A DNA stretch of 64,000 bases from Pedococcus sp. 5OH_020 (GTDB taxonomy: Bacteria > Actinomycetota > Actinomycetes > Actinomycetales > Dermatophilaceae), in assembly GCF_027812955.1 (NCBI RefSeq), contig NZ_JAPYZV010000003.1:1-64000 (forward strand), given 5' to 3'. This document shows positions 1 through 64,000 of this stretch, piece after piece (the stretch's first letter is position 1; the number at the start of each line of letters is the position of its first letter). The notes under the pieces were generated by a model. The model did no database searches. It worked only from the letters and a program-made list of their open reading frames with translations, and had not been told where the DNA came from. The position numbers and the translations under genes were made by a program.

Positions 1-273
1 GCCATCGCCGCCCTCCAAAGCGGCGAGTAGGCACCGAGGATCAGCCCTCAAAGCCCACCACCCCGCGGGGCACTGCCGGCGAGCATGTGACCCCGGGATC
101 GGCATGCGGGTTGGAGGGCTGAGGACCCGCCAGGTCGTGGACCCGGAGAGCACGATGGGCCTGTGACCTCCGACAACCGTGCTGGCGGTCTGGCGGCTGC
201 ACGAGCCTGGAGTGATGCTCCGCGAGATTCTCCGTGAGGCCCACTACGCCGCGTTCGACGCCGGAAGAGTGCC
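1..273. other. Left edge, no supported gene
   Basis: Nine in-frame codons at the extreme left end at a TAG at 28-30 on the plus strand and could be the tail of a gene that starts outside the window, but nothing identifies it. The rest lies downstream of the minus-strand GntR gene. It contains a weak hairpin (arms 106-111 and 125-130) that could serve as its terminator. The open frames here have no protein-like composition. Confidence 0.4.
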
Positions 274-1011
274 TTACTGCGCTGGTGCGTGCGGGGTTGC
301 TCCTTGGAAGATGCGCGCCTGGAGGGAGCCGAGGTGCTCTTCCATGAGCCGCTTGGCCAGCTCCGCCTCGCCGCGACCGATCGCCCGCAGGATGGACTTG
401 TGCTCGTCGACCTGCCGCTGGCGGGACGCTTCGTCCGGAAGGGCATGCTGGTTCACAAGAGCCCACAGCGGGTGTCGGCCAACGTTTACAAGTTGGCTCA
501 CGATGTCCGCCAAGAGTGGATTGCCGCACGCGGGGGCGAGCTCGGCGTGGAACTCCAGCCCCAGAGCTACGAACCGAGCCACGTCCTTGGCCTCGTGAAC
601 CAAAGCCTGCTGCTCCTCCAGCAGCCTGGCCACTCCATCCAGGCGTTCACGGTCGAGGCGTTGCGCGGCCAACGCCGTGACCACCGGCTCGATACGGAGT
701 CTTGTTTCAACCAGCTCGTGAGGCAGCGCGTCCAGAGCCGCGCCCGTGACACCGCCGACCCGGACCGCCGGCCCGCGAACGAAAGTCCCGTCACCATGGC
801 GCACCTCGATGGCACCGATGACCTCCAGGGCAAGAAAGGCCTCTCGGGCGGTGGCCCTGGAGACGCCAGCCTGAGCCGCAACCTCACTGTGCGCCGGAAG
901 CCGCGACCCTGGGGGGTATTCCCCTCCTGAGATCGCGGACAACAGGGTCTGTGCAACAGCCAAATAGCGCCTCTGACCACCAGCGGCCGGCTCCTCCTCG
1001 TGCGTGGTCAC
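274..1011 (-). CDS. GntR family regulator, FadR/FCD type
   Basis: This is a predicted DNA-binding transcription factor of 245 residues. The N-terminal winged helix (about residues 12-80) carries the typical GntR segment SRATAREAFLALEVIGAIEV followed by RHGDGTFV. Residues from about 95 onward form an all-helical FCD ligand domain with Arg and His residues typical of metal or carboxylate binding. It starts at GTG 1011, 13 bases after the glycerate kinase stop, so the two genes are probably co-transcribed. It is clearly paralogous to the GntR protein at 4563: both contain the string RRYLAVAQ, the same helix-turn-helix core and the same LWALVNQ segment. The pair probably senses related intermediates of the nucleoside/hydantoin cluster. 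The effector is unknown. Confidence 0.9.
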   Translation of the reverse strand: MTTHEEEPAAGGQRRYLAVAQTLLSAISGGEYPPGSRLPAHSEVAAQAGVSRATAREAFLALEVIGAIEVRHGDGTFVRGPAVRVGGVTGAALDALPHELVETRLRIEPVVTALAAQRLDRERLDGVARLLEEQQALVHEAKDVARFVALGLEFHAELAPACGNPLLADIVSQLVNVGRHPLWALVNQHALPDEASRQRQVDEHKSILRAIGRGEAELAKRLMEEHLGSLQARIFQGATPHAPAQ

Positions 1012-1024
1012 GTGCTGAGGCTAC

Positions 1025-2191
1025 TCAAAAGGCCCGGTCACTGCGGACGGGGCCATGTTCGGATGCGCGTGCAAGGTCGCGGGCACAACCTTCGAGCCAT
1101 ACGGCTGGGTCCGCCATCGCCGCCTTGGTCGACCCCGCCGTCTCCGTCAGGGACACTACCCGGACACCGGGTGTCTCCGGTGCATCGAGAACGCTGCCAG
1201 CAACGACAACGGCCGGGATGTCCCTGGTCCGGGCCAGCTCGATGACGTGACCGACCACCTTGCCGCCCAGCGATTGGCTGTCGAAGCGGCCCTCGCCGGT
1301 GATGACCAGGTCGGCCCCCTCGAAGGCTTCACGAAGTCCGACCAGCTCCGCGATGGCTTGGGCGCCCGGCACCAACCGGGCACCCCACCCGGCCATCAGC
1401 CCATACGCTGAACCTCCCGCGGCGCCTGCACCCGAAGTGTTCGGCTCGCCGCCCAGGCAGGATGCCCAGTGGTGCATGGCGGCTTCCAAGGAGTGGATTT
1501 CGGTGGCCGAGGCGCCCTTCTGGGGTCCGAACTGGAACGCGGCTCCGGATGGGCCCAACAGTGGAGCGGTGACGTCGACCAGGCACTCGACTCCACCGGG
1601 GGGTGGCGGAGCGATGGCGCTGAGCTCCAGATGTGCCAGGTCTCGCAGGGCCGTGCCTCCGCGAGCTAGCTCGACACCGTTCCCATCGAGCAGCCGGGCT
1701 CCCAGCGCTTGCAGCGCCCCCGCGCCACAGTCGGTCGAGGCGCTGCCTCCTAGCCCGATCACGAGCTTTGTCACTGCTGGCGTGGACGCCACGTGCAAGA
1801 GGACCTGTCCCAACCCGTACGTCGAAGCCGTGCGAGCGCGCAGTCCGCGCAGTCGCTCGATACCACAAGCAGACGCGAGGTCAACGACAGCCGTGCCGTC
1901 GGGCAGCAGGGCCCAGCGGGCGAGCGTTGGAGATCCGATGGCATCCTCGACGGTCACTTCCATGTAGCGAGCGCCCGGCGACTGCGCGGCGACGATCCTC
2001 GATGTCCCTTCGCCGCCGTCGGCCAAGGGAACGCTGCGACAGGTGTCATGGGGTCGCACCGACCGCCAGCCGCGGGCCAGGGCGGAAGCGGCGTCCGTTG
2101 CGCTGAGAGTGCCCTTGAAGGAGTCCGGGGCTATGACGATCGTGGCCGGCGCAGGCGGCAAGCCGAACGCGAGGGGATCTCCATGTGTCAC
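1025..2191 (-). CDS. Glycerate kinase (GarK/GlxK family)
   Basis: Predicted D-glycerate 2-kinase, which phosphorylates glycerate with ATP to feed lower glycolysis. The 388-residue length fits the family. The family N-terminal motif IVIAPDSFKGTLSA lies at about residues 17-30, followed by PLADGGEGT; further motifs are GLGGSASTD and TGEGRFDSQS. GTG 2191 is chosen because AAGGA lies 7 bases upstream. A second glycerate kinase is encoded at 45370, so the enzyme is duplicated in the window. Its place beside nucleoside hydrolases suggests glycerate or a relative is an end product of this pathway, but that is inference. A candidate GntR operator lies 56 bases upstream. Confidence 0.9.
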   Translation of the reverse strand: MTHGDPLAFGLPPAPATIVIAPDSFKGTLSATDAASALARGWRSVRPHDTCRSVPLADGGEGTSRIVAAQSPGARYMEVTVEDAIGSPTLARWALLPDGTAVVDLASACGIERLRGLRARTASTYGLGQVLLHVASTPAVTKLVIGLGGSASTDCGAGALQALGARLLDGNGVELARGGTALRDLAHLELSAIAPPPPGGVECLVDVTAPLLGPSGAAFQFGPQKGASATEIHSLEAAMHHWASCLGGEPNTSGAGAAGGSAYGLMAGWGARLVPGAQAIAELVGLREAFEGADLVITGEGRFDSQSLGGKVVGHVIELARTRDIPAVVVAGSVLDAPETPGVRVVSLTETAGSTKAAMADPAVWLEGCARDLARASEHGPVRSDRAF

Positions 2192-2246
2192 GGTGATGTC
2201 CTTACCCGAGGCGGACCCGAGGCGGACTGCGAGCCATCCGCAACAT

Positions 2247-2261
2247 GCTCATCTAACGTCT
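2247..2261. promoter_or_regulatory. Candidate GntR operator upstream of glycerate kinase
   Basis: The 12-base string CATCTAACGTCT at 2250-2261 is repeated exactly at 4547-4558, just before the second gntR gene. TCTAAC here and GTTAGA at 2274-2279 also form an inverted repeat. Its position in the 83-base gap before the glycerate kinase gene, and its match to the other gene's promoter, suggest that one or both paralogous GntR proteins bind here. Confidence 0.5.
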
Positions 2262-2274
2262 GCATATGTAGAGG

Positions 2275-3312
2275 TTAGACCACTTCTGCAGCACCTGGCC
2301 CACGTCGCGTCGATTCCCCTAGGCGCAGGCTCGGGGTTAGCCGGTTCCTCCGGACCGGGCCGTCCTGGCCTTCGATGCGGGCCACCAAGAACGCGACTGC
2401 ATCGGCTGCGATGGCTTCGACGGGCTGGACCACCGTGGTCAGCGTGGGCCAGACGACATTGGCCAGGTCGCTGCCATCAAAGCCGGTCACCACCACGTCG
2501 TTGGGAACCGCGACCCCACGCTGGCGCAGCTGCCTGAGAACCCCGAACGCAATTGAATCCGAGCCGGTCACAATCGCGTCCGGCAGAGTCTGATGATCCA
2601 GGAGTCTGTCGACAGCGGCGACCCCGGACTCCACGCTGAACTCGCTGCGAAAGTGGCCGGTCACCTCGATCCCAGCGCGAGTCGAGCTGCGTTGGACCGC
2701 GTCCCACCTTTCCACGCCGTTCGAGCTCGCGTCGTCAGATCCCGCGTAGCCGATCGATCGGACACCGATGTCCTTCAAGTGGTCGATGACAAGCCGCATG
2801 CCCGTCTCGTTGTCGACGCCGACGAAGTCGGCGACCGGACTATCGGTGGCTCTGTCGACCTCGACGATCGCCGTGCCACGGGCCACGCGCCTGAGTGCCT
2901 CAGCCGAACCAATGCGGTCTGACGGGATCACCAGAATCCCGTCAACGCGTCGATCACCGAACACCCTGAGGCGACGTACCTCTTCCTCGACGAACCCGTG
3001 CGAGTCCGCCAGGAGCAGTTCGAAACCGGCCCGATTGAGCTGGTCCTCGAGGGCCTCGACGAGCTGGGAGAAGAACGGGATGCCGATGACGGGGACGATC
3101 ATGCCGACGAGACGGGTCGAACCCTGACGCAGGGCTCGGGCGATGGGATCGACTCGGTACCCGAGTTCTTGCGCAACCGATTGCACGCGAGCGATGGTCT
3201 CATTGGAGACCCTTGGCCTGCCAGCCAGAGCGCGCGAAGCGGTTGCCTTCGACACGCCTGCTCTGGCCGCAACATCACTGAGGGTAACGACCGGCTGACC
3301 GGACTCTCTCAC
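2275..3312 (-). CDS. LacI family transcriptional regulator
   Basis: Predicted ligand-responsive repressor of 345 residues. The N-terminal LacI helix-turn-helix reads TLSDVAARAGVSKATASRAL (about residues 10-29), followed by the hinge region. A type I periplasmic-binding-protein-like sensor domain covers about residues 65-335, with the segment GFDGSDLANVVWPTLTTVVQ typical of the family. GTG 3312 is preceded by AAGGGG five bases upstream. It is divergent from the first nucleoside hydrolase gene with a 120-base intergenic region, the classical layout for a local repressor. LacI proteins of this group usually bind sugars or nucleosides, so ribose or a riboside is a plausible effector, but this is inference. 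Confidence 0.93.
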   Translation of the reverse strand: MRESGQPVVTLSDVAARAGVSKATASRALAGRPRVSNETIARVQSVAQELGYRVDPIARALRQGSTRLVGMIVPVIGIPFFSQLVEALEDQLNRAGFELLLADSHGFVEEEVRRLRVFGDRRVDGILVIPSDRIGSAEALRRVARGTAIVEVDRATDSPVADFVGVDNETGMRLVIDHLKDIGVRSIGYAGSDDASSNGVERWDAVQRSSTRAGIEVTGHFRSEFSVESGVAAVDRLLDHQTLPDAIVTGSDSIAFGVLRQLRQRGVAVPNDVVVTGFDGSDLANVVWPTLTTVVQPVEAIAADAVAFLVARIEGQDGPVRRNRLTPSLRLGESTRRGPGAAEVV

Positions 3313-3348
3313 GCGAACCCCTTCACTGGTCCCTGGGTGGGTTTACAT

Positions 3349-3424
3349 CCTATGGACATCCCTATGGACTTCATCGCGCGGCCAGAGTACCTTGTGCGAG
3401 ATCGATTCCGCACTCGTTGCGCAA
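3349..3424. promoter_or_regulatory. Divergent lacI / nucleoside hydrolase control region
   Basis: Two tandem 12-base units, each beginning CCTATGGAC, occupy 3349-3360 and 3361-3372. A perfect 8-base palindrome TTGCGCAA lies at 3417-3424, overlapping the ribosome binding site of the nucleoside hydrolase gene. LacI-family operators usually have a central CG step, so the palindrome is a candidate autoregulatory site. No convincing -10/-35 pair was assigned. Confidence 0.4.
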
Positions 3425-3432
3425 GGAGAAAC

Positions 3433-4377
3433 ATGAGCATTCCGATCATCATCGACTGCGACCCAGGCCATGACGACGTCTTCGCCATCTGGCTGGCCGC
3501 TGGGAACCCGAACATCGATCTGCGAGCGATTACCACGGTGGCCGGGAACGGGCGCATCGAGCACACCACCCACAATGCGCTCGTGGCATGCACGGTCGCC
3601 GGCATCCGTGACGTCCCGGTCGCCCGCGGCGCAAGTGGGCCGCTGAAGGGAGAGCTACGGCCAGCGGAATGGATCCATGGCGCGAACGCACTTGGTGGCC
3701 CGGTCCTTCCCGCGCCGACCATCGAACTCGATGACCGGGACGCGGTCACCTTGATCGCCGACGTCCTCACAGCCTCCGAAGAGCCTGTCGTGTTGGTGCC
3801 CACCGGGCCGCTGACCAACATCGCGCACCTGGTGCAGCGCCATCCGGAGCTCGTGTCCAAGATCGAAGGCCTGATCTGGATGGGAGGCTCGACCGGCCGG
3901 GGAAACGTGTCCCCCTATGCGGAGTTCAACGCATGGGCGGACCCTGAGGCCGCGGACATTGTGCTCCGATCCGGCGTGGATTTCACGATGGTTGGGCTGA
4001 ACATCTCGCACCAGGCACTCATCACCCGTGAGGTGCGGGCCCGCATCGCCGCGCTGGACAGCCCGCTCGCCGCCTTTGGCGTTGAACTTCTCGAGTACTT
4101 CTGTTCTACCTACGAGCAGTTCGAGGGAATGCCCGACGGTCCGCTGCATGACCCCATCACCGTCGCGATGCTGGCGGAGCCATCAGTCGCCACGAGCGTG
4201 CGCACGCGGATCGACGTCGAGTGCGAAGGCACGCAGACCCGGGGGGCGACCTGCGTCGACCTTCTCAACTTCCTCCAGCGGCCGGCCAATGCGACGGTGG
4301 CCCTGGATCTGGACGTCGAACGGTTCTGGTCCCTGATCGAGGATGCCGTGACTGCGCTGGGTCGCGTCTCGGCCTGA
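3433..4377 (+). CDS. Nucleoside hydrolase 1 (IUNH family)
   Basis: Predicted inosine-uridine-preferring N-ribohydrolase that cleaves a ribonucleoside to base plus ribose. Length is 314 residues, normal for the family. The Ca2+ and ribose-binding cluster is DCDPGHDD, with Asp8, Asp10, Asp14 and Asp15. Further hallmarks are VPTGPLTNIA, WMGGS, AEFNAWADPEAA and a C-terminal HDP carrying the His typical of base-leaving-group activation. ATG 3433 is chosen over earlier in-frame codons because AAGGAGAA lies just upstream. It is the first of three non-identical nucleoside hydrolases in this cluster and is divergent from lacI. The exact nucleoside specificity cannot be read from the sequence. Confidence 0.93.
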   Translation: MSIPIIIDCDPGHDDVFAIWLAAGNPNIDLRAITTVAGNGRIEHTTHNALVACTVAGIRDVPVARGASGPLKGELRPAEWIHGANALGGPVLPAPTIELDDRDAVTLIADVLTASEEPVVLVPTGPLTNIAHLVQRHPELVSKIEGLIWMGGSTGRGNVSPYAEFNAWADPEAADIVLRSGVDFTMVGLNISHQALITREVRARIAALDSPLAAFGVELLEYFCSTYEQFEGMPDGPLHDPITVAMLAEPSVATSVRTRIDVECEGTQTRGATCVDLLNFLQRPANATVALDLDVERFWSLIEDAVTALGRVSA

Positions 4378-4476
4378 AGGCCCCAGAGGGCCGTGTGACC
4401 CGTTTGCCGAGTAGCCGCTCCCCTCGTAGCCGGCCAGGAGCGCGCGTCGGGGCAACCGGCGCTGCGCGCCCACCAC

Positions 4477-4575
4477 AGACATCTGATGTCTCGGTGTCCA
4501 CACGTTGAACATCTTCCGAAAGAGTCTTGACCGACGAGACCGCAGACATCTAACGTCTAAGAGTGCAGACGTCTG
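4477..4575. promoter_or_regulatory. Cluster of GntR-type palindromes before gntR2
   Basis: Three related palindromic sequences lie in the 185-base gap before the second gntR gene. AGACATCTGATGTCT (4477-4491) is a perfect odd palindrome, AGACATCTAACGTCT (4544-4558) is imperfect, and CAGACGTCTG (4566-4575) is perfect and overlaps the first codons of the gene. The middle one shares 12 identical consecutive bases with the site at 2250. This arrangement suggests autoregulation by a dimeric GntR protein. Confidence 0.55.
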
Positions 4576-5303
4576 AAGAGTTAACGAAGCAGCGGAGGTA
4601 CCTGGCAGTGGCACAGAACCTGCTTGCAGCCATCAACGATGGCGACTACCTGCCCGGAGCGCGGCTTCCGGCATACGCGGACGTCGCGGCCGAAGCCGGG
4701 GTCTCGAGGGCAACGGCACGGGAGGCGTTTCTCGCTCTTGAGCTCGTCGGTGCCCTCGAGGTGCGCCATGGCGATGGGACTTTTGTCCGGGGCTCGGACA
4801 GCACGACGATGATCGGGCGCGCGGCATCGCTCTTCGCGCCACCGCGAGATCTGGTCGAGGCCCGCCTGCACATCGAGCCCACCGTTGCTGCGCTCGCGGC
4901 GGAGCGCTCCGACGAGGACAGGATCGCCGCACTGCAGCGATACACCGACGAACAGGGAGAGCTGGTCGACCAGCCCGACCAGCTCACCCGCTTTGTCGCG
5001 CTGGGCTTGGAGTTCCACGCAGACCTCGCGCCCGGCTGCGGCAACGTGCTCCTGGCGGACATCGTGTGCCAGCTCGTGAACGTCGAGCGCCACCCGCTGT
5101 GGGCACTGGTGAACCAGTACGCAGCTCCTGACCTCGCGTCCCGCCAACGCCAAGTGGATGAGCACGGGGCCATCGTGAGAGCCCTGGGGCAGCGACGTCC
5201 CCAAGAGGTGTCGGCCCTCATGCAGCGGCACATCGGTTCACTGGCGCGGGCCGTGTTCGAAGGATCTGGGTTGCACCACACCATGGAAGGCGTCCGGCCA
5301 TGA
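4563..5303 (+). CDS. GntR family regulator 2, FadR/FCD type
   Basis: Transcription factor of 246 residues, paralogous to the GntR protein at 274-1011. The winged-helix segment (about residues 8-78) contains VSRATAREAFLALELVGALE and RHGDGTFVRG; the helical FCD ligand domain follows. GTG 4563 is assigned because it gives an N-terminus like the paralogue's (QRRYLAVAQ). No strong Shine-Dalgarno sequence precedes it, so the message may be nearly leaderless. It heads the main catabolic operon: its stop overlaps the hydantoinase start (ATGA). Palindromes at 4477-4575 are probably its own operator. The effector is unknown but likely a pathway intermediate. Confidence 0.9.
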   Translation: MQTSEELTKQRRYLAVAQNLLAAINDGDYLPGARLPAYADVAAEAGVSRATAREAFLALELVGALEVRHGDGTFVRGSDSTTMIGRAASLFAPPRDLVEARLHIEPTVAALAAERSDEDRIAALQRYTDEQGELVDQPDQLTRFVALGLEFHADLAPGCGNVLLADIVCQLVNVERHPLWALVNQYAAPDLASRQRQVDEHGAIVRALGQRRPQEVSALMQRHIGSLARAVFEGSGLHHTMEGVRP

Positions 5304-6739
5304 GCGTGCCTGGGCAGGCGGACCTCGTCGTCCATGGCGGAACGGTCGTCAATGCCACAGGCAGCCGGGCTGCGACTGTCCTCATCGCCGGTGGCCGCAT
5401 CACCGCACTGCTGGATGCGAACAGCCCACTGCCGAGCCACGCAAGGGCCATCGACGCGACTGGCCAACTCGTGATCCCCGGGGGCGTCGACCCACACTGC
5501 CACGTCGGCCAGAGGCTCGGCGATGTGTCCATGCTCGATGACCACGAGCAGGCCAGCATCGCAGCCTTGTGGGGCGGCACCACGACGATCATCGACTTCG
5601 CCATCCCGGAGCCGGGTCAAACGCCTCTGGAGGCGGCCCATACGCGGCTTAAGCAGGCCGGCGCGGCACGGTGCGACACCGCCCTGCACGGCGGAGTCGT
5701 CGCTTGGGACCACAGCACGCGAGGCCAGCTTTTCGCCATGGCGGACCTGGGCGTCCGGACCACCAAGCTGTTCACCACCTACCGCGACGGCGTCATGGCG
5801 GACACCGAAACCATCCGTGCCGTCATGGCGACGACCGAAGAGCTCGGCGGCGTGACGTTGATCCATGCCGAGCAGAACCACATCATCGAGACGCATCAGA
5901 AGGACGCGGCAGCCGCAGGGCACCGGCACTCGCGCTTCATGGCCAGCATGCGGCCCGAACAGGCCGAGCTCGAGTCCGTCAAGCAGGTGCTGACCATAGC
6001 CGAGCAGGAGCAAGCCAGCGTCTACTTCGTCCACCAAACCACCGCCGACGTTGTCGACCTCGTCCGGCAGGCGCGCGCTCGTGGGGTGCGGGTCTACTCC
6101 GAAACCTGCCCGCACTATCTCGTACTGGACGACTCCCTGTACGAAAAGCAGCATCCAGAGCGTTACGTCTGCTGCCCGCCCTTGCGGTCGACTGCCACAC
6201 GCGACGACCTGCGGGCCGTGGTTCTCCAGGGACACGTGGACACCATTGGCTCGGACCACTGCTGCTACTCCACAGTCCAGAAGAGCGCTCACGCCGACGA
6301 CGCCGTGAACGTACCCAACGGCCTACCTGGCGTCGAGACCCGCCTGACCGTGACCTTCGACTCGTTGGTCTCCTCGCAACAGATGGCCGTCGAGGACTTC
6401 GTCGCCCTCACCTCAACCAATCCAGCGCGACTGAACGGCCTGCGGGGCAAGGGCTACATAGCCCCTGGCGCCGATGCGGACCTCGTGGTCTTCGACCCAC
6501 ACCAGCGGCGAGCCGTCACCACCAGCGACCTGCACATGGCCACGGATTACACCCCCTACGAGGGTCACTCCTTCACCGGGTGGCCGACCACTGTCATCGC
6601 CGGAGGACGGGTCGTGGTGGACCCCGACGGGTTCCATGACCCCGGCCCCATCGGCCGGCACCTGCGCGCACAGTCACAGCTCGATGGCCACCGTCATCTC
6701 ATGACTTCCCTCGTGCGCGACGCCACGCAGCGCCCCTGA
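5300..6739 (+). CDS. Dihydropyrimidinase / D-hydantoinase family amidohydrolase
   Basis: Predicted binuclear-metal cyclic amidohydrolase that opens cyclic ureides such as hydantoins or dihydropyrimidines. At 479 residues it has family length. All expected metal ligands are visible: His66 and His68 (DPHCH), carboxylated Lys156 (TTKLF), His189 (LIHAE), His245 (VHQT) and Asp319 (GSDH). It overlaps the gntR2 stop by 4 bases and is followed 23 bases later by a nucleoside hydrolase gene. Inference from that context: after the riboside is cleaved, this enzyme opens the released ring, or a reduced or oxidised form of it. The allantoinase at 47420 is a separate relative with its own operon. Substrate cannot be decided from sequence. 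Confidence 0.88.
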   Translation: MSVPGQADLVVHGGTVVNATGSRAATVLIAGGRITALLDANSPLPSHARAIDATGQLVIPGGVDPHCHVGQRLGDVSMLDDHEQASIAALWGGTTTIIDFAIPEPGQTPLEAAHTRLKQAGAARCDTALHGGVVAWDHSTRGQLFAMADLGVRTTKLFTTYRDGVMADTETIRAVMATTEELGGVTLIHAEQNHIIETHQKDAAAAGHRHSRFMASMRPEQAELESVKQVLTIAEQEQASVYFVHQTTADVVDLVRQARARGVRVYSETCPHYLVLDDSLYEKQHPERYVCCPPLRSTATRDDLRAVVLQGHVDTIGSDHCCYSTVQKSAHADDAVNVPNGLPGVETRLTVTFDSLVSSQQMAVEDFVALTSTNPARLNGLRGKGYIAPGADADLVVFDPHQRRAVTTSDLHMATDYTPYEGHSFTGWPTTVIAGGRVVVDPDGFHDPGPIGRHLRAQSQLDGHRHLMTSLVRDATQRP

Positions 6740-6762
6740 CCGCCAAGCAAGGAGACACCTTC

Positions 6763-7746
6763 ATGACCCGACAGCTGATCCTCGACGTCGACACCGGGAC
6801 GGACGATGCCATTGCCATCATGATGGCCGGTCTCTCCAAGGACCTGGACCTCCTCGGCTGCACAACTGTGTGGGGCAACCACGCGGTTCCCGTGTGCACC
6901 GCAAACACGCTGGCCGTTCTGGACCTGATCGGCCGACAGGACGTTCCCGTCCACCAAGGACTCGGCAAGCCGTTCGCTCCGATCCCCTTCCTGTTCGCCG
7001 ACCACGTCGACAGCGAGCGCGAAATCGTTCACCCGGCCAGCTTCCCCATTCAGCCGAGCACCCGTGAAATCGCCCGGCAGCCCGCGGTGGAGTGGCTCGT
7101 CGAGACCCTTCGATCGGCGACCGAGCAGATCACCCTGGTCCCGGTCGCGCCGCTGACGAACATTGCCGCCGCCGTTACGATCGACCCCAAGATCGTCGAG
7201 GCTGTCGACGAGGTCGTGATCATGGGCGGCAGCCACGCCCTCGGCAATGTCACCCCCTCGGCCGAGGCAAACATCTGGCACGACCCGGTGGCGGCCGACG
7301 TTGTGTTCCGGGCTGGTTTCGAGCGACTGGTCCTTGTCCCGCTGGACGCCACCCACCGTGCCAACGTCACGGCTGCGCAGAACGAGGCGCTACGCGGACT
7401 GGGCACACCAGCCGGGACCGCTGCAGCCGCGCTCATCGGGCAGCGCATCGAGGGCTACACCCAGACCCAGCCCCAGCAGATGCCAGACGTCGCCCCTGTG
7501 CACGACGCCCTGTGCGTTGCCTACCTACTCGACCCCTCAGTCATCCCCTTAAGGGCGTACCACGTGCAGATCGAGACGACCGGTTTCGCGTCCTTCGGAC
7601 GCACGATCGTCGACACAGCGGCCCGCAGCGGGCAGACACCGAACGCCCTTGTGGCGCTCGACGCCGACGCCGACCTGTTCTACAAGCTTCTCAACACCAC
7701 CCTCGCCGGGCCCGCACACATCCAGGACCCGCAATCACCGGCCTAG
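6763..7746 (+). CDS. Nucleoside hydrolase 2 (IUNH family, divergent)
   Basis: Second N-ribohydrolase-like protein, 327 residues. The metal and ribose cluster is DVDTGTDD with Asp8, Asp10, Asp14 and Asp15. MGGSHALGNVTPSAEANIWH replaces the usual AEFN motif (Phe to Ala), and VHDALCVAYLLDP carries the C-terminal His-Asp pair. The catalytic scaffold is intact but the substrate pocket differs from its two paralogues, so a different base or sugar preference is likely. ATG 6763 follows AAGGAG. It sits between the hydantoinase and the ABC importer binding-protein gene. Confidence 0.9.
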   Translation: MTRQLILDVDTGTDDAIAIMMAGLSKDLDLLGCTTVWGNHAVPVCTANTLAVLDLIGRQDVPVHQGLGKPFAPIPFLFADHVDSEREIVHPASFPIQPSTREIARQPAVEWLVETLRSATEQITLVPVAPLTNIAAAVTIDPKIVEAVDEVVIMGGSHALGNVTPSAEANIWHDPVAADVVFRAGFERLVLVPLDATHRANVTAAQNEALRGLGTPAGTAAAALIGQRIEGYTQTQPQQMPDVAPVHDALCVAYLLDPSVIPLRAYHVQIETTGFASFGRTIVDTAARSGQTPNALVALDADADLFYKLLNTTLAGPAHIQDPQSPA

Positions 7747-7803
7747 GCCACAAACCACTGCCGTCACAAGTACGGCGCAGTACAACCGAGCAAGGAGCCA
7801 GCA

Positions 7804-9168
7804 ATGAGCAACATCGGAACAGTACGCGGCAAGTCGCGCACGCGACTTGTCATGGCGTCGGCGGTCGCGCTCAGCGCCGCCATGGCCGCCGCCGGGTGTA
7901 GCAGCAAGGAGGACGTGGGTGCCAAAACGGCCGACTGTCCCCAAGGCGTCACCACCCTCAAGGTGCTGCGCGCCGAGCACCAGGTGCCGAACGACCAGCA
8001 ACTCGACGACTACTCCAAGTCGGTCAAGGGCTGCGTGAAGTTCAGCGTCCAGGACATCCCCTTCGGCCAGCTGGCCGACAAGATCAGCGTCCTGGCGCCC
8101 ACCAACAACTCCCCGGACATCGTCGGATACGACAGCCCGAACACGGCCGACTACGCGTCGAAGGGTGTGCTCCTGCCACTGGACTCGTATCTGCCGAGCG
8201 GGTGGAAGCACGACGTCCTTCCCGCCACGCTGAAAGAGCAGTCATTCAAGGACAAGGTGTACTCCCTGGGCGTCCAGCAGGACGTCCTCACCATGTACTT
8301 CAACAAGACACTCACCGATGCGGCCGGGATCAGGGTGCCGACCAGCATCGACCAGGCGTGGACGTGGCAGCAGGCGCACGAGGCGATGCTCAAGTGTCAG
8401 AAGGGCACCCCGGGCAACCCCTCCATCTACGGGCTGGCTCCGACGCAGCTCGGTGACGGGACGCCAGGGACCGTGTATGGCGACCTGGTGATGATCCGCA
8501 GCGCCGGTGACCCCAAGGCTGACCCGAACTCCTCGGCCTACAAGACGTTCTACGCGATCTCGCCCGACGGAAAAAACGTGGACGGGTGGCTGAACACGCC
8601 AGAGGCGGTCCAGGCAGGCAAGTTCTACCAGTCCCTCTTCAACGGCAAGACCGCCGTATCGTCCAAGACCGGTCGACCCAACGCGTTCATCGACGGCAAG
8701 GCGTGCTTCGACATCTTCGTCGGCGAGCAGGCGCTGAACCTGAAGAAGGCCAACGTCTCGTTCAAGTGGGGCAACGCGCCCATGCCGTACATCAAGACCC
8801 CGATCGTCCAGACGGGCGCCTTGACGGTGGGGGTCATGGCCAAGACCAAGCACCGGGATGCTGCCGCCAAGTTCGTCGTGGGTATCTCCACCCCCCCGCA
8901 GGTCGCCAAGTACAACGAGTCCGCCATCCGGATGCCCACGCTGCAGTCGGTGTACGACTCGCTGCCGAGGTTCCATGAAGCCCCGTTCGACATGGAGTAC
9001 GACGAGCTGCTCAAGTGGGGCCAGCCACGACCCCTCACGACCGCCTTCAGCCAGTACAGCAACATCGTCTCCAAGGCACTGAAGGACATCGCCTACGGCT
9101 CGGACCCGAAGTCTCGCCTGGACCAGGCCGTCAGCCAGCTCCAGCCCATCGTGACCAACGCGAAGTAG
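7804..9168 (+). CDS. ABC importer substrate-binding lipoprotein (family 1)
   Basis: Predicted extracytoplasmic solute-binding protein of a carbohydrate-type (CUT1) ABC importer, 454 residues. The N-terminus has basic residues, a hydrophobic stretch (about 15-30) and a lipobox ending at Cys32 (AAAGC), so it should be lipid-anchored outside the membrane. The rest is a typical type-1 solute-binding fold with central VYSLGVQQDVLTMYFNK and later FIDGKACFDIF segments. RBS AAGGAG precedes ATG 7804. Permease genes follow at once. The system belongs to the sugar or glycerol-phosphate binding-protein class, not the BmpA class usual for nucleosides, although all its neighbours act on nucleosides. Confidence 0.92.
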   Translation: MSNIGTVRGKSRTRLVMASAVALSAAMAAAGCSSKEDVGAKTADCPQGVTTLKVLRAEHQVPNDQQLDDYSKSVKGCVKFSVQDIPFGQLADKISVLAPTNNSPDIVGYDSPNTADYASKGVLLPLDSYLPSGWKHDVLPATLKEQSFKDKVYSLGVQQDVLTMYFNKTLTDAAGIRVPTSIDQAWTWQQAHEAMLKCQKGTPGNPSIYGLAPTQLGDGTPGTVYGDLVMIRSAGDPKADPNSSAYKTFYAISPDGKNVDGWLNTPEAVQAGKFYQSLFNGKTAVSSKTGRPNAFIDGKACFDIFVGEQALNLKKANVSFKWGNAPMPYIKTPIVQTGALTVGVMAKTKHRDAAAKFVVGISTPPQVAKYNESAIRMPTLQSVYDSLPRFHEAPFDMEYDELLKWGQPRPLTTAFSQYSNIVSKALKDIAYGSDPKSRLDQAVSQLQPIVTNAK

Positions 9169-9184
9169 AGGCAAAGGACCGACG

Positions 9185-10120
9185 ATGTCAACCAAAGCGG
9201 AACCCGTGCCGGGGCGGCGCGCCAAGCGCTTCGCCCCGGCGGGGGGAGGCCGCGCGCGACAGGATCTCCTGGCGGCGGCGGCCTTCCTCGGACCGTTCAT
9301 CATCCTCGCCCTGATCTTCCAGTACGGCCCGCTGCTGCTCATGGTCAAGGACAGCTTCTACGACTACACCCTGATCACGCCGGACCTGAAGACGTTCGTG
9401 GGCTTCGACAACTTCGTTCGCATCTTCACCGACCAGGGAACCGTGAAGTCGCTGATCATCACGCTGCTGCTGTCGGTGGGTGTGGTCATCCTGACGATTC
9501 CGCTGGCCTTCCTCTTGGCCATGTTCCTGAACGGCAAGTTGCCAGCTCGCGGGTTCGTGCGGACCATGGTCTTCCTTCCCGTGATCACCTCCTCTGTGGT
9601 CGTCGCGACGCTGTGGACGTTCCTGCTCAACGCCAACGGGCTGATCAACTCCGCCTTGGGCTCCGTGGGCATCTCGCAGCAGCCGTTCCTCACCAGCGGC
9701 ACGCAGGCGTTGCCAGCCATCATCGTGCTGACCGTGTGGCAACAGCTCGGGATGGCCACGGTGCTCTACCTCGGCGGCCTGCAGTCCCTGCCATCAGAGT
9801 TGATGGAGGCCGCCACCATCGACGGCGCCAGTCCTCGACAGCGGTTCCGCTACATCACCATCCCGCTGATGTCGCGAACCACCGTGCTGGTCGTCGTGGT
9901 CATCACGGTCTTCGCACTGCAGTCCTTCGCACCCGCCTACATCATGACCGGCGGCGCCCCCAACGGAACCACCAACACGTTGGTGTACCTGATCTACCAG
10001 ACCGCCTTCACCCTCCAGCAGCCCGGATACGCATCGGCGATCTCCCTGCTGCTACTGGTCATCGCATTGGCCATCAGCTTGGTGCAGATGCGACTGCTCC
10101 GCACCCGATGGGACTACTGA
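9185..10120 (+). CDS. ABC importer permease 1 (MalF/UgpA type)
   Basis: Inner-membrane permease of the CUT1 importer, 311 residues with about six hydrophobic segments between residues 25 and 305. The EAA loop that contacts the ATPase is visible as MEAATIDGASPRQRFRYITI. A short basic N-terminus precedes the first segment. It starts 17 bases after the binding-protein gene and ends 2 bases before the second permease, so the three are one operon. It should form a heterodimer with the next product. No ATP-binding subunit is encoded nearby, so a shared MsmK-type ATPase elsewhere is expected. Confidence 0.92.
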   Translation: MSTKAEPVPGRRAKRFAPAGGGRARQDLLAAAAFLGPFIILALIFQYGPLLLMVKDSFYDYTLITPDLKTFVGFDNFVRIFTDQGTVKSLIITLLLSVGVVILTIPLAFLLAMFLNGKLPARGFVRTMVFLPVITSSVVVATLWTFLLNANGLINSALGSVGISQQPFLTSGTQALPAIIVLTVWQQLGMATVLYLGGLQSLPSELMEAATIDGASPRQRFRYITIPLMSRTTVLVVVVITVFALQSFAPAYIMTGGAPNGTTNTLVYLIYQTAFTLQQPGYASAISLLLLVIALAISLVQMRLLRTRWDY

Positions 10121-10121
10121 C

Positions 10122-11039
10122 ATGACTGTCTCGACGGCACGACCCTCTTCGGCGCAGACCTCAACCGGTGCGCCCCTACCAGCCGGAGCGCCGCAACGGC
10201 GGGTGCGGCAAGTCGGACGCATCCTGACCACGCTGCTGATCCTCGCGGTCATCGTCGCTGCGTTCCTGGGACCGTACGTGTGGATGTTCGCATCCGGGCT
10301 CAAGACCCAGGCCAGCATCTTCACGGACGTGGTTCCCATCAGCTGGAGGACGTTCATCCCCGTCCACGCGACCATCGACAACGTCACGGAGCTCTTCGCA
10401 GACCGAGGGATAGGCCGTGCGCTGCTCAACTCCGCCCTCGTGGCCGTTGGCCAAGTGCTCGGCGCCCTCGCCGTGTGCTGCCCGGCGGCCTACGCGCTGA
10501 CGCGAATCAAGTTCCCCGGCCGGAACGTGATCTTCGCCTTCATCCTGGCGACGTTCATGCTGCCGTCGGAGGCGTTGGCCGTGCCGCTGTTCCAGCTGGT
10601 CGGCACTCTGGGGCTTCAGGACACCCTTGTCGGCGTCGGCATCCCGTGGATCGCGAACGCCTTCGGGTTGTTCCTGCTCCGTCAGGCGTTCGAGGGTGTC
10701 CCGCATGAACTTGACGAGGCAGCCCGACTGGATGGGGCCGGCCACTTGCGCATCTTCTGGTCCGTCATCCTGCCCAACATCCGCGCTGACCTGGTCACGT
10801 TCGTCCTGACCATCTTCCTGTTCTCCTGGAACGGCTTCCTGTGGCCCCTGATCGCGATCCAGACACCGGAGAAGCAGCTCGTCCAGGTGGCCATCGCCCA
10901 GTCGGTGTCCCCGGGGGAGCTGCCCAACTGGGGGCTCAGCTTCGCGGGCGCATCGATCGCCACGATCCCGCTGCTCGTGCTGTTCGTCTTCCTGCAGCGA
11001 CTGCTCATCCCGGGGCTCGCCCGGTCGGGCCTCAAGTAG
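10122..11039 (+). CDS. ABC importer permease 2 (MalG/UgpE type)
   Basis: Second transmembrane subunit of the CUT1 importer, 305 residues. A proline- and alanine-rich cytoplasmic N-terminus of about 30 residues is followed by six predicted membrane segments. The EAA motif reads LDEAARLDGAGHLRIFWSVI. ATG 10122 lies one base after the stop of permease 1, implying translational coupling. The operon continues after 52 bases with the third nucleoside hydrolase, preceded by its own AAGGAG. Confidence 0.92.
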   Translation: MTVSTARPSSAQTSTGAPLPAGAPQRRVRQVGRILTTLLILAVIVAAFLGPYVWMFASGLKTQASIFTDVVPISWRTFIPVHATIDNVTELFADRGIGRALLNSALVAVGQVLGALAVCCPAAYALTRIKFPGRNVIFAFILATFMLPSEALAVPLFQLVGTLGLQDTLVGVGIPWIANAFGLFLLRQAFEGVPHELDEAARLDGAGHLRIFWSVILPNIRADLVTFVLTIFLFSWNGFLWPLIAIQTPEKQLVQVAIAQSVSPGELPNWGLSFAGASIATIPLLVLFVFLQRLLIPGLARSGLK

Positions 11040-11091
11040 CCGACCGCCATCACCGACAGCTCACCCAACACCACGAAGGAGCACCACCGAC

Positions 11092-12069
11092 ATGCCTCGC
11101 AAGATCATCCTCGACGTCGACCCGGGCCACGATGACGCCATCGCGATCGTCCTGGCCGAAGGCAACCCGGAGATCGACCTCGTCGCGATCACCAGCGTCG
11201 CCGGCAACCAGACCCTGCCCAAGGTGACCTACAACGCGATGCGTGTGGCCACTCTGGTGGGTTCGCAGGCCACCATCGCCCGCGGCGCCGAGTTCCCCTT
11301 GATGCGCAAGCAGCTGACCGACCACGACATCATCGCCGGAAGCGTGCACGGCGTCTCAGGACTGGACGGGCCCGTCCTGCCGGAGCCCAGCATGGAGCTG
11401 GATCCCCGGCACGCGGCCCAGCTGATCGTGGACGTCGTGATGGAACACGAGCCGCAGGAGATCACCCTCGTGCCGACCGGGCCACTGACCAACATCGCGT
11501 TGGCCATGCGGCTCGAGCCGAAGATCGTCGAGCGCGTTCGCGGGGTGGTGCTCATGGGCGGTGGTTACACACAAGGCAACGCCACGCCGGCCGCCGAGTT
11601 CAACATCCTCGCGGACCCGGAGGCTGCCGCGGCAGTGTTCGCTGCCGAGTGGCAGGTCACCATGGTGGGACTCGACCTGACGCACCAGGCGGTTGCCACG
11701 CCCGAGGTGAAGGAGCGCATCCGGGCCATCGGAACGCCCTTGTCGCAGACCGTGGCCGAGTGGCTTGACTTCTTCGGTGGCACCTACAGCTCGGTGTGGA
11801 AGATGCCGTACCCGCCGATCCACGACGCCTGCGCCGTTGCCCGGGTGATCAACCCCGACGTCGTCCACGTGGAGGAAGCGTTCGTCGTCGTGGAAACGCA
11901 GGGAAAGTGGACCTACGGGGAGACAGTCACCGACTTCCTCGGCGCCTTCGGCGAACCGTTCAACAACCTGGTGGCGACGAAGCTCCACTTCGAAGGCTTC
12001 TGGGACCTCATCGTCGACGCGATCACCCGGATCGGTGAGCGCCAGGCACAGCAGTCCACCAGCGCCTGA
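11092..12069 (+). CDS. Nucleoside hydrolase 3 (RihA/RihC-like)
   Basis: Third N-ribohydrolase of the cluster, 325 residues, and closest to the standard pattern. It has DVDPGHDD with Asp8, Asp10, Asp14 and Asp15, then VPTGPLTNIALAM, MGGGYTQGNATPAAEFN, LADPEAA and PIHDACAVA with the catalytic-type His. ATG 11092 follows GAAGGAG. Location directly downstream of the importer makes it the best candidate to act on the imported solute. It is more similar in motifs to hydrolase 1 than to hydrolase 2. Confidence 0.93.
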   Translation: MPRKIILDVDPGHDDAIAIVLAEGNPEIDLVAITSVAGNQTLPKVTYNAMRVATLVGSQATIARGAEFPLMRKQLTDHDIIAGSVHGVSGLDGPVLPEPSMELDPRHAAQLIVDVVMEHEPQEITLVPTGPLTNIALAMRLEPKIVERVRGVVLMGGGYTQGNATPAAEFNILADPEAAAAVFAAEWQVTMVGLDLTHQAVATPEVKERIRAIGTPLSQTVAEWLDFFGGTYSSVWKMPYPPIHDACAVARVINPDVVHVEEAFVVVETQGKWTYGETVTDFLGAFGEPFNNLVATKLHFEGFWDLIVDAITRIGERQAQQSTSA

Positions 12070-12114
12070 TCAACCAGCCGTCGGCGGAGACGCCCACAAC
12101 GAAAGGCCACCCAC

Positions 12115-12900
12115 ATGCGACTGACGGGCCGCACCGCCGTGGTTACCGGTGCAGCATCCGGAATCGGCCGCGCCATCGCCATACGGCTCGCCGCCGAGGG
12201 TGCATCCGTGGTGGTCAGTGATATCCGGACCGACCCCATCTGGGACGGGTTGAACACTGAACCCACGACCGACGTGATCGTCTCCGCTGGCGGCACCGCC
12301 ATCTTCCACAAGGCCGACGTCTCCGTCACGGACGACGTGCACTCCCTCATCCAGCGGGTCGTCCAGGAGTACGGACGCCTCGACATCATGATCAACAACG
12401 CTGGGCTCGTCGGGTCACACAACATCCTGGAGACGACCGAGGGTGAGTGGGACCGTCTCATGTCGGTCAACCTTCGCGGCCAGTTCCTGTGCTGCAAGGC
12501 AGCCATCACGCAAATGGTCACACAGGAACCGGTAGTGGAGATCCGAGGTCGGGTCATCAACGTCTCCTCCCAACAAGGCTTCATCGGCCCGCCCGACTAC
12601 TTCGCGTACGCCGTCAGCAAAGGCGGAGTCGTGCAGATGACCCGGCAGCTGTCCACCGACTACGCCCGGCACGGCATCCTGGTCAACGGCCTGGCGCCCG
12701 GCCGCATCATCACCGGAACCCATCCGGGCGAGATCGACATGACCGACCCGGTCCTGACGTACTCCCGAGCCCGGACCCCGTACCCCCGTCTGGGGCGTGC
12801 CGACGACGTCGCGGGGGCCGCCTTGTTCCTCTCGAGTGACGACTGCACCTTCATCTCCGGACACACCCTGCCGGTCGATGGCGGATGGCTGGCCTACTGA
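12115..12900 (+). CDS. Short-chain dehydrogenase/reductase 1
   Basis: NAD(P)-dependent oxidoreductase of the classical SDR family, 261 residues. The dinucleotide motif TGAASGIG is at residues 11-18, NNAG in the middle, Ser in NVSSQQG, and the catalytic YxxxK as YAVSK. The C-terminal segment FISGHTLPVDGGW is typical. Its stop overlaps the start of the next gene (TGATG), indicating translational coupling with the PuuE-like enzyme. The substrate is unknown; a sugar, polyol or hydroxy-acid intermediate is plausible. Confidence 0.88.
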   Translation: MRLTGRTAVVTGAASGIGRAIAIRLAAEGASVVVSDIRTDPIWDGLNTEPTTDVIVSAGGTAIFHKADVSVTDDVHSLIQRVVQEYGRLDIMINNAGLVGSHNILETTEGEWDRLMSVNLRGQFLCCKAAITQMVTQEPVVEIRGRVINVSSQQGFIGPPDYFAYAVSKGGVVQMTRQLSTDYARHGILVNGLAPGRIITGTHPGEIDMTDPVLTYSRARTPYPRLGRADDVAGAALFLSSDDCTFISGHTLPVDGGWLAY

Positions 12901-13871
12901 TGTCGACATCGATCAACCGACCAGCTCAGGACGTGCTCCCTGGACCGGTCCGGGACCTGGTGGGCTACGGCTCCCTCGTGCCGCAGGTCACCTGGCCGCA
13001 CCAGGCCAACGTGGCCGTCAACATCGTCGTCAACTACGAGGAGGGCTCGGAGTACTCGTACGCCATGGGTGACCGGGAGAACGACATCCTCGGCGACTCC
13101 GCCTACCGCTTTCCCCCCGAGGTGCGCGACCTGGCCCAGGAGTCCATGTACGAGTACGGAAGTCGAGTCGGTGTGTGGCGGCTGCTGAGGCTTTTCGACG
13201 AGTACGACATCCCCTGCACCTTCTTCGGTTGCGCAGTGGCGTTCGAGGCGAACCCTGTAGTGGCCCGCGTCGCCAGTGCTCGCGGCCACGACCTCGTGTC
13301 GCACGGGTGGAGATGGGAGGAGCACTGGCGCCTCAGTGAAGAGGAGGAGCGGCGGCACATCGCCTTGGCCGTGCAGTCCTTCGAACGCACTTGGGGCAAG
13401 CGACCGGTCGGCTGGTACTGTCGATATGGCCCGTCGGTCAACACCCGCCGCCTCGTGGTCGAGGAAGGTGGATTCCAGTTCGACTGCGACGCCTACAACG
13501 ACGACCTGCCCTACTTCACCGCAGTGGGCGAAACGCAGCACCTGGTCGTTCCATACTCCCAGACCTACAACGACTCGCAGGGATCGAAGAACCCGACTGA
13601 GTTTCTCGACTACATCAAGCGGGCGTTCGACGAGCTGTGGCTCGAGGGAGAGCGGGGCACGCCGAAGATGATGTCGGTCGGCCTGCATCCGCGCCTCGTT
13701 GGTCAGGCAGCGCGCGTCTCGGCGTTGCGTGAGTTCCTCGAGCACGCGCAGTCCCGGGGGAAGGTCTGGTTCGCGCGTCGCGGAGACATCGCGCAGTGGT
13801 GGCTGGCTCATCATCAGGACTTTCCACTCGTCGACGGTTCGCGGTACGGACATGCCCACCTCGACGGCTGA
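12900..13871 (+). CDS. PuuE-like polysaccharide-deacetylase-fold amidohydrolase
   Basis: Predicted C-N hydrolase of the polysaccharide deacetylase superfamily, 323 residues. Segments match the pattern of PuuE, the cofactor-independent allantoinase described in Pseudomonas: NYEEGSEYSYAMGD (about residues 45-58), SMYEYGSRVGVWRLLRLF, HGWRWEEHW, RPVGWYCRYGPSVNTRRLV and DDLPYF. It could open allantoin or another cyclic ureide. ATG 12900 overlaps the SDR stop and is favoured over a codon 15 bases upstream. The gene overlaps the start of the next gene by 20 bases. A normal metal-dependent allantoinase is encoded at 47420, so this enzyme is either redundant or acts on a different ring; the nucleoside context favours the latter. 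Confidence 0.82.
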   Translation: MSTSINRPAQDVLPGPVRDLVGYGSLVPQVTWPHQANVAVNIVVNYEEGSEYSYAMGDRENDILGDSAYRFPPEVRDLAQESMYEYGSRVGVWRLLRLFDEYDIPCTFFGCAVAFEANPVVARVASARGHDLVSHGWRWEEHWRLSEEEERRHIALAVQSFERTWGKRPVGWYCRYGPSVNTRRLVVEEGGFQFDCDAYNDDLPYFTAVGETQHLVVPYSQTYNDSQGSKNPTEFLDYIKRAFDELWLEGERGTPKMMSVGLHPRLVGQAARVSALREFLEHAQSRGKVWFARRGDIAQWWLAHHQDFPLVDGSRYGHAHLDG

Positions 13872-14979
13872 GCCCTGCGGCGTCCAGGACCTGACTCAAC
13901 GCTGGGAACGGCTCTGGACCGGCATGGAGCAGGCCGCTCTGGACGTCCTGCTGGTCCACGGGACAGGTGCCTTGGGTCAATACGGGAACCTCGTGTACGT
14001 CCTCGGCAGTCACCTACCGACCAAGGGGGCGTATGCGGTGCTGCGTCGTGGCGCGCCGCCGGTTCTCGTGGCATCGTCCGCAGTTGAGGGCCGTGCGCTG
14101 ATGCGCGCGTTCTCCTGGGACGTGCAGGTGGTGGCCCCCGTCCACTCCGGCCGGGCACAGCAGCTCGCACAGGTGGCAGAGCTCTGCGGCGGCTATGGTG
14201 CAGCCGCCTTGGCAGGACCATCACACGTGCCGCACGGTGACGCCCTGATCCTGCACATGCTGCTGGAACACACGTTGCCCGTGGTGGACCTCGTCAGCGA
14301 GGCACGTCGGGCACTGGCGCAATGGGACCAGGACCTGATGCGGGCAGAAGCGACCACCATCGAGCAGACCTTCCAGTCGCTGCCCGCGCTCGTGCGTCCC
14401 AAGGACACCGAGCGTGACCTGGCCGCCGCCATCGAGAGCCAGCTCGTGCGTCGAGGCTCACGCGTTCGGATCGTGCACGTCAGCGCTGGTCACTTCCACG
14501 GCCAGCCACCTTCGGACTCCGTCCTCAGGGCCGGGGCCATGGTCACCATCTTCATCGAGAGCGCCGGCGCCACAGGCCACTGGGTGGAGCTGGGTGTGAT
14601 CGCCCACGTCGGTACCCCCGGGCCCACGCAGCGCCACCAGACCGAGCTGCTTCAAGCCGCCCTGAGAACCTTTCCGCACCAGCTGATGCCCGGGCGTGAC
14701 ATCGCCGCCATCGTCACGGCTAGGACCCGCGTGGTGTCCGAACGCGATGCAGCAACCATCGGACTTGGCCACGGAACGGGCGTGGACGAACAACCGTGGC
14801 AGCTGGGCGGCGAGGTGGTCGGGTCGTTGCGCGCGGGGGAGGCCGTTGCCGTGCACCCCTCGCTGGAGTTCTCGGACGGCACCGCTGCTGCGGTGGCCAA
14901 CACGTTCCTCGTCGGCCCGGCGCCGGCCGAACCGCTGTCCCAGTTGCCCTTCACAACCCTGACCCTGCCGCCCCTTTAG
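13852..14979 (+). CDS. M24/creatinase-fold protein without metal ligands
   Basis: Protein of 375 residues with the two-domain layout of creatinase/prolidase (M24): an N-terminal creatinase-type domain (about 1-165) and a C-terminal pita-bread domain. The conserved second-domain motif region reads GLGHGTGVDEQPW, keeping a His. The usual metal ligands are not recognisable: the segment that normally holds two aspartates reads IFIESAGATGHWVELG, and the C-terminal Glu position lies in HPSLEFSDGTA. Creatinase itself is metal-free and hydrolyses a C-N bond, so a C-N hydrolase role fits better than a peptidase. ATG 13852, inside the end of the previous gene, is chosen because upstream in-frame codons are buried in that gene. 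Confidence 0.75.
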   Translation: MPTSTAEPCGVQDLTQRWERLWTGMEQAALDVLLVHGTGALGQYGNLVYVLGSHLPTKGAYAVLRRGAPPVLVASSAVEGRALMRAFSWDVQVVAPVHSGRAQQLAQVAELCGGYGAAALAGPSHVPHGDALILHMLLEHTLPVVDLVSEARRALAQWDQDLMRAEATTIEQTFQSLPALVRPKDTERDLAAAIESQLVRRGSRVRIVHVSAGHFHGQPPSDSVLRAGAMVTIFIESAGATGHWVELGVIAHVGTPGPTQRHQTELLQAALRTFPHQLMPGRDIAAIVTARTRVVSERDAATIGLGHGTGVDEQPWQLGGEVVGSLRAGEAVAVHPSLEFSDGTAAAVANTFLVGPAPAEPLSQLPFTTLTLPPL

Positions 14980-15003
14980 CCACTCAGTACCGAGGAAGCC
15001 ATC

Positions 15004-15771
15004 GTGAACACACGACGTACCGCCGTTGTCACCGGTGCCGCCAGCGGCATCGGTGCACAGCTCGCCATCGCCTACGCCCAAAGCGGCGTCAACGTCGTCG
15101 TGGGCACGTACCCGGCCGACCCCCACGATCCAGAGGAGGTGCTCGACCAGGTGCGGCAGGCCGGAGGCGACGCGGTCGTTCACGAGGTCGACGTCCGCGA
15201 CCCCAACCAGGTTGACCGGTTCGTCCAGCGGGCGGTCGACCAATGGGGTCGCCTCGACTTCGTCGTGGCCAACGCCGGCGTGGTTCGGCTGCATCCGCTG
15301 GCGGACCTGACGGACGACGCTTGGGACGACCTGATGTCGGTGGACCTCACCGGCGTGATGCGGGTGTTCCGCAGCGGTGTGATGCGCATCAGCGGGCACG
15401 GGGCGCTCGTTGCGGTGTCCTCCATCTCCGGCGGGGTCTACGGATGGCCGAACCACGCGCACTACACGGCGGCAAAGGCCGGTGTGCTCGGGCTGTGCAG
15501 AGCCCTGGCGGTCGAGTTGGCCCCGCGCGGCATTCGCGTCAACTCCGTCATCCCCGGAGTGATCGACACGGCGCAAACCCAGGACTCAGTGAACTCCTTC
15601 GGCCGGTCCGGCCTCGACCAGGCTGGAGCGAGGATTCCGCTCGGACGGGTCGGCCGACCCGAAGAGGTTGCCCGCACCATCCGCTTCCTCACCAGTGACG
15701 ACGCGTCCTACATCACCGGCCAGCAGATCGTCGTCGACGGCGGCCTGACCGTCTTCATGCCCATCTCATGA
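15004..15771 (+). CDS. Short-chain dehydrogenase/reductase 2
   Basis: Second classical SDR, 255 residues. It has TGAASGIG at residues 10-17, ANAG, catalytic Ser in VAVSSISG and YTAAK as the YxxxK motif, ending with [15 protein letters not shown] 15004 is preceded by GAGGAAGCC. The stop overlaps the ribokinase start by 4 bases (ATGA). Sequence is clearly different from SDR 1, so two separate oxidation or reduction steps are likely. The substrate is not evident. Confidence 0.88.
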
Positions 15772-16679
15772 GCAGCGTCATTGTCTTCGGGTCGATCAAT
15801 GCGGACATGGTGGTCCGTGTGCCCGTGACCCCGCGCCCCGGGGAGACGTTGATGGGCCGCGACGTCAGCTACGTGTCAGGCGGCAAGGGCGCCAACCAGG
15901 CGGTCGCGGCCGCGCGCATGGGGGCAGCCGTCGCCATGATCGGCGCCGTTGGTAGCGACGACAACGGTCAGCGCCAAATCGACAACCTGGCGGCCAACGG
16001 CGTCGACGTCTCCATGGTGACCCAGGAATGCCCCTCCACGGGCCTCGCAGTGGTGACGGTCACCGACGTCGGCGAGAACTCGATCGTCGTCGTGCCCGGC
16101 GCCAACCACGCGGTAGGCACCAAGCATGTCTCCGCCATGGCCGAGAAGGTGCGACGAGGTGACCTGGTCGTGACCCAGCTCGAGCTGCCGCAGCCAGTCG
16201 TGGCCGACGCCCTGCGGGCGGCGCAGGCAAGGGGTGCCCGCACCGTCCTCAACGCAGCGCCCATGGGGGACCTGTCCGACCTTCTGGACGCGGTCGACGT
16301 CCTGGTTGTCAACGAGACCGAGGCGCAGTCTCTTGGCCACCAGAGGCAGCTGCGCCCAGACGAGCCAGCGTCCATGGCGGAGCAGCTGGCCCAGGAGCTC
16401 GCCGTGATCATCGTCATGACCCTCGGGGCCGAGGGCGCCGTCATCGCCCATCCTGGCGGGCGACGGTGGCGGGTGCCCGGGGACAACGTCGTGGCTGTCG
16501 ACACAACGGGTGCCGGTGACACGTTCGTGGGGGCACTGTGCGCAGCGCTGGCCGCGGGCCGCGACGAGACCAGTGCTCTCGAGCAGGCCAACCATGCCGC
16601 CGCACTCGCGTGCACGGCTGCGGGCGCCCAGTCGGCCATGCCCCGCCTCGCAGACGTCACCCCACCCCACGCCCCCTAG
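15768..16679 (+). CDS. rbsK: Ribokinase
   Basis: Predicted PfkB-family ribokinase, which phosphorylates ribose to ribose 5-phosphate for the pentose phosphate pathway. Length is 303 residues. Visible motifs are [11 protein letters not shown] near the N-terminus, the substrate signature [16 protein letters not shown] (about residues 41-56), NAAP, and the catalytic and anion-hole motif [13 protein letters not shown]. It is the clearest functional link in the operon: ribose freed by the nucleoside hydrolases needs this step. Other PfkB sugar kinases cannot be fully excluded. Confidence 0.9.
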
Positions 16680-16695
16680 ACGGAAAGGCCGAACC

Positions 16696-17631
16696 GTGCC
16701 CACCGCGTGGCTCCCTTACAACGATCCCCAAGAAGCGCTGCGCCTAGTCGGACCACCCCCGCCGGGCATCACCATCGACCTCTACCACGGTGGCCCCTAC
16801 CCGCAGTCCATCGACGTCGTCACGTTCTACGTCCTGCCGTACATGAGCGGCCCGGAGGTGCTCGCGCCCTGTGCAAACATGCCCAAGCTCGCGGCCGTGC
16901 AGACCCTCACCGCCGGGTACGAACAGTTCCTGCCCCACCTGCCGGCCGGCGTCACACTCTGCAACGCAGCCGGTGTGCACGACGCGAGCACAGCCGAGCT
17001 GGCTGTCGGCCTCATCCTGGCCCGCGGCCGCGAGCTGGACCACCACGCGAGGAACCAGTCAGCCAGAACTTGGAGCCCGGGTTTCGGAACCTCGTTGGCA
17101 GACCGAAGGGTGCTGATCATCGGGTACGGAAATGTCGGTCGCGCGATCGAGCAGCGGCTTCAAGGCTTCGAACCGGCCTCCATCACCAGGGTCGCCCGCA
17201 CCGCACGGTCCGGGCCGCCGCACGTGCACGCCATCAGCGAGCTGCACGAGCTGCTCCCGACGGCCGACGTCGCCATCGTCATCGCGCCGCACACCCCCGA
17301 AACCGAGGGGCTCATCTCCTCACGCGAGCTCGCCCTGCTGCCCGACGGTGCCCTCTTGGTCAATGTTGCCCGCGGCAGGCTGGTTGACACGCAGGCGTTG
17401 GTCAGCGAGCTGGAGAAGGGACGGCTCAGCGCAGCGGTCGACGTCGTGGAGCCAGAACCGCTTCCTGAGGATCATCCGCTGTGGACAGCGCCGAACATCC
17501 TGATCACACCCCACGTCGGTGGGATGAGCTCGGCATTCGCCCCCCGCGCCGGCAGGCTGATCGCCCAGCAGCTGGAGCGCTTAAGCCAAGGCCGTCCGCT
17601 GGAGAACGTCGTGGTTGAGGCCACGTCATGA
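16696..17631 (+). CDS. D-isomer 2-hydroxyacid dehydrogenase
   Basis: NAD(P)-dependent D-2-hydroxyacid dehydrogenase, 311 residues. The Rossmann motif GYGNVGRAIE is in the middle, then NVARGRLVDTQAL carries the substrate-binding Arg, VVEPEPLPEDHPLW carries the Glu and TPHVGG carries the catalytic His. GTG 16696 is selected because it follows AAAGGCC and starts the conserved fold; earlier in-frame codons lie inside ribokinase. It may reduce or oxidise a small 2-oxoacid such as glyoxylate or hydroxypyruvate, which would connect to the glycerate kinase of this cluster. That link is inference. It is the last gene before the long gene-poor stretch. Confidence 0.88.
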   Translation: MPTAWLPYNDPQEALRLVGPPPPGITIDLYHGGPYPQSIDVVTFYVLPYMSGPEVLAPCANMPKLAAVQTLTAGYEQFLPHLPAGVTLCNAAGVHDASTAELAVGLILARGRELDHHARNQSARTWSPGFGTSLADRRVLIIGYGNVGRAIEQRLQGFEPASITRVARTARSGPPHVHAISELHELLPTADVAIVIAPHTPETEGLISSRELALLPDGALLVNVARGRLVDTQALVSELEKGRLSAAVDVVEPEPLPEDHPLWTAPNILITPHVGGMSSAFAPRAGRLIAQQLERLSQGRPLENVVVEATS

Positions 17632-18248
17632 CGAAGGTATGCCGGCACGCTCCGCCGGTTGGAGGCATGAGCACCGGTACGCGGGGCTCCTGATCGTGCG
17701 CGCTCAGCTTGCTGACCTGCGCAAAGTGGAGCCAGTGACGGGAATCCAACCCGCGTGTCCAACTTAGGAATCTCATGCGAGACGCACGCCAGGAGACTTC
17801 TTGCTCCCGTGCGGCGCCGCCAACGCCTCTTGTGCCCCCTCGCGAGCGCCTCGCATGGTCACCGGGTGGTCCGGGTGAGCGGGCGCTTGGTCCACACTCT
17901 TCGGCAAGGATGCTCGACCGTGCTGTTACGCCGCTCGGCGGGCAACTGACTAGGGCGCGTTTGCCCGGCTCCGCTGCCGTCGCGTGACCGAGCTTCCGAT
18001 CTTCGGGCGGACGCGAACTCGCAGGCTAAGTGCCGTGACCACCATGGCGTGCGACATCTCGTGCAGCATGGCGCGGCCGCCTTTCGCAGTGAGCGAAGAG
18101 GTCTGGGCGCTCGGGGCCGGGTTCCAAGCGTGGCGATGGCCCGAAATCTATTCCGAGAACTGTCGGCTGCTGTACGCCTATTGCGGTACTTCCGGCTCGA
18201 ACGAGCGCGACGAACTAGGCGCACAGGCCCCTGACCTGCGCGAATGTG
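17632..18248. other. Gene-poor boundary region between catabolic cluster and tRNA-Pro
   Basis: About 620 bases hold no convincing gene. A short hairpin (CCGGC/GCCGG, about 17643-17660) lies just after the dehydrogenase stop and may end the operon. A degenerate tRNA-Gly 3' end lies at 17727-17768. Open frames in the remainder lack family features, and one runs straight through the tRNA-Pro antisense strand. The position marks the change from accessory catabolic genes to conserved core order. Confidence 0.6.
17727..17768 (-). pseudogene. Relic of a tRNA-Gly 3' half, possible attachment-site remnant
   Basis: Read on the minus strand, the sequence has a tRNA-like T-arm (GCGGG, a 7-base loop, then CCCGT) and ends GGCTCCA including the CCA tail, like a bacterial tRNA-Gly. 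The T-loop has G where the invariant C of TTC should be, and no D-arm or acceptor 5' strand follows, so it cannot be a working tRNA. Integrating elements often leave such tRNA 3' fragments. No integrase is present in the window. Confidence 0.5.
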
Positions 18249-18322
<74 letters not shown>

Positions 18323-18427
18323 TGGCAGTCGCCGCCCGCATCCGTCCCGCTCGGGCAGCGACAAGGAAGGATAGCCCACCGCGAGCAAGGGCTCCCAATC
18401 GGTATGCCGCGACCTCGGCAGAGTGGC

Positions 18428-19351
18428 TCAGCCACGCTCCGTGAGGGTCAGCAGTGTCGCCTCCGGTCGGCACGCGAACCGCACGGGCGCATAGGGCGAG
18501 GTGCCCAGCCCGGCCGAGACGTGCAGCCAGGCGGCGTCGGCAGGAGCGTACGAGGACGGCTGGGAGCCGGCCCCCGGCCACCAGCGCGACAGGCCTTTGG
18601 CCCTGGAGGTCGGCAGGTCGCAGTTGGTCACCAACGCCCCGTAGAACGGCAGGGCGAGCTGTCCGCCGTGGGTGTGCCCCGCGATGATCAGGCGGGCGCC
18701 GTCGGCGGCCATCGGGTCGAGTACCCGACGGTACGGAGCGTGGGTGACTCCCACCGTGAGGGCTGCCTCGGTCGAGGGCCTGGCGGACACCACGGCATAC
18801 CGGTCGCGGCCGATGTGGGCGTCATCGGTGCCGACCAGCTCCAGCGGCACCCCGCCCACCGTCATCGCCGTGCGGACGTTGTCCAGGTCGCGCCAACCGC
18901 CGGCGAGCATTCCGGCGCGAAGGTCCTCGACCGGCAGCCGCACCCGTCCCGGCGGTGCTTCGGCATGGCGCCGGGTGAGATAGCGCGCCGGGTTCTTGGG
19001 CGTCGGCCCGAAGTAGTCGTTGGAGCCCATGACGAAGACGCCGGGGCTCCCGAAGAGCGGCTCCATCGCCCGCAGGGCCGGGGCTACGGCGTCGACGGCG
19101 GCGAGGTTGTCCCCCGTGTTGACCACGAGGTCCGGAGACAGCTCGGCCAGGCTACGTACCCACTCGATCTTGCGCCGCTGGTTCGGGACGAGGTGCAGGT
19201 CGGAGATCTGGAGCACACGCAAGGTCCGGGACCCGCGGGGGAGGATCGGCACCGTGAAGCGCCGCAGCGCGTACCAGTTCCGCTCCACCAAGCCCGCATA
19301 GCCGACCCCGGCCGTCGCCAGACCTGTGAGCCACCTCAGCGTCGTGTTCAT
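18428..19351 (-). CDS. Calcineurin-like metallophosphoesterase (Rv3683-like)
   Basis: Predicted binuclear metallophosphoesterase of 307 residues with an N-terminal membrane-proximal hydrophobic segment (about residues 5-22). Metal motifs appear in order: SDLHLVP, NTGDN, GSNDYFGP (a variant of GNHD), THAP and GHTHGGQL. ATG 19351 is preferred because GAGG sits 9 bases upstream; the codon at 19360 has no usable spacing. It diverges from the YqeY gene. The corresponding mycobacterial gene also neighbours ponA2. The natural substrate is unknown; enzymes of this group act on phosphodiesters or phospholipid head groups. Confidence 0.9.
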   Translation of the reverse strand: MNTTLRWLTGLATAGVGYAGLVERNWYALRRFTVPILPRGSRTLRVLQISDLHLVPNQRRKIEWVRSLAELSPDLVVNTGDNLAAVDAVAPALRAMEPLFGSPGVFVMGSNDYFGPTPKNPARYLTRRHAEAPPGRVRLPVEDLRAGMLAGGWRDLDNVRTAMTVGGVPLELVGTDDAHIGRDRYAVVSARPSTEAALTVGVTHAPYRRVLDPMAADGARLIIAGHTHGGQLALPFYGALVTNCDLPTSRAKGLSRWWPGAGSQPSSYAPADAAWLHVSAGLGTSPYAPVRFACRPEATLLTLTERG

Positions 19352-19446
19352 CGCGGACATCCTCGCAAAGTCCCCGAGCCGGGCCGACGTGCGGTCCGGC
19401 CGGAGGGGTTGGGGCGGTCCTTGCCGCGCCTGAGAGGATTCGCCCC

Positions 19447-19911
19447 ATGACCGCACAGAGCCTCAAGGCCACCGTCCAGAGCGACCTCACCTCCGCCATC
19501 CGTCAGCGGGACCAGGTCCGCTCAGGCACGTTGCGCATGGTGCTTGCGGCCATCTCCAACGAGGAGGTCGCCGGCAAGCAGGCACGCGAGCTCACTGATG
19601 ACGAGGTCCTCAAGGTGCTCGCCAAGGAGGCCAAGAAGCGCAAGGAGGCGTCCACCGCGTACGTCGGCGCGGGCCGACCGGAGCTCGCCGCGAAGGAGGA
19701 CGCCGAGCTGGCTGTCCTCGAGGCCTACCTGCCAGCGCAGCTGTCCGACGAGGAGCTGGAGGGGATCGTCGCGACCGCCGTCGAGCAGACCGGCGCCACC
19801 GGCCTGCCCCAGCTCGGCCAGGTCATGAAGGTGGCGCAGGCGGCAGTGGCAGGCCGCGCGGACGGCGGCCGCGTGGCCGCCGCCGTCAAGTCCGCGCTCA
19901 GCGGGACCTGA
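19447..19911 (+). CDS. GatB/YqeY domain protein
   Basis: Small cytosolic protein of 154 residues matching the YqeY family, which resembles the tRNA-binding C-terminal domain of GatB. Segments typical of the family are LRMVLAAISNEEV, EAKKRKEA, EAYLPAQLSDEEL and GQVMKVAQAAVAGRADGG. The biochemical role is not settled; tRNA-related functions have been proposed from structure. It is divergent from the metallophosphoesterase gene and convergent with the penicillin-binding protein gene. Confidence 0.9.
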   Translation: MTAQSLKATVQSDLTSAIRQRDQVRSGTLRMVLAAISNEEVAGKQARELTDDEVLKVLAKEAKKRKEASTAYVGAGRPELAAKEDAELAVLEAYLPAQLSDEELEGIVATAVEQTGATGLPQLGQVMKVAQAAVAGRADGGRVAAAVKSALSGT

Positions 19912-19918
19912 ACCACCT

Positions 19919-19933
19919 GCCCGGCCTCCGGGC
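19919..19933. terminator. Bidirectional hairpin between yqeY and ponA2
   Basis: A GCCCGG/CCGGGC stem with a three-base loop sits in the 33-base gap between convergent stop codons. No T-run follows, which is common in high-GC actinobacteria. Confidence 0.5.
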
Positions 19934-19944
19934 CGCCGTCTGCG

Positions 19945-22341
19945 CTACTTGTGGCCCTTGGGCTTCTTGGTCTTCGACGGCGTCGGCTGGGAGGACTGCC
20001 GGGCTTGGTAGTTGCTCGCCACCCTCTGTCGCGGCGCCTGCTGGGCTGTCGGAACGTAGCCGGTCGAGGTGTAGAGGCTGATGGTCTCGCCCCGCATGGC
20101 CGTGCCGCTGGGGTCGGTGTAGACGACGACGCCTGGCGAGAGGTTGCTGTAGGTCTGGCCTGCGACCTGTGCGGAGAACCCGGCGTCCTGGAGCACGGCC
20201 TTCGCCTGGCTGACCGACATCCCGCTCACGTAGGGGATCGAGATCCTGTCGCCGTTGAGCAGCTTGTCGCTCGGGTCGTCGAAGCTGCGGATCGGCATGC
20301 CCTCCGAGGCTCCCTGCATGATCGCGTGCCAGATCGGCGCGGAGATCGTCCCACCGAAGACCTCGCCGTAGTACGTCCCGGCCAGGCGGACGTTCTTCAT
20401 CCGGAACTGCTTGTACGGCGTACCCACCCAGACGGCCGTCGCCAGCTGGGGCGTGTACCCCACGAACCAGGACTGGTAGTGGTTGTCGGTGGTTCCCGTC
20501 TTGCCAGCCGCGGGGCGTGAGCCCAGGGAGGCGGCCCGCCCTGTTCCGCTCTTGATGACGTTGGTGAGCAGGTTGGTGGCGCCCTTGGCGATGTCGGCGT
20601 CGATGACCTGCTTGCAGGCGGCCGGCCGCAGCTTCACCTGCTTCTTGTTGTTCGTGGTGATCGACAGGATGGGGTTGGGGGCGCAGTACTTCCCGTTCGC
20701 CGCGAGAGTCGCGTACGAGGAGGCCAGCGTCAGGGGCGTGGTGGTGCTGGCGCCCAGGGTGACCGAGGCGGGACCACACGTGATCGGGGCCCCGCTACCC
20801 GTGTGAAGGCCCATCGTCGTCATGGTCTTCTGGACGTTCGGCACACCGAGATGCAGCACGAGCGACGCGAACGCAGTGTTCACGGACTTCGCCGTGGCCG
20901 TCTTGAACGGGATCGGGTGACCCCCGATGGCCTCGTCGTTGCGGACCTCCCAGTTCTTCAGGTCTCCGCAGCGACCCTGCTCCTTCGGGGTGTATACCGC
21001 CGGCTGCTTCGTCGTGGCGAACTTGGAGGGGATGCTGCCGTTGATCGGGATGCCCTTCTGCAGAGCTGTGACGATCGCATACATCTTGGCCGTGGACCCG
21101 AACTGGAAGCCGTTCTCGCCGCCGTACTGTCGGTCCACGTTCCAGTTGACCTGCGTCAGGCCCTTCTTCTCGCTGCCCTTGCCGGTGGTGTACGTCGTGT
21201 TCTGAGCCATCGCGAGCACGCGGCCCGTGCCCGGCTCCACGATGCTGACAGCCGCACCGATGCCCTCACTGTTGCCGATCGGCACGCGCTGCGTCAGCTG
21301 TCGCTTGGCGGTGTTCTGGATGTCGGGGTTGAGGGTGGTCTGGATCGTGAGGCCCCCCTGGGTGACGTTCTTGATCCGCTCCGGCACGCTCTTGCCGAGC
21401 TCGGGCATGGTCTTGAGGTAAGCCATCACGTAGTTGCAGAAGTACTGCTCCGAGGAGGCGGCGCAGTTGCTCAGCGGGTTCTTGACCTTCAGCATCTTCC
21501 GGACCGGGACCGCCTTGGCGGACTTGAGCTGCTTGGCCGTGATGATCCCGAGGTCGTACATGCGGTCGAGCACGACGTTCCGGCGGGCCTGGGCCTTCGT
21601 GGGGTTGTGCACCGGGTCGGTCTTGCTGGGGTTCTGGACGAGGCCGGCGAGCAGGGCTGCCTGCGTGAGGTTGAGCTTCTTGGCGCTGGTCGAGAAGTAG
21701 TGCTGGGAGGCGGCCTCGATGCCGTAGGCGAGGTCGCCGTAGTACGCCAGGTTGAGGTAGCCCTGCAGGATCTGGTCCTTGGTCATCTCCTTCTCCAGGG
21801 TGACCGCGTACTTGATCTCCTGGATCTTGCGGGAGGCGCTGACCGCCACCGCAGCGTCCGCGGCCTCCTTGTCGTTGTTCCGCAGGGCGTTCTCCTGCAA
21901 GGTCAGCTTCACGTACTGCTGGGTGAGCGTCGACGCGCCCTGCGTTCCCCCGCCCTGGGCGTTGGAGACGGCGGCCCGCAGGATGCCTCGGGGGTCCACG
22001 CCGCCGTGCTCGTAGAAGCGGCTGTCCTCGATGGCGATCTGCGCCTTCTGCATGATCGGCGCGACGTCCTTGAGGTTCACGATGATGCGGTTCTCCTCCT
22101 GGGGCGTCGCCAGGACCCGGCCCTTGGCGTCCACGATCCTCGACTGCTGGGACAGCGGGGAGGCGGTGAACTCACCGGGCAGGTCGTCGAACATCTTCAC
22201 GCCAGACGTCGCTGCCGCGCCCGTTGCCCCGACCGCAGGGATCAGCAAACCGGCGGCCAGCAGCCCCATGACCATCGCCGTGGCGACGAAAGCCCCGAGC
22301 AGACTGACGACGTTACCGACGTTCGTGGCGCGTCCGTTCAT
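19945..22341 (-). CDS. ponA2: Class A penicillin-binding protein with PASTA domain
   Basis: Bifunctional peptidoglycan glycosyltransferase/transpeptidase of 798 residues. A membrane anchor is at about residues 10-38. The GT51 domain (about 70-260) has EDSRFYEHGGVD, GASTLTQQYVK and ILQGYLNLAYYG. The transpeptidase domain carries the SxxK nucleophile in FGSTAKMYA, SVNTA and KTGTT. One PASTA repeat (about 700-765, YVSGMSVSQAKAVLQDAGF) precedes a basic, disordered tail rich in Gln, Ser, Thr and Lys. Gene order next to whiB, two ArsA-like ATPases and a metallophosphoesterase matches mycobacterial ponA2, which is linked to cell-wall integrity under stress. A paired palindrome upstream (22425-22470) may be a shared control site with whiB. 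Confidence 0.95.
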   Translation of the reverse strand: MNGRATNVGNVVSLLGAFVATAMVMGLLAAGLLIPAVGATGAAATSGVKMFDDLPGEFTASPLSQQSRIVDAKGRVLATPQEENRIIVNLKDVAPIMQKAQIAIEDSRFYEHGGVDPRGILRAAVSNAQGGGTQGASTLTQQYVKLTLQENALRNNDKEAADAAVAVSASRKIQEIKYAVTLEKEMTKDQILQGYLNLAYYGDLAYGIEAASQHYFSTSAKKLNLTQAALLAGLVQNPSKTDPVHNPTKAQARRNVVLDRMYDLGIITAKQLKSAKAVPVRKMLKVKNPLSNCAASSEQYFCNYVMAYLKTMPELGKSVPERIKNVTQGGLTIQTTLNPDIQNTAKRQLTQRVPIGNSEGIGAAVSIVEPGTGRVLAMAQNTTYTTGKGSEKKGLTQVNWNVDRQYGGENGFQFGSTAKMYAIVTALQKGIPINGSIPSKFATTKQPAVYTPKEQGRCGDLKNWEVRNDEAIGGHPIPFKTATAKSVNTAFASLVLHLGVPNVQKTMTTMGLHTGSGAPITCGPASVTLGASTTTPLTLASSYATLAANGKYCAPNPILSITTNNKKQVKLRPAACKQVIDADIAKGATNLLTNVIKSGTGRAASLGSRPAAGKTGTTDNHYQSWFVGYTPQLATAVWVGTPYKQFRMKNVRLAGTYYGEVFGGTISAPIWHAIMQGASEGMPIRSFDDPSDKLLNGDRISIPYVSGMSVSQAKAVLQDAGFSAQVAGQTYSNLSPGVVVYTDPSGTAMRGETISLYTSTGYVPTAQQAPRQRVASNYQARQSSQPTPSKTKKPKGHK

Positions 22342-22424
22342 GCCCCAAGGGTAACCGGCGGCGGTGTGGCACCCGGTCGCCGCGCGCGGGCGGGCCTCTG
22401 ACCAGCGACTTCTTCCCGGCTGAG

Positions 22425-22470
22425 GTGACTAGTCACAAGGCACGGAAGGAGTGGCCCGTCGTGACTAGTC
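22425..22470. promoter_or_regulatory. Repeated palindrome in the ponA2/whiB intergenic region
   Basis: GTGACTAGTCAC (22425-22436) is a perfect 12-base palindrome. Its first ten bases recur as GTGACTAGTC at 22461-22470. The start-to-start spacing is 36 bases. They lie between the divergent ponA2 and whiB genes, so a dimeric regulator could act on both. No known factor was matched. Confidence 0.5.
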
Positions 22471-22603
22471 CGTTTGGTCATCGCAGAACTACACGAATGG
22501 GCCATGTCGTCCCAGTGCTTGCAGTTCCTATCGTTTCCAGACGTAGATACGGACATAAGACGCAAGCCGCGACGCTTCACCAGCAACATCTGGAGGCCAC
22601 GAA

Positions 22604-22930
22604 ATGACCATCGCGCCAGCTAGACCGACCGCCACGGCCGGTGCCGCATGGGTGGAGGACTGGGCTCCGCTCGGTGCGTGCTCCACCAGTGACCCAGATG
22701 CCCTGTTCGTCCAAGGGGCCGCTCAGCAGACCGCCAAGGTGGTGTGCCAACGGTGTCCGGTGATAGCCGAGTGCCTCGCCGACGCCCTGGACAACCGTAC
22801 CGAGTTCGGCGTCTGGGGTGGGATGACCGAGCGCGAGCGTCGGGCGCTGCTCAAGCGTCGGCCCAACATCACGTCCTGGGCCTCGCTCTTCGCCCAGGCT
22901 CGGGCGCAGTCCTCGGTGGAGAGTGCCTGA
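22604..22930 (+). CDS. whiB4: WhiB family iron-sulfur regulator (WhiB4-like)
   Basis: Actinobacterial [4Fe-4S] regulator of 108 residues. The four cluster-ligating cysteines are Cys26, Cys48, Cys51 and Cys57 (C-x21-C-x2-C-x5-C), followed by the turn GVWGG at residues 69-73 and the basic DNA-contact stretch RRALLKRRP. ATG 22604 follows GGAGG. By synteny with ponA2 on one side and paired ArsA-type ATPases on the other it corresponds to mycobacterial WhiB4, a redox-responsive protein. The gene is divergent from ponA2 and convergent with the ATPase genes. Confidence 0.92.
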   Translation: MTIAPARPTATAGAAWVEDWAPLGACSTSDPDALFVQGAAQQTAKVVCQRCPVIAECLADALDNRTEFGVWGGMTERERRALLKRRPNITSWASLFAQARAQSSVESA

Positions 22931-22989
22931 CACCTGCCGCTCGCAGCACCTCGTCCGACCACACATCCCCGACGACATCAGGTTCGACG

Positions 22990-23024
22990 AGCCGGCGTCC
23001 CTCACCTCCTGAGGGCAGCCGGCT
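22990..23024. terminator. Strong hairpin between whiB and ATPase genes
   Basis: AGCCGGC and GCCGGCT form outer arms and CCCTCA/TGAGGG form inner arms around a five-base loop. The structure overlaps the last codon and stop of the minus-strand ATPase gene (stop at 23002-23004) and probably terminates both convergent transcripts. Confidence 0.7.
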
Positions 23025-24186
23025 CTCGCGTCGTCAGGGCTGACGCGACCTCCCTGAGACCGGCAAGATCGTGAATGTCCTGGGCGGAGGCCGGCACCTC
23101 CACCATCGGTATGCCGGGGTGGCCCGCCGCGAAGCCCGCCGTCAGCCGCTGCTGACGCACTGCGGTCTCGGCCAGGGTCGCGTGCAGACGCAGTAGCGCC
23201 TGCGTGGTCGCGCCCGACGCGGAGCCGTCGCGGTCGGCGAGCTCGTCCGCCGCCGCGACGGCTCGCGCCGCGCTGAGCGAAGGAGCGGCCACCCGCTGGA
23301 TCCGGTTCACCACGAGGCCTGCCAGCGGCATCTCCTCCTCGTCGAGCCGGCCCGCGAAGTACGACGCCTCCCGAAGGGCGTCCCGCTCTGGCGCAGCCAC
23401 CACGACGAAGGCGGTCTCGGAGTCCTTCAGCAGCGCGTACGTCTGGTCCGCGCGCTCCCGGAACCCCCCGAACATCGTGTCGAGGGCGGCGACGAACGTC
23501 TGGACGTCCTGCAGCAGCTGGCCCCCCAGGACCTTGGACAGCGTGCTGGTGACGACGCCCACGCCCACGTTGAGCACCTTGAGGCCGGCGCGGCCCCCTG
23601 CCTTGGCCGGCGCGGCGAGCAGCCGGATGAAGCGACCGTCGAGGAAGGACCCCAGCCGCTTCGGCGCGTCGAGGAAGTCCAGCGCCGACCGCGACGGGGG
23701 CGTGTCGACGACGATGAGGTCCCAGCGCCCGTCGCGGGCGGCCTCGGTCCGCAGCTGGCCCAGCTTCTCCATGGCCATGTACTCCTGCGTCCCGGCGAAG
23801 GAGCTGGACACTGCCTGGTAGAACGGGTTGGCCAGGATCTGGGCCGCCTTGTCCGGGGCCGCATGCTGCTCCACCACCTCGTCGAAGGTGCGCTTCATGT
23901 CGAGCATCATGGCGTCCAGCGAGCCGCCGGCCGTGGTGTCGATGCCCGCCACGGGCCGAGGGATGTTGTCGAGCTCCGTCAGTCCGAGCGACTGCGCCAG
24001 CCGGCGGGCGGGGTCGATGGTCAGCACCACTGCCCTGCGGCCGTGCTCGGCCGCCCACACGCCGAGTGCAGCAGCGGTCGTCGTCTTGCCCACCCCTCCC
24101 GCGCCGCAGCAGACGATGATGCGGGTCTGGGGATCCTCGAGCAGGCGGGCGAGGTCGAGGACCTGTGAGTCGGACGGGGGCGCCAC
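23002..24186 (-). CDS. ArsA/GET3-like ATPase B (Rv3680-like)
   Basis: Deviant-Walker P-loop ATPase of the anion-transporting/ArsA class, 394 residues. The P-loop GAGGVGKTTTAAALG is near residue 29, with LTIDPARRLAQSLGL as the switch I-like segment and VVDTPPSRSALDFLDAP as the Walker B/switch II region. GTG 24186 directly abuts the stop of ATPase A, so the two are translationally coupled. The mycobacterial pair (also next to whiB4) has been described as BagA/BagB, proposed to form a complex with a redox or glycerol-related stress role; that function is transferred by synteny only. Confidence 0.9.
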   Translation of the reverse strand: MAPPSDSQVLDLARLLEDPQTRIIVCCGAGGVGKTTTAAALGVWAAEHGRRAVVLTIDPARRLAQSLGLTELDNIPRPVAGIDTTAGGSLDAMMLDMKRTFDEVVEQHAAPDKAAQILANPFYQAVSSSFAGTQEYMAMEKLGQLRTEAARDGRWDLIVVDTPPSRSALDFLDAPKRLGSFLDGRFIRLLAAPAKAGGRAGLKVLNVGVGVVTSTLSKVLGGQLLQDVQTFVAALDTMFGGFRERADQTYALLKDSETAFVVVAAPERDALREASYFAGRLDEEEMPLAGLVVNRIQRVAAPSLSAARAVAAADELADRDGSASGATTQALLRLHATLAETAVRQQRLTAGFAAGHPGIPMVEVPASAQDIHDLAGLREVASALTTREPAALRR

Positions 24187-25185
24187 TCAGACCAGCCCCT
24201 GCCCGGCCGCCGCGTCGGCGAGCAGGGAGATCCCGCCGCCCTCGGTACCCTCCGGCAACCAGGGCAGCCGCACGGTGAGCCGTCCCTGGGTGGCCAGGAT
24301 GGCCTCCTGCTCTCGCTCGAGCTCGACGCGGTCCGCGTGCTGTGCGCCGTCGGCGATGAGCCCCGCCGCCACCTCCTCGGACCCCCGCACTCCCACGGCC
24401 GCGAGGTCGGCGGCAACCCGTTCGGCCAGCCTGGCGGTGCGGGCCGCCGTGACCGACCGCATCGCCTTGTCGGACAGCAGCGGCTCGCGGACCTGGTTCA
24501 CGACGATGGCCCCCACGGGGAGTCCGGCGCGCCGCAGCTCACCGAGGGCGTCGACGGTCTCCTGCACCGGCATCTCCTCCAGCAGGGTCACCACGTGGAC
24601 GGCGGTGGTGTGGCTGCGCAGCATCCGCGTGATGGAGTCCGCCTGGCTGCGGATCGGGCCCACCTTGGCCACGTCCGCGACCTCTGCGTTGACGTTGAGG
24701 AACCGGACGACCCGCCCCGTCGGTGGAGCGTCGAGGACCACCGCGTCGTACACGGCCTGGCCGTTCTTCGCCCGGCGCCCGACGGCCTCGTAGATCTTGC
24801 CGATGAGCAGCACGTCTCGCACGCCGGGGGCGATGGTGGTGGCGAAGTCCACCGCGCCGAACCTCTCGAGGATCGCCCGCGTCCGACCGGCCTTGTAGAA
24901 CTTCTGGAGGTAGTCGAAGAGGGAGTCCTTGGCGTCGACGGACATGGCCCAGAGCTCGCCCCCCGCGCGGTGGTGCAGGATCCGCGTCTCGGTATGCCCC
25001 AGCGGAGCCACGTCGAAGGTCTGGGAGATTCCCTGTCGGCCCTCCACCTCGGCGAGCAGGACCCGGCGGCCCTGTCTGGCCAGAGCCGTGGCCGCCGCCG
25101 CGGCGGCTGTCGTCTTACCCGTGCCGCCCTTGCCCGTGACCACGTGCAGTCGGACCTTGGACAGGTCGGGGTGCGACTCCGGCAT
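24187..25185 (-). CDS. ArsA/GET3-like ATPase A (Rv3679-like)
   Basis: Partner P-loop ATPase of 332 residues. VTGKGGTGKTTAAAAAATAL (about residues 16-35) is the deviant Walker A with its extra Lys, and VVLDAPPTGRVVRFL is the Walker B/switch II segment. ATG 25185 begins the conserved domain almost at once. It lies upstream of ATPase B with no intervening base and 10 bases downstream of the alpha/beta hydrolase gene on the same strand. A heteromeric complex of A and B is likely. Confidence 0.9.
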   Translation of the reverse strand: MPESHPDLSKVRLHVVTGKGGTGKTTAAAAAATALARQGRRVLLAEVEGRQGISQTFDVAPLGHTETRILHHRAGGELWAMSVDAKDSLFDYLQKFYKAGRTRAILERFGAVDFATTIAPGVRDVLLIGKIYEAVGRRAKNGQAVYDAVVLDAPPTGRVVRFLNVNAEVADVAKVGPIRSQADSITRMLRSHTTAVHVVTLLEEMPVQETVDALGELRRAGLPVGAIVVNQVREPLLSDKAMRSVTAARTARLAERVAADLAAVGVRGSEEVAAGLIADGAQHADRVELEREQEAILATQGRLTVRLPWLPEGTEGGGISLLADAAAGQGLV

Positions 25186-25195
25186 GGTCCCCAGC

Positions 25196-25957
25196 CTAGG
25201 AGGCGAGGAGGTCGACAGCCGCGAGCACCTGCGCGAAGGCCGGGTGCTCGGGGTCGATCAGCCCGTAGTGCCCACCACTGTCCACGGGTAGGAGGCGCAC
25301 CGCGGGACCGTGGTGAGCTGCCGCGTACCGCTCGCTCAGCTCGAACGGCACCACGTCGTCGTCCGGCGCGTGCAGCGCCAGGACGGGGACGTTCGGGGCG
25401 ACCGCCGCGGGGTCGGCCGCGGCATAGGCATCAGGCACCTCGGCCGGGCCCCCGCCCAGGAAGCCGGCAACCGCGTCATCACCCACCTGCAGGCGATGAC
25501 CGTGCGCGAGGTCGAGGACCCCGGCCAGGCTCACGACGCCCCGCAGCCCGTGTGCCCAGGGCTGGGCCGCCGCCCAGGCGACGAGCTGGCCGCCGGCGGA
25601 GTGGCCGACCAGCACCGCAGGACGGGCCAGGTCGGGGTCACGCCTGACGGTGGCGACGGCAGCTTCGACGTCCTGCGCCGTTCCCGGCCAGCCTCCGCCG
25701 GACATGCCGCGACGGCGGTACTCCACCGACGCGGTGACGTAGCCCGCGTCCGCGAACGCCTGCGCCTGGCGGCTCGCGTGGCCACGGTCGTAGCCGGCCC
25801 GCCAGAAGCCGCCGTGGACGACGACGACCGCCACCTGCCTGGTCGGGCGCGCAGGCAGGCGGACGTCGTACACCTGCGCGGGGTCCTGGCCGTATGCCGT
25901 GGTGCGGGTGGGCGGCTCGGCCCGCTCGTCGAGGACGTCGATGGGGTCGCGGGCCAT
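25196..25957 (-). CDS. Alpha/beta hydrolase, esterase/lipase-like
   Basis: Alpha/beta-fold hydrolase of 253 residues. The oxyanion motif HGGFW lies after VAVVVVHGGFW (about residue 50). The nucleophile elbow is VGHSAGGQL with Ser. The acid probably lies in HAPDDDVVP and the His in SGGHYGLIDP. This pattern fits the BD-FAE/kynurenine-formamidase-like esterases. ATG 25957 is chosen since AAGG is 9 bases upstream; a codon at 25966 overlaps that site. It lies upstream of the two ATPase genes and may be co-transcribed with them. Substrate unknown. Confidence 0.85.
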   Translation of the reverse strand: MARDPIDVLDERAEPPTRTTAYGQDPAQVYDVRLPARPTRQVAVVVVHGGFWRAGYDRGHASRQAQAFADAGYVTASVEYRRRGMSGGGWPGTAQDVEAAVATVRRDPDLARPAVLVGHSAGGQLVAWAAAQPWAHGLRGVVSLAGVLDLAHGHRLQVGDDAVAGFLGGGPAEVPDAYAAADPAAVAPNVPVLALHAPDDDVVPFELSERYAAAHHGPAVRLLPVDSGGHYGLIDPEHPAFAQVLAAVDLLAS

Positions 25958-26091
25958 GGGCGCCATCCTTGCCGGTCGGGCGGCGCCGCGCTCGCCGTGC
26001 CGACGTCGCCGACCCTTCCTCGTCTGGTCCGCGGGAGGTCCGCATGCGGCCCGATACGGGAAGCGACCGCCGCGGGGCTAGGCTGCCGGGC

Positions 26092-26247
26092 ATGCAGAAA
26101 TGGGAGTACGCGACGGTGCCGCTCATCGTCCACGCCACCAAGCAGATCCTGGACCAGTGGGGCGAGGACGGCTGGGAGCTGGTGCAGGTCCTCACCGGGC
26201 CGGACGGCGGCGGACTGGTCGCCTACCTGAAGCGGGAGAGAGCCTGA
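26092..26247 (+). CDS. Small DUF4177-like protein
   Basis: A 51-residue protein beginning MQKWEYATVPLIVH, followed by GEDGWELVQVL. This is the compact beta-strand/helix pattern seen in DUF4177-type proteins that start with KWEY and contain GWELV. It lacks a signal peptide. The stop lies 2 bases before the RidA start, so the two genes form a transcription unit. Mycobacteria carry a similar tiny gene beside their RidA homologue. Function unknown. ATG 26092 is chosen because the upstream open frame is shadow sequence of the hydrolase gene. Confidence 0.8.
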   Translation: MQKWEYATVPLIVHATKQILDQWGEDGWELVQVLTGPDGGGLVAYLKRERA

Positions 26248-26249
26248 CC

Positions 26250-26726
26250 ATGAGCGCCGTCGAAGACCGTCTCGCCGAGCTGGGGCTGAGCGTCCCCGAG
26301 GTCACCAAGCCCGTGGCCGCCTACGTGCCCGCCGTCCAGGACGGCCGCCGGATCTACACGTCGGGGCAGCTGCCCATGGTGTCGGGTGAGCTGGTGCAGA
26401 CCGGCAAGGTGGGGGACGGCCACGGGCTGGTCCCCGCCGAGGACGCCAAGAAGCTCGCCGAGGTGTGCGCGCTCAACGCCATCGCTGCCGTCAAGTCCAT
26501 CGTCGGTGACCTGGACCAGGTCGCGCAGGTCGTCAAGGTCGTCGGCTTCGTGGCGTCCGACCCGTCCTTCACCGGACAGCCCGGCGTCATCAACGGTGCC
26601 AGCGAGCTGCTGGGGAAGGTCTTCGGCGACGCGGGCATCCACGCGCGGTCCGCCGTCGGTGTCGCCGTGCTTCCTCTCGACGCACCGGTCGAGGTGGAGA
26701 TCGTCGTCGCGCTCACGGAAGAGTGA
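26250..26726 (+). CDS. RidA family protein (Rv3678c-like)
   Basis: Trimeric YjgF/YER057c/UK114-type protein of 158 residues, longer than classical RidA at the N-terminus. Signature segments are IYTSGQLP, KVGDGHGLVPAEDAKKLAEVC, VVKVVGFVASDP and HARSAVGVAVLPLDAPVEVE. The Arg in ARSAVGV corresponds to the Arg that binds carboxylates in RidA enamine/imine deaminases, so 2-aminoacrylate-type intermediates are possible substrates. This longer subgroup is less well characterised. Its stop overlaps the following NUDIX gene by 4 bases. Confidence 0.88.
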   Translation: MSAVEDRLAELGLSVPEVTKPVAAYVPAVQDGRRIYTSGQLPMVSGELVQTGKVGDGHGLVPAEDAKKLAEVCALNAIAAVKSIVGDLDQVAQVVKVVGFVASDPSFTGQPGVINGASELLGKVFGDAGIHARSAVGVAVLPLDAPVEVEIVVALTEE

Positions 26727-27652
26727 GCCGGGCCGGGGGCGTGGTGAGCCGCGACTTCCCCCTCGCGGACTCGCCGTCGCTGCGGTCGCGCGCGGAGGCG
26801 TGGCTGGGTCGTCTCTCGGGTGAGGCCGGTGCGGCCACCGAGCAGGCGGCCGGTCAGGCGGCCGGTCAGGCGGCCGGTCAGGCGGCAGACCGGCGCCTTC
26901 CCGTGAGCCCGAAAGCGGCGGCCACAGTCATGTTCGTGCGTGACGGCGAGGCGGGGGTCGAGGTTTTCATGCTGCGCCGGGTGGCCTCCATGGCCTTTGC
27001 CCCCCGGATGATGGTGTTTCCCGGCGGAGGGGTCGACCCCCGGGACGCGGACCCGGCCGTGCCCTGGGCCGGACCGAGCCCGGCACACTGGGCGGCCGTG
27101 CTCGGCTCGCCGGAGCCAAGAGCCCGCGAGCTCGTCTCCGCCGCGGTCCGCGAGGTCTTCGAGGAGTGCGGCGTCCTGCTGGCCGGGCCGGACGACCACA
27201 CTGTGATCGACGACGTGACAGGGCACCACTGGCATGAACAGCGCCGGCGGCTGCTGGCCCGTGAGGTGTCCCTGTGCCAGGTGCTCAAGGAGCACGACCT
27301 CGTGCTTCGTTCGGACCTGCTGGGCTACCGCGCCCACTGGGTGACCCCGGAGTTCGAGGCCAGGCGCTACGACACCCGTTTCTTCAGCGCCGCCGTGCCC
27401 GTCGGGCAGCAGGCCGACGACCGCACCACGGAGGCCGACCTCGCCGACTGGGTCAGGCCCGCCGAGCTGCTGGACGCCTGGCGCGCCGGCAGCGCCCTGA
27501 TGCTGCCCCCGACCGTCGTGGCGGTGGAGGAGGTCGCCGCCGCCTCGAGCGCCGCGTCCTTCATCGCGGAGCAGCCGGTCGTCCGCAGGGTGCAGCCGGA
27601 GCTGGTCCAGACGGCAGAGGGCCTCTTCATGCGCGCGGAGCTGCCCCGATGA
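26723..27652 (+). CDS. NUDIX hydrolase (NUDT19-like)
   Basis: Predicted pyrophosphohydrolase of 309 residues. A 60-residue N-terminal extension carries a four-copy AAGQ-type repeat. The catalytic NUDIX region begins with FAPRMMVFPGGGVDPRD and, after an insertion of about 35 residues, continues AAVREVFEECGVLL, giving the REVxEExG core. The inserted spacing is typical of NUDT19/RP2p-like CoA-related members. GTG 26723 overlaps the RidA stop; a GTG seven codons later is an alternative. The gene is coupled to the metallo-hydrolase gene by ATGA. Confidence 0.86.
   Translation: MSRAGGVVSRDFPLADSPSLRSRAEAWLGRLSGEAGAATEQAAGQAAGQAAGQAADRRLPVSPKAAATVMFVRDGEAGVEVFMLRRVASMAFAPRMMVFPGGGVDPRDADPAVPWAGPSPAHWAAVLGSPEPRARELVSAAVREVFEECGVLLAGPDDHTVIDDVTGHHWHEQRRRLLAREVSLCQVLKEHDLVLRSDLLGYRAHWVTPEFEARRYDTRFFSAAVPVGQQADDRTTEADLADWVRPAELLDAWRAGSALMLPPTVVAVEEVAAASSAASFIAEQPVVRRVQPELVQTAEGLFMRAELPR
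26843..26890 (+). repeat. 12-base tandem repeat, 4 units, within NUDIX gene
   Basis: Three exact copies of CAGGCGGCCGGT and one diverged copy lie head to tail and encode QAAG repeats in the linker before the NUDIX domain. Repeat number is in frame by design and could vary between strains without disrupting the reading frame. Confidence 0.9.
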
Positions 27653-28479
27653 CCAGCAGCGGCACTGAGCCGTCGCAGCCGCCGGAACCCTCCGCGGGCC
27701 TCGGCGAGTGGCACGGGGGACAGGTGACGCCCCGCGCACGGTGCGTCCTGTGCCCCAACCCGGGCCCGATGACGCTCGACGGGACCAACTCCTGGGTCCT
27801 GCTGGAGCCGGAGGCCGCAGAGGCCATCGTCATCGACCCGGGGCCGCTCGACGAGTCGCATCTGCAGGCCCTCCTGGGCAGCGTGACGCAGCGGGGCGCA
27901 CGGGTCGCCCAGACGATCCTGACGCACGGCCACGCCGACCACGCCGAAGGGGCCGAGCGCTTCGCCGAGCTGACCGGGGCTCCGACCCGAGCGGTCGGGC
28001 GCGGACACGACGACCTGACGGATGGCGACGTCGTCACCGCCGCGGGTCTGGAGCTTCGCGTCGTCGGCACCCCCGGCCATACGAAGGACTCCCTCTCCTT
28101 CGCGCTCCCGGCCGACCACGCGCTCCTCACCGGGGACATGGTGCTCGGCCGCGGCACCACGGTCGTGGCCCACCCGGACGGCGAGCTCGCCGCATACCTG
28201 GAGTCCCTGGAACGGCTGGCCGACCTCACCGGGGATGGTGACGTGACGGCGATCCTGCCTGGGCACGGGCCGGTGGTGCCGGACGCCAGGGCCATGGTCG
28301 AGTTCTACCGGGTGCATCGCCGGGAGCGGCTGGAGCAGGTCCGTCAGGCGGTGGCGGACGGCGCGGAGTCGGTGCAGCAGGTGGTGGAGAGGGTGTATGC
28401 CGCGGTGCCGAGAGACGTCTGGCCCGCCGCCGCCCAGAGCGTGGCAGCACAGCTGGAGTACCTGCGGACGCACCCCTGA
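27649..28479 (+). CDS. Metallo-beta-lactamase fold hydrolase (Rv3677c-like)
   Basis: Hydrolase of 276 residues in the glyoxalase II/LACTB2-like branch. The first metal motif is LTHGHADHAEG, then GTPGHTKDS, TGDMVLG with the bridging Asp, and LPGHGPVV. A C-terminal helical tail (about 220-276) contains RERLEQV, typical of the LACTB2 group. ATG 27649 overlaps the NUDIX stop. Gene order around crp and nth matches the mycobacterial locus. Substrate unknown; related proteins are thioesterases or endoribonucleases. Confidence 0.9.
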   Translation: MTSSGTEPSQPPEPSAGLGEWHGGQVTPRARCVLCPNPGPMTLDGTNSWVLLEPEAAEAIVIDPGPLDESHLQALLGSVTQRGARVAQTILTHGHADHAEGAERFAELTGAPTRAVGRGHDDLTDGDVVTAAGLELRVVGTPGHTKDSLSFALPADHALLTGDMVLGRGTTVVAHPDGELAAYLESLERLADLTGDGDVTAILPGHGPVVPDARAMVEFYRVHRRERLEQVRQAVADGAESVQQVVERVYAAVPRDVWPAAAQSVAAQLEYLRTHP

Positions 28480-28503
28480 GCCGAAGCCGGCTTCCCCGAC
28501 CGG

Positions 28504-28608
28504 ACTCACGATTTTGTGAGTGTCGAGCTGCTGCAGCCCCCGACATTCACAAAAACGTGAGTTCAGTCGGAAGACGTGAGTCCAGTCGGGGGACGTGAGT
28601 CCAGTCGG
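28504..28608. terminator. Long hairpin with three 19-base-spaced repeats between convergent genes
   Basis: ACTCACG (28504-28510) pairs with CGTGAGT (28556-28562). The inner arms TTTTGTGA and TCACAAAA and TGTCG/CGACA extend the stem to about 20 paired bases around a GC-rich loop. The right edge is followed by three copies of ACGTGAGTYCAGTCGG at 28555, 28574 and 28593, spaced exactly 19 bases. It lies between the stops of the metallo-hydrolase and crp genes and probably acts as a bidirectional terminator. Confidence 0.65.
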
Positions 28609-28626
28609 ACCAGGTATGGGGGTCGT

Positions 28627-29304
28627 TCAGCGGGCGCGACGCTTGAGGCGGTCGACGTCGAGCAGTAGGACCGCACGGGCTTCCAGCCGGAGCCAGCCGC
28701 GGGTCGCGAAGTCGGCGAGCGCCTTGTTGACGGTCTCGCGCGAGGCGCCCACGAGCTGGGCGAGCTCCTCCTGGGTGAGGTCGTGCGCGACCATGACGCC
28801 GTCCTCCACCGGACGCCCGAAACGGGCCGAGAGGTCCAGGAGGGCCTTGGCCACCCGGCCCGGCACGTCGGTGAACACCAGGTCGGCGAGGTTCTCGTTG
28901 GTGCGGCGCAGGCGTTGCGCCAGCGCGGCGAGAAGGACCTTCGCGACGCCGGGACGACCGTTCAGCAACCCGTTGAGGTCCTCGTTGCCGACTCCGAGCA
29001 GCTGCGTCTCCGCCACCGCCGTCGCCGTCATGGTGCGCGGGCCGGGGTCGAACAGGCTGAGCTCCCCGAACATCTCGCCGGGACCGAGGATGGCGACGAG
29101 GTTCTCCCGGCCGTCGTTGCTGCGCCGACCCAGCTTGATCTTGCCTTCGCGGATGACGTAGAGCCGGTCACCTTGGTCGCCCTCGTGGAACAGCACGTCA
29201 CCGCGCTCGAGCCGCGTCTGCGTCATGGACTGCATGAGGGTGGCCGACGCCTCGTCGTCGAGGGCGGCGAACAGCGGGGCTCTTCTCACCACGTCGGGAT
29301 CCAC
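28627..29304 (-). CDS. crp: Crp/Fnr family regulator (Crp/GlxR-like)
   Basis: Cyclic-nucleotide-binding global regulator of 225 residues. The cNMP domain contains RLYVIREGKIKLGRRSNDGR and GEMFGELSLFDPGPRTMTATA (split around residues 50-90). The central helix contains LRRTNENLADLVFTDVPGRV. The C-terminal helix-turn-helix is QEELAQLVGASRETVNKALA. These segments match mycobacterial Crp (Rv3676) and corynebacterial GlxR closely. GTG 29304 gives the family's usual start VDPDVVRRAPLF and length; the longer open frame adds 20 unlikely residues. It is divergent from nth with a 49-base gap. As a cAMP-responsive regulator it could also influence glyoxylate genes. Confidence 0.95.
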   Translation of the reverse strand: MDPDVVRRAPLFAALDDEASATLMQSMTQTRLERGDVLFHEGDQGDRLYVIREGKIKLGRRSNDGRENLVAILGPGEMFGELSLFDPGPRTMTATAVAETQLLGVGNEDLNGLLNGRPGVAKVLLAALAQRLRRTNENLADLVFTDVPGRVAKALLDLSARFGRPVEDGVMVAHDLTQEELAQLVGASRETVNKALADFATRGWLRLEARAVLLLDVDRLKRRAR

Positions 29305-29353
29305 GGCGACAGTGTGCCACGTCGCCGTCAGGCCCGGCCCGTAGGCTGGTGGG

Positions 29354-30136
29354 ATGTCCGCCACTGTCCGCGAGGAGTCCCCGGTCGCCCTGACGAGGCG
29401 GGCTCGACGGATGTACCGCGTCCTGCACGAGCACTACCCGTACGCCCACTGCGAGCTGGACTTCGAGAGCCCCCTGCAGCTTCTCGTGGCCACCGTGCTC
29501 TCGGCCCAGACCACCGACGTGATGGTCAACAAGGTGACTCCGGAGTTGTTCGCCCGCTACCCCGACGCTGCCGCGCTCGCGGCCGCGGACCGCGAGGAGC
29601 TCGAGGCCCTGCTCAAACCGACGGGCTTCTTCCGGGCCAAGACGAACGCGGTGATCAGCCTCGGCGCTGCGCTGGTGGAACGGTTCGACGGGGAGGTGCC
29701 CGGGCGCATGAAGGACCTCGTGACGTTGCCAGGGGTGGGTCGCAAGACGGCGAACGTCGTGCTCGGCAACGCCTTCGGCGTACCGGGTATCACCGTGGAC
29801 ACCCACTTCGGCCGCCTGGTGCGCCGGTTCGGGTGGACGGCTGAGGAGGACCCGGTCAAGGTCGAGGAGGTGGTGCGCCGCCTGATCCCCAGGAAGGACT
29901 GGACCATGCTGTCGCACGTCCTCATCTTCCACGGCCGTCGTACCTGTCACGCCAAGCGGCCGGCCTGCGGCGCCTGCCCCGTCGCTCGGTGGTGTCCGTC
30001 ATATGGCGTGGGCGAGACGGATCCGGACAAAGCGGTCACACTTCTCAAGTACGAGCTGGCACCGGGCGCCGCGAACCCGTACGCCGCACCCGCCGGCATC
30101 ACCGCCACCCCGACCTCCGGAGCCACTGCATCGTGA
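29354..30136 (+). CDS. nth: Endonuclease III
   Basis: DNA glycosylase/AP lyase of base-excision repair, 260 residues. The helix-hairpin-helix [13 protein letters not shown] contains the catalytic Lys. [13 protein letters not shown] provides the conserved Asp. A [4Fe-4S] loop near the C-terminus has the C-x6-C-x2-C-x5-C pattern ([17 protein letters not shown]). A C-terminal extension of about 30 residues follows the cluster. ATG 29354 is divergent from crp. It overlaps the following NUDIX gene by 4 bases. Confidence 0.96.
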
Positions 30137-30825
30137 CCGACTCCCGTCCCGCGTGGCTCGATCGCGCACGGGAGGAGATCCTCAGGGCAGAGGAGGGCTT
30201 CTTCGCCCAGTTCGCCCCGCCTGCGGGCGGCGGCCGGCGGTCGAGCGTGCTGATCCTGTTCGGTCCGGCCCCTGGTGGTGGCGAGGACGTCGTGCTGACC
30301 GAGCGCGCCCACAGCCTGCGCACGCAACCCGGTGACATCTCGTTCCCTGGAGGAAAGCGGGAGCCGGACGACCCGTCGGACGCCGCCGCGGCCCTGCGCG
30401 AGGCCCAGGAGGAGGTCGGCATCGACCCGGCCTCGGTGGAGGTTGTGGCCGAGCTGCCCGAGGTCCATCTGCGTCCGCGCCAGTTCCGAGTCACCCCGGT
30501 CCTCGCCTGGTGGCGCGAGCACGGCCACGTCGACTCCATCGACCCGGCGGAGGTCCACCGAGCGCTGCGAGTGCCCGTGTCGCGGCTGCTCGACCCCGCA
30601 GCGCGTTTCACGGTCACCCACCCCAGCGGGTATGTCGGCCCGGGCTTCGAGCTCGACGGATGGTTCATCTGGGGCTTCACCGCCGGGCTGCTGTCTGCCG
30701 TGCTCGACTCCGGCGGCCTCACCATCCCGTGGGACCGGAGCCGGGAGCGCCCGCTGCCCGCGCGGTACCGGCCGGGCGGTCCGCGAGACGCCTTCACCCA
30801 GACCGCCACGGAGGCGCAGCCCTGA
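30133..30825 (+). CDS. NUDIX hydrolase, CoA pyrophosphatase-like
   Basis: Predicted NUDIX enzyme of 230 residues. The combined UPF0035 and NUDIX motif reads [20 protein letters not shown] followed by EAQEEVGI, typical of CoA diphosphatases (NudL). GTG 30133 overlaps the nth stop and begins VTDSRPAWL; the longer upstream frame is nth shadow. The mycobacterial gene at the same position (Rv3672c) has the same annotation. It overlaps the marP start by one base. Confidence 0.9.
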
Positions 30826-32036
30826 TGGTGCTTGGACTGACCTTCCTCGACTACCTGCTCATCCTGCTCTTTGTCAGCTACGCGGTGACCGGCTACCGCC
30901 AGGGCCTCGTGGTGAGCGTCCTGTCGCTGGCCGGGTTCCTGTCCGGCGGCGCGCTCGCGATGTGGCTGCTGCCTCTGGCCATCCAGCGGTGGACCGACCT
31001 GGAGGCCTCGCCGCTGCTGCGCACCGTAGTGCTCATCGCGGGGGTCTTCGTCGTGGCCTCCGCCGGTCAGGCGGCTGCCGTGGCGTTCGGTGCTCGGCTG
31101 CGCTCGCGGCTGCGGATCAAGCCGGCCCAGGCGTTCGACGCCGCCCTCGGTGCCGTGGCGGTCGTCGCCTCGGCGGCGGTACTGGTGTGGTTCATCGCGG
31201 GCGCCCTGCGCGGCGGCGCCCCTGCACCGGTCGCCAAGGCGATCGGCGAGAGCCGCGTGCTGGGCGCCATCGACCGCGTCGTGCCGCCGCAGACGTCGCG
31301 ACTCTTCGCCGGGTTCCGGGAGGTGCTGGACCGGGAGGGCTTTCCTCGGGTCTTCGAGGGCATCCAGAGCGAGCGGATCGCGCCCGTGGCACCACCCGAC
31401 GCGGGCGTCGCGCAGAGCGCGGGGGTGCGGGACGCGGCGGCGTCGGTCATCAAGATCACGGGAGTGGCGTCCTCGTGCAACCGTGGCCAGGAGGGCAGCG
31501 GCTGGGTCGTGGCGCCGGAGCGCGTCGTGACGAACGCCCACGTCGTGGCGGGGATGGAGCGGGCCACCTTGCGCGTCCACGGCACCGGCCGGTCGTACAC
31601 CGGACAGGTCGTGCTCTTCGACCCCCGTCGAGACCTGGCCGTCCTCGCCGTTCCAGGGCTTCCCGCCGCTCCGCTGCGGCAGGGCAAGGACCTCAGCCGC
31701 GGCGACAGTGGTGTGGTCGCCGGGTTCCCCCTCGACGGTCCGTACCGGCTCGACGCGGCCCGCGTCCGCGAGATCGTGCAGGCCCGCGGTTCCGACATCT
31801 ACGGTCGCCCGGGCACCAGCCGCCAGGTGTACTCGCTCTACGCGCAGGTGCGACCCGGCAATTCGGGGGGGCCGCTGCTCGCGACCGACGGCCGCGTCGT
31901 CGGGGTGATCTTCGCAAAGTCGCTCGACGACCCGAGCACCGGTTACGCGCTGACCATGCAGGAGGCGCGACCCGTCCTCGACGCGGCGACCAGCGCCTCC
32001 GCCGGAGTCGACACCGGAGCGTGCGTAGCGGGCTGA
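30825..32036 (+). CDS. marP: MarP-like membrane serine protease
   Basis: Membrane-anchored trypsin-like protease of 403 residues. Four hydrophobic segments (about residues 5-25, 35-55, 65-85 and 105-130) form a CvpA-like domain. A linker precedes the extracytoplasmic protease domain (about 205-395) with catalytic His in VTNAHVV, Asp in PRRDLAVL and Ser in RPGNSGGPL. A cysteine in ASSCNRGQEG near the domain start may form the redox disulfide described for MarP. In M. tuberculosis MarP supports acid resistance through cell-wall hydrolase processing; transfer of that role rests on synteny and domain layout. Confidence 0.92.
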   Translation: MVLGLTFLDYLLILLFVSYAVTGYRQGLVVSVLSLAGFLSGGALAMWLLPLAIQRWTDLEASPLLRTVVLIAGVFVVASAGQAAAVAFGARLRSRLRIKPAQAFDAALGAVAVVASAAVLVWFIAGALRGGAPAPVAKAIGESRVLGAIDRVVPPQTSRLFAGFREVLDREGFPRVFEGIQSERIAPVAPPDAGVAQSAGVRDAAASVIKITGVASSCNRGQEGSGWVVAPERVVTNAHVVAGMERATLRVHGTGRSYTGQVVLFDPRRDLAVLAVPGLPAAPLRQGKDLSRGDSGVVAGFPLDGPYRLDAARVREIVQARGSDIYGRPGTSRQVYSLYAQVRPGNSGGPLLATDGRVVGVIFAKSLDDPSTGYALTMQEARPVLDAATSASAGVDTGACVAG

Positions 32037-32039
32037 CGA

Positions 32040-32130
32040 CCGAGCCGGCTACCCAGCTGGCGGCCGAGCTGGCGACCGGGCTCACGACCCACTTGACGGC
32101 CCGGCTCACGACCCAGCCGACGATCGGGCA
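32040..32130. repeat. Short degenerate tandem repeat between convergent genes
   Basis: GGCTCACGACCCA occurs at 32079-32091 and again at 32103-32115, a 24-base period, within a stretch of related GCTGGC/CGACC blocks. It separates the stops of marP and the epoxide-hydrolase-like gene. Its role is unclear and it may help terminate transcription. Confidence 0.45.
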
Positions 32131-32135
32131 TCAGG

Positions 32136-33056
32136 TCATGCCGGAGCGGGGAGGCGCGCCAGCCAGTCGACCAGGAGGGCGTTGACCTGCTCGGGGGCCT
32201 CTTCCGGCAGAAAATGGCCCGCGCCGGCGATGAGCCGCCGCTCGAAACGCCCCCGGCAGTATGCCGCTGAGCCGGCTGCCGTGGCGGGCAGCACCGCGCC
32301 GTCGTGCTCGCCGTGCAGCTGCAGGACAGGCACGTCGACCGGGGTGCGCAGGCGCGCGGCGAACCGCCAGCCGTCGGGACGGAGCTGGCTGCGGACGACC
32401 CAGCGGTGGTACTCGGCGGAGGAGTGCGCCACGAAGGGCAGGGCCATGGCGTCGGAGTAGATGCGGGCCTCCTGAGGTGACGGCCAGACGCCTTCCGACG
32501 AGGCCCACTCCCGCAGCAGCCGCTGGACGTACCCGCCGTCGAGGCGCATCTGGCGCTCGGGCACGAAGGGTCGCTGTAGTCCCCCCAGATAGGCGTTCGC
32601 CCGTACCTGCCCCAGGCGCGTGAACGACGCCCGCCGGAACGCCAGTGGATGGGGCATGGACAGGGACGCGACAGCGCGGGTGACGGCGGGCTGCAGGGTG
32701 GGCATGCTCCAGGCGATCCAGCCGCCCCATCCGTGGCCGACAACCACGGCGCTGGAGGCGCCGAGCGACCGGAGGACGCTCGCCACGTCGGCCGCCGACG
32801 TGTACGTGTCGTAACCGCGCGGTGGCTTGTCGGACGCGCCATACCCACGCAGGTCCATGGCCGCGGCGCGGTACCCGGCGTCGGCGAGCGCGCTCATCTG
32901 GTGACGCCAGGCCCACCAGAACTGGGGAAACCCGTGCAGCAGGAGGACGACGGGTCCTTCGCCCTGCTCGGCCACATGGAAGCGGGCACCGTTGGCAGCC
33001 ACGAAGCGGTGCTGCCAGGGTCCCTCCAGCAGGACCATCGAGGCATCAAGGCTCAT
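32136..33056 (-). CDS. Alpha/beta hydrolase, epoxide hydrolase-like with altered nucleophile
   Basis: Protein of 306 residues with the epoxide hydrolase layout: HGFPQFWWAWRHQM carries the HGxP oxyanion motif at residues 41-44, DLRGYGASDKP follows, and HFLPEEAPEQV carries the expected catalytic His. The nucleophile elbow is VVVGHGWGGW, so the usual aspartate of GHDWGG is Gly109. Without Asp or Ser there, normal epoxide hydrolysis is doubtful. The gene sits where mycobacteria have ephE (Rv3670). It may be a non-hydrolytic or altered member; a sequencing change is also possible. Confidence 0.85.
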   Translation of the reverse strand: MSLDASMVLLEGPWQHRFVAANGARFHVAEQGEGPVVLLLHGFPQFWWAWRHQMSALADAGYRAAAMDLRGYGASDKPPRGYDTYTSAADVASVLRSLGASSAVVVGHGWGGWIAWSMPTLQPAVTRAVASLSMPHPLAFRRASFTRLGQVRANAYLGGLQRPFVPERQMRLDGGYVQRLLREWASSEGVWPSPQEARIYSDAMALPFVAHSSAEYHRWVVRSQLRPDGWRFAARLRTPVDVPVLQLHGEHDGAVLPATAAGSAAYCRGRFERRLIAGAGHFLPEEAPEQVNALLVDWLARLPAPA

Positions 33057-33119
33057 GAGTGGGGAAGTGCAGCTGCGGCGAAGGGCCGGTGAGGGCGTCG
33101 CGGACGCTCGCGCTCCGGC

Positions 33120-33527
33120 TCAGGAGCCGGACTTCAGCGTGGAGATGGTCTCCTGCGCGTTCTTGATCGTGCGCTCGGGCTTCCCCTTCATCTTCTGCAT
33201 GCTCCTGCGGCCCACGAGGGCCAGGACCGCCGCGACGAGGAACAGCAGTGCTGTGGTGATCAAGTAGCCGGCCCACAGCGGGAGCCAGATCGCGATCACC
33301 TGGGCGATGGTGTGGAACAGGAAGATCAGCCCCAGCAGGCCCACGAAGCCGGCGGCGGCGAACATGGCGGCGCCCTTGCCGGCGGTCTTCGCCTCGGTGG
33401 TGATCTCCGCCTTGGCGAGGGCGATCTCGTTGCGCACGATCGTCGACACATCGTTGGTCGCGTCAGCTACCAGCTGTCCGAGGGTCCGCTCCGTGGACGG
33501 GTCTCTGGGCTGCCTGGTCGTGGACAT
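33120..33527 (-). CDS. Actinobacterial holin-X-like membrane protein
   Basis: Small membrane protein of 135 residues. A cytosolic amphipathic N-terminal half contains LGQLVADATNDVSTIVRNEI and ALAKAEITTEAK. Two adjacent hydrophobic segments (about residues 52-75 and 82-105) and a basic C-terminal tail follow. This is the pattern of the phage-holin-X/DUF1469 family found in many actinobacterial chromosomes; despite the name it is not a sign of a prophage. It corresponds in position to Rv3669. It is the last gene of the conserved mycobacterium-like block. Confidence 0.85.
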   Translation of the reverse strand: MSTTRQPRDPSTERTLGQLVADATNDVSTIVRNEIALAKAEITTEAKTAGKGAAMFAAAGFVGLLGLIFLFHTIAQVIAIWLPLWAGYLITTALLFLVAAVLALVGRRSMQKMKGKPERTIKNAQETISTLKSGS

Positions 33528-34042
33528 GGCGTGTCACCTCCGTAGCGCGGGCCTTCCCGCCCCTCGACCCTATCGAGTCGACACAGTGCATCGCCCCTCG
33601 ACCGCCCGTACGTCGCTGTTCTCCAGGCCGTCCAGTCCCTCCAGCTCCTCCACATGGGTCGTCCGCGTAGCCGCGCTCGCCGATGGGCAGCGACACGGTG
33701 AACCCGAATGCCGGCTGCCTGCAACGGTGACGTGGACTCCCGAGGCAGGGACCAGACCCACCCACGCCGCGAGGGCGAGCGCGGTACGAGGAGCCAGCCG
33801 CGGACGATGCGACGCTGCACGAGGCGCGCGAAGAGGGTGAGCGGCACGAGCGCCAGCGCCAGGGCGCGGGCGAACAGCCGGGGACGCCGAGGGTGCAAGC
33901 TCGTGGCGGCTCGTCGGTCGCGGCGGTCACGCGTCTGACGCTGCCGCAGGCCCGACGGACGTGCAGGCCTGGCCAGGCGGCCTTCGGCGCGACAGAGTGG
34001 CCTCGACGCGGCGTGGTCCGCTCGTCCACCCCCTGGAACCGG
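33528..34042. other. Gene-poor stretch before malic enzyme
   Basis: About 500 bases separate the holin-like gene from the malic enzyme promoter. No complete gene is supported. The minus strand from about 33900 to 33570 shows coding-like third-position GC in fragments of different frames, described separately as a possible decayed gene. In mycobacteria a protease gene (Rv3668c) occupies this interval before acs. Confidence 0.5.
33570..33900 (-). pseudogene. Possible decayed membrane or secreted protein gene
   Basis: On the minus strand a hydrophobic stretch ALALALVPLTLFARLV is followed, in another frame, by ALALAAWVGLVPASGVHVTV, then FGFTVSLPIGERGYADD in a third arrangement, then HVEELEGLDGLENSDV in the second frame before a TAG. 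Each fragment has GC-rich third positions typical of local genes, but at least two frame changes are needed to join them. It could be a frameshifted gene, two overlapping small genes, or chance. Confidence 0.25.
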
Positions 34043-34086
34043 TTGACGGGTTCCGCTCAACAGAATCTAATATCCGGCATACGGAA
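34043..34086 (+). promoter_or_regulatory. Malic enzyme promoter with candidate operator
   Basis: TTGACG (34043-34048) and TCTAAT (34066-34071) are separated by 17 bases and make a good -35/-10 pair. Immediately downstream, 34072-34086 matches the candidate IclR site TTCCATGATACGGAA at 11 of 15 positions, with the half ATACGGAA identical. TCAACAGAAT (34057-34066) in the spacer equals the left part of the xdh promoter palindrome. AGGAGG at 34091-34096 is the ribosome binding site. Confidence 0.6.
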
Positions 34087-34099
34087 GTCTAGGAGGCCC

Positions 34100-35524
34100 A
34101 TGATGTCCGCTCCCAGCCCGGGATACTCGATCACCGTTCGTGCCGAGGCGCCTGCGGCGGTGGACACGACCGGAGCACTGGCCGCCGCCGTCGCCAGTGC
34201 CGGCGGGGCCCTGACGGCCCTGGACGTCGTGGAGTCGCGCGCGCAGAGCCTGGTGGTGGACGTCACCTGCAACGCGTCGGACGCCGACCATGCCGACGAG
34301 ATCACCGCCAAGATCGCGGCGATCCCGGGCGTGCGGGTGCGCAAGGTGAGCGATCGGACCTTCCTGCTGCACCTCGGCGGGAAGCTGGAGGTGGTGCCGA
34401 AGGTTCCCCTGCGGCACCGCGACGACCTGTCCCGCGCGTACACGCCGGGCGTGGCGCGCGTCTGCCTCGCCATCGCGCAGAACCCCGACGACGCGCGTCG
34501 GCTGACCATCAAGCGCAACACCGTGGCCGTCGTGACTGACGGGTCCGCCGTACTGGGTCTGGGCAACATCGGTCCGGCCGCCGCGCTTCCGGTCATGGAG
34601 GGCAAGGCCGCCCTCTTCAAGCAGTTCGCCGGGGTCGACGCCTGGCCGGTCTGTCTCGACACCCAGGACACCGAGGAGATCATCTCCATCGTCAAGGCCC
34701 TCGCCCCCGTCTACGGCGGTGTCAACCTCGAGGACATCTCCGCGCCCCGCTGCTTCGAGATCGAGTCCCGCCTGCGGGCGGAGCTCGACATCCCCGTCTT
34801 CCATGACGACCAGCACGGGACGGCGATCGTCGTCATGGCCGCTCTCACCAACGCCCTACGGGTGGTAGGGAAGAGGTTCGAGGACGTCCGCATCGTCGTG
34901 TCCGGCGTCGGCGCGGCCGGTCATGCCATCATCCGGCTGCTCGACGCCCAGGGCGCGACGGACATCATCGGGTGCGACCGCTTCGGCGCCCTCGACCCGG
35001 ACGCGGAGCATCGGGACGAGTTCCGCGGATGGATCGCCAGCCACACCAACCCTTCCCGTACTACCGGGACGCTCCAGGAGGTCCTCGGCGGTGCCGACGT
35101 GTTCGTCGGTGTGTCGGCTCCGGACCTCCTGACGGCCGAGGACATCGCCACCATGGCCGACGACGCCATCGTGTTCGCCCTGGCGAACCCCGACCCGGAG
35201 GTGGACCCGGTGGCGGCCAGCAGACACGCCGCGGTCGTGGCGACGGGGCGCTCGGACTACGCCAACCAGATCAACAACGTGCTCGCCTTCCCCGGGTTCT
35301 TCCGTGGCCTGCTGGACGCCGCGGTCAGTGACATCACGGACGAGATGATGATCGCCGCCGCCACGGCGATAGCGGACTGCGTCCACCCCGACGAGCTCAA
35401 CGCCAGCTACATCGTGCCGAGCGTGTTCGACCCGGACGTGGCGCCGGCGGTGGCGGCCGCAGTCCGGGCAGCCGCCGGGGTCCCGGCGCACCACGGTGCC
35501 GGCGCCGTGGCGGGCCCCGCATGA
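34100..35524 (+). CDS. NAD(P)-dependent malic enzyme with ACT domain
   Basis: Oxidative decarboxylation of malate to pyruvate, 474 residues. An N-terminal ACT domain (about residues 8-90) suggests allosteric control by a small ligand. The malic domain has AYTPGVARV, VTDGSAVLGLGNIG and HDDQHGTA. The NAD domain contains VVSGVGAAGHAI and FALANPDPEV. ATG 34100 is preceded by a perfect AGGAGG; the much longer open frame upstream is not coding-like. It is coupled (ATGA) to the aldolase-like gene. With malate synthase at 59331 it converts purine-derived glyoxylate plus acetyl-CoA to pyruvate. Confidence 0.92.
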   Translation: MMSAPSPGYSITVRAEAPAAVDTTGALAAAVASAGGALTALDVVESRAQSLVVDVTCNASDADHADEITAKIAAIPGVRVRKVSDRTFLLHLGGKLEVVPKVPLRHRDDLSRAYTPGVARVCLAIAQNPDDARRLTIKRNTVAVVTDGSAVLGLGNIGPAAALPVMEGKAALFKQFAGVDAWPVCLDTQDTEEIISIVKALAPVYGGVNLEDISAPRCFEIESRLRAELDIPVFHDDQHGTAIVVMAALTNALRVVGKRFEDVRIVVSGVGAAGHAIIRLLDAQGATDIIGCDRFGALDPDAEHRDEFRGWIASHTNPSRTTGTLQEVLGGADVFVGVSAPDLLTAEDIATMADDAIVFALANPDPEVDPVAASRHAAVVATGRSDYANQINNVLAFPGFFRGLLDAAVSDITDEMMIAAATAIADCVHPDELNASYIVPSVFDPDVAPAVAAAVRAAAGVPAHHGAGAVAGPA

Positions 35525-36777
35525 CTCTCGACCTGGGCGCGCTCACGACGGAGCTCGACGCCCGGCTGGCGGAGGCGGATGCGGACCTGTCCCACGGCTT
35601 CCCCGGGGAGGGCGCGGGCCGGCAGCCCGTGCATACCGTCTATGTGCCTGCGGACCGGTATGACGCTCAGCTGGTCCCACGCTGGGGGGACGAGGCTCTC
35701 GGCGCAGTCTCTGTGCTCGGCGGGAAGGACGTCGACCTCGCGGACGCCTTCGGGCTGCCGGTCGATCTCGTGGCGCAGGTCCACGACCGGATGCGCACCA
35801 AGCTTGCCGCCGAGCCCGTGGAGGACCTGCGGGTCGACTTCGAGGACGGGTATGGCACGAGGGACGACGCCGAGGAGGACGCCGCGGTCGACTCCGCGGC
35901 GGCCGCGCTCCTCGAGTCCGTCGACCACGGAAGCGGCACCCCGTTCAGCGGGATCAGGTTCAAGAGCTTCGAGGCGCCGACCCGCGCCCGGGGGATCCGC
36001 ACCCTGGCACGCTTCGTCGAGGCAGTCACGCGGGACGGCCGGTTGCCGGCCGGCTTCGTCGTCACGCTGCCCAAGGTGACCTCCGTCGAGCAGGTAGAGG
36101 CCATGGGCGTCGCCTGCGACCGACTAGAGGAGGGGCTGGGACTCTCGCCGGGGGCGGTGAGGTTCGAGATCCAGGTGGAGACGCCTCAAGCCATCTGCGG
36201 ACCCGACGGGACCGCCCTGGTCGCCCGGATGGTGCACGCGTCCCAGGGGCGGTGCACCGCCCTGCACTACGGGACGTACGACTACTCGGCGTCCTGCGGG
36301 ATCGCCGCCGCCTACCAGTCCATGGAGCACCCGGCTGCCGACCATGCCAAGGCCGTCATGCAGGTGGCGGCGGCGGGCACGGGCGTCAGGCTCTCCGACG
36401 GCTCCACCAACATCCTCCCGGTCGGCTCGCGGGAGCAGGTCCAGGACGCCTGGCGCCTGCACGCGCGACTCGTCCGCCGGTCCCTGGAGCGGGGGTACTA
36501 CCAGGGCTGGGACCTCCACCCCGCGCAGCTGCCGAGCCGGTACCTCGCCACGTACGCCTTCTACCGTGAAGGCCTGCCGTCCGCTGCCGAGCGGCTCAAG
36601 AACTACGTGACGCAGGTGGACTCCGGCGTGATGGACGAGCCCGCCACCGCGCGCGCCCTGTCCGACTTCGTGGTCCGCGGGCTCGAGTGCGGGGCCACGG
36701 ACGAGGCCGAGGTGGAAGCCCTCACCGGGCTCGACCGGTCTGCTGTCGACCGTCTCGCGCGTCGTCCTGTGCACTAG
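35521..36777 (+). CDS. DUF6986 / HpcH-HpaI aldolase-like protein
   Basis: Protein of 418 residues in the citrate lyase beta/HpcH-HpaI TIM-barrel superfamily. Barrel-like motifs are VDFEDGYG (about residues 104-111) with acidic metal ligands, IRFKSFE, FVVTLPKV, FEIQVETPQAI with the metal-binding Glu, and LHYGTYDYSASCGI. A C-terminal helical region contains GWDLHPAQLPSRYLATYAFY. The overlap with malic enzyme and the position in a glyoxylate cluster suggest it forms or cleaves a C-C bond involving glyoxylate or malate-like acids. No exact reaction is established for the family to my knowledge. Confidence 0.75.
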   Translation: MTLDLGALTTELDARLAEADADLSHGFPGEGAGRQPVHTVYVPADRYDAQLVPRWGDEALGAVSVLGGKDVDLADAFGLPVDLVAQVHDRMRTKLAAEPVEDLRVDFEDGYGTRDDAEEDAAVDSAAAALLESVDHGSGTPFSGIRFKSFEAPTRARGIRTLARFVEAVTRDGRLPAGFVVTLPKVTSVEQVEAMGVACDRLEEGLGLSPGAVRFEIQVETPQAICGPDGTALVARMVHASQGRCTALHYGTYDYSASCGIAAAYQSMEHPAADHAKAVMQVAAAGTGVRLSDGSTNILPVGSREQVQDAWRLHARLVRRSLERGYYQGWDLHPAQLPSRYLATYAFYREGLPSAAERLKNYVTQVDSGVMDEPATARALSDFVVRGLECGATDEAEVEALTGLDRSAVDRLARRPVH

Positions 36778-36810
36778 CCTGCTGGCAGCCAAGGGCACGG
36801 AGGTGAGGCG

Positions 36811-37158
36811 GTGACGGGCGTTCGCGCGGAGTTCACGACGGAGCCGTTCCACGGCGAGGACGGGCAGCTGCCGGGACACGTAACCGCAGCCGCGGAAGCC
36901 CTGCGCGCGGCCGGGCTGGCGCCCGAGCTCGGGCCCCTCGGAACGTCCGTGACAGGGGACTCGGCTGACGTCGTGCCCGCCCTCGCGAACGCGTTGCGGG
37001 CAGCCTTGGACAACGGGGCGAGCCGAGTGACGCTCCAGCTCGAGCAGTCGGACCAGCTCGAGCAGTCTGACGGGGTGGACCAGTCTGACCGGGTGGAGCA
37101 GTCGGACAGGATGCGGCATTCCGCTGGCGCCGGGCAGTCCGCCGACTCGGATGGCTGA
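36811..37158 (+). CDS. Thiamine-binding-like (MTH1187/YkoF) small protein with QSD repeat tail
   Basis: Protein of 115 residues. The first 78 residues (RAEFTTEPF, GHVTAAAEALRAAGL, LGTSVTGD, VVPALANALRAALDNGA) fit the ferredoxin-like MTH1187/YkoF fold, members of which bind thiamine-like molecules. The last 37 residues are a low-complexity tail built from four six-residue units such as LEQSDQ and VEQSDR. GTG 36811 follows GGAGGTGAG. It overlaps the next gene by 8 bases. Why such a protein sits in a purine/glyoxylate operon is unclear; glyoxylate carboligase is a thiamine-diphosphate enzyme, which is a possible link. Confidence 0.65.
   Translation: MTGVRAEFTTEPFHGEDGQLPGHVTAAAEALRAAGLAPELGPLGTSVTGDSADVVPALANALRAALDNGASRVTLQLEQSDQLEQSDGVDQSDRVEQSDRMRHSAGAGQSADSDG
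37036..37107 (+). repeat. 18-base tandem repeat, 4 units
   Basis: Four contiguous 18-base units starting at 37036, 37054, 37072 and 37090 encode the (L/V)(E/D)QSD-type tail of the preceding gene. Units 1 and 2 differ by one base; units 3 and 4 are more diverged. The period keeps the frame. Confidence 0.9.
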
Positions 37159-37561
37159 GCCGCCGAGCGAGGCCGACAGCGTCGAGCTGGCCCTCGCGCC
37201 GCTGCTGGCCCGGATCGGCGCCCTGGTCGTGCGGACGGACGCTGGCGCCGACGACATACCGGTTGAATGGCGGGGACGGACGCTGTTCCACGTGCGCCTG
37301 GCCACAGCTGCGGCACCGGTCCAGGAGGGCGCGGAAGGGACCGACCTGTCAGATGGTCTGGCTCGGCTCATCGCGGAGATCGAAGGCGAGCTCGGAGGTA
37401 GCCTCTCGACCCTCTCCCGAGCGGAGAAGCAGCACGCCGTCCGGCTCCTGGAGGAGCGGGGCGCCTTCGAGATGCGGCGGTCCGCGGAGACAGTGGGCGA
37501 GGCGCTGGGCCTGACGCGCTTCACGATCTACAACTACCTGAACCGGATCCGGGACAAGTAG
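37151..37561 (+). CDS. HTH_22 (DauR/YheO C-terminal type) regulator
   Basis: Protein of 136 residues. The C-terminal part (about 88-136) has SRAEKQHAVRLLEERGAFEM then SAETVGEALGLTRFTIYNYL, the helix-turn-helix arrangement of the DauR/YheO C-terminal domain. The N-terminal 85 residues are short and do not form the complete YheO-like PAS domain of DauR, so this is a reduced form. ATG 37151 lies inside the previous gene's tail with an 8-base overlap. It could control the uricase promoter just downstream. Ligand and targets are unknown. Confidence 0.7.
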   Translation: MAEPPSEADSVELALAPLLARIGALVVRTDAGADDIPVEWRGRTLFHVRLATAAAPVQEGAEGTDLSDGLARLIAEIEGELGGSLSTLSRAEKQHAVRLLEERGAFEMRRSAETVGEALGLTRFTIYNYLNRIRDK

Positions 37562-37582
37562 CACGGGCGGTCGCAGATTTCT

Positions 37583-37657
37583 TCAACAAACCGTTGACGC
37601 GGATCGCGGCGCACCCTAGGCTTCCATCATCCGACACAGCAGTTCCACGTTGCGGAA
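37583..37657 (+). promoter_or_regulatory. Uricase operon promoter with two candidate operators
   Basis: TTGACG (37594-37599) and TAGGCT (37617-37622) with a 17-base spacer form the predicted promoter. The inverted repeat TCAAC-AAACC-GTTGA (37583-37597) overlaps the -35 box and has the same arms and spacing as the xdh promoter site. TTCCACGTTGCGGAA (37643-37657) matches the candidate IclR site at 12 of 15 positions, downstream of the -10. This layout suggests dual repression. Confidence 0.6.
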
Positions 37658-37811
37658 ATCCGCTCATCGTACTGGGAACACGGGCTTGCTGTCCCATGGC
37701 CGGCATCTCGGCCTGGAGCCGGCCTGCGCCCCTCCTCACCGCCCAGCGCGTGTCATCGCCCTCACTGCCCGCTCGTCGAGCCGGCGGGCCTCCCCCGAAA
37801 GAGCAGCCGTC

Positions 37812-38720
37812 ATGAGCTTCGTCCTCGGTCCCAACCAGTACGGCAAGGCGGAGAACCGGGTCGTCCGGATCTACCGCGACACCCCCCGCCACGAGATCCG
37901 CGACCTCAACGTCTCAACCGCCCTGCGTGGAGACTTCCGAGCCGCGCACGAGAGCGGTGACCAGGCGAACGTCCTGCCCACCGACACCCAGAAGAACACG
38001 GCCTTCGCGTTCGCCAAGCAGCATGGGGTCTCCTCGCCCGAGGGCTACGCCCTGAGCCTGGGCGCGCGGTTCCTCGACGTCGCCCCCGCGGCCTCCGCCA
38101 GCCGCATCGAGGTCGAGGAGTATGCCTGGGACCGCATCGAGGTCGGGGGCGCGGGCCATGACCACGCTTTCGTGAAGCGGGGCGGTGAGGTGCGCACCAC
38201 CGTGGTGACGCAGGACCGCAGCGGCGACGCTCCGCGGGCCTGGGTCGTCTCGGGGGTCAAGGACCTCGTCGTCCTGAAGTCCACCGGTTCGGAGTTCAAG
38301 GGCTTCCTGAAGGACGAGTACACGACCTTGCCCGAGGCCGACGACCGGATCCTCGCCACCTCTCTCGTCGCGCGCTGGCGCTACGAGACCGTCGACGGGG
38401 TCGACTGGAACAAGTCGTTCGACGACATCCGGCAGATCCTGCTCGAGACCTTCGCCACGACGTACAGCCGCGCCCTCCAGGAGAGCCTCTATGCCATGGG
38501 CTCGGCCGTGCTGTCCGCCCATCCCGACGTCGCCGAGATCAGGTTCTCCGCGCCGAACAAGCACCACTTCCTCGTCGACCTCTCGCCCTTCGGGGTCGAG
38601 AACGACGGCGAGGTCTTCGTTGCCGCCGACCGCCCGTACGGCCTCATCGAGGCCACCGTCCAGCGTGAGGACGGGTCAGATCCCGGCGACGCCTGGCTGA
38701 CCGTTCCCGGATTCTGCTGA
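37812..38720 (+). CDS. uox: Urate oxidase (uricase)
   Basis: Cofactor-free oxidation of urate to 5-hydroxyisourate with O2. Length is 302 residues and the protein is built from two T-fold domains. Lys12 (GPNQYGKAENR) and Thr57 (LPTDTQKNT) correspond to the catalytic Lys and Thr, and NKHHFLVDL carries the His of the triad-like site. Further conserved segments are DRSGDAPRAWVVSGVKDLVV and LKSTGSEFKGFLKDEYTTL. ATG 37812 gives the usual start MSFVLG; the longer frame is upstream leader. It heads an operon with the fused permease, UraD and UraH. The gap of about 250 bases upstream carries promoter and operator-like sites. Confidence 0.96.
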   Translation: MSFVLGPNQYGKAENRVVRIYRDTPRHEIRDLNVSTALRGDFRAAHESGDQANVLPTDTQKNTAFAFAKQHGVSSPEGYALSLGARFLDVAPAASASRIEVEEYAWDRIEVGGAGHDHAFVKRGGEVRTTVVTQDRSGDAPRAWVVSGVKDLVVLKSTGSEFKGFLKDEYTTLPEADDRILATSLVARWRYETVDGVDWNKSFDDIRQILLETFATTYSRALQESLYAMGSAVLSAHPDVAEIRFSAPNKHHFLVDLSPFGVENDGEVFVAADRPYGLIEATVQREDGSDPGDAWLTVPGFC

Positions 38721-38737
38721 GCCACAAGGAGATTCGT

Positions 38738-40669
38738 ATGTCCGTCCAGTCCGCGCCGGCGCCCGTCGCTCAGCGCACCTCGCGTCACCCTGTCGACGAG
38801 ATCCTGCCGGCACCCAAGCTGGCGATCTACGGCTTCCAGCACGTTCTCGCCTTCTACGCCGGAGCGGTCATCGTTCCCATCCTCCTGGCCAACGCGATCG
38901 GCCTGACCACCGCCGAGCTCATCCACCTCATCAACGCGGACCTGTTCACCTGCGGCATCGCGTCCATCATCCAGTCCGTCGGGTTCTGGAAGGTCGGCGT
39001 GAAGCTGCCTCTCCTGCAAGGCGTGACGTTCACCGCAGTGTCGCCGATGATCGCGATCGGCACGGCCGCGGGAGGCGGGACCGACGGGCTGCTGGTGATC
39101 TACGGCGCGGTCATCGTCGGCGGCCTCTTCACCTTCCTCGTCGCCCCCTACTTCAGCCGCCTCATCCGCTACTTCCCGCCCGTGGTGACCGGTTCGGTCA
39201 TCACGATCATCGGCTTGGCCCTTCTTCCCGTGGCTGCCGCCGACGCGGCTGGTGGGGCGGGCCCGACCCTGCACCCCGACAGTGGCCGGAACCTGGCGTA
39301 CGCGCTGGGCACCCTGGCCCTGATCGTCGCGATCCAGCGCATCTTCAAGGGCTTCATGGCAACCGTCGCCGTGCTCCTCGGCCTGGTGCTCGGCACCCTG
39401 GTCGCCTGGGCGCTCGGCGACGCCCACTTCGACTCCGTCGGGGGCTCCGGCTGGGTCGGCGTCACGACGCCGTTCAACTTCGGCTGGCCCCGGTTCTCGG
39501 TGGCCGCCATCATCTCCATGATCGTGGTCATGCTCATCACTGCGGTCGAGACCACGGGCGACGTCTTCGCCACCGGCGAGATCGTGGAGAAGCGCATCGG
39601 GCGTGAGGACATCGCACGCGCCCTACGCGCCGACGGGCTGGCCACCACGATCGGCGGTGTCTTCAACTCGTTCCCCTACACCTGCTTCGCGGAGAACGTC
39701 GGGCTCGTGCGGTTGACCCGCGTCAAGAGCCGGTATGTCGTCGCCACGGCAGGGCTGATCATGATCGTCATCGGGCTCATCCCCAAGGCCGGCGCCATCG
39801 TCGCCGGGATCCCGCACCCCGTGCTGGGGGGTGCTGCCCTGGCGATGTTCGCGACGGTGGCCGTCGTGGGCTTCCAGACCCTGTCCCGGGTGGACTTCCA
39901 CGACCACCGCAACGTCGTCATCGTCGCGACGAGCGTCGGGCTGGCGATGTACGTCACGGCCCAGCCTGACGTCGCGAAGGCCGTCCCCCACTGGGCGCAG
40001 ATCATCCTGGGCTCGGGCATCACGCTCGGCTCGATCACGGCCATCGTGCTGAACTTCCTCTTCCACCATGTCGGGTCCGGCCGCGGTCCGGCAGTGGCCG
40101 GCGCGCCGGGCTCGCTGATCCGCCTCTCCGAGGTGAACGAGATGACGCGCGAGGACTTCGTCCAGACGTTCGGTGGACTCTTCCAGGGACCTCGGTGGGT
40201 GGTCGAGCGGGCGTTCGACTCCCGACCGTTCGCGGACACGACGGACCTGCGCCGTGCGTTCCAGGAGGCACTGTTCTCGGCGACCGCGGACGAGCAGCGT
40301 CAGCTCATCGACGCCTACCCGGACCTCGGGGCACAGAGCGTGGCCGACGGTGAGGCCGGCGCCGACTCACTCCATGACCAGTCTGTCCTCGGACTGACCC
40401 GGCTGGACGAGAAGTCCCATGGGGAGCTCTCGGAGCTGACGTCGCAGTACCGCGACCGGTTCGGCTTCCCGCTCGTGACGTGCGTCCGTGACCGCGACTC
40501 CTTCGACCAGGTGGTCAGGTCCGGGTGGCAGCGACTGGACAACTCGCCCGCGCAGGAGCATGCCGCGGCCCTGGTCGAGATCGCCAAGATCGCGGGTCAC
40601 CGGTTCGACGACCTGGTTGCCGACGCCAACCCCATCCACTCGGCGCGAGCCAGGTTCGTGGAGGGCTGA
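38738..40669 (+). CDS. NCS2 purine permease fused to a C-terminal UraD-like domain
   Basis: Residues 1 to about 450 form a nucleobase:cation symporter-2 permease with about 12-14 membrane segments; typical pieces are FQHVLAFYAGAVIVPILLAN, QSVGFWKVGVKLPLLQGVTF and TAVETTGDVFATGEIV. It probably imports xanthine, urate or uracil. Residues about 465-643 form a UraD/OHCU-decarboxylase-like helical domain with MTREDFVQTFGGLF and YRDRFGFPLVTCVRD. In UraD enzymes the motif HPDL carries the catalytic His; here it is YPDL with Tyr527, and the Glu-Gln pair is HDQS. The domain may therefore be non-catalytic. A normal UraD is encoded 2 bases downstream. Confidence 0.9.
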   Translation: MSVQSAPAPVAQRTSRHPVDEILPAPKLAIYGFQHVLAFYAGAVIVPILLANAIGLTTAELIHLINADLFTCGIASIIQSVGFWKVGVKLPLLQGVTFTAVSPMIAIGTAAGGGTDGLLVIYGAVIVGGLFTFLVAPYFSRLIRYFPPVVTGSVITIIGLALLPVAAADAAGGAGPTLHPDSGRNLAYALGTLALIVAIQRIFKGFMATVAVLLGLVLGTLVAWALGDAHFDSVGGSGWVGVTTPFNFGWPRFSVAAIISMIVVMLITAVETTGDVFATGEIVEKRIGREDIARALRADGLATTIGGVFNSFPYTCFAENVGLVRLTRVKSRYVVATAGLIMIVIGLIPKAGAIVAGIPHPVLGGAALAMFATVAVVGFQTLSRVDFHDHRNVVIVATSVGLAMYVTAQPDVAKAVPHWAQIILGSGITLGSITAIVLNFLFHHVGSGRGPAVAGAPGSLIRLSEVNEMTREDFVQTFGGLFQGPRWVVERAFDSRPFADTTDLRRAFQEALFSATADEQRQLIDAYPDLGAQSVADGEAGADSLHDQSVLGLTRLDEKSHGELSELTSQYRDRFGFPLVTCVRDRDSFDQVVRSGWQRLDNSPAQEHAAALVEIAKIAGHRFDDLVADANPIHSARARFVEG

Positions 40670-40670
40670 G

Positions 40671-41165
40671 GTGGGGCTGCCCGAGTTCAACGACCTCGAC
40701 GAGGACACAGCGCGGGAGCGGCTGGCCGCTTGCCTTCCGGTCCCGCGCTGGGTCCAGGAGGTGCTCGACGGCCGACCGTATGCAGGCTGGCCGGTGCTGG
40801 AGCAGCACGCCGCCGCGGCGGCGGCCGTGCTGTCCGACGACGAGCTGGACGCCGCCCTTGCCGGCCATCCGCGCATCGGCGAGCGTCCCTCGAGCCCCGA
40901 GCACGAGGCCGAGCTCAGCACCCGGGAGCAGTCCGGGGTGGACGTCGCCGACCCGGAGGTGGCAGCCGCGCTGGCCGATGGGAACGCCGCATACGAGTCG
41001 CGGTTCGACCGGGTCTTCATCATCCGCGCCGCGGGGCGGTCGGCGCCGGAGGTGTTGGAGGAGCTGCGCCGCAGACTGCGCAACGACGAGGCCACCGAGC
41101 GTCGGGAGACCGTACACGAGCTGCGCGACATCGCCCTGCTGCGCCTGCGAGAGGTAGCCACCTGA
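40671..41165 (+). CDS. uraD: OHCU decarboxylase
   Basis: Stereospecific decarboxylation of 2-oxo-4-hydroxy-4-carboxy-5-ureidoimidazoline to S-allantoin, 164 residues. The catalytic-type motif AGHPRIGERP contains His66, and STREQSGVD carries the conserved Glu-Gln. The C-terminal part has FIIRAAGRSAPEVLEELRRR. GTG 40671 follows one base after the permease-fusion stop; the longer open frame is that gene's shadow. It shares a one-base overlap (TGATG) with uraH. Unlike the fused copy, its active-site residues look intact, so it is the likely working enzyme. Confidence 0.92.
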   Translation: MGLPEFNDLDEDTARERLAACLPVPRWVQEVLDGRPYAGWPVLEQHAAAAAAVLSDDELDAALAGHPRIGERPSSPEHEAELSTREQSGVDVADPEVAAALADGNAAYESRFDRVFIIRAAGRSAPEVLEELRRRLRNDEATERRETVHELRDIALLRLREVAT

Positions 41166-41491
41166 TGGGGACGCTGAGCACCCACGTCCTGGATACGACG
41201 CTCGGTGGTCCTGCGGCCGGGATCCTGGTCCTGCTCGAGTCGCTCGACGGCACATCGCTCGCGGACGGGGTCACGGACGGCGACGGGCGAGTGGCCACCC
41301 TCGGACCGGAGCGGCTGGAGCCGGGGGACTACCGGCTGCGGTTCGCGACGGGTGGGTACTTCGCGGCTGCAGGACGGACCGGCTTCTACCCCGAGGTGGT
41401 GGTCGTGTTCACCGTCGCGGACGCAGCCGAGCACTATCACGTACCGGTGCTGCTGAGCCCGTTCGGCTACTCCACCTACCGCGGAAGCTGA
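41165..41491 (+). CDS. uraH: 5-hydroxyisourate hydrolase
   Basis: Transthyretin-like hydrolase of the uricase pathway, 108 residues, converting 5-hydroxyisourate to OHCU. The N-terminal signature LSTHVLDTTLGGPAAG (about residues 4-19) and the C-terminal signature SPFGYSTYRGS, ending in YRGS, are diagnostic. His in STHVLD and the segment HYHVPVLLS supply active-site histidines. ATG 41165 overlaps the uraD stop. It is the last gene of the uricase transcription unit; 167 bases and a candidate operator follow before hyi. Confidence 0.96.
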   Translation: MGTLSTHVLDTTLGGPAAGILVLLESLDGTSLADGVTDGDGRVATLGPERLEPGDYRLRFATGGYFAAAGRTGFYPEVVVVFTVADAAEHYHVPVLLSPFGYSTYRGS

Positions 41492-41630
41492 CGCACCGGG
41501 TAGCACCGACGACCGACCCGCCGACCCGGGCCCTGACAGGCCGGCTCCCGGATATATGCGCCGGGTTCGGGTCGTGCCCATTGACCAGGCGGCGCCCAGC
41601 GGCATACGCTGTACCAAATCGGAAAAGAAC

Positions 41631-41645
41631 TTCCATGATACGGAA
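41631..41645. promoter_or_regulatory. Candidate IclR (AllR-like) operator before hyi
   Basis: TTCCATGATACGGAA is an imperfect palindrome with TTCC/GGAA arms and 7-base centre, lying 14-28 bases before the hyi start. It differs at one position from 61006-61020 beside the iclR gene and at three from 37643-37657 before uricase. TGAGGA just downstream serves as ribosome binding site. Confidence 0.65.
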
Positions 41646-41658
41646 TATGAGGACCGTG

Positions 41659-42486
41659 ATGACCGACTATCGCCTGCGGTACGAGGTGAACTGCTCGATC
41701 CTGTTCACCGAGCTGCCCCTCCTCGAGCGCCCGGCCGCAGCCAAGGACGCCGGCTTCGACGCCATCGAGCTCTGGTGGCCGTGGCCGGACCAGCCGGTGC
41801 CCTCCGACGCGGAGGTCGACGCCCTCGTCGCAGCGGTCCAGGACGCCGGGGTCCAGCTCGTCGGACTGAACTTCTTCGCCGGAGACCTGGCAGGGCCGGA
41901 CTGCGGCGTCCTTTCCATACCGGACCGCGTGCAGGAGTTCCGCGACAACATCGACGCCACCATCGGCATCGGGGAGCGTCTAGGGGTCGGTGCTTTCAAC
42001 GCGTTGTTCGGCAACCGGGTCGACCAGGCACGTCCGGAGCAACAGGACGAGCTCGGGCGCGAGTCCCTGGCCCTCGCCGCCAAGGCCGCGGACCGTATCG
42101 GCGCGACCGTCCTCGTCGAGTCGGTGAGCGGTCCCAAGCCCTACCCGCTGCGCTCGGCGAAGGACGCGGTGACCGTGGTCGACGACGTGCGCGCGACCGG
42201 CGCCTCCAACGTCGCCTTCCTGCTGGACCTCTACCACCTCGCCGCGAACGGCGACGACCTCGAGGCGGCGATCTCCCGGTACGCCGACCGCACCGGGCAC
42301 GTGCAGATCGCCGACGCGCCCGGTCGCGGCGAGCCGGGCAGCGGCGAGCTCGACCTCGACGGCCATCTCGCCCGCCTCGCCCAGCAGGGCTATGTCGGCT
42401 GGGTCGGTCTGGAGTACAAGCCGACCACCGCCACCACGCCCGAGAGCTTCGGATGGCTCCCTCGCGAGCGCCGCGCAGCCGGCTGA
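41659..42486 (+). CDS. hyi: Hydroxypyruvate isomerase
   Basis: TIM-barrel isomerase of 275 residues interconverting hydroxypyruvate and tartronate semialdehyde. Recognisable segments are YEVNCSILFTELPLLERP at the start, GFDAIELWWPW, GLNFFAGD, VLVESVSGPKPYPL with a metal-binding Glu, LLDLYHLAANGDDL, and GHVQIADAPGRGEPGSGELD. ATG 41659 is chosen for its start MTDYRLRYEVNCS and the nearby TGAGGA; the longer frame is unlikely. It opens the glyoxylate operon with glxR, gcl and glycerate kinase. Confidence 0.94.
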   Translation: MTDYRLRYEVNCSILFTELPLLERPAAAKDAGFDAIELWWPWPDQPVPSDAEVDALVAAVQDAGVQLVGLNFFAGDLAGPDCGVLSIPDRVQEFRDNIDATIGIGERLGVGAFNALFGNRVDQARPEQQDELGRESLALAAKAADRIGATVLVESVSGPKPYPLRSAKDAVTVVDDVRATGASNVAFLLDLYHLAANGDDLEAAISRYADRTGHVQIADAPGRGEPGSGELDLDGHLARLAQQGYVGWVGLEYKPTTATTPESFGWLPRERRAAG

Positions 42487-42517
42487 CCCATCAGCGCAAC
42501 GAAACCAGGAGAACCCT

Positions 42518-43402
42518 ATGAGCACCATCGCCTTCATCGGTCTCGGCATCATGGGCAGCCCCATGGCGGTACACCTCCAGAACGCCGGCCACCGCGTCGT
42601 CGGCTTCAACCCTTCCCCGGACAAGACCGCCCCCTTGGTGCAGGCGGGGGGCTCGGCGGCCGGATCGGTAGCCGACGCGGTCCGGGACGCCGACGTGGTG
42701 GCCGTGATGGTCCCCGACAGCCCGGACGTCCGGGACGTCCTGACCGGCGAGGACGGCGTCTTCGCCAACGCGAAGGAGGGCACGCTGGTCATCGACTTCT
42801 CGAGTATCCGTCCGGACGTGACCGTCGAGCTGGCGAAGACCGCCAAGGCCAAAGGCTTCCGGCTGCTGGACGCGCCGGTCTCCGGCGGCGAGGCCGGCGC
42901 CAAGAACGCCGCACTGTCGATCATGGTCGGCGGAGAGGCGACGGACTTCGAGGCGGCACGAGAGGTCTTCGACGCGCTGGGTAGGACGGTCGTCCACGTC
43001 GGCGGCAACGGCGCCGGCCAGACCGTCAAGGCTGCGAACCAGCTCATCGTCGCCGCCAACATCCAGGCGCTCGCCGAGGCGGTCGTCTTCCTCGGGGCCT
43101 ACGGGGTCGACCTGGAGGCAGCGCTCGACGTCCTCGGTGGTGGGCTGGCCGGGTCGAAGGTGCTGGAGCAGAAGAGGTCGGCCATGGCCAGCCACGACTT
43201 CACCCCCGGGTTCCGCATCGACCTGCACCACAAGGATCTCGGCATCGTCACCTCAGCGGCTCGAGAGGCTGGCGTGGTCGTACCCGTCGGAGGGCTGCTC
43301 GCCCAGCTCATGGCCTCGGCCCGGGCGAACGGCGACGGCGCACTCGACCACTCGGGGCTGCTCCGTGGCGTGGAGCGCCTCTCAGGCCGGCTCAGCGACT
43401 GA
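42518..43402 (+). CDS. glxR: Tartronate semialdehyde reductase
   Basis: NAD(P)H-dependent 2-hydroxy-3-oxopropionate reductase of the beta-hydroxyacid dehydrogenase family, 294 residues, forming D-glycerate. The Rossmann motif [18 protein letters not shown] is at residues 4-21. The substrate motif [11 protein letters not shown] is near residue 125, and the catalytic Lys lies in [13 protein letters not shown]-terminal helices contain [16 protein letters not shown] 42518 follows CCAGGAG. It lies 31 bases downstream of hyi and 179 bases upstream of gcl. Confidence 0.95.
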
Positions 43403-43581
43403 GCCCGACCACCCCGTACCCCGCCATCTCCCTCGGTTCCCCTCGACCGACGCCCCTCAACGGACCCCCGCCACTCACCCGCCACGCCGCCCCCACCATC
43501 CGACCTAGGAGCGCCGGTGTTGTCCGGTGTTCTCACCTCGATCCGCGGGGCCGACCGGCCAGACAGACCAGGAGCATCACC

Positions 43582-45360
43582 ATGGCACGCATGACCGCGG
43601 CGCAAGCAGCCGTCGAGATCCTGAAGAAGGAGGGGGTGACCCACCTCTTCGGCCTGCCGGGAGCCGCGATCAACCCCTTCTACAAGGCGATGAAGACGAA
43701 CGGCGGGCTGCAGCACACCCTCGCCCGCCACGTGGAAGGCGCCTCCCACATGGCAGAGGGCTACACCCGCGCCAAGGCCGGCAACATCGGCGTCTGTGTC
43801 GGCACCAGCGGTCCGGCCGGCACCGACATGATCACCGGCCTCTACTCGGCGAGCGCCGACTCCGTCCCGATCCTGTGCATCACCGGCCAGGCGCCGGTGG
43901 CGAAGCTTCACAAGGAGGACTTCCAGGCCGTCGACATCGCGGCGATCGCCAAGCCGCTGACCAAGATGGCTGTCACCGTGCTCGAGCCGGCGCAGGTGCC
44001 GGGGACGTTCCAGCAGGCGTTCCACCTGATGCGGTCCGGACGCCCGGGTCCGGTGCTCATCGACCTGCCGATCGACGTCCAGCTCGCGGAGATCGAGTTC
44101 GACGTCGAGACCTACGAGCCGCTCCCCGTCTACAAGCCGGTCGCAACCCGCCCCCAGGTCGCAAAGGCGCTGGACCTGTTGGAGGCCAGCGAGCGTCCGC
44201 TCATCGTTGCCGGTGGCGGCGTCATCAACGCCGACGCGGCGGAGCTGCTCGTCGAGCTGGCGGAGCTCACCGGGGTGCCGGTCGTCCCCACGCTGATGGG
44301 CTGGGGCTCCATCCCGGACGACCACGAGCTCAACGCAGGCATGGTGGGCCTCCAGACGAGCCACCGCTACGGCAATGCGACGATGCTCGAGGCGGACTTC
44401 GTCCTGGGCATCGGGAACCGCTGGGCCAACCGCCATACCGGTGACCTCGAGACGTACACCCAGGGACGGACGTTCGTCCACGTCGACGTGGAGCCGACGC
44501 AGATCGGGCGCGTCTTCGCCCCCGACTACGGCATCGTGTCCGACGCCAAAGCGGCGCTGGAGCTCTTCGTGACCGTGGCGCGGGAGCGGCAGGAGGCCGG
44601 ACGCCTTCCTGACCGCCAGGGCTGGGCCCAGTCGTGTCAGGACCGCAAGCGCACCCTGTGGCGCAAGACCAACTTCGACGTCACGCCGATCAAGCCGCAG
44701 CGCGTCTACCAGGAGATGAACCGGGCGTTCGGCAAGGACGTCAGGTACGTCTCGACCATCGGTCTCTCCCAGATCCAGGCGGCCCAGCTGCTCCACGTCT
44801 ACAAGGACCGGCACTGGATCAACGCCGGTCAGGCCGGACCGCTGGGCTGGACCGTGCCGGCCGCGCTGGGAGTCGCCACCGCCGATCCGGACTCCCTCGT
44901 CGTGGCGCTGTCCGGGGACTACGACTTCCAGTTCATGATGGAGGAGCTCGCCGTCGGTGCGCAGTTCGCCATCCCGTACGTGCACGTCCTGGTGAACAAC
45001 GCCTACCTCGGCCTGATCCGTCAGTCCCAGCGAGGTTTCGACATGGACTACTGCGTCCAGCTGTCCTTCGACAACGTCAACTCGCCGGAGGTCAACGGCT
45101 ACGGCGTGGACCACGTCAAGGTGGCCGAGGGCCTGGGGTGCAAGGCCATTCGAGTCACGGACCCCGAGGAGATCCTCCCCGCCCTGGAGAAGGCCAAGAG
45201 CCTTGCCCAGGAGTACCGGGTCCCCGTGGTGGTCGAGGTCATCCTCGAGCGCGTCACCAACGTCTCGATGGGGCTCTCGATCGCCGGTGTCACGGAGTTC
45301 GAGGCGCTCGCCGAGTCCGGTGCCGACGCGCCCACAGCGCTGTTCGCCAACCTGGACTGA
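43582..45360 (+). CDS. gcl: Glyoxylate carboligase
   Basis: Thiamine-diphosphate enzyme of 592 residues that condenses two glyoxylate to tartronate semialdehyde and CO2. It is strikingly like the E. coli enzyme: [76 protein letters not shown], and the TPP motif region GDYDFQF to [20 protein letters not shown] (split). The usual N-terminal catalytic Glu of the superfamily is absent, as in known Gcl. ATG 43582 follows CAGGAGC. The 179-base gap upstream could contain its own promoter but no clear boxes were assigned. It is followed after 9 bases by glycerate kinase. Confidence 0.97.
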
Positions 45361-45369
45361 AGACCACAG

Positions 45370-46500
45370 ATGCCCCGGGTCGTCCTCGCTCCAGACAAGT
45401 TCAAGGGCACGCTGACCGCCGCCGAGGTCGCGTCGTACCTGCGTGCCGGGCTCTGCTCGGTGTGCCCGGACGCCGAGGTCGTCGTCATCCCGGTCGCCGA
45501 TGGTGGCGACGGCACCCTGACAGCCGCGGAGGCTGCGGGTTTCGTCCGCGTGCCGGTGCGGACGCACGGCCCGACCGGTATGCCGCACACGTCCGCCTTC
45601 GCCAGGCGAGGGTCACAGGCCGTGGTGGAGCTCGCGGACGTCTCGGGGCTCGCCCAGCTGCCGCAGGGTCGCCCGGCGCCACTCACCGCGTCGAGCCACG
45701 GCACGGGCGAGGTCATCGCCGCAGCGCTGGACGCCGGGGCCGACCGCATCGTGGTCGGCATCGGAGGTAGCGCCTGCACTGACGGCGGCGCGGGGCTCCT
45801 GGAGGCGCTCGGCGCCCGGATCCTCACGGCGCAGGGGCGCCCGGTCGCACCGGGTGGTGGCGGGCTCGCGGACGCCTGCCACCTGGACCTCACGTCATTG
45901 CACCCTGCCCTCGCCGTCGCGCAGGTTGTCGTAGCCTCGGACGTCGACAACCCCCTCACGGGTGCCCGAGGGGCCGCTGCCGTGTACGGCCCTCAGAAGG
46001 GGGCCGGACCCCAGGATGTGGAGCGCCTCGACACGGCACTCACGCGATGGGCCGACCTCATGGCCGAGGCGACCGGGACAGACCTGCGGGACCACCCTGG
46101 CGCCGGGGCTGCCGGGGGCGTCGGCTTCGCCCTGCTCGCGGCCCTCGGAGCGACCCTGCGTGCGGGCGCCGAGCTGGTGTTCGAGCTCACCGGACTGGAC
46201 GAGGCGCTGGTGAACGCCGACCTCGTCGTCACCGGCGAGGGCTCCCTCGACAGACAGACCTTGCATGGGAAGGCCCCCGCTGCGGTGGCACGAGTGGCGG
46301 CAGCCCTCGGCGTGCCCGTCGTCGCGGTGGCAGGACGGGTGACGCTCGACCCGGAGGACCTTGCGACGCTGGGCCTGCGCACCGCGTACTCGCTCGTGCA
46401 GGAGGCGGGCTCAGCGAACCTGGCGCTCGCCGCGCCTGGGCCGTTGCTGAAGACCGTCGGAGCACGGATCGCCCGCGAGCAGCTGGTGGATGTGTCGTGA
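45370..46500 (+). CDS. glxK: Glycerate kinase
   Basis: Glycerate 2-kinase of 376 residues completing the glycerate route from glyoxylate. It has VLAPDKFKGTLTAAEVA at residues 4-20, PVADGGDGTL, GIGGSACTDGGAG, GPQKGAG, and TGEGSLDRQTLHGKAP. It is homologous to the 1025-2191 gene, but that copy belongs to the nucleoside cluster. ATG 45370 starts 9 bases after gcl. The stop overlaps GTG of the following FAH-family gene. Confidence 0.94.
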   Translation: MPRVVLAPDKFKGTLTAAEVASYLRAGLCSVCPDAEVVVIPVADGGDGTLTAAEAAGFVRVPVRTHGPTGMPHTSAFARRGSQAVVELADVSGLAQLPQGRPAPLTASSHGTGEVIAAALDAGADRIVVGIGGSACTDGGAGLLEALGARILTAQGRPVAPGGGGLADACHLDLTSLHPALAVAQVVVASDVDNPLTGARGAAAVYGPQKGAGPQDVERLDTALTRWADLMAEATGTDLRDHPGAGAAGGVGFALLAALGATLRAGAELVFELTGLDEALVNADLVVTGEGSLDRQTLHGKAPAAVARVAAALGVPVVAVAGRVTLDPEDLATLGLRTAYSLVQEAGSANLALAAPGPLLKTVGARIAREQLVDVS

Positions 46501-47423
46501 GGCTGGGACGGGTGGGTGCGCCTGGTGCCGAGACCCCGGTCGCGGTCGGTTCGGACGGGGGCCTGTACGACCTGACCGGCGTCACTGCCGACGTCGACGG
46601 CTCGTTCCTCGCCACGGAGCTGCGCGCTCTGGTGCCGGACCTGCTGCCGCGGTTCACCGAGGACGTCGCCCGCCGGGGCGCGCCCATCGCCAGACCGGGA
46701 AAGATCATCGGTATCGGCCTGAACTACGCGGCTCATGCAGCCGAAGCCGGGATGCCGAGACCTCAGGAGCCGGTGGTGTTCCTCAAGGCGCCCACGTCGC
46801 TGTGCGGCCCGGACGACGACATCCGGCTCAGGCCGGGATCGACGACCACGGACTACGAGGTGGAGCTCGGAGTGGTGCTGGGCGGCACGCTGCGTGACGA
46901 GGTCGACGAGGCTCGTGCCGCGGAGGCGGTCGCCGGTTACGTCCTGGCGCAGGACGTCTCCGACCGGGCGCTCCAGCTGCAGCGGGGCGGGACCTGGACC
47001 AAGGGCAAGTCCGCCGACACCTTCTGCCCGGTCGGACCGTGGCTCGTGACGCCCGACGAGCTGGGAGACCCGGGCGAGGTCCGCCTGCGGCTGCGCGTCA
47101 ACGGCCGCGTCCGGCAGGACGCCGTGACCAGCGACATGATCTTCACCGTCCCTGAGCTCCTCTGTTACGTCAGCAGCCTCATGACGCTCGAGGCTGGTGA
47201 CCTGCTGCTCACCGGCACACCGGCCGGGGTCGCCATGGGCCACGCCGAACCCCGGCCCTACCTGCGGCACGAGGATCTGGTCACCGCAGACGGCGGCGTG
47301 CTCGGCAGCCATCGCAACAGGGTGCTCGACCCGGCGCTGTGCCGGCCCATAGGCGCGCGAGCCAGCGGCAGGATGAGCACACGGCATACGGTCGAGGCAG
47401 GACGAGGAGGTGGGCAGCGATGA
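46497..47423 (+). CDS. Fumarylacetoacetate hydrolase family protein, candidate ureidoglycolate lyase
   Basis: FAH-fold metal-dependent hydrolase/lyase of 308 residues. The core contains IIGIGLNYAAHAAEAGMPRP, PVVFLKAPTSL, TTDYEVELGVVLGG with two metal-binding Glu, DVSDRALQLQ, TWTKGKSADTF, PVGPWLVTPDEL and LLTGTPAGVAMG. GTG 46497 overlaps glycerate kinase and the stop overlaps allantoinase (ATGA), so it is firmly inside the allantoin operon. The C-terminus has a basic tail of about 20 residues. No other ureidoglycolate-cleaving gene is visible, and FAH-type proteins are sometimes annotated as ureidoglycolate lyase, so that role is proposed as inference. Confidence 0.85.
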   Translation: MRLGRVGAPGAETPVAVGSDGGLYDLTGVTADVDGSFLATELRALVPDLLPRFTEDVARRGAPIARPGKIIGIGLNYAAHAAEAGMPRPQEPVVFLKAPTSLCGPDDDIRLRPGSTTTDYEVELGVVLGGTLRDEVDEARAAEAVAGYVLAQDVSDRALQLQRGGTWTKGKSADTFCPVGPWLVTPDELGDPGEVRLRLRVNGRVRQDAVTSDMIFTVPELLCYVSSLMTLEAGDLLLTGTPAGVAMGHAEPRPYLRHEDLVTADGGVLGSHRNRVLDPALCRPIGARASGRMSTRHTVEAGRGGGQR

Positions 47424-48757
47424 AGGGAGACGTGGTCCTGCGGGCACGCCGGGCCGTTGTCGACGGCCTGGAACGCGGCGCCTGCGTCGTGGTCCGCGAC
47501 GGTCGGGTGGCGGCCGTCGGGCCGTACGACGCGGTGCCTGAGGGCAGCCACGTCGTCGAGCTTGCCGACGACGAGGTGCTGCTGCCCGGGCTGGTCGACA
47601 CGCACGTGCACGTCAACGAGCCAGGGCGCACGGACTGGGAGGGGTTCGCGAGCGCTACGCGAGCTGCAGCCGCCGGTGGCGTCACGACGATCATCGACAT
47701 GCCACTCAACAGCATCCCGCCCACCGTCAGCGTGGCGGCACTGGAGGTGAAGCGGGCCGCCGCCCGCGACCAGTCCTTCGTGGACGTCGGCTTCTGGGGC
47801 GGTGCCATCCCGGGCAACCTGGCTGACCTTCACCCGCTGCACGACGCGGGCGTCTTCGGCTTCAAGTGCTTCCTCCTCCACTCCGGCGTGGAGGAGTTCC
47901 CCCACCTGGACGCGGAGGGCCTGCGCGCAGCCCTCACCGAGACGGCGGCCTTCGACGGCCTCGTCATCGTGCACGCCGAGGACGAGCACACCATCGAGAC
48001 GTCGGTCCAGCCCGGCGGTCGTGCGTATGCCGCCTTCCTGGGGTCGCGTCCGAAGGTGGCCGAGGAGCGAGCGATCGCGCAGGTCGTCGAGGCCGTGCGG
48101 GTCACCGGTGGGCGGGCGCACATCCTGCACCTGTCGGACGCGGACGCCCTTCCGCTGCTGGCGCAGGCCCGTCGCGAAGGGCTCCGGCTCTCGGTCGAGT
48201 CGTGCCCGCACTACCTCACCCTCGAGGCGGAGGAGATTTCGGACGGCGCCACGCAGTTCAAGTGCTGTCCCCCCATCCGTGAGCACGACAACCGTGAGCG
48301 GCTCTGGGCCGGTCTCGAGGACGGGACCATCGCCACGGTCGTATCTGACCACTCGCCCTGCACCCCGGACCTCAAGCGGTTCGCGACGGGGGACTTCAGC
48401 GAGGCCTGGGGTGGCATCGCCTCCCTCCAGCTGGGGCTTTCCGCGGTATGGACCGAGGCGCGCCGCAGGGGGCACGGGCTGGCCGACGTGGTGCGGTGGA
48501 TGGCGCAGGCGCCCGCCGACCAGGTGCGCCTGACCGACCGCGGACGGATCAGCGTGGGCGCGGTGGCCGACTTCGCCGTCTTCGCGCCGGACGACGCCTT
48601 CGTGGTCGACGTGGCTGCGCTGCATCACAAGAACCCCGTGTCGGCGTACGCCGGCCGCAAGCTCACCGGTACCGTCCGCCAGACCTGGCTGGACGGCAGC
48701 CCGCTCGACCTCGAGGCCGCGCCGCGCGGCCGTCTCCTGCAGAGAGGACAGTCATGA
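47420..48757 (+). CDS. allB: Allantoinase
   Basis: Amidohydrolase of 445 residues hydrolysing allantoin to allantoate. Metal ligands are visible as His62 and His64 (DTHVHVNEPGRTDWEGF), Lys in GFKCFLLHSGV, His in IVHAED, His in ILHLSD, and Asp in VVSDHSPC. The segment CCPPIRE is typical of AllB. ATG 47420 is preceded by GAGGAGG and overlaps the FAH gene stop. It overlaps allE by 4 bases. It is a different branch from the hydantoinase at 5300 and the PuuE-like protein at 12900. Confidence 0.95.
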   Translation: MKGDVVLRARRAVVDGLERGACVVVRDGRVAAVGPYDAVPEGSHVVELADDEVLLPGLVDTHVHVNEPGRTDWEGFASATRAAAAGGVTTIIDMPLNSIPPTVSVAALEVKRAAARDQSFVDVGFWGGAIPGNLADLHPLHDAGVFGFKCFLLHSGVEEFPHLDAEGLRAALTETAAFDGLVIVHAEDEHTIETSVQPGGRAYAAFLGSRPKVAEERAIAQVVEAVRVTGGRAHILHLSDADALPLLAQARREGLRLSVESCPHYLTLEAEEISDGATQFKCCPPIREHDNRERLWAGLEDGTIATVVSDHSPCTPDLKRFATGDFSEAWGGIASLQLGLSAVWTEARRRGHGLADVVRWMAQAPADQVRLTDRGRISVGAVADFAVFAPDDAFVVDVAALHHKNPVSAYAGRKLTGTVRQTWLDGSPLDLEAAPRGRLLQRGQS

Positions 48758-49617
48758 CGCCCAGCGACTCCGCCACCCCGGTCGCGCGCACAGCGCGGTA
48801 CTACGCGCCGGCCGGTGGGTTGCCGCCGCAGACGCAGCTCACCACGGACCGGGCCGTGTTCACCCAGGCGTACGCGGTGCTCCCGCGCGGCACCATGACC
48901 GACATCGTCACCAGCAGCCTGCCGTTCTGGGAGGGGACTCGCTTGTGGGTGGTCGCCAGGCCCCTGTCCGGGTTCGCCGAGACGTTCTCCCAGTACATCG
49001 TCGAGGTCCAACCGGGAGGCGGCAGCGACCGCCCGGAGCTCGACCCTGGCGCCGAAGGGGTGCTGTTCGTCGTCTCCGGGGAGCTCACGCTCACGCTGGG
49101 GGAGGAGCAGCACCTGCTGGCTGAGGGCGGTTACGCCTTCCTGCCGCCGGGACAGCAGTGGACGCTGCGCAACGCCGGCCAGCGAAGCGCCACCTTCCAC
49201 TGGGTCCGCAAGGCGTACCAGCGCGTCGACGGCGTGGAGGCGCCCTCGGCCTTCGTGACGAACGAGGTGGACGTCGAAGGCGTCGAGATGCCGGACACCC
49301 AAGGAGCGTGGCGCACGCAGCGGTTCGTCGACCCGCTCGACGTGCGGCATGACATGCACGTCAACATCGTCAGCTTCGAGCCCGGTGGAGCGATCCCGTT
49401 CCCCGAGACCCATGTCATGGAGCACGGCCTGTACGTCCTCGAGGGCAAGGCGGTGTACCTGCTGAACAACGACTGGGTGGAGGTCCAGGAGGGCGACTTC
49501 ATGTGGTTGCGCGCCTTCTGCCCGCAGGCCTGCTACGCCGGCGGACCCGGGCGGTTCCGCTACCTTCTCTACAAGGACGTCAACAGGCACGCGACGCTGA
49601 GCCGGCAGCTGGTCTAG
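48754..49617 (+). CDS. allE: (S)-ureidoglycine aminohydrolase
   Basis: Bicupin Mn2+ enzyme of 287 residues releasing ammonia from ureidoglycine to give ureidoglycolate. The second cupin carries the metal site Glu218, His220 and His224 in FPETHVMEHGLYVLEG, with the Gln ligand expected in FCPQACYAGG. The first cupin (about 70-150) includes GVLFVVSGELTLTLG. The start ARTARYYAPAGGLPPQTQ is typical of AllE/YlbA. ATG 48754 overlaps allB. Its substrate is normally made by allantoate amidohydrolase (AllC), which is not in the window. Confidence 0.93.
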   Translation: MTPSDSATPVARTARYYAPAGGLPPQTQLTTDRAVFTQAYAVLPRGTMTDIVTSSLPFWEGTRLWVVARPLSGFAETFSQYIVEVQPGGGSDRPELDPGAEGVLFVVSGELTLTLGEEQHLLAEGGYAFLPPGQQWTLRNAGQRSATFHWVRKAYQRVDGVEAPSAFVTNEVDVEGVEMPDTQGAWRTQRFVDPLDVRHDMHVNIVSFEPGGAIPFPETHVMEHGLYVLEGKAVYLLNNDWVEVQEGDFMWLRAFCPQACYAGGPGRFRYLLYKDVNRHATLSRQLV

Positions 49618-49715
49618 CAGACGGCGCGGCAGTGCGCCGGGCATGATGGGGCGGGTTGGGCGCGGGTGGACCGGTCGGGTCGCCGGACATGGCGCAGGTG
49701 GAGGCAGGTGAGCCG

Positions 49716-50405
49716 ATGACGCAGCCACGACGCCAGTCGGGGATCGTGAGCCTGCTCGTGCGCGAAGGGAGCTACGCGACGGGTCCTCAGGTGCTGTCCG
49801 AGCTCCGCCGGGTCATCGTCTCGGGACAGGTGCCGCCGGGCAGCCCGATCCCGCTCGACGACGTCGCCGCCTTCTTCGGGGTCAGCCTGATCCCGGTGCG
49901 CGAGGCGCTGAAAACCCTTCTCGGAGAAGGGCTTCTCGCTCATCAGCCGCGGCTGGGCTATACGGTCACGGCCTTGTCCTCGGCGGAGCTCGAAGAGCTC
50001 TACGTCGTGCGGGGCGCCCTGGAGGCGGCCGCCCTGGACGCTGCCGTCCGGCAGTCCACCGCTGCGGACCACGCCCGCGCCACCGCGATCCACGCGAAGC
50101 TCGTCGACGCCGTGGCGACGAGGGATGCGGCGGGCTTCCAGCACGCGAGCCGCGACTTCCACGAGGCGCTGCTGGCGCCCTGTCGTATGCCGCGCCTGCT
50201 GCACATGCTCGACATCGCGTGGAACCTCACCGAGCCGTTCCAGACGATGATGCAGCTCACGGAGGACGAGCGGGCCGAGCTGCGGGCGGACCACGAGGCC
50301 ATGCTCGCCGCCTTCACCGCACGTGACGCCGAGCGGCTGAGGGCCGTCAGCGGTGAGCACCACGACCGCCTCGCCGCCTGCATCGCCAGGTTGTCGCCCA
50401 GGTAG
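49716..50405 (+). CDS. GntR family regulator 3, FCD type
   Basis: Transcription factor of 229 residues. The winged helix contains VLSELRRVIVSGQVPPGSPI and FFGVSLIPVREALKTLLGEG, and the FCD domain follows (about residues 85-225) with HASRDFHEALL carrying the characteristic metal-binding His. ATG 49716 is preferred, with AGGTGAG just upstream; ATG 49689 is possible. It lies between the allantoin operon and the permease/racemase pair. Candidate operators are the repeats at 50417-50490 before the permease gene. Confidence 0.88.
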   Translation: MTQPRRQSGIVSLLVREGSYATGPQVLSELRRVIVSGQVPPGSPIPLDDVAAFFGVSLIPVREALKTLLGEGLLAHQPRLGYTVTALSSAELEELYVVRGALEAAALDAAVRQSTAADHARATAIHAKLVDAVATRDAAGFQHASRDFHEALLAPCRMPRLLHMLDIAWNLTEPFQTMMQLTEDERAELRADHEAMLAAFTARDAERLRAVSGEHHDRLAACIARLSPR

Positions 50406-50416
50406 GACGATACGTC

Positions 50417-50490
50417 CGGTTGTTACCGTTCCAGACCTCGTCGGTGACGTTCGTGTGTCGGGAGGGGCGGAGATATACCCAGATATACGG
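50417..50490. promoter_or_regulatory. Repeats upstream of the NCS1 permease gene
   Basis: CGGTTGTTACCG (50417-50428) is an inverted repeat with four-base arms. AGATATACCC and AGATATACGG (50471-50490) are direct tandem ten-base repeats in an unusually AT-rich patch. They lie in the 152-base gap between gntR3 and the permease and are candidate GntR or other regulator sites. AGGAGG at 50547-50552 is the permease ribosome binding site. Confidence 0.4.
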
Positions 50491-50557
50491 TTCCGGATAC
50501 ACCACGGAAACTGTTCTCTCCCTAGGGTTTACGCAATCCGAGACCCAGGAGGTCACC

Positions 50558-52105
50558 GTGACCGAGCTCCAGCAGCCCCTCACCGAAGAAGCCGCCCATG
50601 CGGCCGGATTCGCCACCCACACGGGTGAGCACGACCATGGCGCCGGCGTCGGGCTGATCAAGCCCGGCTACGACAAGCGCCTCACCAACGAGGACCTTGC
50701 ACCGCTGAAGGAGCAGACCTGGTCCTGGTACAACATCTTCGCCTTCTGGATGTCGGACGTGCACAGCGTCGGCGGCTACCTCACCGCCGGAAGCCTGTTC
50801 GCCCTGGGCCTGACGAGCTGGCAGGTCTTCGTCTGCCTCATTACCGGCATCACCATCGTGCTGTTCTTCTGCAACCTCGTCGCGAAGCCCAGCCAGCGCA
50901 CCGGCGTGCCGTACCCAGTCATCTGCCGCTCGGTCTTCGGGGTCCTGGGCGCCAACATCCCGGCCATCATCCGAGGGCTCATCGCCGTCGCCTGGTACGG
51001 GATCCAGACCTATCTCGCCTCGGCCTCGCTCGACATCCTGCTGGTCCGGATGTTCCCTGGCCTGGCCCCCTTCTCCGACGTCGGCCAGCACGGCCTCCTG
51101 GGGCTCAGCGCGCTCGGCTACGTCACGTTCGCCATCCTCTGGGTCGCCCAGGCAGCGGTGTTCTGGACCGGAATGAACACCATCAAGAGGTTCATCGACT
51201 TCGCCGGCCCGGCCGTCTATGTCGTCATGGTGGTCCTCTGCGTCTACCTGCTGGTCAAGTCCGGCTGGAGCATCAACCTCAACCTCTCCGACCACCAGCT
51301 GAGCGGCACCCAGGTCTTCACCACCATGCTCGCCGCGACTGCGCTCGTCGTGTCCTACTTCTCCGGACCGATGCTCAACTTCGGTGACTTCTCGAGGTAC
51401 GGGCGCACGTTCGAGGACGTCAGGAAGGGCAACTTCTGGGGGCTGCCCGTCAACTTCCTCTTCTTCTCGCTGCTGACCGTCCTCACCGCCGCCGCGACCC
51501 TGCCGGTGTACGGCAAGCTCATCACCGACCCGGTGGAGACCGTCGGACACATCGACAACACCTTCGCGCTGGTCCTGGCCGCGCTGACCTTCACCACGGC
51601 CACCATCGGTATCAACATCGTGGCGAACTTCGTCTCGCCGGCGTTCGACTTCTCCAACGTGAGCCCCCAGAAGATCAGCTGGCGCATGGGCGGCATGATC
51701 GCCGCCGTCGGCTCGGTCCTGCTCACCCCCTGGAACCTCTACAACAGCCCGGAGACGATCCACTACACGCTTGACACGCTCGGCGCCTTCATCGGTCCGC
51801 TCTTCGGCGTCCTCATCGCGCACTACTACATCGTCCACAAGCAGCGGGTCTGCGTCGACGACCTCTTCACCCTCGACGAGAACGGTGCCTACCACTACAC
51901 CCGGGGCTACAACGCCGCCGCGATCTACGCCACGGCGATCGCCGCCGCCTCGGCCCTCGCGGCGGTCTTCGTGCCCGGCGTCAACCGGTTCGACGACTAC
52001 AGCTGGTTCATCGGGTGCGGAGTGGGACTCGCCGCCTACGCCCTCATCGCCCCGCGCCTCGGAGTGCACGAGCACACCCTGGACACCAAGGCGTGCGTGC
52101 GATGA
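50558..52105 (+). CDS. NCS1 family allantoin/hydantoin permease
   Basis: Nucleobase:cation symporter-1 of 515 residues with about 12 membrane segments (roughly residues 55-505). Family segments are NEDLAPLKEQTWSWYNIFAF, WMSDVHSVGGY, GVPYPVICRSVFG, IRGLIAVAWYGIQTYLAS and FSGPMLNFGDFSRYGRT. This resembles PucI allantoin and Mhp1 hydantoin transporters. GTG 50558 with AGGAGG six bases upstream is chosen; the longer open frame has no coding character. The stop overlaps the racemase start. Allantoin is the most likely substrate given the neighbours. Confidence 0.92.
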   Translation: MTELQQPLTEEAAHAAGFATHTGEHDHGAGVGLIKPGYDKRLTNEDLAPLKEQTWSWYNIFAFWMSDVHSVGGYLTAGSLFALGLTSWQVFVCLITGITIVLFFCNLVAKPSQRTGVPYPVICRSVFGVLGANIPAIIRGLIAVAWYGIQTYLASASLDILLVRMFPGLAPFSDVGQHGLLGLSALGYVTFAILWVAQAAVFWTGMNTIKRFIDFAGPAVYVVMVVLCVYLLVKSGWSINLNLSDHQLSGTQVFTTMLAATALVVSYFSGPMLNFGDFSRYGRTFEDVRKGNFWGLPVNFLFFSLLTVLTAAATLPVYGKLITDPVETVGHIDNTFALVLAALTFTTATIGINIVANFVSPAFDFSNVSPQKISWRMGGMIAAVGSVLLTPWNLYNSPETIHYTLDTLGAFIGPLFGVLIAHYYIVHKQRVCVDDLFTLDENGAYHYTRGYNAAAIYATAIAAASALAAVFVPGVNRFDDYSWFIGCGVGLAAYALIAPRLGVHEHTLDTKACVR

Positions 52106-52833
52106 CCATCCGGCTCACAGTCGTGAACCCCAACACGACGCAGTCCATGACGGACCTCGTCGAGGCCCAGGCTCGTCTGGTGGCAGGCGCTGACACGGTC
52201 GTCACGGGACGGACCCCGACGATGGGCCCCGCGTCGATCGAGAGCCACTACGACGAGGCGCTGGCCGTGCCGGGTCTGCTCGAGGTCGTCCGTGCCGACC
52301 ACGACGCCGACGCCTTCGTCCTGGCCTGTTTCGGAGACCCCGGTCTGGACGCTGCTCGTGAGGCGGCGTCCAGGCCGGTCATCGGGATCGCAGAAGCCGC
52401 CATGAAGACCGCGTCGCTGCTCGGCCGGTCCTTCAGCGTCGTCACCACGATGAGCCGGACGGTGGGGCGCGCCTGGGACCTGACCAGGACGTACGGTCTC
52501 GAGCGTCAGTGCGCTGGCGTCCATGCCTGCGACATCCCGGTGCTGGAGCTGGAGGAGGACCGGGCCCGGACGTACGCCGTGATCCTGTCCTTCGCGAAGA
52601 GCGCCCTGGCCCAGGACGGCAGCGACGCCATCGTCCTGGGCTGTGCGGGTATGGCCGGGCTCCCGGAGCTGCTCACTGACGAGCTGGGGGTCCCCGTCGT
52701 CGACGGCGTCGCGGCTGCCACGGTCCTGGCAGAGGGTCTCGTACGGATGGGTCTGCGCCCCAGCACGCACGGGGAGCTGGCGCCTCCACCACCCAAGACC
52801 TACATGGGGGTGCTGAGCCAGTTCGGACGGTGA
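52102..52833 (+). CDS. Allantoin/hydantoin racemase (Asp/Glu racemase superfamily)
   Basis: Cofactor-independent racemase of 243 residues. Two catalytic-type cysteines, Cys76 (VLACFGDPGLDAAREA) and Cys181 (VLGCAGMAGL), fit the two-base mechanism. The N-terminal VVNPNTTQSMTDLV (about residues 7-20) is typical of hydantoin racemase. ATG 52102 overlaps the NCS1 permease stop. It would interconvert R- and S-allantoin so that imported or spontaneously racemised allantoin can be used by a stereospecific allantoinase. Confidence 0.9.
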   Translation: MTIRLTVVNPNTTQSMTDLVEAQARLVAGADTVVTGRTPTMGPASIESHYDEALAVPGLLEVVRADHDADAFVLACFGDPGLDAAREAASRPVIGIAEAAMKTASLLGRSFSVVTTMSRTVGRAWDLTRTYGLERQCAGVHACDIPVLELEEDRARTYAVILSFAKSALAQDGSDAIVLGCAGMAGLPELLTDELGVPVVDGVAAATVLAEGLVRMGLRPSTHGELAPPPPKTYMGVLSQFGR

Positions 52834-52917
52834 GGGGCCGGAGATCAGCCGCCCCCCGGTGGTCGTCCAGGCCGTGTGCGAGCGGCTGCCCACCATGAGA
52901 GAACTCCACCCAAACCC

Positions 52918-52946
52918 TTGATTCAACAGAATGTTGAGAATAGCGT
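52918..52946 (+). promoter_or_regulatory. xdh operon promoter with internal palindrome
   Basis: TTGATT (52918-52923) and TAGCGT (52941-52946) are 17 bases apart and form a plausible -35/-10 pair. The spacer is largely filled by TCAAC-AGAAT-GTTGA (52923-52937), an inverted repeat with the same arms and spacing as the uricase promoter site. A repressor bound there would block RNA polymerase. The remaining 52834-53071 sequence shows no gene. Confidence 0.6.
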
Positions 52947-53071
52947 CGCTCCATCGCGCGACCGCTGTTCTGCATGGATAACCGGCGGATCGCAGGCCCG
53001 AAACCATGCACCCTGGCGATGCGCCGGGGTGGATGATGGAGCCCGGACACGGGGCGAACGGGAGCTGCGCC

Positions 53072-54613
53072 ATGACTGCACCGAACGGTCACCAGACCAC
53101 CGAGCCGCAGGCCACGCACGAGGTCACGGTGAACGGAAAGCCCTGTGGGCTCGCCGGGCTGGACCCGAACACCACTGCGCTCGACTGGCTCCGGGGTCTC
53201 GGGCTCACCGGCGCCAAGGAGGGATGCGCCGAGGGCGAGTGCGGGGCCTGCTCCGTCATGGTCGCGCGACCCGACGGTGACGACCGGACCCAGTGGACCC
53301 CGGTGAACGCGTGCCTGGTGCCGGCAGCCGCTCTGGTGGGCGGTGAGGTCGTCACCGCGGAGGGACTGGGCTCTCCTGAGATGTTGCATCCCGTCCAGCG
53401 TGAGGTCGCCGTGCGGGGCGGTTCGCAGTGCGGCTACTGCACCCCCGGCTTCGTCTGCAGCATGGCGGCCGAGTACTACCGGGCAGGCCGTCGACCGGTT
53501 CCTGCTGCCGGAGACCGTCGACCGGACCCCAGCCAGAACGGGCACGAACCGGTCGACTCGGTGCACCAGGCCCCGGACCACGAGCACGGGCCCAACGGCT
53601 TCGACCTCCATGCTCTGAGTGGCAACCTGTGTCGTTGTACCGGCTACCGGCCTCTGCGCGACGCCGCCTTCGCGCTGGGGGAGCCGGCGCAGAGCGACCC
53701 CTTCGCCGCACGACGCGCAGCACCGGCGCCCGTGGCGGCCGCCATCCGGGTGCACGGCGACACGGGCACGTACGCGAGGCCGGGCGACCTCGGCGAGGCT
53801 CTGGAGCTGCTCGCCGAACACCCCGAGGCCGTGCTCGTGGCCGGCTCGACGGACTGGGGGGTCGACGTCAACATCCGGGGGGCCCGGGCGCCCTTCGCCA
53901 TCGGACTGGACCGGCTCGCCGAGCTCCGCCACCTCGACCTCTCCGACGACGTGATCGAGATCGGTGCGGCCCTTTCCCTCACCGAGGTCGAGCGTGGTCT
54001 GGCTGGACGGGTTCCGTTGCTGGACGCGCTGTTCCCGCAGTTCGCGTCCCGGCTGATCCGCAACGGCGCGACCATCGGGGGCAACCTCGGCACGGCCTCG
54101 CCCATCGGCGACACCCCGCCGGCGCTGCTGGCACTCGAGGCGTCGGTGGTGCTGACGTCCGTGGCCGGCGAGCGCGTGGTACCGCTCGCCGACTACTTCA
54201 CCGGATATCGGCAGACCCTCAGGCGCCCCGACGAGCTCGTCCGTGCCGTCCGGGTTCCGATGCCCCTCAGCGGCGTCACGGCCTTCCACAAGGTCGCGAA
54301 GCGGCGCTTCGACGACATCTCGAGCGTCGCCGTCGGCTTCGCGCTGGACGTCCGCGACGGTGTGGTGGCCAAGGCCCGGATCGGCCTGGGTGGCGTGGCG
54401 GCGACACCCGTCCGCGCGTTGGCCACCGAAGCCGCCCTCGAGGGGCGGTCGTGGTCGGCGGAGGTCGCGCGCGCAGCCGCTGACGTCATGCGCGGCGAAG
54501 GGACACCACTGGACGACCACCGCGCCAGCGCGGCATACCGACGGTCGATGCTGGGCACCGCGCTGCTCAAGCTTCATGCGCAGACGGGCGAACGAGAGGA
54601 GGTCGGGGCATGA
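53072..54613 (+). CDS. xdhA: Xanthine dehydrogenase iron-sulfur/FAD subunit
   Basis: Electron-transfer subunit of 513 residues for hypoxanthine/xanthine oxidation. A plant-type [2Fe-2S] domain has Cys52, Cys57, Cys60 and Cys81; the second [2Fe-2S] domain has Cys120, Cys123, Cys187 and Cys189. Between Cys123 and Cys187 is an insertion of about 35-40 residues rich in Pro, Asp and His. The FAD domain starts near residue 225 (VLVAGSTDWGVDV, RNGATIGGNLGTASPIGD). ATG 53072 with GGGAG seven bases upstream is preferred to ATG 53006. It overlaps xdhB by 4 bases. Confidence 0.94.
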   Translation: MTAPNGHQTTEPQATHEVTVNGKPCGLAGLDPNTTALDWLRGLGLTGAKEGCAEGECGACSVMVARPDGDDRTQWTPVNACLVPAAALVGGEVVTAEGLGSPEMLHPVQREVAVRGGSQCGYCTPGFVCSMAAEYYRAGRRPVPAAGDRRPDPSQNGHEPVDSVHQAPDHEHGPNGFDLHALSGNLCRCTGYRPLRDAAFALGEPAQSDPFAARRAAPAPVAAAIRVHGDTGTYARPGDLGEALELLAEHPEAVLVAGSTDWGVDVNIRGARAPFAIGLDRLAELRHLDLSDDVIEIGAALSLTEVERGLAGRVPLLDALFPQFASRLIRNGATIGGNLGTASPIGDTPPALLALEASVVLTSVAGERVVPLADYFTGYRQTLRRPDELVRAVRVPMPLSGVTAFHKVAKRRFDDISSVAVGFALDVRDGVVAKARIGLGGVAATPVRALATEAALEGRSWSAEVARAAADVMRGEGTPLDDHRASAAYRRSMLGTALLKLHAQTGEREEVGA

Positions 54614-57057
54614 GCGCCTTGTCCGAACGCCCGGCGAACCCCCTTGTGGGACAGGACGTTCCGCACGAGTCCGCTGCGCTCCACGTTACGGGCGCCGCGC
54701 TGTACACCGACGACCTCGTCGTCCGTACCCACGGCTGTCTGCACGCCTACCCCGTGCAGGCACCGCACGCCCATGCGCGCGTCACCACCCTGCGGACCTC
54801 GCCGGCCCTCGAGGTCCCGGGCGTCGTCAGGGTCCTCACGGCCGACGACGTGCCAGGGGTCAACGACGCCGGCGTGAAGCACGACGAGCCGCTGTTCCCC
54901 TCGGAGGTCATGTTCTACGGGCACGCGGTGTGCTGGGTGCTCGGCGAGACGCTCGAGGCCGCGCGGCTGGGGTCGCTCGCCGTCGAGGTGGAGTACGAGG
55001 TGCTTCCCGCACTCGTGAGCGTCCGCGACGCGATCGAGGCGGGCAGCTTCCAAGGCGGTCAGCCGCGGATGGAACGCGGGGACATCGACGCGGCGTTCGG
55101 GTCCGCTTCGCACGTCTTCAGCGGCGAGCTGGAGTTCGCCGGGCAGGAGCACTTCTACCTCGAGACCCACGCCTCGCTCGCGACGGTCGACGAGAACGGG
55201 CAGATCTTCGTCCAGTGCAGCACGCAGCATCCCACCGAGACCCAGGACATCGTGGCGCACGTCCTCGGCCGGCCGAGCCACGCCGTCACGGTGCAGTGCC
55301 TGCGCATGGGTGGAGGCTTCGGCGGCAAGGAGATGCAACCCCACGGGTATGCCGCGATCGCGGCGCTCGGTGCGACCCTCACCGGCCGTCCGGTGCGCGT
55401 GCGGCTGAACCGCACCCAGGACCTCACGATGTCGGGCAAGCGGCACGGTTTCCATGCACAGTGGCGCGTCGCCTTCGACGACGACGGCCGGCTGCAGGCC
55501 CTCGACGCGACGCTGACGTCTGACGGCGGATGGAGCCTCGACCTGTCAGAGCCCGTGCTGGCGCGGGCGCTGTGCCACATCGACAACGCCTACTGGATCC
55601 CCAACGTGCGCGTGAACGGACGGATCGCCAAGTCCCACAAGACGTCGCAGACGGCGTTCCGAGGGTTCGGCGGACCGCAGGGGATGCTCGTCATCGAGGA
55701 CATCCTCGGCCGTTGTGCGCCGCTGCTGGGTCTGGACGCCATGGACCTGCGCCGCCGCAACTTCTACACCGAGGGTCAGCAGACGCCGTACGGGCAGCCG
55801 GTCCGGCACCCCGAGCGCGCGGCCGTCTGCTGGGACCAGGTGCGCTCGAGCGCCGAGATCGACCGCCGCAAGGCGGAGGTCGAGCGGTTCAACGCGTCGC
55901 ACCGCGACCTCAAGCGCGGCCTGGCGATGACTCCGGTGAAGTTCGGCATCTCGTTCAACTTCACGGCCTTCAACCAGGCCGGTGCACTGGTGCACGTCTA
56001 CAAGGACGGCTCGGTGCTGATCTCCCACGGCGGCACGGAGATGGGCCAGGGGCTGCACACCAAGATGCTTCAGGTCGCGGCCACCACGCTGGGGGTCCCG
56101 CTGCACACAGTCCGGCTGGCCCCGACCAGGACGGACAAGGTGCCGAACACGTCGGCAACGGCTGCCAGCTCAGGCGCCGACCTCAACGGTGGTGCGGTCA
56201 AGGATGCCTGCGAGCAGATCCTCGACCGGCTCCGGGTGGTCGCCGCGGGCCGGCTCGGGATCGCCCCGGCCGATGTGCGGTTCGGCGGTGGAGAGGTCAC
56301 CACGGTGGGCGGAGGCCGGTCCGTCCCGTGGGCGGAGGTCGTCAACCAGGCCTACTTCCAGCGCGTGCAGCTGTGGGCGGCCGGCTTCTACCGGACCGAG
56401 GGGCTGCACTGGGACTCCAGCGTCATGCACGGCTCGCCGTTCAAGTACTTCTCGTACGGCGTCGCCGCGACCGAGGTCGAGGTCGACGGGTTCACCGGGG
56501 CGTACCGCACGCGTCGGGTGGACATCGTGCACGACGTCGGAGACAGCCTGTCGCCGCTGGTCGACCTGGGCCAGGTGGAGGGCGCGTTCGTCCAGGGCGC
56601 CGGATGGCTGACCCTGGAGGACCTTCGCTGGGACGAGTCGGACCGGTCCACCCGCGGACGCCTCGCGACGCAGGCCGCGAGCACGTACAAGCTGCCCAGC
56701 TTCTCGGAGATGCCCGAGGTGTTCAACGTCGCCCTTCTCGAGCGAGCGCATGAGGACGGCGCCATCTACGGCTCCAAGGCCGTCGGCGAGCCGCCCCTGA
56801 TGCTCGCCTTCAGCGTGCGCGAGGCCCTGCGCCAGGCGGCGGCAGCCTTCGGGCCACCCCGGGTCAGCGTCGACCTGGCTTCTCCAGCCACTCCCGAGGC
56901 CGTGTACTGGGCCCTGGAGCAGGCCCGGCGGCATACCGAGCACGGCCATGTCGTCGAAGGTGCCCCTGGCGCGGTGCCCGACCAGCCGGACGTGGACGCC
57001 CACCCGCTGCGGCCGCACTCCGAGCGGGCTGCCCAGCCGGCTCCGGTGAGGACCTGA
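54610..57057 (+). CDS. xdhB: Xanthine dehydrogenase molybdenum-binding subunit
   Basis: Catalytic subunit of 815 residues binding the molybdenum cofactor. Conserved stretches include TGAALYTDD near the start, GQEHFYLETHASLA, MGGGFGGKEMQPHGYAA, KTSQTAFRGFGGPQGM, NQAGALVHVYKDGSVLISHG, GGTEMGQGLHTKM and SKAVGEPPLMLAFSVREAL, where Glu727 is the catalytic base. A C-terminal Pro/His-rich tail of about 40 residues is unusual. ATG 54610 overlaps xdhA; xdhC follows after one base. Confidence 0.96.
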   Translation: MSALSERPANPLVGQDVPHESAALHVTGAALYTDDLVVRTHGCLHAYPVQAPHAHARVTTLRTSPALEVPGVVRVLTADDVPGVNDAGVKHDEPLFPSEVMFYGHAVCWVLGETLEAARLGSLAVEVEYEVLPALVSVRDAIEAGSFQGGQPRMERGDIDAAFGSASHVFSGELEFAGQEHFYLETHASLATVDENGQIFVQCSTQHPTETQDIVAHVLGRPSHAVTVQCLRMGGGFGGKEMQPHGYAAIAALGATLTGRPVRVRLNRTQDLTMSGKRHGFHAQWRVAFDDDGRLQALDATLTSDGGWSLDLSEPVLARALCHIDNAYWIPNVRVNGRIAKSHKTSQTAFRGFGGPQGMLVIEDILGRCAPLLGLDAMDLRRRNFYTEGQQTPYGQPVRHPERAAVCWDQVRSSAEIDRRKAEVERFNASHRDLKRGLAMTPVKFGISFNFTAFNQAGALVHVYKDGSVLISHGGTEMGQGLHTKMLQVAATTLGVPLHTVRLAPTRTDKVPNTSATAASSGADLNGGAVKDACEQILDRLRVVAAGRLGIAPADVRFGGGEVTTVGGGRSVPWAEVVNQAYFQRVQLWAAGFYRTEGLHWDSSVMHGSPFKYFSYGVAATEVEVDGFTGAYRTRRVDIVHDVGDSLSPLVDLGQVEGAFVQGAGWLTLEDLRWDESDRSTRGRLATQAASTYKLPSFSEMPEVFNVALLERAHEDGAIYGSKAVGEPPLMLAFSVREALRQAAAAFGPPRVSVDLASPATPEAVYWALEQARRHTEHGHVVEGAPGAVPDQPDVDAHPLRPHSERAAQPAPVRT

Positions 57058-57058
57058 C

Positions 57059-57880
57059 GTGAGCTGGCTGGCGGCCGTCGAGCGGCTGCGGCACGAGAGA
57101 CGAGCAGGTGTGCTGGTCACTCTCACCAGCGTCCGTGGCCACTCGCCCCGAGCCGCAGGCGCGAAGATGGTCGTAGCCGAGCGGGAGGCCTGGGGCAGCA
57201 TCGGGGGCGGGAACCTGGAGGCGACCGCGGTGGATCGAGCGCGACGCATGCTCCAGGCAGGTGCCCGGTCGCCCGCGGAGCTGGAGCTGGCGCTCAACGA
57301 CAAGGCCCCGGTCGAGCATGGACAGCAGTGCTGCGGCGGCGAGGTGAAGGTGCTGCTGGAACCCTTGGCCGTCGTGCCGTCCGTCGCGATCTTCGGCATG
57401 GGTCATGTCGGCCTGGAGCTGGCTCGCGTCCTGGCCAGGCACGACCTCGAGCTGCACCTGGTCGACTCGCGCGCCGACCAGCTGACCACCGGACGCCTCG
57501 AACCCCTGGCGGACGCGGTGGCCCACGTCCACCCGCACCACGCCCCCGTGCCTGAGCTGGTCCTCGGGCAGGTGCCGGCCGGGACACATGTCCTCGTGAT
57601 GACCCACGACCATGCCGAGGACGCCGCGCTGTGCGATGCCGCTCTGCGCTGCGGCCACCTGGGGTCGATCGGCCTGATCGGCTCCACTGCGAAGTGGCGC
57701 AGGTTCGAGCGCCGCCTTGCGGCAGAAGGACATTCGGCCGGGGATCTCGCCCGGATCCGGACGCCCATCGGCCACCCCGACCTCACCGGCAAGGAGCCGG
57801 CGACGATCGCGTTGAGTGTCGCCGCGGACCTTGTCCGAACGTTCGAAGCGCAGCGATCGCCGCGCGGGGTCTCCCGGTGA
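57059..57880 (+). CDS. xdhC: XdhC molybdenum cofactor insertion protein
   Basis: Chaperone of 273 residues that binds the molybdenum cofactor and delivers it to XdhB. The N-terminal XdhC/CoxI domain has VTLTSVRGHSPRAAGAKMVV, GSIGGGNLE and a QQCCGG cysteine motif. The C-terminal Rossmann domain has VAIFGMGHVGLELARVL and SIGLIGSTAKWRRFERRL. GTG 57059 follows the xdhB stop by one base. It overlaps the guanine deaminase start by 4 bases. Confidence 0.94.
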   Translation: MSWLAAVERLRHERRAGVLVTLTSVRGHSPRAAGAKMVVAEREAWGSIGGGNLEATAVDRARRMLQAGARSPAELELALNDKAPVEHGQQCCGGEVKVLLEPLAVVPSVAIFGMGHVGLELARVLARHDLELHLVDSRADQLTTGRLEPLADAVAHVHPHHAPVPELVLGQVPAGTHVLVMTHDHAEDAALCDAALRCGHLGSIGLIGSTAKWRRFERRLAAEGHSAGDLARIRTPIGHPDLTGKEPATIALSVAADLVRTFEAQRSPRGVSR

Positions 57881-59178
57881 CCCTCTACCGGGCGACCGTC
57901 CTGGATACCCCGGCAGACCCCTTCATCGGCGGGCAGCTGCGCTGCGAGGAGGACGCTGGCGTCGTCGTCGAGGACGGTGTCATCACGGCACGCGGCCCTT
58001 ACGCCGAGATCCGCCGGGCCCATCGCGATGAGCCGGTGGTCGCGCTTAGAGAGGGCATGCTGCTCCCCGGGCTGGTCGACACGCACGTGCATTTTCCGCA
58101 GGTCCGCGTCATCGGCGGGCTCGGGATGCCGCTGCTCGACTGGCTGGACCAGTGCGCCCTCCCGGAGGAGGCCCGGCTCGCCGATGCCACGTACGCACGC
58201 GGGGTGGCGGCGGACTTCGTGACCGGGCTCGTGGACGCCGGCACCACGACGGCCCTGGTCTTCGGCTCGCACTTCGCGTCAGCCGTCGATGTCATGTTCG
58301 AGGTCGCCCAGCGGGCGGGTCTGCGCGTGACGACAGGGCTCGTTGTCTCGGACCGCAGCCTGCGTCCGGAGCTGCTGTCCACCCCGGACCGGGCGTACGA
58401 GGAGGCGCGCGCGCTGGCCGAGCGCTGGCACGGCAACGGCCGACTGAGGTATGCCGTGACACCTCGCTTCTCCTTCTCGGCGAGCGACGCCATGCTCGAG
58501 TCCTGCGCCGCCACGTTCAAGGAGGTCTCGGGCAGCTGGTTCACCTCTCACGTGAACGAGAACCTTGCCGAGATCGATGCAGTGGCAACGCTTTTCGACG
58601 GGGCCCACTACGTCCAGACCTACGCCAGGCACGGGCTCGTGGACCGGAGCTCGGTGCTCGCTCACAACGTCCACCCGAGCGAGGAGGAGCTCACCCTGCT
58701 CGCCGCGCTGGGCGCCTCGGTGGCGCACTGCCCGACCAGCAATTCTGCGCTGGGCAGTGGCCTCTTCCCGCTGCGACGGCATCTGGATCACGGCGTGCGA
58801 GTCGCCCTCGGCTCCGACGTCGGAGCCGGCACCGGGTTCTGTCTGTTCAAGGAAGGTTTGCAGGCGTACTTCATGCAGCAGCTGCTGGGCCGTGACGGCG
58901 TCGCCTTGACGTCGGCACACCTGCTGTGGCTGGCGACCGCGGCGGGAGCCGACGCGCTGGGCCTGGCCGAGGAGGTCGGCGACCTGTCCGTCGGCAAGCA
59001 GTTCGACGCGATCTGGGTCCTGCCGGAGACTGGCGACCCGTTGGCGGTGGGGCTCGGCAACGCCAAGTCGCCGCTGGACGCCCTCGCAAAGGTGTTCGCG
59101 CTGGGAGCCACGTCGGACATCGCCGGGGTATGGGTCGGTGGCGAGCAGGTGGCAGCAGGCCGGTTCCGCCGGCCGTAG
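57877..59178 (+). CDS. guaD: Guanine deaminase
   Basis: Zn2+ amidohydrolase of 433 residues converting guanine to xanthine, the entry to the xanthine dehydrogenase step encoded by the same operon. Motifs are LPGLVDTHVHFPQVRVIGGL with the metal His pair, SGSWFTSHVNEN, LAHNVHPSEEEL, AHCPTSNSALGSGLFPL, and LGSDVGAGTG with the metal Asp. GTG 57877 overlaps the xdhC stop. A strong hairpin repeat follows the stop. Confidence 0.93.
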   Translation: MTLYRATVLDTPADPFIGGQLRCEEDAGVVVEDGVITARGPYAEIRRAHRDEPVVALREGMLLPGLVDTHVHFPQVRVIGGLGMPLLDWLDQCALPEEARLADATYARGVAADFVTGLVDAGTTTALVFGSHFASAVDVMFEVAQRAGLRVTTGLVVSDRSLRPELLSTPDRAYEEARALAERWHGNGRLRYAVTPRFSFSASDAMLESCAATFKEVSGSWFTSHVNENLAEIDAVATLFDGAHYVQTYARHGLVDRSSVLAHNVHPSEEELTLLAALGASVAHCPTSNSALGSGLFPLRRHLDHGVRVALGSDVGAGTGFCLFKEGLQAYFMQQLLGRDGVALTSAHLLWLATAAGADALGLAEEVGDLSVGKQFDAIWVLPETGDPLAVGLGNAKSPLDALAKVFALGATSDIAGVWVGGEQVAAGRFRRP

Positions 59179-59202
59179 GCTCCTCCGACTCCTCCCGCTC
59201 CT

Positions 59203-59262
59203 CCGAAGTCTGGGACTTCGGGCCTCAGCCCGGCGTGTCGCGCCGAAGTCCCAGACTTCAGG
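59203..59262. terminator. Perfect-arm hairpin repeat between guaD and aceB
   Basis: GAAGTCTGGGACTTCGG (59205-59221) and CCGAAGTCCCAGACTTC (59243-59259) are perfect 17-base inverted arms around a 21-base loop. It lies between convergent stops and should terminate both transcripts. The right arm, with its left flank, is a copy of the repeat found twice at 61841-61908. Confidence 0.7.
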
Positions 59263-59330
59263 AAGCCACGGGGTGCGGGGGCCGCCTCGGGAGAGGCGCC
59301 GGTATGGCGCGTGCGCCGGGGGGCGCCCCG

Positions 59331-60941
59331 TCAGGCCTGTTCGCGGCGCAGCACCTCGGCGTAGGCAGGCAACGTCAGGAAGTCCGGGAAGTCGGGGTCG
59401 ATCGCGCACTCGACGAACAGGCGCCGCGCCGCCTCCCAGGCTCCCTCGGCGAAGGCCTCCTCGCCCACCGAGCCACGCAGCGCGGCATACTCCTCCTCCA
59501 CCACCCGGTCGACCAGCTCGCGGGTCACCGTCTCGCCGGAGGACAGCGACGCGCCGGAGTAGAGCCACTGCCAGATCTGCGAGCGCGAGATCTCCGCGGT
59601 GGCCGCGTCCTCCATGAGGTTGTGGATCCCCACGGCGCCGTTGCCCTGCAACCAGGACTGGAGGTACGCGATCCCCACCGAGACGTTGCCGCGCAGACCC
59701 TCCTCGGTCCGCTCTCCAGGAGTCGAGGCAGCGTCGAGCAGGTCGTCGGCGGATACCGACACGTCGTGCCGCTGGACGTCGAGCTGGTTGGAACGTTCAC
59801 CGAGCACTCCGCTGAAGACCTCCGTGCACAGCTCCACCATCCCGGGGTGGGCCACCCATGAGCCGTCGAAGCCCGCGTTCGCCTCGCGCGTCTTGTCCTC
59901 CCGGACCTTGGCGAAGGCGCGCTCGTTGACCTCGGGGTCCTTCTTGCTCGGGATGAAGGCCGCCATCCCTCCGATCGCGAAGGCCCCACGCCGGTGGCAG
60001 GTCTTCACCAGCAGGTCGCTGTACGCCTTCATCATCGGTGCGTTCATCGTGACGGCGTTGCGGTCGGGCAGGGTGAAGGACGGGCCACTGTCCCGGAAGT
60101 ACTTGATGATCGAGAACAGGTAGTCCCACCTACCCGCGTTGAGCCCGGCGGCATGGTCCCTGAGCTCGTAGAGGATCTCCTCCATCTCGAAAGCCGCGGG
60201 GATGGTCTCGATGAGCACCGTCGCGCGGATGGTGCCGTGCGGGATGCCCAGGCGTTCCTGGCTGAAGGTGAACACGTCGTTCCATAGCCGGGCCTCGAGA
60301 TGCGACTCCATCTTCGGCAGGTAGAAGTAGGGCCCGCTGCCGCGCTCGATGAGCTCGTGGGCGTTGTGGAAGAAGTAGAGTCCGAAGTCGACCAGTGCGC
60401 CTACCAGCGGCTCCTCGTCCAGATGCAGGTGCTCCTCGTCCAGATGCCAGCCGCGGGGCCGGGGGAGGATGACCGGGATGGCCCCGGGGTCCTTGAGCGC
60501 ATACTCCTTACCCTCCGGTGAGGTGAACGAGATGGATCGGCGTATGGCGTCGCGCAGGGTCACCTGCCCTCCGACGACGTTGACCCAGTGGGGCGTGTTC
60601 GCATCCTCGAGGTCGGCCAGCCATACCCTGGCGCCCGAGTTGAGGGCGTTGATGGCCATCTTGCGCTCGGTGGGGCCGGTGATCTCAACACGACGGTCCC
60701 GCAGGTCCGCGGGCGCCGGGGCGACCTGCCAGTCGCCCTCACGGACCTCACGCGTCTCCTCCAGGAAGTCGAGCCGCCCCGTCTTCGAGACCTCGGCGCG
60801 ACGCGCCTGCCGGGCCTGAAGCAGCTCGGCACGCCGGCGGGCGAACCGCGTGTGGAGCTCGGCGAGGAACTCCAGCGCCTCGGGCGTCAGGATCTCGTCG
60901 CTGCGCTCGATCGGGCCGCCGGTCACGGTGATGTCGGGCAT
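59331..60941 (-). CDS. aceB: Malate synthase A
   Basis: Condensation of glyoxylate with acetyl-CoA to malate, 536 residues, the isoform A length. Conserved segments are ADLEDANTPHWVNVVGGQVT, PRGWHLDEEH, KMESHLEARLWNDVF, GTIRATVLIETIPAAFEMEE with the metal Glu, LNAGRWDYLFSIIKYF, GMAAFIPSKKDPEVN and DGSWVAHPGMVELC. ATG 60941 has GAGGA nine bases upstream. It is divergent from iclR and convergent with guaD. With the ACT-type malic enzyme it gives a second outlet for purine-derived glyoxylate. Confidence 0.97.
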   Translation of the reverse strand: MPDITVTGGPIERSDEILTPEALEFLAELHTRFARRRAELLQARQARRAEVSKTGRLDFLEETREVREGDWQVAPAPADLRDRRVEITGPTERKMAINALNSGARVWLADLEDANTPHWVNVVGGQVTLRDAIRRSISFTSPEGKEYALKDPGAIPVILPRPRGWHLDEEHLHLDEEPLVGALVDFGLYFFHNAHELIERGSGPYFYLPKMESHLEARLWNDVFTFSQERLGIPHGTIRATVLIETIPAAFEMEEILYELRDHAAGLNAGRWDYLFSIIKYFRDSGPSFTLPDRNAVTMNAPMMKAYSDLLVKTCHRRGAFAIGGMAAFIPSKKDPEVNERAFAKVREDKTREANAGFDGSWVAHPGMVELCTEVFSGVLGERSNQLDVQRHDVSVSADDLLDAASTPGERTEEGLRGNVSVGIAYLQSWLQGNGAVGIHNLMEDAATAEISRSQIWQWLYSGASLSSGETVTRELVDRVVEEEYAALRGSVGEEAFAEGAWEAARRLFVECAIDPDFPDFLTLPAYAEVLRREQA

Positions 60942-61005
60942 GGTGGCTGGTCCTCACAGAGTGGGTGGCTGGCGCGCCCGATCACGGGCGCAGGCACTAG
61001 GATAG

Positions 61006-61040
61006 TTCCATGATACGAAATCTTCTTCTCATTCAGAATG
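61006..61040. promoter_or_regulatory. Candidate IclR operator in the aceB-iclR divergent region
   Basis: TTCCATGATACGAAA (61006-61020) matches the hyi upstream site at 14 of 15 positions. A second short perfect palindrome CATTCAGAATG lies at 61030-61040. Both are in the 115-base gap between divergent aceB and iclR, where an IclR-family protein would normally regulate itself and its neighbour. Confidence 0.65.
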
Positions 61041-61056
61041 GCGTGAGGAGAGATAT

Positions 61057-61833
61057 ATGAGTGCCGACGCCACCGCGGCAGCGAAGTCAGGCGGTGTCCA
61101 GTCCCTCGAGCGGGGGTTCGCCATCTTGGAGACCATGGCCGACGCCGGCGGTGTCATCAGCCTGTCCCAGCTGGCGAGCGACGCCGACCTGCCGCTGCCG
61201 ACCATCCACCGCCTCGTTCGCACTCTGGTCAGCCTCGGGTACGTGCGCCAGGAGGCGTCGCGCCAGTACTCCCTCGGGCCGCGGCTCATCAGGCTCGGCG
61301 AGACGACCTCCCGGATGCTCGGCCGCTGGGCACGCCCCCATATGGAACAGCTGGCCCATGAGCTCGGAGAGTCCGTCAACCTCGCCATGCTCGACGGTGA
61401 CCAGGTGGTCTACGTCGGCCAGGTGATGGCGTCGCAGAACTCGATGCGGATGTTCACCGAAGTGGGACGCCGCGTACTACCGCACTCCACCGGCGTGGGG
61501 AAGGCCATCATGGCTGGGCTCGACCCCGACGACGTACGAGCCCTTGTCGGCCGGACCGGGATGCCCGCGCGCACCCAGCACACGATCACCACGCCCGATG
61601 GGCTCCTGGAGGAGCTGCAGCGCACGCGTGAGCGGGGGTACGCCTTGGACGAAGGGGAGCAGGAGGTCGGGGTCCGGTGTGTCGCCGTGGCGGTGCCGGG
61701 TGTCCCGCAGCTTCTCGCTCTCTCCGTCTCGGGGCCGCTGCCCCGGATGACCGACGAGTTCGTCGAGCGGGCGACCGGTCCACTGCATGCCGCGGCCAGG
61801 GCAATCGCGGCGCAGATGCTGGGCGACGCCTGA
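61057..61833 (+). CDS. allR: IclR family regulator (AllR-like)
   Basis: Transcription factor of 258 residues. The N-terminal winged helix has GGVQSLERGFAILETMAD, LSQLASDADLPLPTIHRLVR and SLGYVRQ. The C-terminal effector domain contains VNLAMLDGDQVVYVGQV, LPHSTGVGKAIMAGL and GVRCVAVAVPG. ATG 61057 follows GAGGAGA. Beside malate synthase and allantoin genes it fits AllR, the allantoin-pathway repressor of Streptomyces and enterobacteria; glyoxylate or allantoin-type effectors are likely. The TTCC-N7-GGAA motif is its proposed site. Confidence 0.88.
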   Translation: MSADATAAAKSGGVQSLERGFAILETMADAGGVISLSQLASDADLPLPTIHRLVRTLVSLGYVRQEASRQYSLGPRLIRLGETTSRMLGRWARPHMEQLAHELGESVNLAMLDGDQVVYVGQVMASQNSMRMFTEVGRRVLPHSTGVGKAIMAGLDPDDVRALVGRTGMPARTQHTITTPDGLLEELQRTRERGYALDEGEQEVGVRCVAVAVPGVPQLLALSVSGPLPRMTDEFVERATGPLHAAARAIAAQMLGDA

Positions 61834-61840
61834 CGGGCGC

Positions 61841-61908
61841 CGTGTCGCTCGGAAGTCCCAGACTTCGGCTCCGAGGGCGGCGTGTCGCTCCGAAGTCCCA
61901 GACTTCGG
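61841..61908 (+). repeat. Tandem pair of a 28-base repeat
   Basis: CGTGTCGCTC followed by GAAGTCCCAGACTTCGG occurs at 61841-61868 and again at 61881-61908, a 40-base period. A third copy lies at 59234-59262 and an inverted core at 59203-59221. Each core GAAGTC-CCA-GACTTC is a self-complementary hairpin. The pair separates convergent iclR and acs and may work as terminators. Confidence 0.85.
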
Positions 61909-61935
61909 GAAGCGCGGGCGGGCCGGGGCAGGGGA

Positions 61936-63936
<2,001 letters not shown>

Positions 63937-63982
63937 TGTTCCTCCTGGCGGCGATGCAGGCGGCCCACCGGAGGGTGGGCGC

Positions 63983-64000
63983 ATGACGATGATCCTTCCC
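63983..64000 (+). CDS. Possible 5' end of a divergent gene at the right edge
   Basis: ATG 63983 is preceded by GGAGGG with a 7-base spacer and reads MTMILP to the end of the window. It would be divergent from acs. Six codons are too few to identify or confirm a gene. Confidence 0.25.

Follow-up and report, generated by a model that had tools for sequence, protein, structure and literature searches.

Which compound is broken down by a gene cluster of Pedococcus sp. 5OH_020 that joins nucleoside hydrolases to several putative ring-opening enzymes, and what would be released from it? A preliminary description of the 64,000-nucleotide stretch analysed here (the window) placed this cluster at 2275-17631 and proposed that it imports a riboside, removes the ribose and opens the base. 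All the gene families that it named (three IUNH-type hydrolases, a CUT1 importer, ribokinase, hydantoinase, a PuuE-like protein, an M24 protein, two SDRs, a dehydrogenase and glycerate kinase) were found with Pfam and NCBIfam (Table 1). The extent of the cluster had to be redrawn. By their coordinates, 13 plus-strand genes from 4563 to 17631, with a largest intergenic gap of 57 bp, make up one operon in the order GntR, hydantoinase, NH2, CUT1 importer, NH3, SDR, PuuE-like, M24, SDR, ribokinase and D-2-hydroxyacid dehydrogenase. We take this interval as the operon proper because the LacI gene (2275-3312) and NH1 (3433) are missing where the cluster is conserved in other genomes.

The glycerate kinase, previously counted as a member, lies outside the original interval, on the minus strand. 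Its membership nevertheless stands, since the glycerate kinase-GntR pair (274-2191) and the operon have a common operator: an exact search of the whole genome (4.43 Mb) finds CATCTAACGTCT just twice, once before each transcript. A search for the palindrome AGACATCTGATGTCT allowing three mismatches gave 3 occurrences in the window against 1.66 expected, which is not above chance, and we therefore relied on exact copies alone. Within positions 1-20000, a single tRNA exceeded its Rfam gathering score, and a chrB-a match (25.8 bits) fell under its threshold of 43.9.

Table 1. Features of the operon, of the co-regulated glycerate kinase pair and of the neighbouring genes.
Feature	Position	Strand	Evidence
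GntR/FCD regulator 1	274..1011	-	61% identity to regulator 2; 13 bp after glycerate kinase, same strand
Glycerate kinase (GlxK type)	1025..2191	-	TIGR00045 303.5 bits, cut-off 168.45
Operator CATCTAACGTCT, copy 1	2250..2261	.	59 bp before glycerate kinase start
LacI regulator, neighbour	2275..3312	-	Pfam/NCBIfam scan; missing from four syntenic loci
Nucleoside hydrolase NH1, UriH/RihA-like, neighbour	3433..4377	+	UriH model 308 bits, cut-off 450
Perfect palindrome AGACATCTGATGTCT, before operon	4477..4491	.	Sole exact copy in genome
Operator CATCTAACGTCT, copy 2	4547..4558	.	Immediately before GntR2
GntR/FCD regulator 2, operon gene 1	4563..5303	+	56-59% identical GntR in four Arthrobacter-type loci
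HydA, hydantoinase/dihydropyrimidinase-type cyclic amidohydrolase	5300..6739	+	TIGR02033 386.1 bits, just under cut-off 393.25
Nucleoside hydrolase NH2, divergent clade	6763..7746	+	Top PDB relative YeiK, 177 bits
Solute-binding lipoprotein, CUT1-type importer	7804..9168	+	43-79% identity in 11 other loci
Importer permease A	9185..10120	+	Pfam/NCBIfam scan
Importer permease B	10122..11039	+	Pfam/NCBIfam scan
Nucleoside hydrolase NH3, near characterised IU/CU-type enzymes	11092..12069	+	UriH model 379 bits, cut-off 450; PDB 1mas 330 bits
Short-chain dehydrogenase SDR1	12115..12900	+	Pfam/NCBIfam scan
PuuE-like cyclic amidase, CRYGPS-loop subfamily	12885..13871	+	TIGR03212 321.1 bits, cut-off 424.6
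M24/creatinase-fold protein, altered metal-site positions, proposed urea-releasing	13852..14979 (start approximate)	+	Pfam 46.4 bits
Short-chain dehydrogenase SDR2	15004..15771	+	Pfam/NCBIfam scan
Ribokinase	15768..16679	+	TIGR02152 288.2 bits, cut-off 299.65
D-2-hydroxyacid dehydrogenase, proposed hydroxypyruvate/glyoxylate reductase	16693..17631 (start approximate)	+	Pfam 2-Hacid_dh_C 157 bits

The gene set is conserved in other actinobacteria. The order from GntR to SDR2 is kept in four Arthrobacter/Pseudarthrobacter loci out of 82 examined that bear NH2, and the clustering is therefore more than chance. Ten genes are 56-81% identical in these four loci, with lower values for ribokinase (40-44%), M24 (32-37%) and the dehydrogenase (30-35%); the glycerate kinase (43-46%) is present in three of them. 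A HydA match near NH2 is missing in 70 of the 82 loci. The conservation is visible from NH2 as starting point and not from the PuuE-like protein, whose neighbourhoods in actinobacteria at large (12 loci, tblastn) bring PuuE and HydA together in just one locus besides the window (G028, L030). No close NH2 was found in ten congeners, and the operon was apparently acquired horizontally.

Parts of the operon also occur in other combinations. An Amycolatopsis locus carries GntR, NH2, importer, NH3 and ribokinase at 64-84% identity with no ring-opening genes nearby; deribosylation is therefore separable. In alphaproteobacterial loci NH2 is paired with a hydantoinase and a BMP-family importer, while plasmids of Klebsiella, Variovorax and Rhizobium carry related ring-opening modules without an annotated nucleoside hydrolase. 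In a Naasia locus, a hydantoinase (424 bits, above the cut-off of 393) is accompanied by a class IV aminotransferase and by a CN hydrolase of carbamoylase type. A candidate urea carboxylase beside NH2 in M. huakuii was rejected, as the carbamoyl-phosphate synthase there is an ordinary CarB.

Does the operon handle a riboside? All three hydrolases have the IU_nuc_hydro domain (Pfam; 320, 255 and 310 bits for NH1, NH2 and NH3), which in NH2 and NH3 is full-length and keeps the DxDxGxDD motif (DVDTGTDD and DVDPGHDD). None reaches the cut-off of the UriH model NF052221, NH2 scoring 222 bits. RihABC and the Corynebacterium UriR-UriH system resemble the locus in their IU_nuc_hydro enzymes, ribokinase and the LacI-type regulator beside NH1. 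On the other hand, the conserved operon is under a GntR regulator, combines two hydrolases that differ from each other and also carries putative base-opening genes, and its most UriH/UriR-like neighbours, NH1 and LacI, lie outside it.

The importer has the CUT1 make-up, an SBP_bac_1 binding protein and two BPD_transp_1 permeases (7804-11039). By sequence, the PDB relatives of the binding protein are of sugar-binding type only (at most 50 bits), which does not speak for a nucleoside ligand. Such relatives would suit another N-glycoside or a sugar-ureide conjugate, with hydrolases that have come to act on another glycosyl amide and SDRs that oxidise the sugar part; the divergence of NH2 from its closest PDB hydrolase (177 bits, against 330 for NH3) and the epimerase/SDR pairs beside HydA in several versions point the same way. 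We regard this explanation as improbable, given the ribokinase in the set, the conventional NH3 and the BMP-type importers that stand in for CUT1 beside NH2. BMP-family ABC importers adjoin NH2 relatives in Agrobacterium, Mesorhizobium and Martelella and replace the importer beside NH2 and HydA in L063, L064, L111 and L138. BMP proteins bind nucleosides, and this exchange therefore strengthens the nucleoside reading. The first proposal is partly supported, the gene set being co-conserved; the place given to NH1 in that proposal was not borne out, this gene being missing from all four syntenic loci.

A rival account would be ordinary nucleoside catabolism, in which NH2 and NH3 release plain uracil or purine bases, HydA works as a usual dihydropyrimidinase, and the urate pathway is served by the PuuE-like protein as an allantoinase paralogue. 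NH3 is indeed near IU/CU-type hydrolases, HydA falls only 7 bits short of the dihydropyrimidinase cut-off, and a urate pathway is encoded in the same window. That canonical urate-allantoin pathway lies separately, at 36-58 kb, with uricase (354 bits), AllB (562, cut-off 358), XdhB (937) and Gcl (1162), each of which exceeds its cut-off, in agreement with the earlier view that the cluster is distinct from it; a canonical allantoinase is thus already at hand. Furthermore, the family scans of the cluster gave neither a dihydropyrimidine dehydrogenase nor a beta-ureidopropionase. PydABC and HyuA-HyuC hydantoin operons share a HydA-type amidohydrolase with the operon and, in some sister clusters, a racemase and carbamoylase, but neither dihydropyrimidine dehydrogenase nor carbamoylase is among the operon's families.

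The PuuE-like protein itself argues further against ordinary catabolism, which we consider unlikely. It stays under the TIGR03212 cut-off, as does its Klebsiella sister (347.2 bits), whereas a Methylobacterium PuuE beside uraH, puuD and uraD, our positive control, reached 500.4 bits. Its conserved loop reads CRYGPS instead of the TGRDSP of allantoinase; the window carries GWYCRYGPSVNTR and lacks the GWYTGRxxPNTR-type loop of the P. fluorescens structure and of PuuE proteins in urate context. Among 22 aligned sequences (4 of 26 candidates, having no ORF, were left out), 13 were of the CRY and 6 of the TGR type, and 3 of neither. By loop and score, the PuuE-like protein belongs to a subfamily separate from allantoinase. 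Within the 82 NH2 loci, HydA accompanies CRY-loop PuuE in 6/6 cases and TGR-loop PuuE in 0/7, four of the former being close relatives and all seven of the latter Pseudovibrio. In these six loci the PuuE-like gene travels with HydA and not with urate genes. On the opposite side, a CRY-loop PuuE of Aminobacter adjoins a gene annotated as urate hydroxylase PuuD.

The M24 protein is 12-23% identical to members of the creatinase/M24 fold (creatinase, DoeA, DddP, prolidase), and its metal-site positions are changed. In M24 metallopeptidases the metal site is formed by D, D, H, E and E. The columns that we equated by eye with these five ligands hold E236, E246, H307, H335 and A349/N350, invariant in five aligned relatives, and thus depart from the canonical set. 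In the predicted structure (pLDDT 71.5, pTM 0.64), creatinase and prolidase entries tie. The protein has no NCBIfam match; a search of plasmids gave no match either, and among 394 genomes of the same class only its own genome was recovered. Urea release seems a better guess for M24 than a third ring opening, because a ureidoglycolate-lyase-like protein fills its place in proteobacterial versions.

From these families we infer a general scheme, to which we assign a probability of roughly one half: a riboside enters, its base is opened, and urea is released together with an oxoacid that ends as glycerate. Points against it are the many NH2 loci with no HydA match nearby, the separable deribosylation in Amycolatopsis, the sugar-type relatives of the binding protein and the lack of a ring-oxidising enzyme in the cluster. 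The CUT1-type importer would take up the riboside, NH2 (specialised) and NH3 (general) would cut off the ribose, and ribokinase would phosphorylate it. HydA and the PuuE-like protein would open the ring, with the SDRs adjusting a ring hydroxyl, so that a ureido acid with a hydroxy or oxo group is formed. Its cleavage to urea and either hydroxypyruvate or tartronate semialdehyde, both with three carbons, would fall to M24 and, in the versions from proteobacteria, to the AllA-like lyase. Reduction of the three-carbon acid to glycerate would be the task of the hydroxyacid dehydrogenase (top NCBIfam model 174.9 bits, under the cut-off of 400; also present in L064 and Klebsiella), and glycerate kinase would lead the glycerate into glycolysis. 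The urate-allantoin-glyoxylate-glycerate pathway (XDH, uricase, AllB/PuuE, AllA, Gcl, GlxR, GlxK) is similar in its PuuE-type ring opening, its terminal glycerate kinase and, in sister clusters, an AllA-like step. The operon differs in having no uricase or xanthine dehydrogenase, in PuuE-like and AllA-like proteins under their equivalog cut-offs, and in its added nucleoside hydrolases, ribokinase, HydA and SDRs.

Would the acid have three carbons or two? With a hydantoin as base (e.g. 5-hydroxyhydantoin or another ureide riboside), the PuuE-like protein would yield ureidoglycolate, and M24 or the AllA-like lyase would release glyoxylate and urea, the glyoxylate being used by the dehydrogenase or by a Gcl-GlxR-GlxK route. 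AllA-like genes do stand next to PuuE-like ones in five loci (L064, L111, Klebsiella, Salipiger, Variovorax), the Salipiger version consisting only of importer, PuuE-like, AllA-like and GntR side by side. Gcl is encoded in the window genome and in the four syntenic Arthrobacter-type genomes (1100-1108 bits), and the two-carbon route is therefore open to them. However, no Gcl above cut-off was found in Salinibacterium (top 396 bits, cut-off 711), Naasia (378 bits) or Martelella; the TPP enzyme of the Rhizobium version matches PRK06154 (941 bits) and scores 185 bits against a glyoxylate carboligase cut-off of 791; and a dedicated, co-regulated glycerate kinase suits a three-carbon product better. 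We thus give the two-carbon version little weight.

The Salinibacterium variant would favour a three-carbon, pyrimidine-type product, because it has a tartronate-semialdehyde reductase (347 bits, cut-off 341) and a urease (1012 bits) and no glyoxylate carboligase was found in its genome, which also encodes a glycerate kinase (316 bits). Its locus contains HydA-like, NH2, the same importer and a hydroxypyruvate-isomerase-like protein (230 bits, under the cut-off of 353), and gave no PuuE-like, NH3, ribokinase or M24 match; the end-product argument therefore comes from a gene set that matches the operon only in part. The 275-aa product of its first gene had no match in Pfam, NCBIfam or PDB.

For the three-carbon scheme, the proposed substrate is a ribosylated, already oxidised cyclic ureide, most likely an oxidised pyrimidine nucleoside; no ring-oxidising enzyme was found in the cluster itself. 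5-Hydroxyuracil or uracil glycol is a tentative choice of base, of low probability, and for the former the mass balance is exact (C4H4N2O3 + 2 H2O = urea + C3H4O4). From family knowledge, we set aside allantoin (allantoicase and allantoate amidohydrolase are not among the families found) and dihydrouridine (no ureidopropionase was found). Pseudouridine was also set aside, being a C-glycoside, which N-ribohydrolases do not cut.

A full-text literature search that covered no preprints and few subscription journals returned no title describing this gene set, and the available part of a paper on ureidoglycine carbamoyltransferase (PMC4016543) makes no link to it. Every part belongs to a known family, and sequence comparison places recurrences of the kit in distant bacteria, with importers and enzymes swapped. 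A bolder and rather doubtful extension would be a "shadow allantoin pathway", mobile and widespread, in which pyrimidine ribosides that have been oxidatively damaged or hydroxylated are recycled by the above scheme; in Agrobacterium, a styrene-monooxygenase-like flavoenzyme would oxidise the ring beforehand. Its candidate substrates would be uridine glycol, 5-hydroxyuridine or the hydantoin riboside that corresponds to these; PuuE would be neofunctionalised, and the splitting enzyme would be the creatinase-fold protein or the AllA-like lyase.

The recombination of modules, with hydrolases added and the importer and putative urea-releasing enzyme swapped, means that the substrate may be triangulated by comparing versions. 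To our knowledge, the breakdown of modified or oxidised nucleosides is hardly known beyond pseudouridine. If true, our scheme would name a fate for such nucleosides in soil. CRY-loop PuuE (annotated as allantoinase), AllA-like proteins (annotated as ureidoglycolate lyase), NH2 and M24 would then be misannotated families, and each would gain a testable function.

The window starts at the end of contig C26, and between 4563 and 17631 it carries an operon of 13 plus-strand genes, several overlapping and none separated from the next by more than 57 bp (see table); no importer ATPase gene lies within it. On the minus strand 5' of the operon are a glycerate kinase and the regulator GntR1, a paralogue of the operon's GntR2 (61% identity); these two regulator genes are opposite in orientation and form inverted repeats of 208 and 220 bp (73-74%). 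The 12-mer CATCTAACGTCT has exactly two exact copies in the 4.43 Mb genome and, with one mismatch allowed, three further copies, all elsewhere. Since it precedes both glycerate kinase and GntR2, glycerate kinase is very likely co-regulated with the operon, and glycerate is therefore an expected product. The perfect palindrome AGACATCTGATGTCT has a single exact copy genome-wide.

Features of the window (family scans; scores in bits)
Feature	Position	Strand	Remark
GntR1	274-1011	-	
CATCTAACGTCT, copy 1	2250-2261		59 bp before glycerate kinase
LacI and nucleoside hydrolase NH1	2275-4377		
AGACATCTGATGTCT	4477-4491		
CATCTAACGTCT, copy 2	4547-4558		immediately before GntR2
GntR2	4563-5303	+	
HydA, hydantoinase type	5300-6739	+	
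NH2, nucleoside hydrolase	6763-7746	+	
CUT1-type binding protein, two permeases		+	
NH3, nucleoside hydrolase	11092-12069	+	
SDR1	12115-12900	+	
PuuE-like cyclic amidase	12885-13871	+	
M24, creatinase fold	13852-14979	+	
SDR2	15004-15771	+	
Ribokinase, D-2-hydroxyacid dehydrogenase	to 17631	+	
tRNA-Pro	18248-18322		3' end towards operon
Uricase	37650-38720		354
Glyoxylate carboligase (Gcl)	43585-45342		1162
Tartronate-semialdehyde reductase	within 36811-57880		371
Second glycerate kinase	within 36811-57880		382
AllB	within 36811-57880		562
Xanthine dehydrogenase	within 36811-57880		937
Xanthine permease, Hyi-like	within 36811-57880		

A complete-looking standard purine pathway (36811-57880) lies beside the cluster.

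Scanning GTDB contigs with an NH2 alignment matched at least 594 stretches and at least 564 relatives, the best 80 of which, together with two plasmid loci (L063, L064), make up our 82 NH2 loci. The preliminary description had placed all three nucleoside hydrolases in one gene set. The order GntR-HydA-NH2-binding protein-permeases-NH3-SDR1-PuuE-M24-SDR2 is kept in 4 of the 82 (L065-L068: Arthrobacter sp. B6, Pseudarthrobacter sp. NamE5 plasmid pE5100, Arthrobacter sp. Bi83 and Pseudarthrobacter sp. GA104), whereas NH1 and LacI occur in none of these four. There, the dehydrogenase is upstream and divergent, ribokinase is always present (downstream in three loci; in L067 it lies upstream and on the opposite strand), and three of the four also have glycerate kinase. 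The adjoining LacI and NH1 resemble UriR-UriH, both under the cut-offs (169 vs 550 and 308 vs 450 bits). Amycolatopsis sp. GM8 has GntR, NH2, importer, NH3 and ribokinase only (64-84% identical). This conservation pattern, taken together with the lack of an NH2 match at 1e-40 in 10 congeners, the occurrence of M24 in 1 of 394 genomes of the class (the window's own) and a GC content of 64.7-66.9% over the first 16 kb vs 67.5-73.5% beyond, leads us to infer that the operon was acquired horizontally. The tRNA-Pro lies 0.6 kb past the operon, and between them a 28-bp stretch (17727-17754; one genomic copy) resembles a tRNA 3' end by eye; the two possibly mark an island boundary.

In distant bacteria the modules are exchanged. 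Next to the NH2 relative, an Agrobacterium vitis plasmid (L063) carries a BMP-family ABC importer, NH3, HydA, ribokinase, an SDR, an epimerase-like oxidoreductase, a styrene-monooxygenase-like flavoenzyme and a flavin reductase, and L138 has a nearly identical set. The neighbours are a BMP importer, HydA, PuuE-like, ureidoglycolate-lyase-like (AllA-like), hydroxyacid dehydrogenase, SDR and epimerase genes in Mesorhizobium huakuii (L064), and PuuE-like, ureidoglycolate-lyase family (Pfam 79 bits), BMP importer and HydA genes in Martelella (L111). The nucleoside hydrolases look like an add-on feeding a base-opening module, since plasmid versions from Klebsiella michiganensis (GntR, HydA, PuuE-like, AllA-like, peptide-type ABC, epimerase-like, SDR, D-2-hydroxyacid dehydrogenase), Variovorax, Rhizobium ruizarguesonis and Salipiger (importer, PuuE-like, AllA-like, GntR) have none annotated in the fetched stretch. 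The gene lists also suggest that the actinobacterial M24 takes the place held elsewhere by the AllA-like protein. The Rhizobium version includes a TPP enzyme (L182:12875-14566) of family PRK06154 (941 bits vs cut-off 607), described merely as a thiamine pyrophosphate-requiring protein.

Judged by its sequence, the PuuE-like protein is no canonical allantoinase: it scores 321 bits (Klebsiella sister, 347) vs a cut-off of 424.6, and a Methylobacterium PuuE with uraH, puuD and uraD as neighbouring genes, which served as positive control, reaches 500. Among 22 aligned sequences (26 tried, four without ORF left out), 13 have a CRY[GA]xS loop, six the allantoinase-type TGR and three neither (L030, L034, L177). 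CRY-type PuuE occurs in 6 of the 82 NH2 loci, all with HydA, and TGR-type in seven, all Pseudovibrio and none with HydA; one further match (L112) is of neither type. However, in Aminobacter the gene beside a CRY-type PuuE bears the annotation urate hydroxylase PuuD. At L031:3039-11132 (G235), a CRY-loop PuuE comes after what looks by eye like an importer of the BMP type and a protein resembling adenine deaminase.

In Salinibacterium sp. NG253 (L069), a HydA-like enzyme and NH2 are encoded with the same importer; after them come a hydroxypyruvate-isomerase-like protein (230 bits, under the 353 cut-off; the window's purine-pathway enzyme, 261), tartronate-semialdehyde reductase (347, over 340.75) and, further along, urease (1012). 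Its first gene (L069:7711-8538, 275 aa) has no Pfam, NCBIfam or PDB match. Since this genome, of completeness not given, has a glycerate kinase and its best glyoxylate carboligase match stays under the cut-off (396 bits vs 711), the organism's glycerate could not easily derive from glyoxylate. This suggests urea plus a three-carbon skeleton, as a pyrimidine-type ring with a C5 oxygen would give. The argument is indirect, because PuuE-like, NH3, ribokinase and M24 have no match at L069. In Naasia (378) and Martelella (342) the best carboligase match is likewise under the cut-off; each of the four Arthrobacter-type genomes passes it (1100-1108), and the Amycolatopsis match (704) contains one internal stop.

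From these gene-level facts we infer the chemistry of a whole scheme. A riboside would be imported and its N-ribosyl bond hydrolysed by NH2/NH3, the freed ribose yielding ribose-5-phosphate; HydA and the PuuE-like enzyme would open the ring, with the SDRs adjusting the redox level of a ring hydroxyl; M24 would release urea; and hydroxypyruvate or tartronate semialdehyde would be reduced to glycerate, then phosphorylated. Because 5-hydroxyuracil plus two waters balances exactly with urea plus C3H4O4, our preferred base is an oxidised pyrimidine, at roughly one chance in five. A literature search found no paper on this gene set. We class this as a modular nucleoside/ureide catabolic operon, every part of which is a member or diverged member of a known family.
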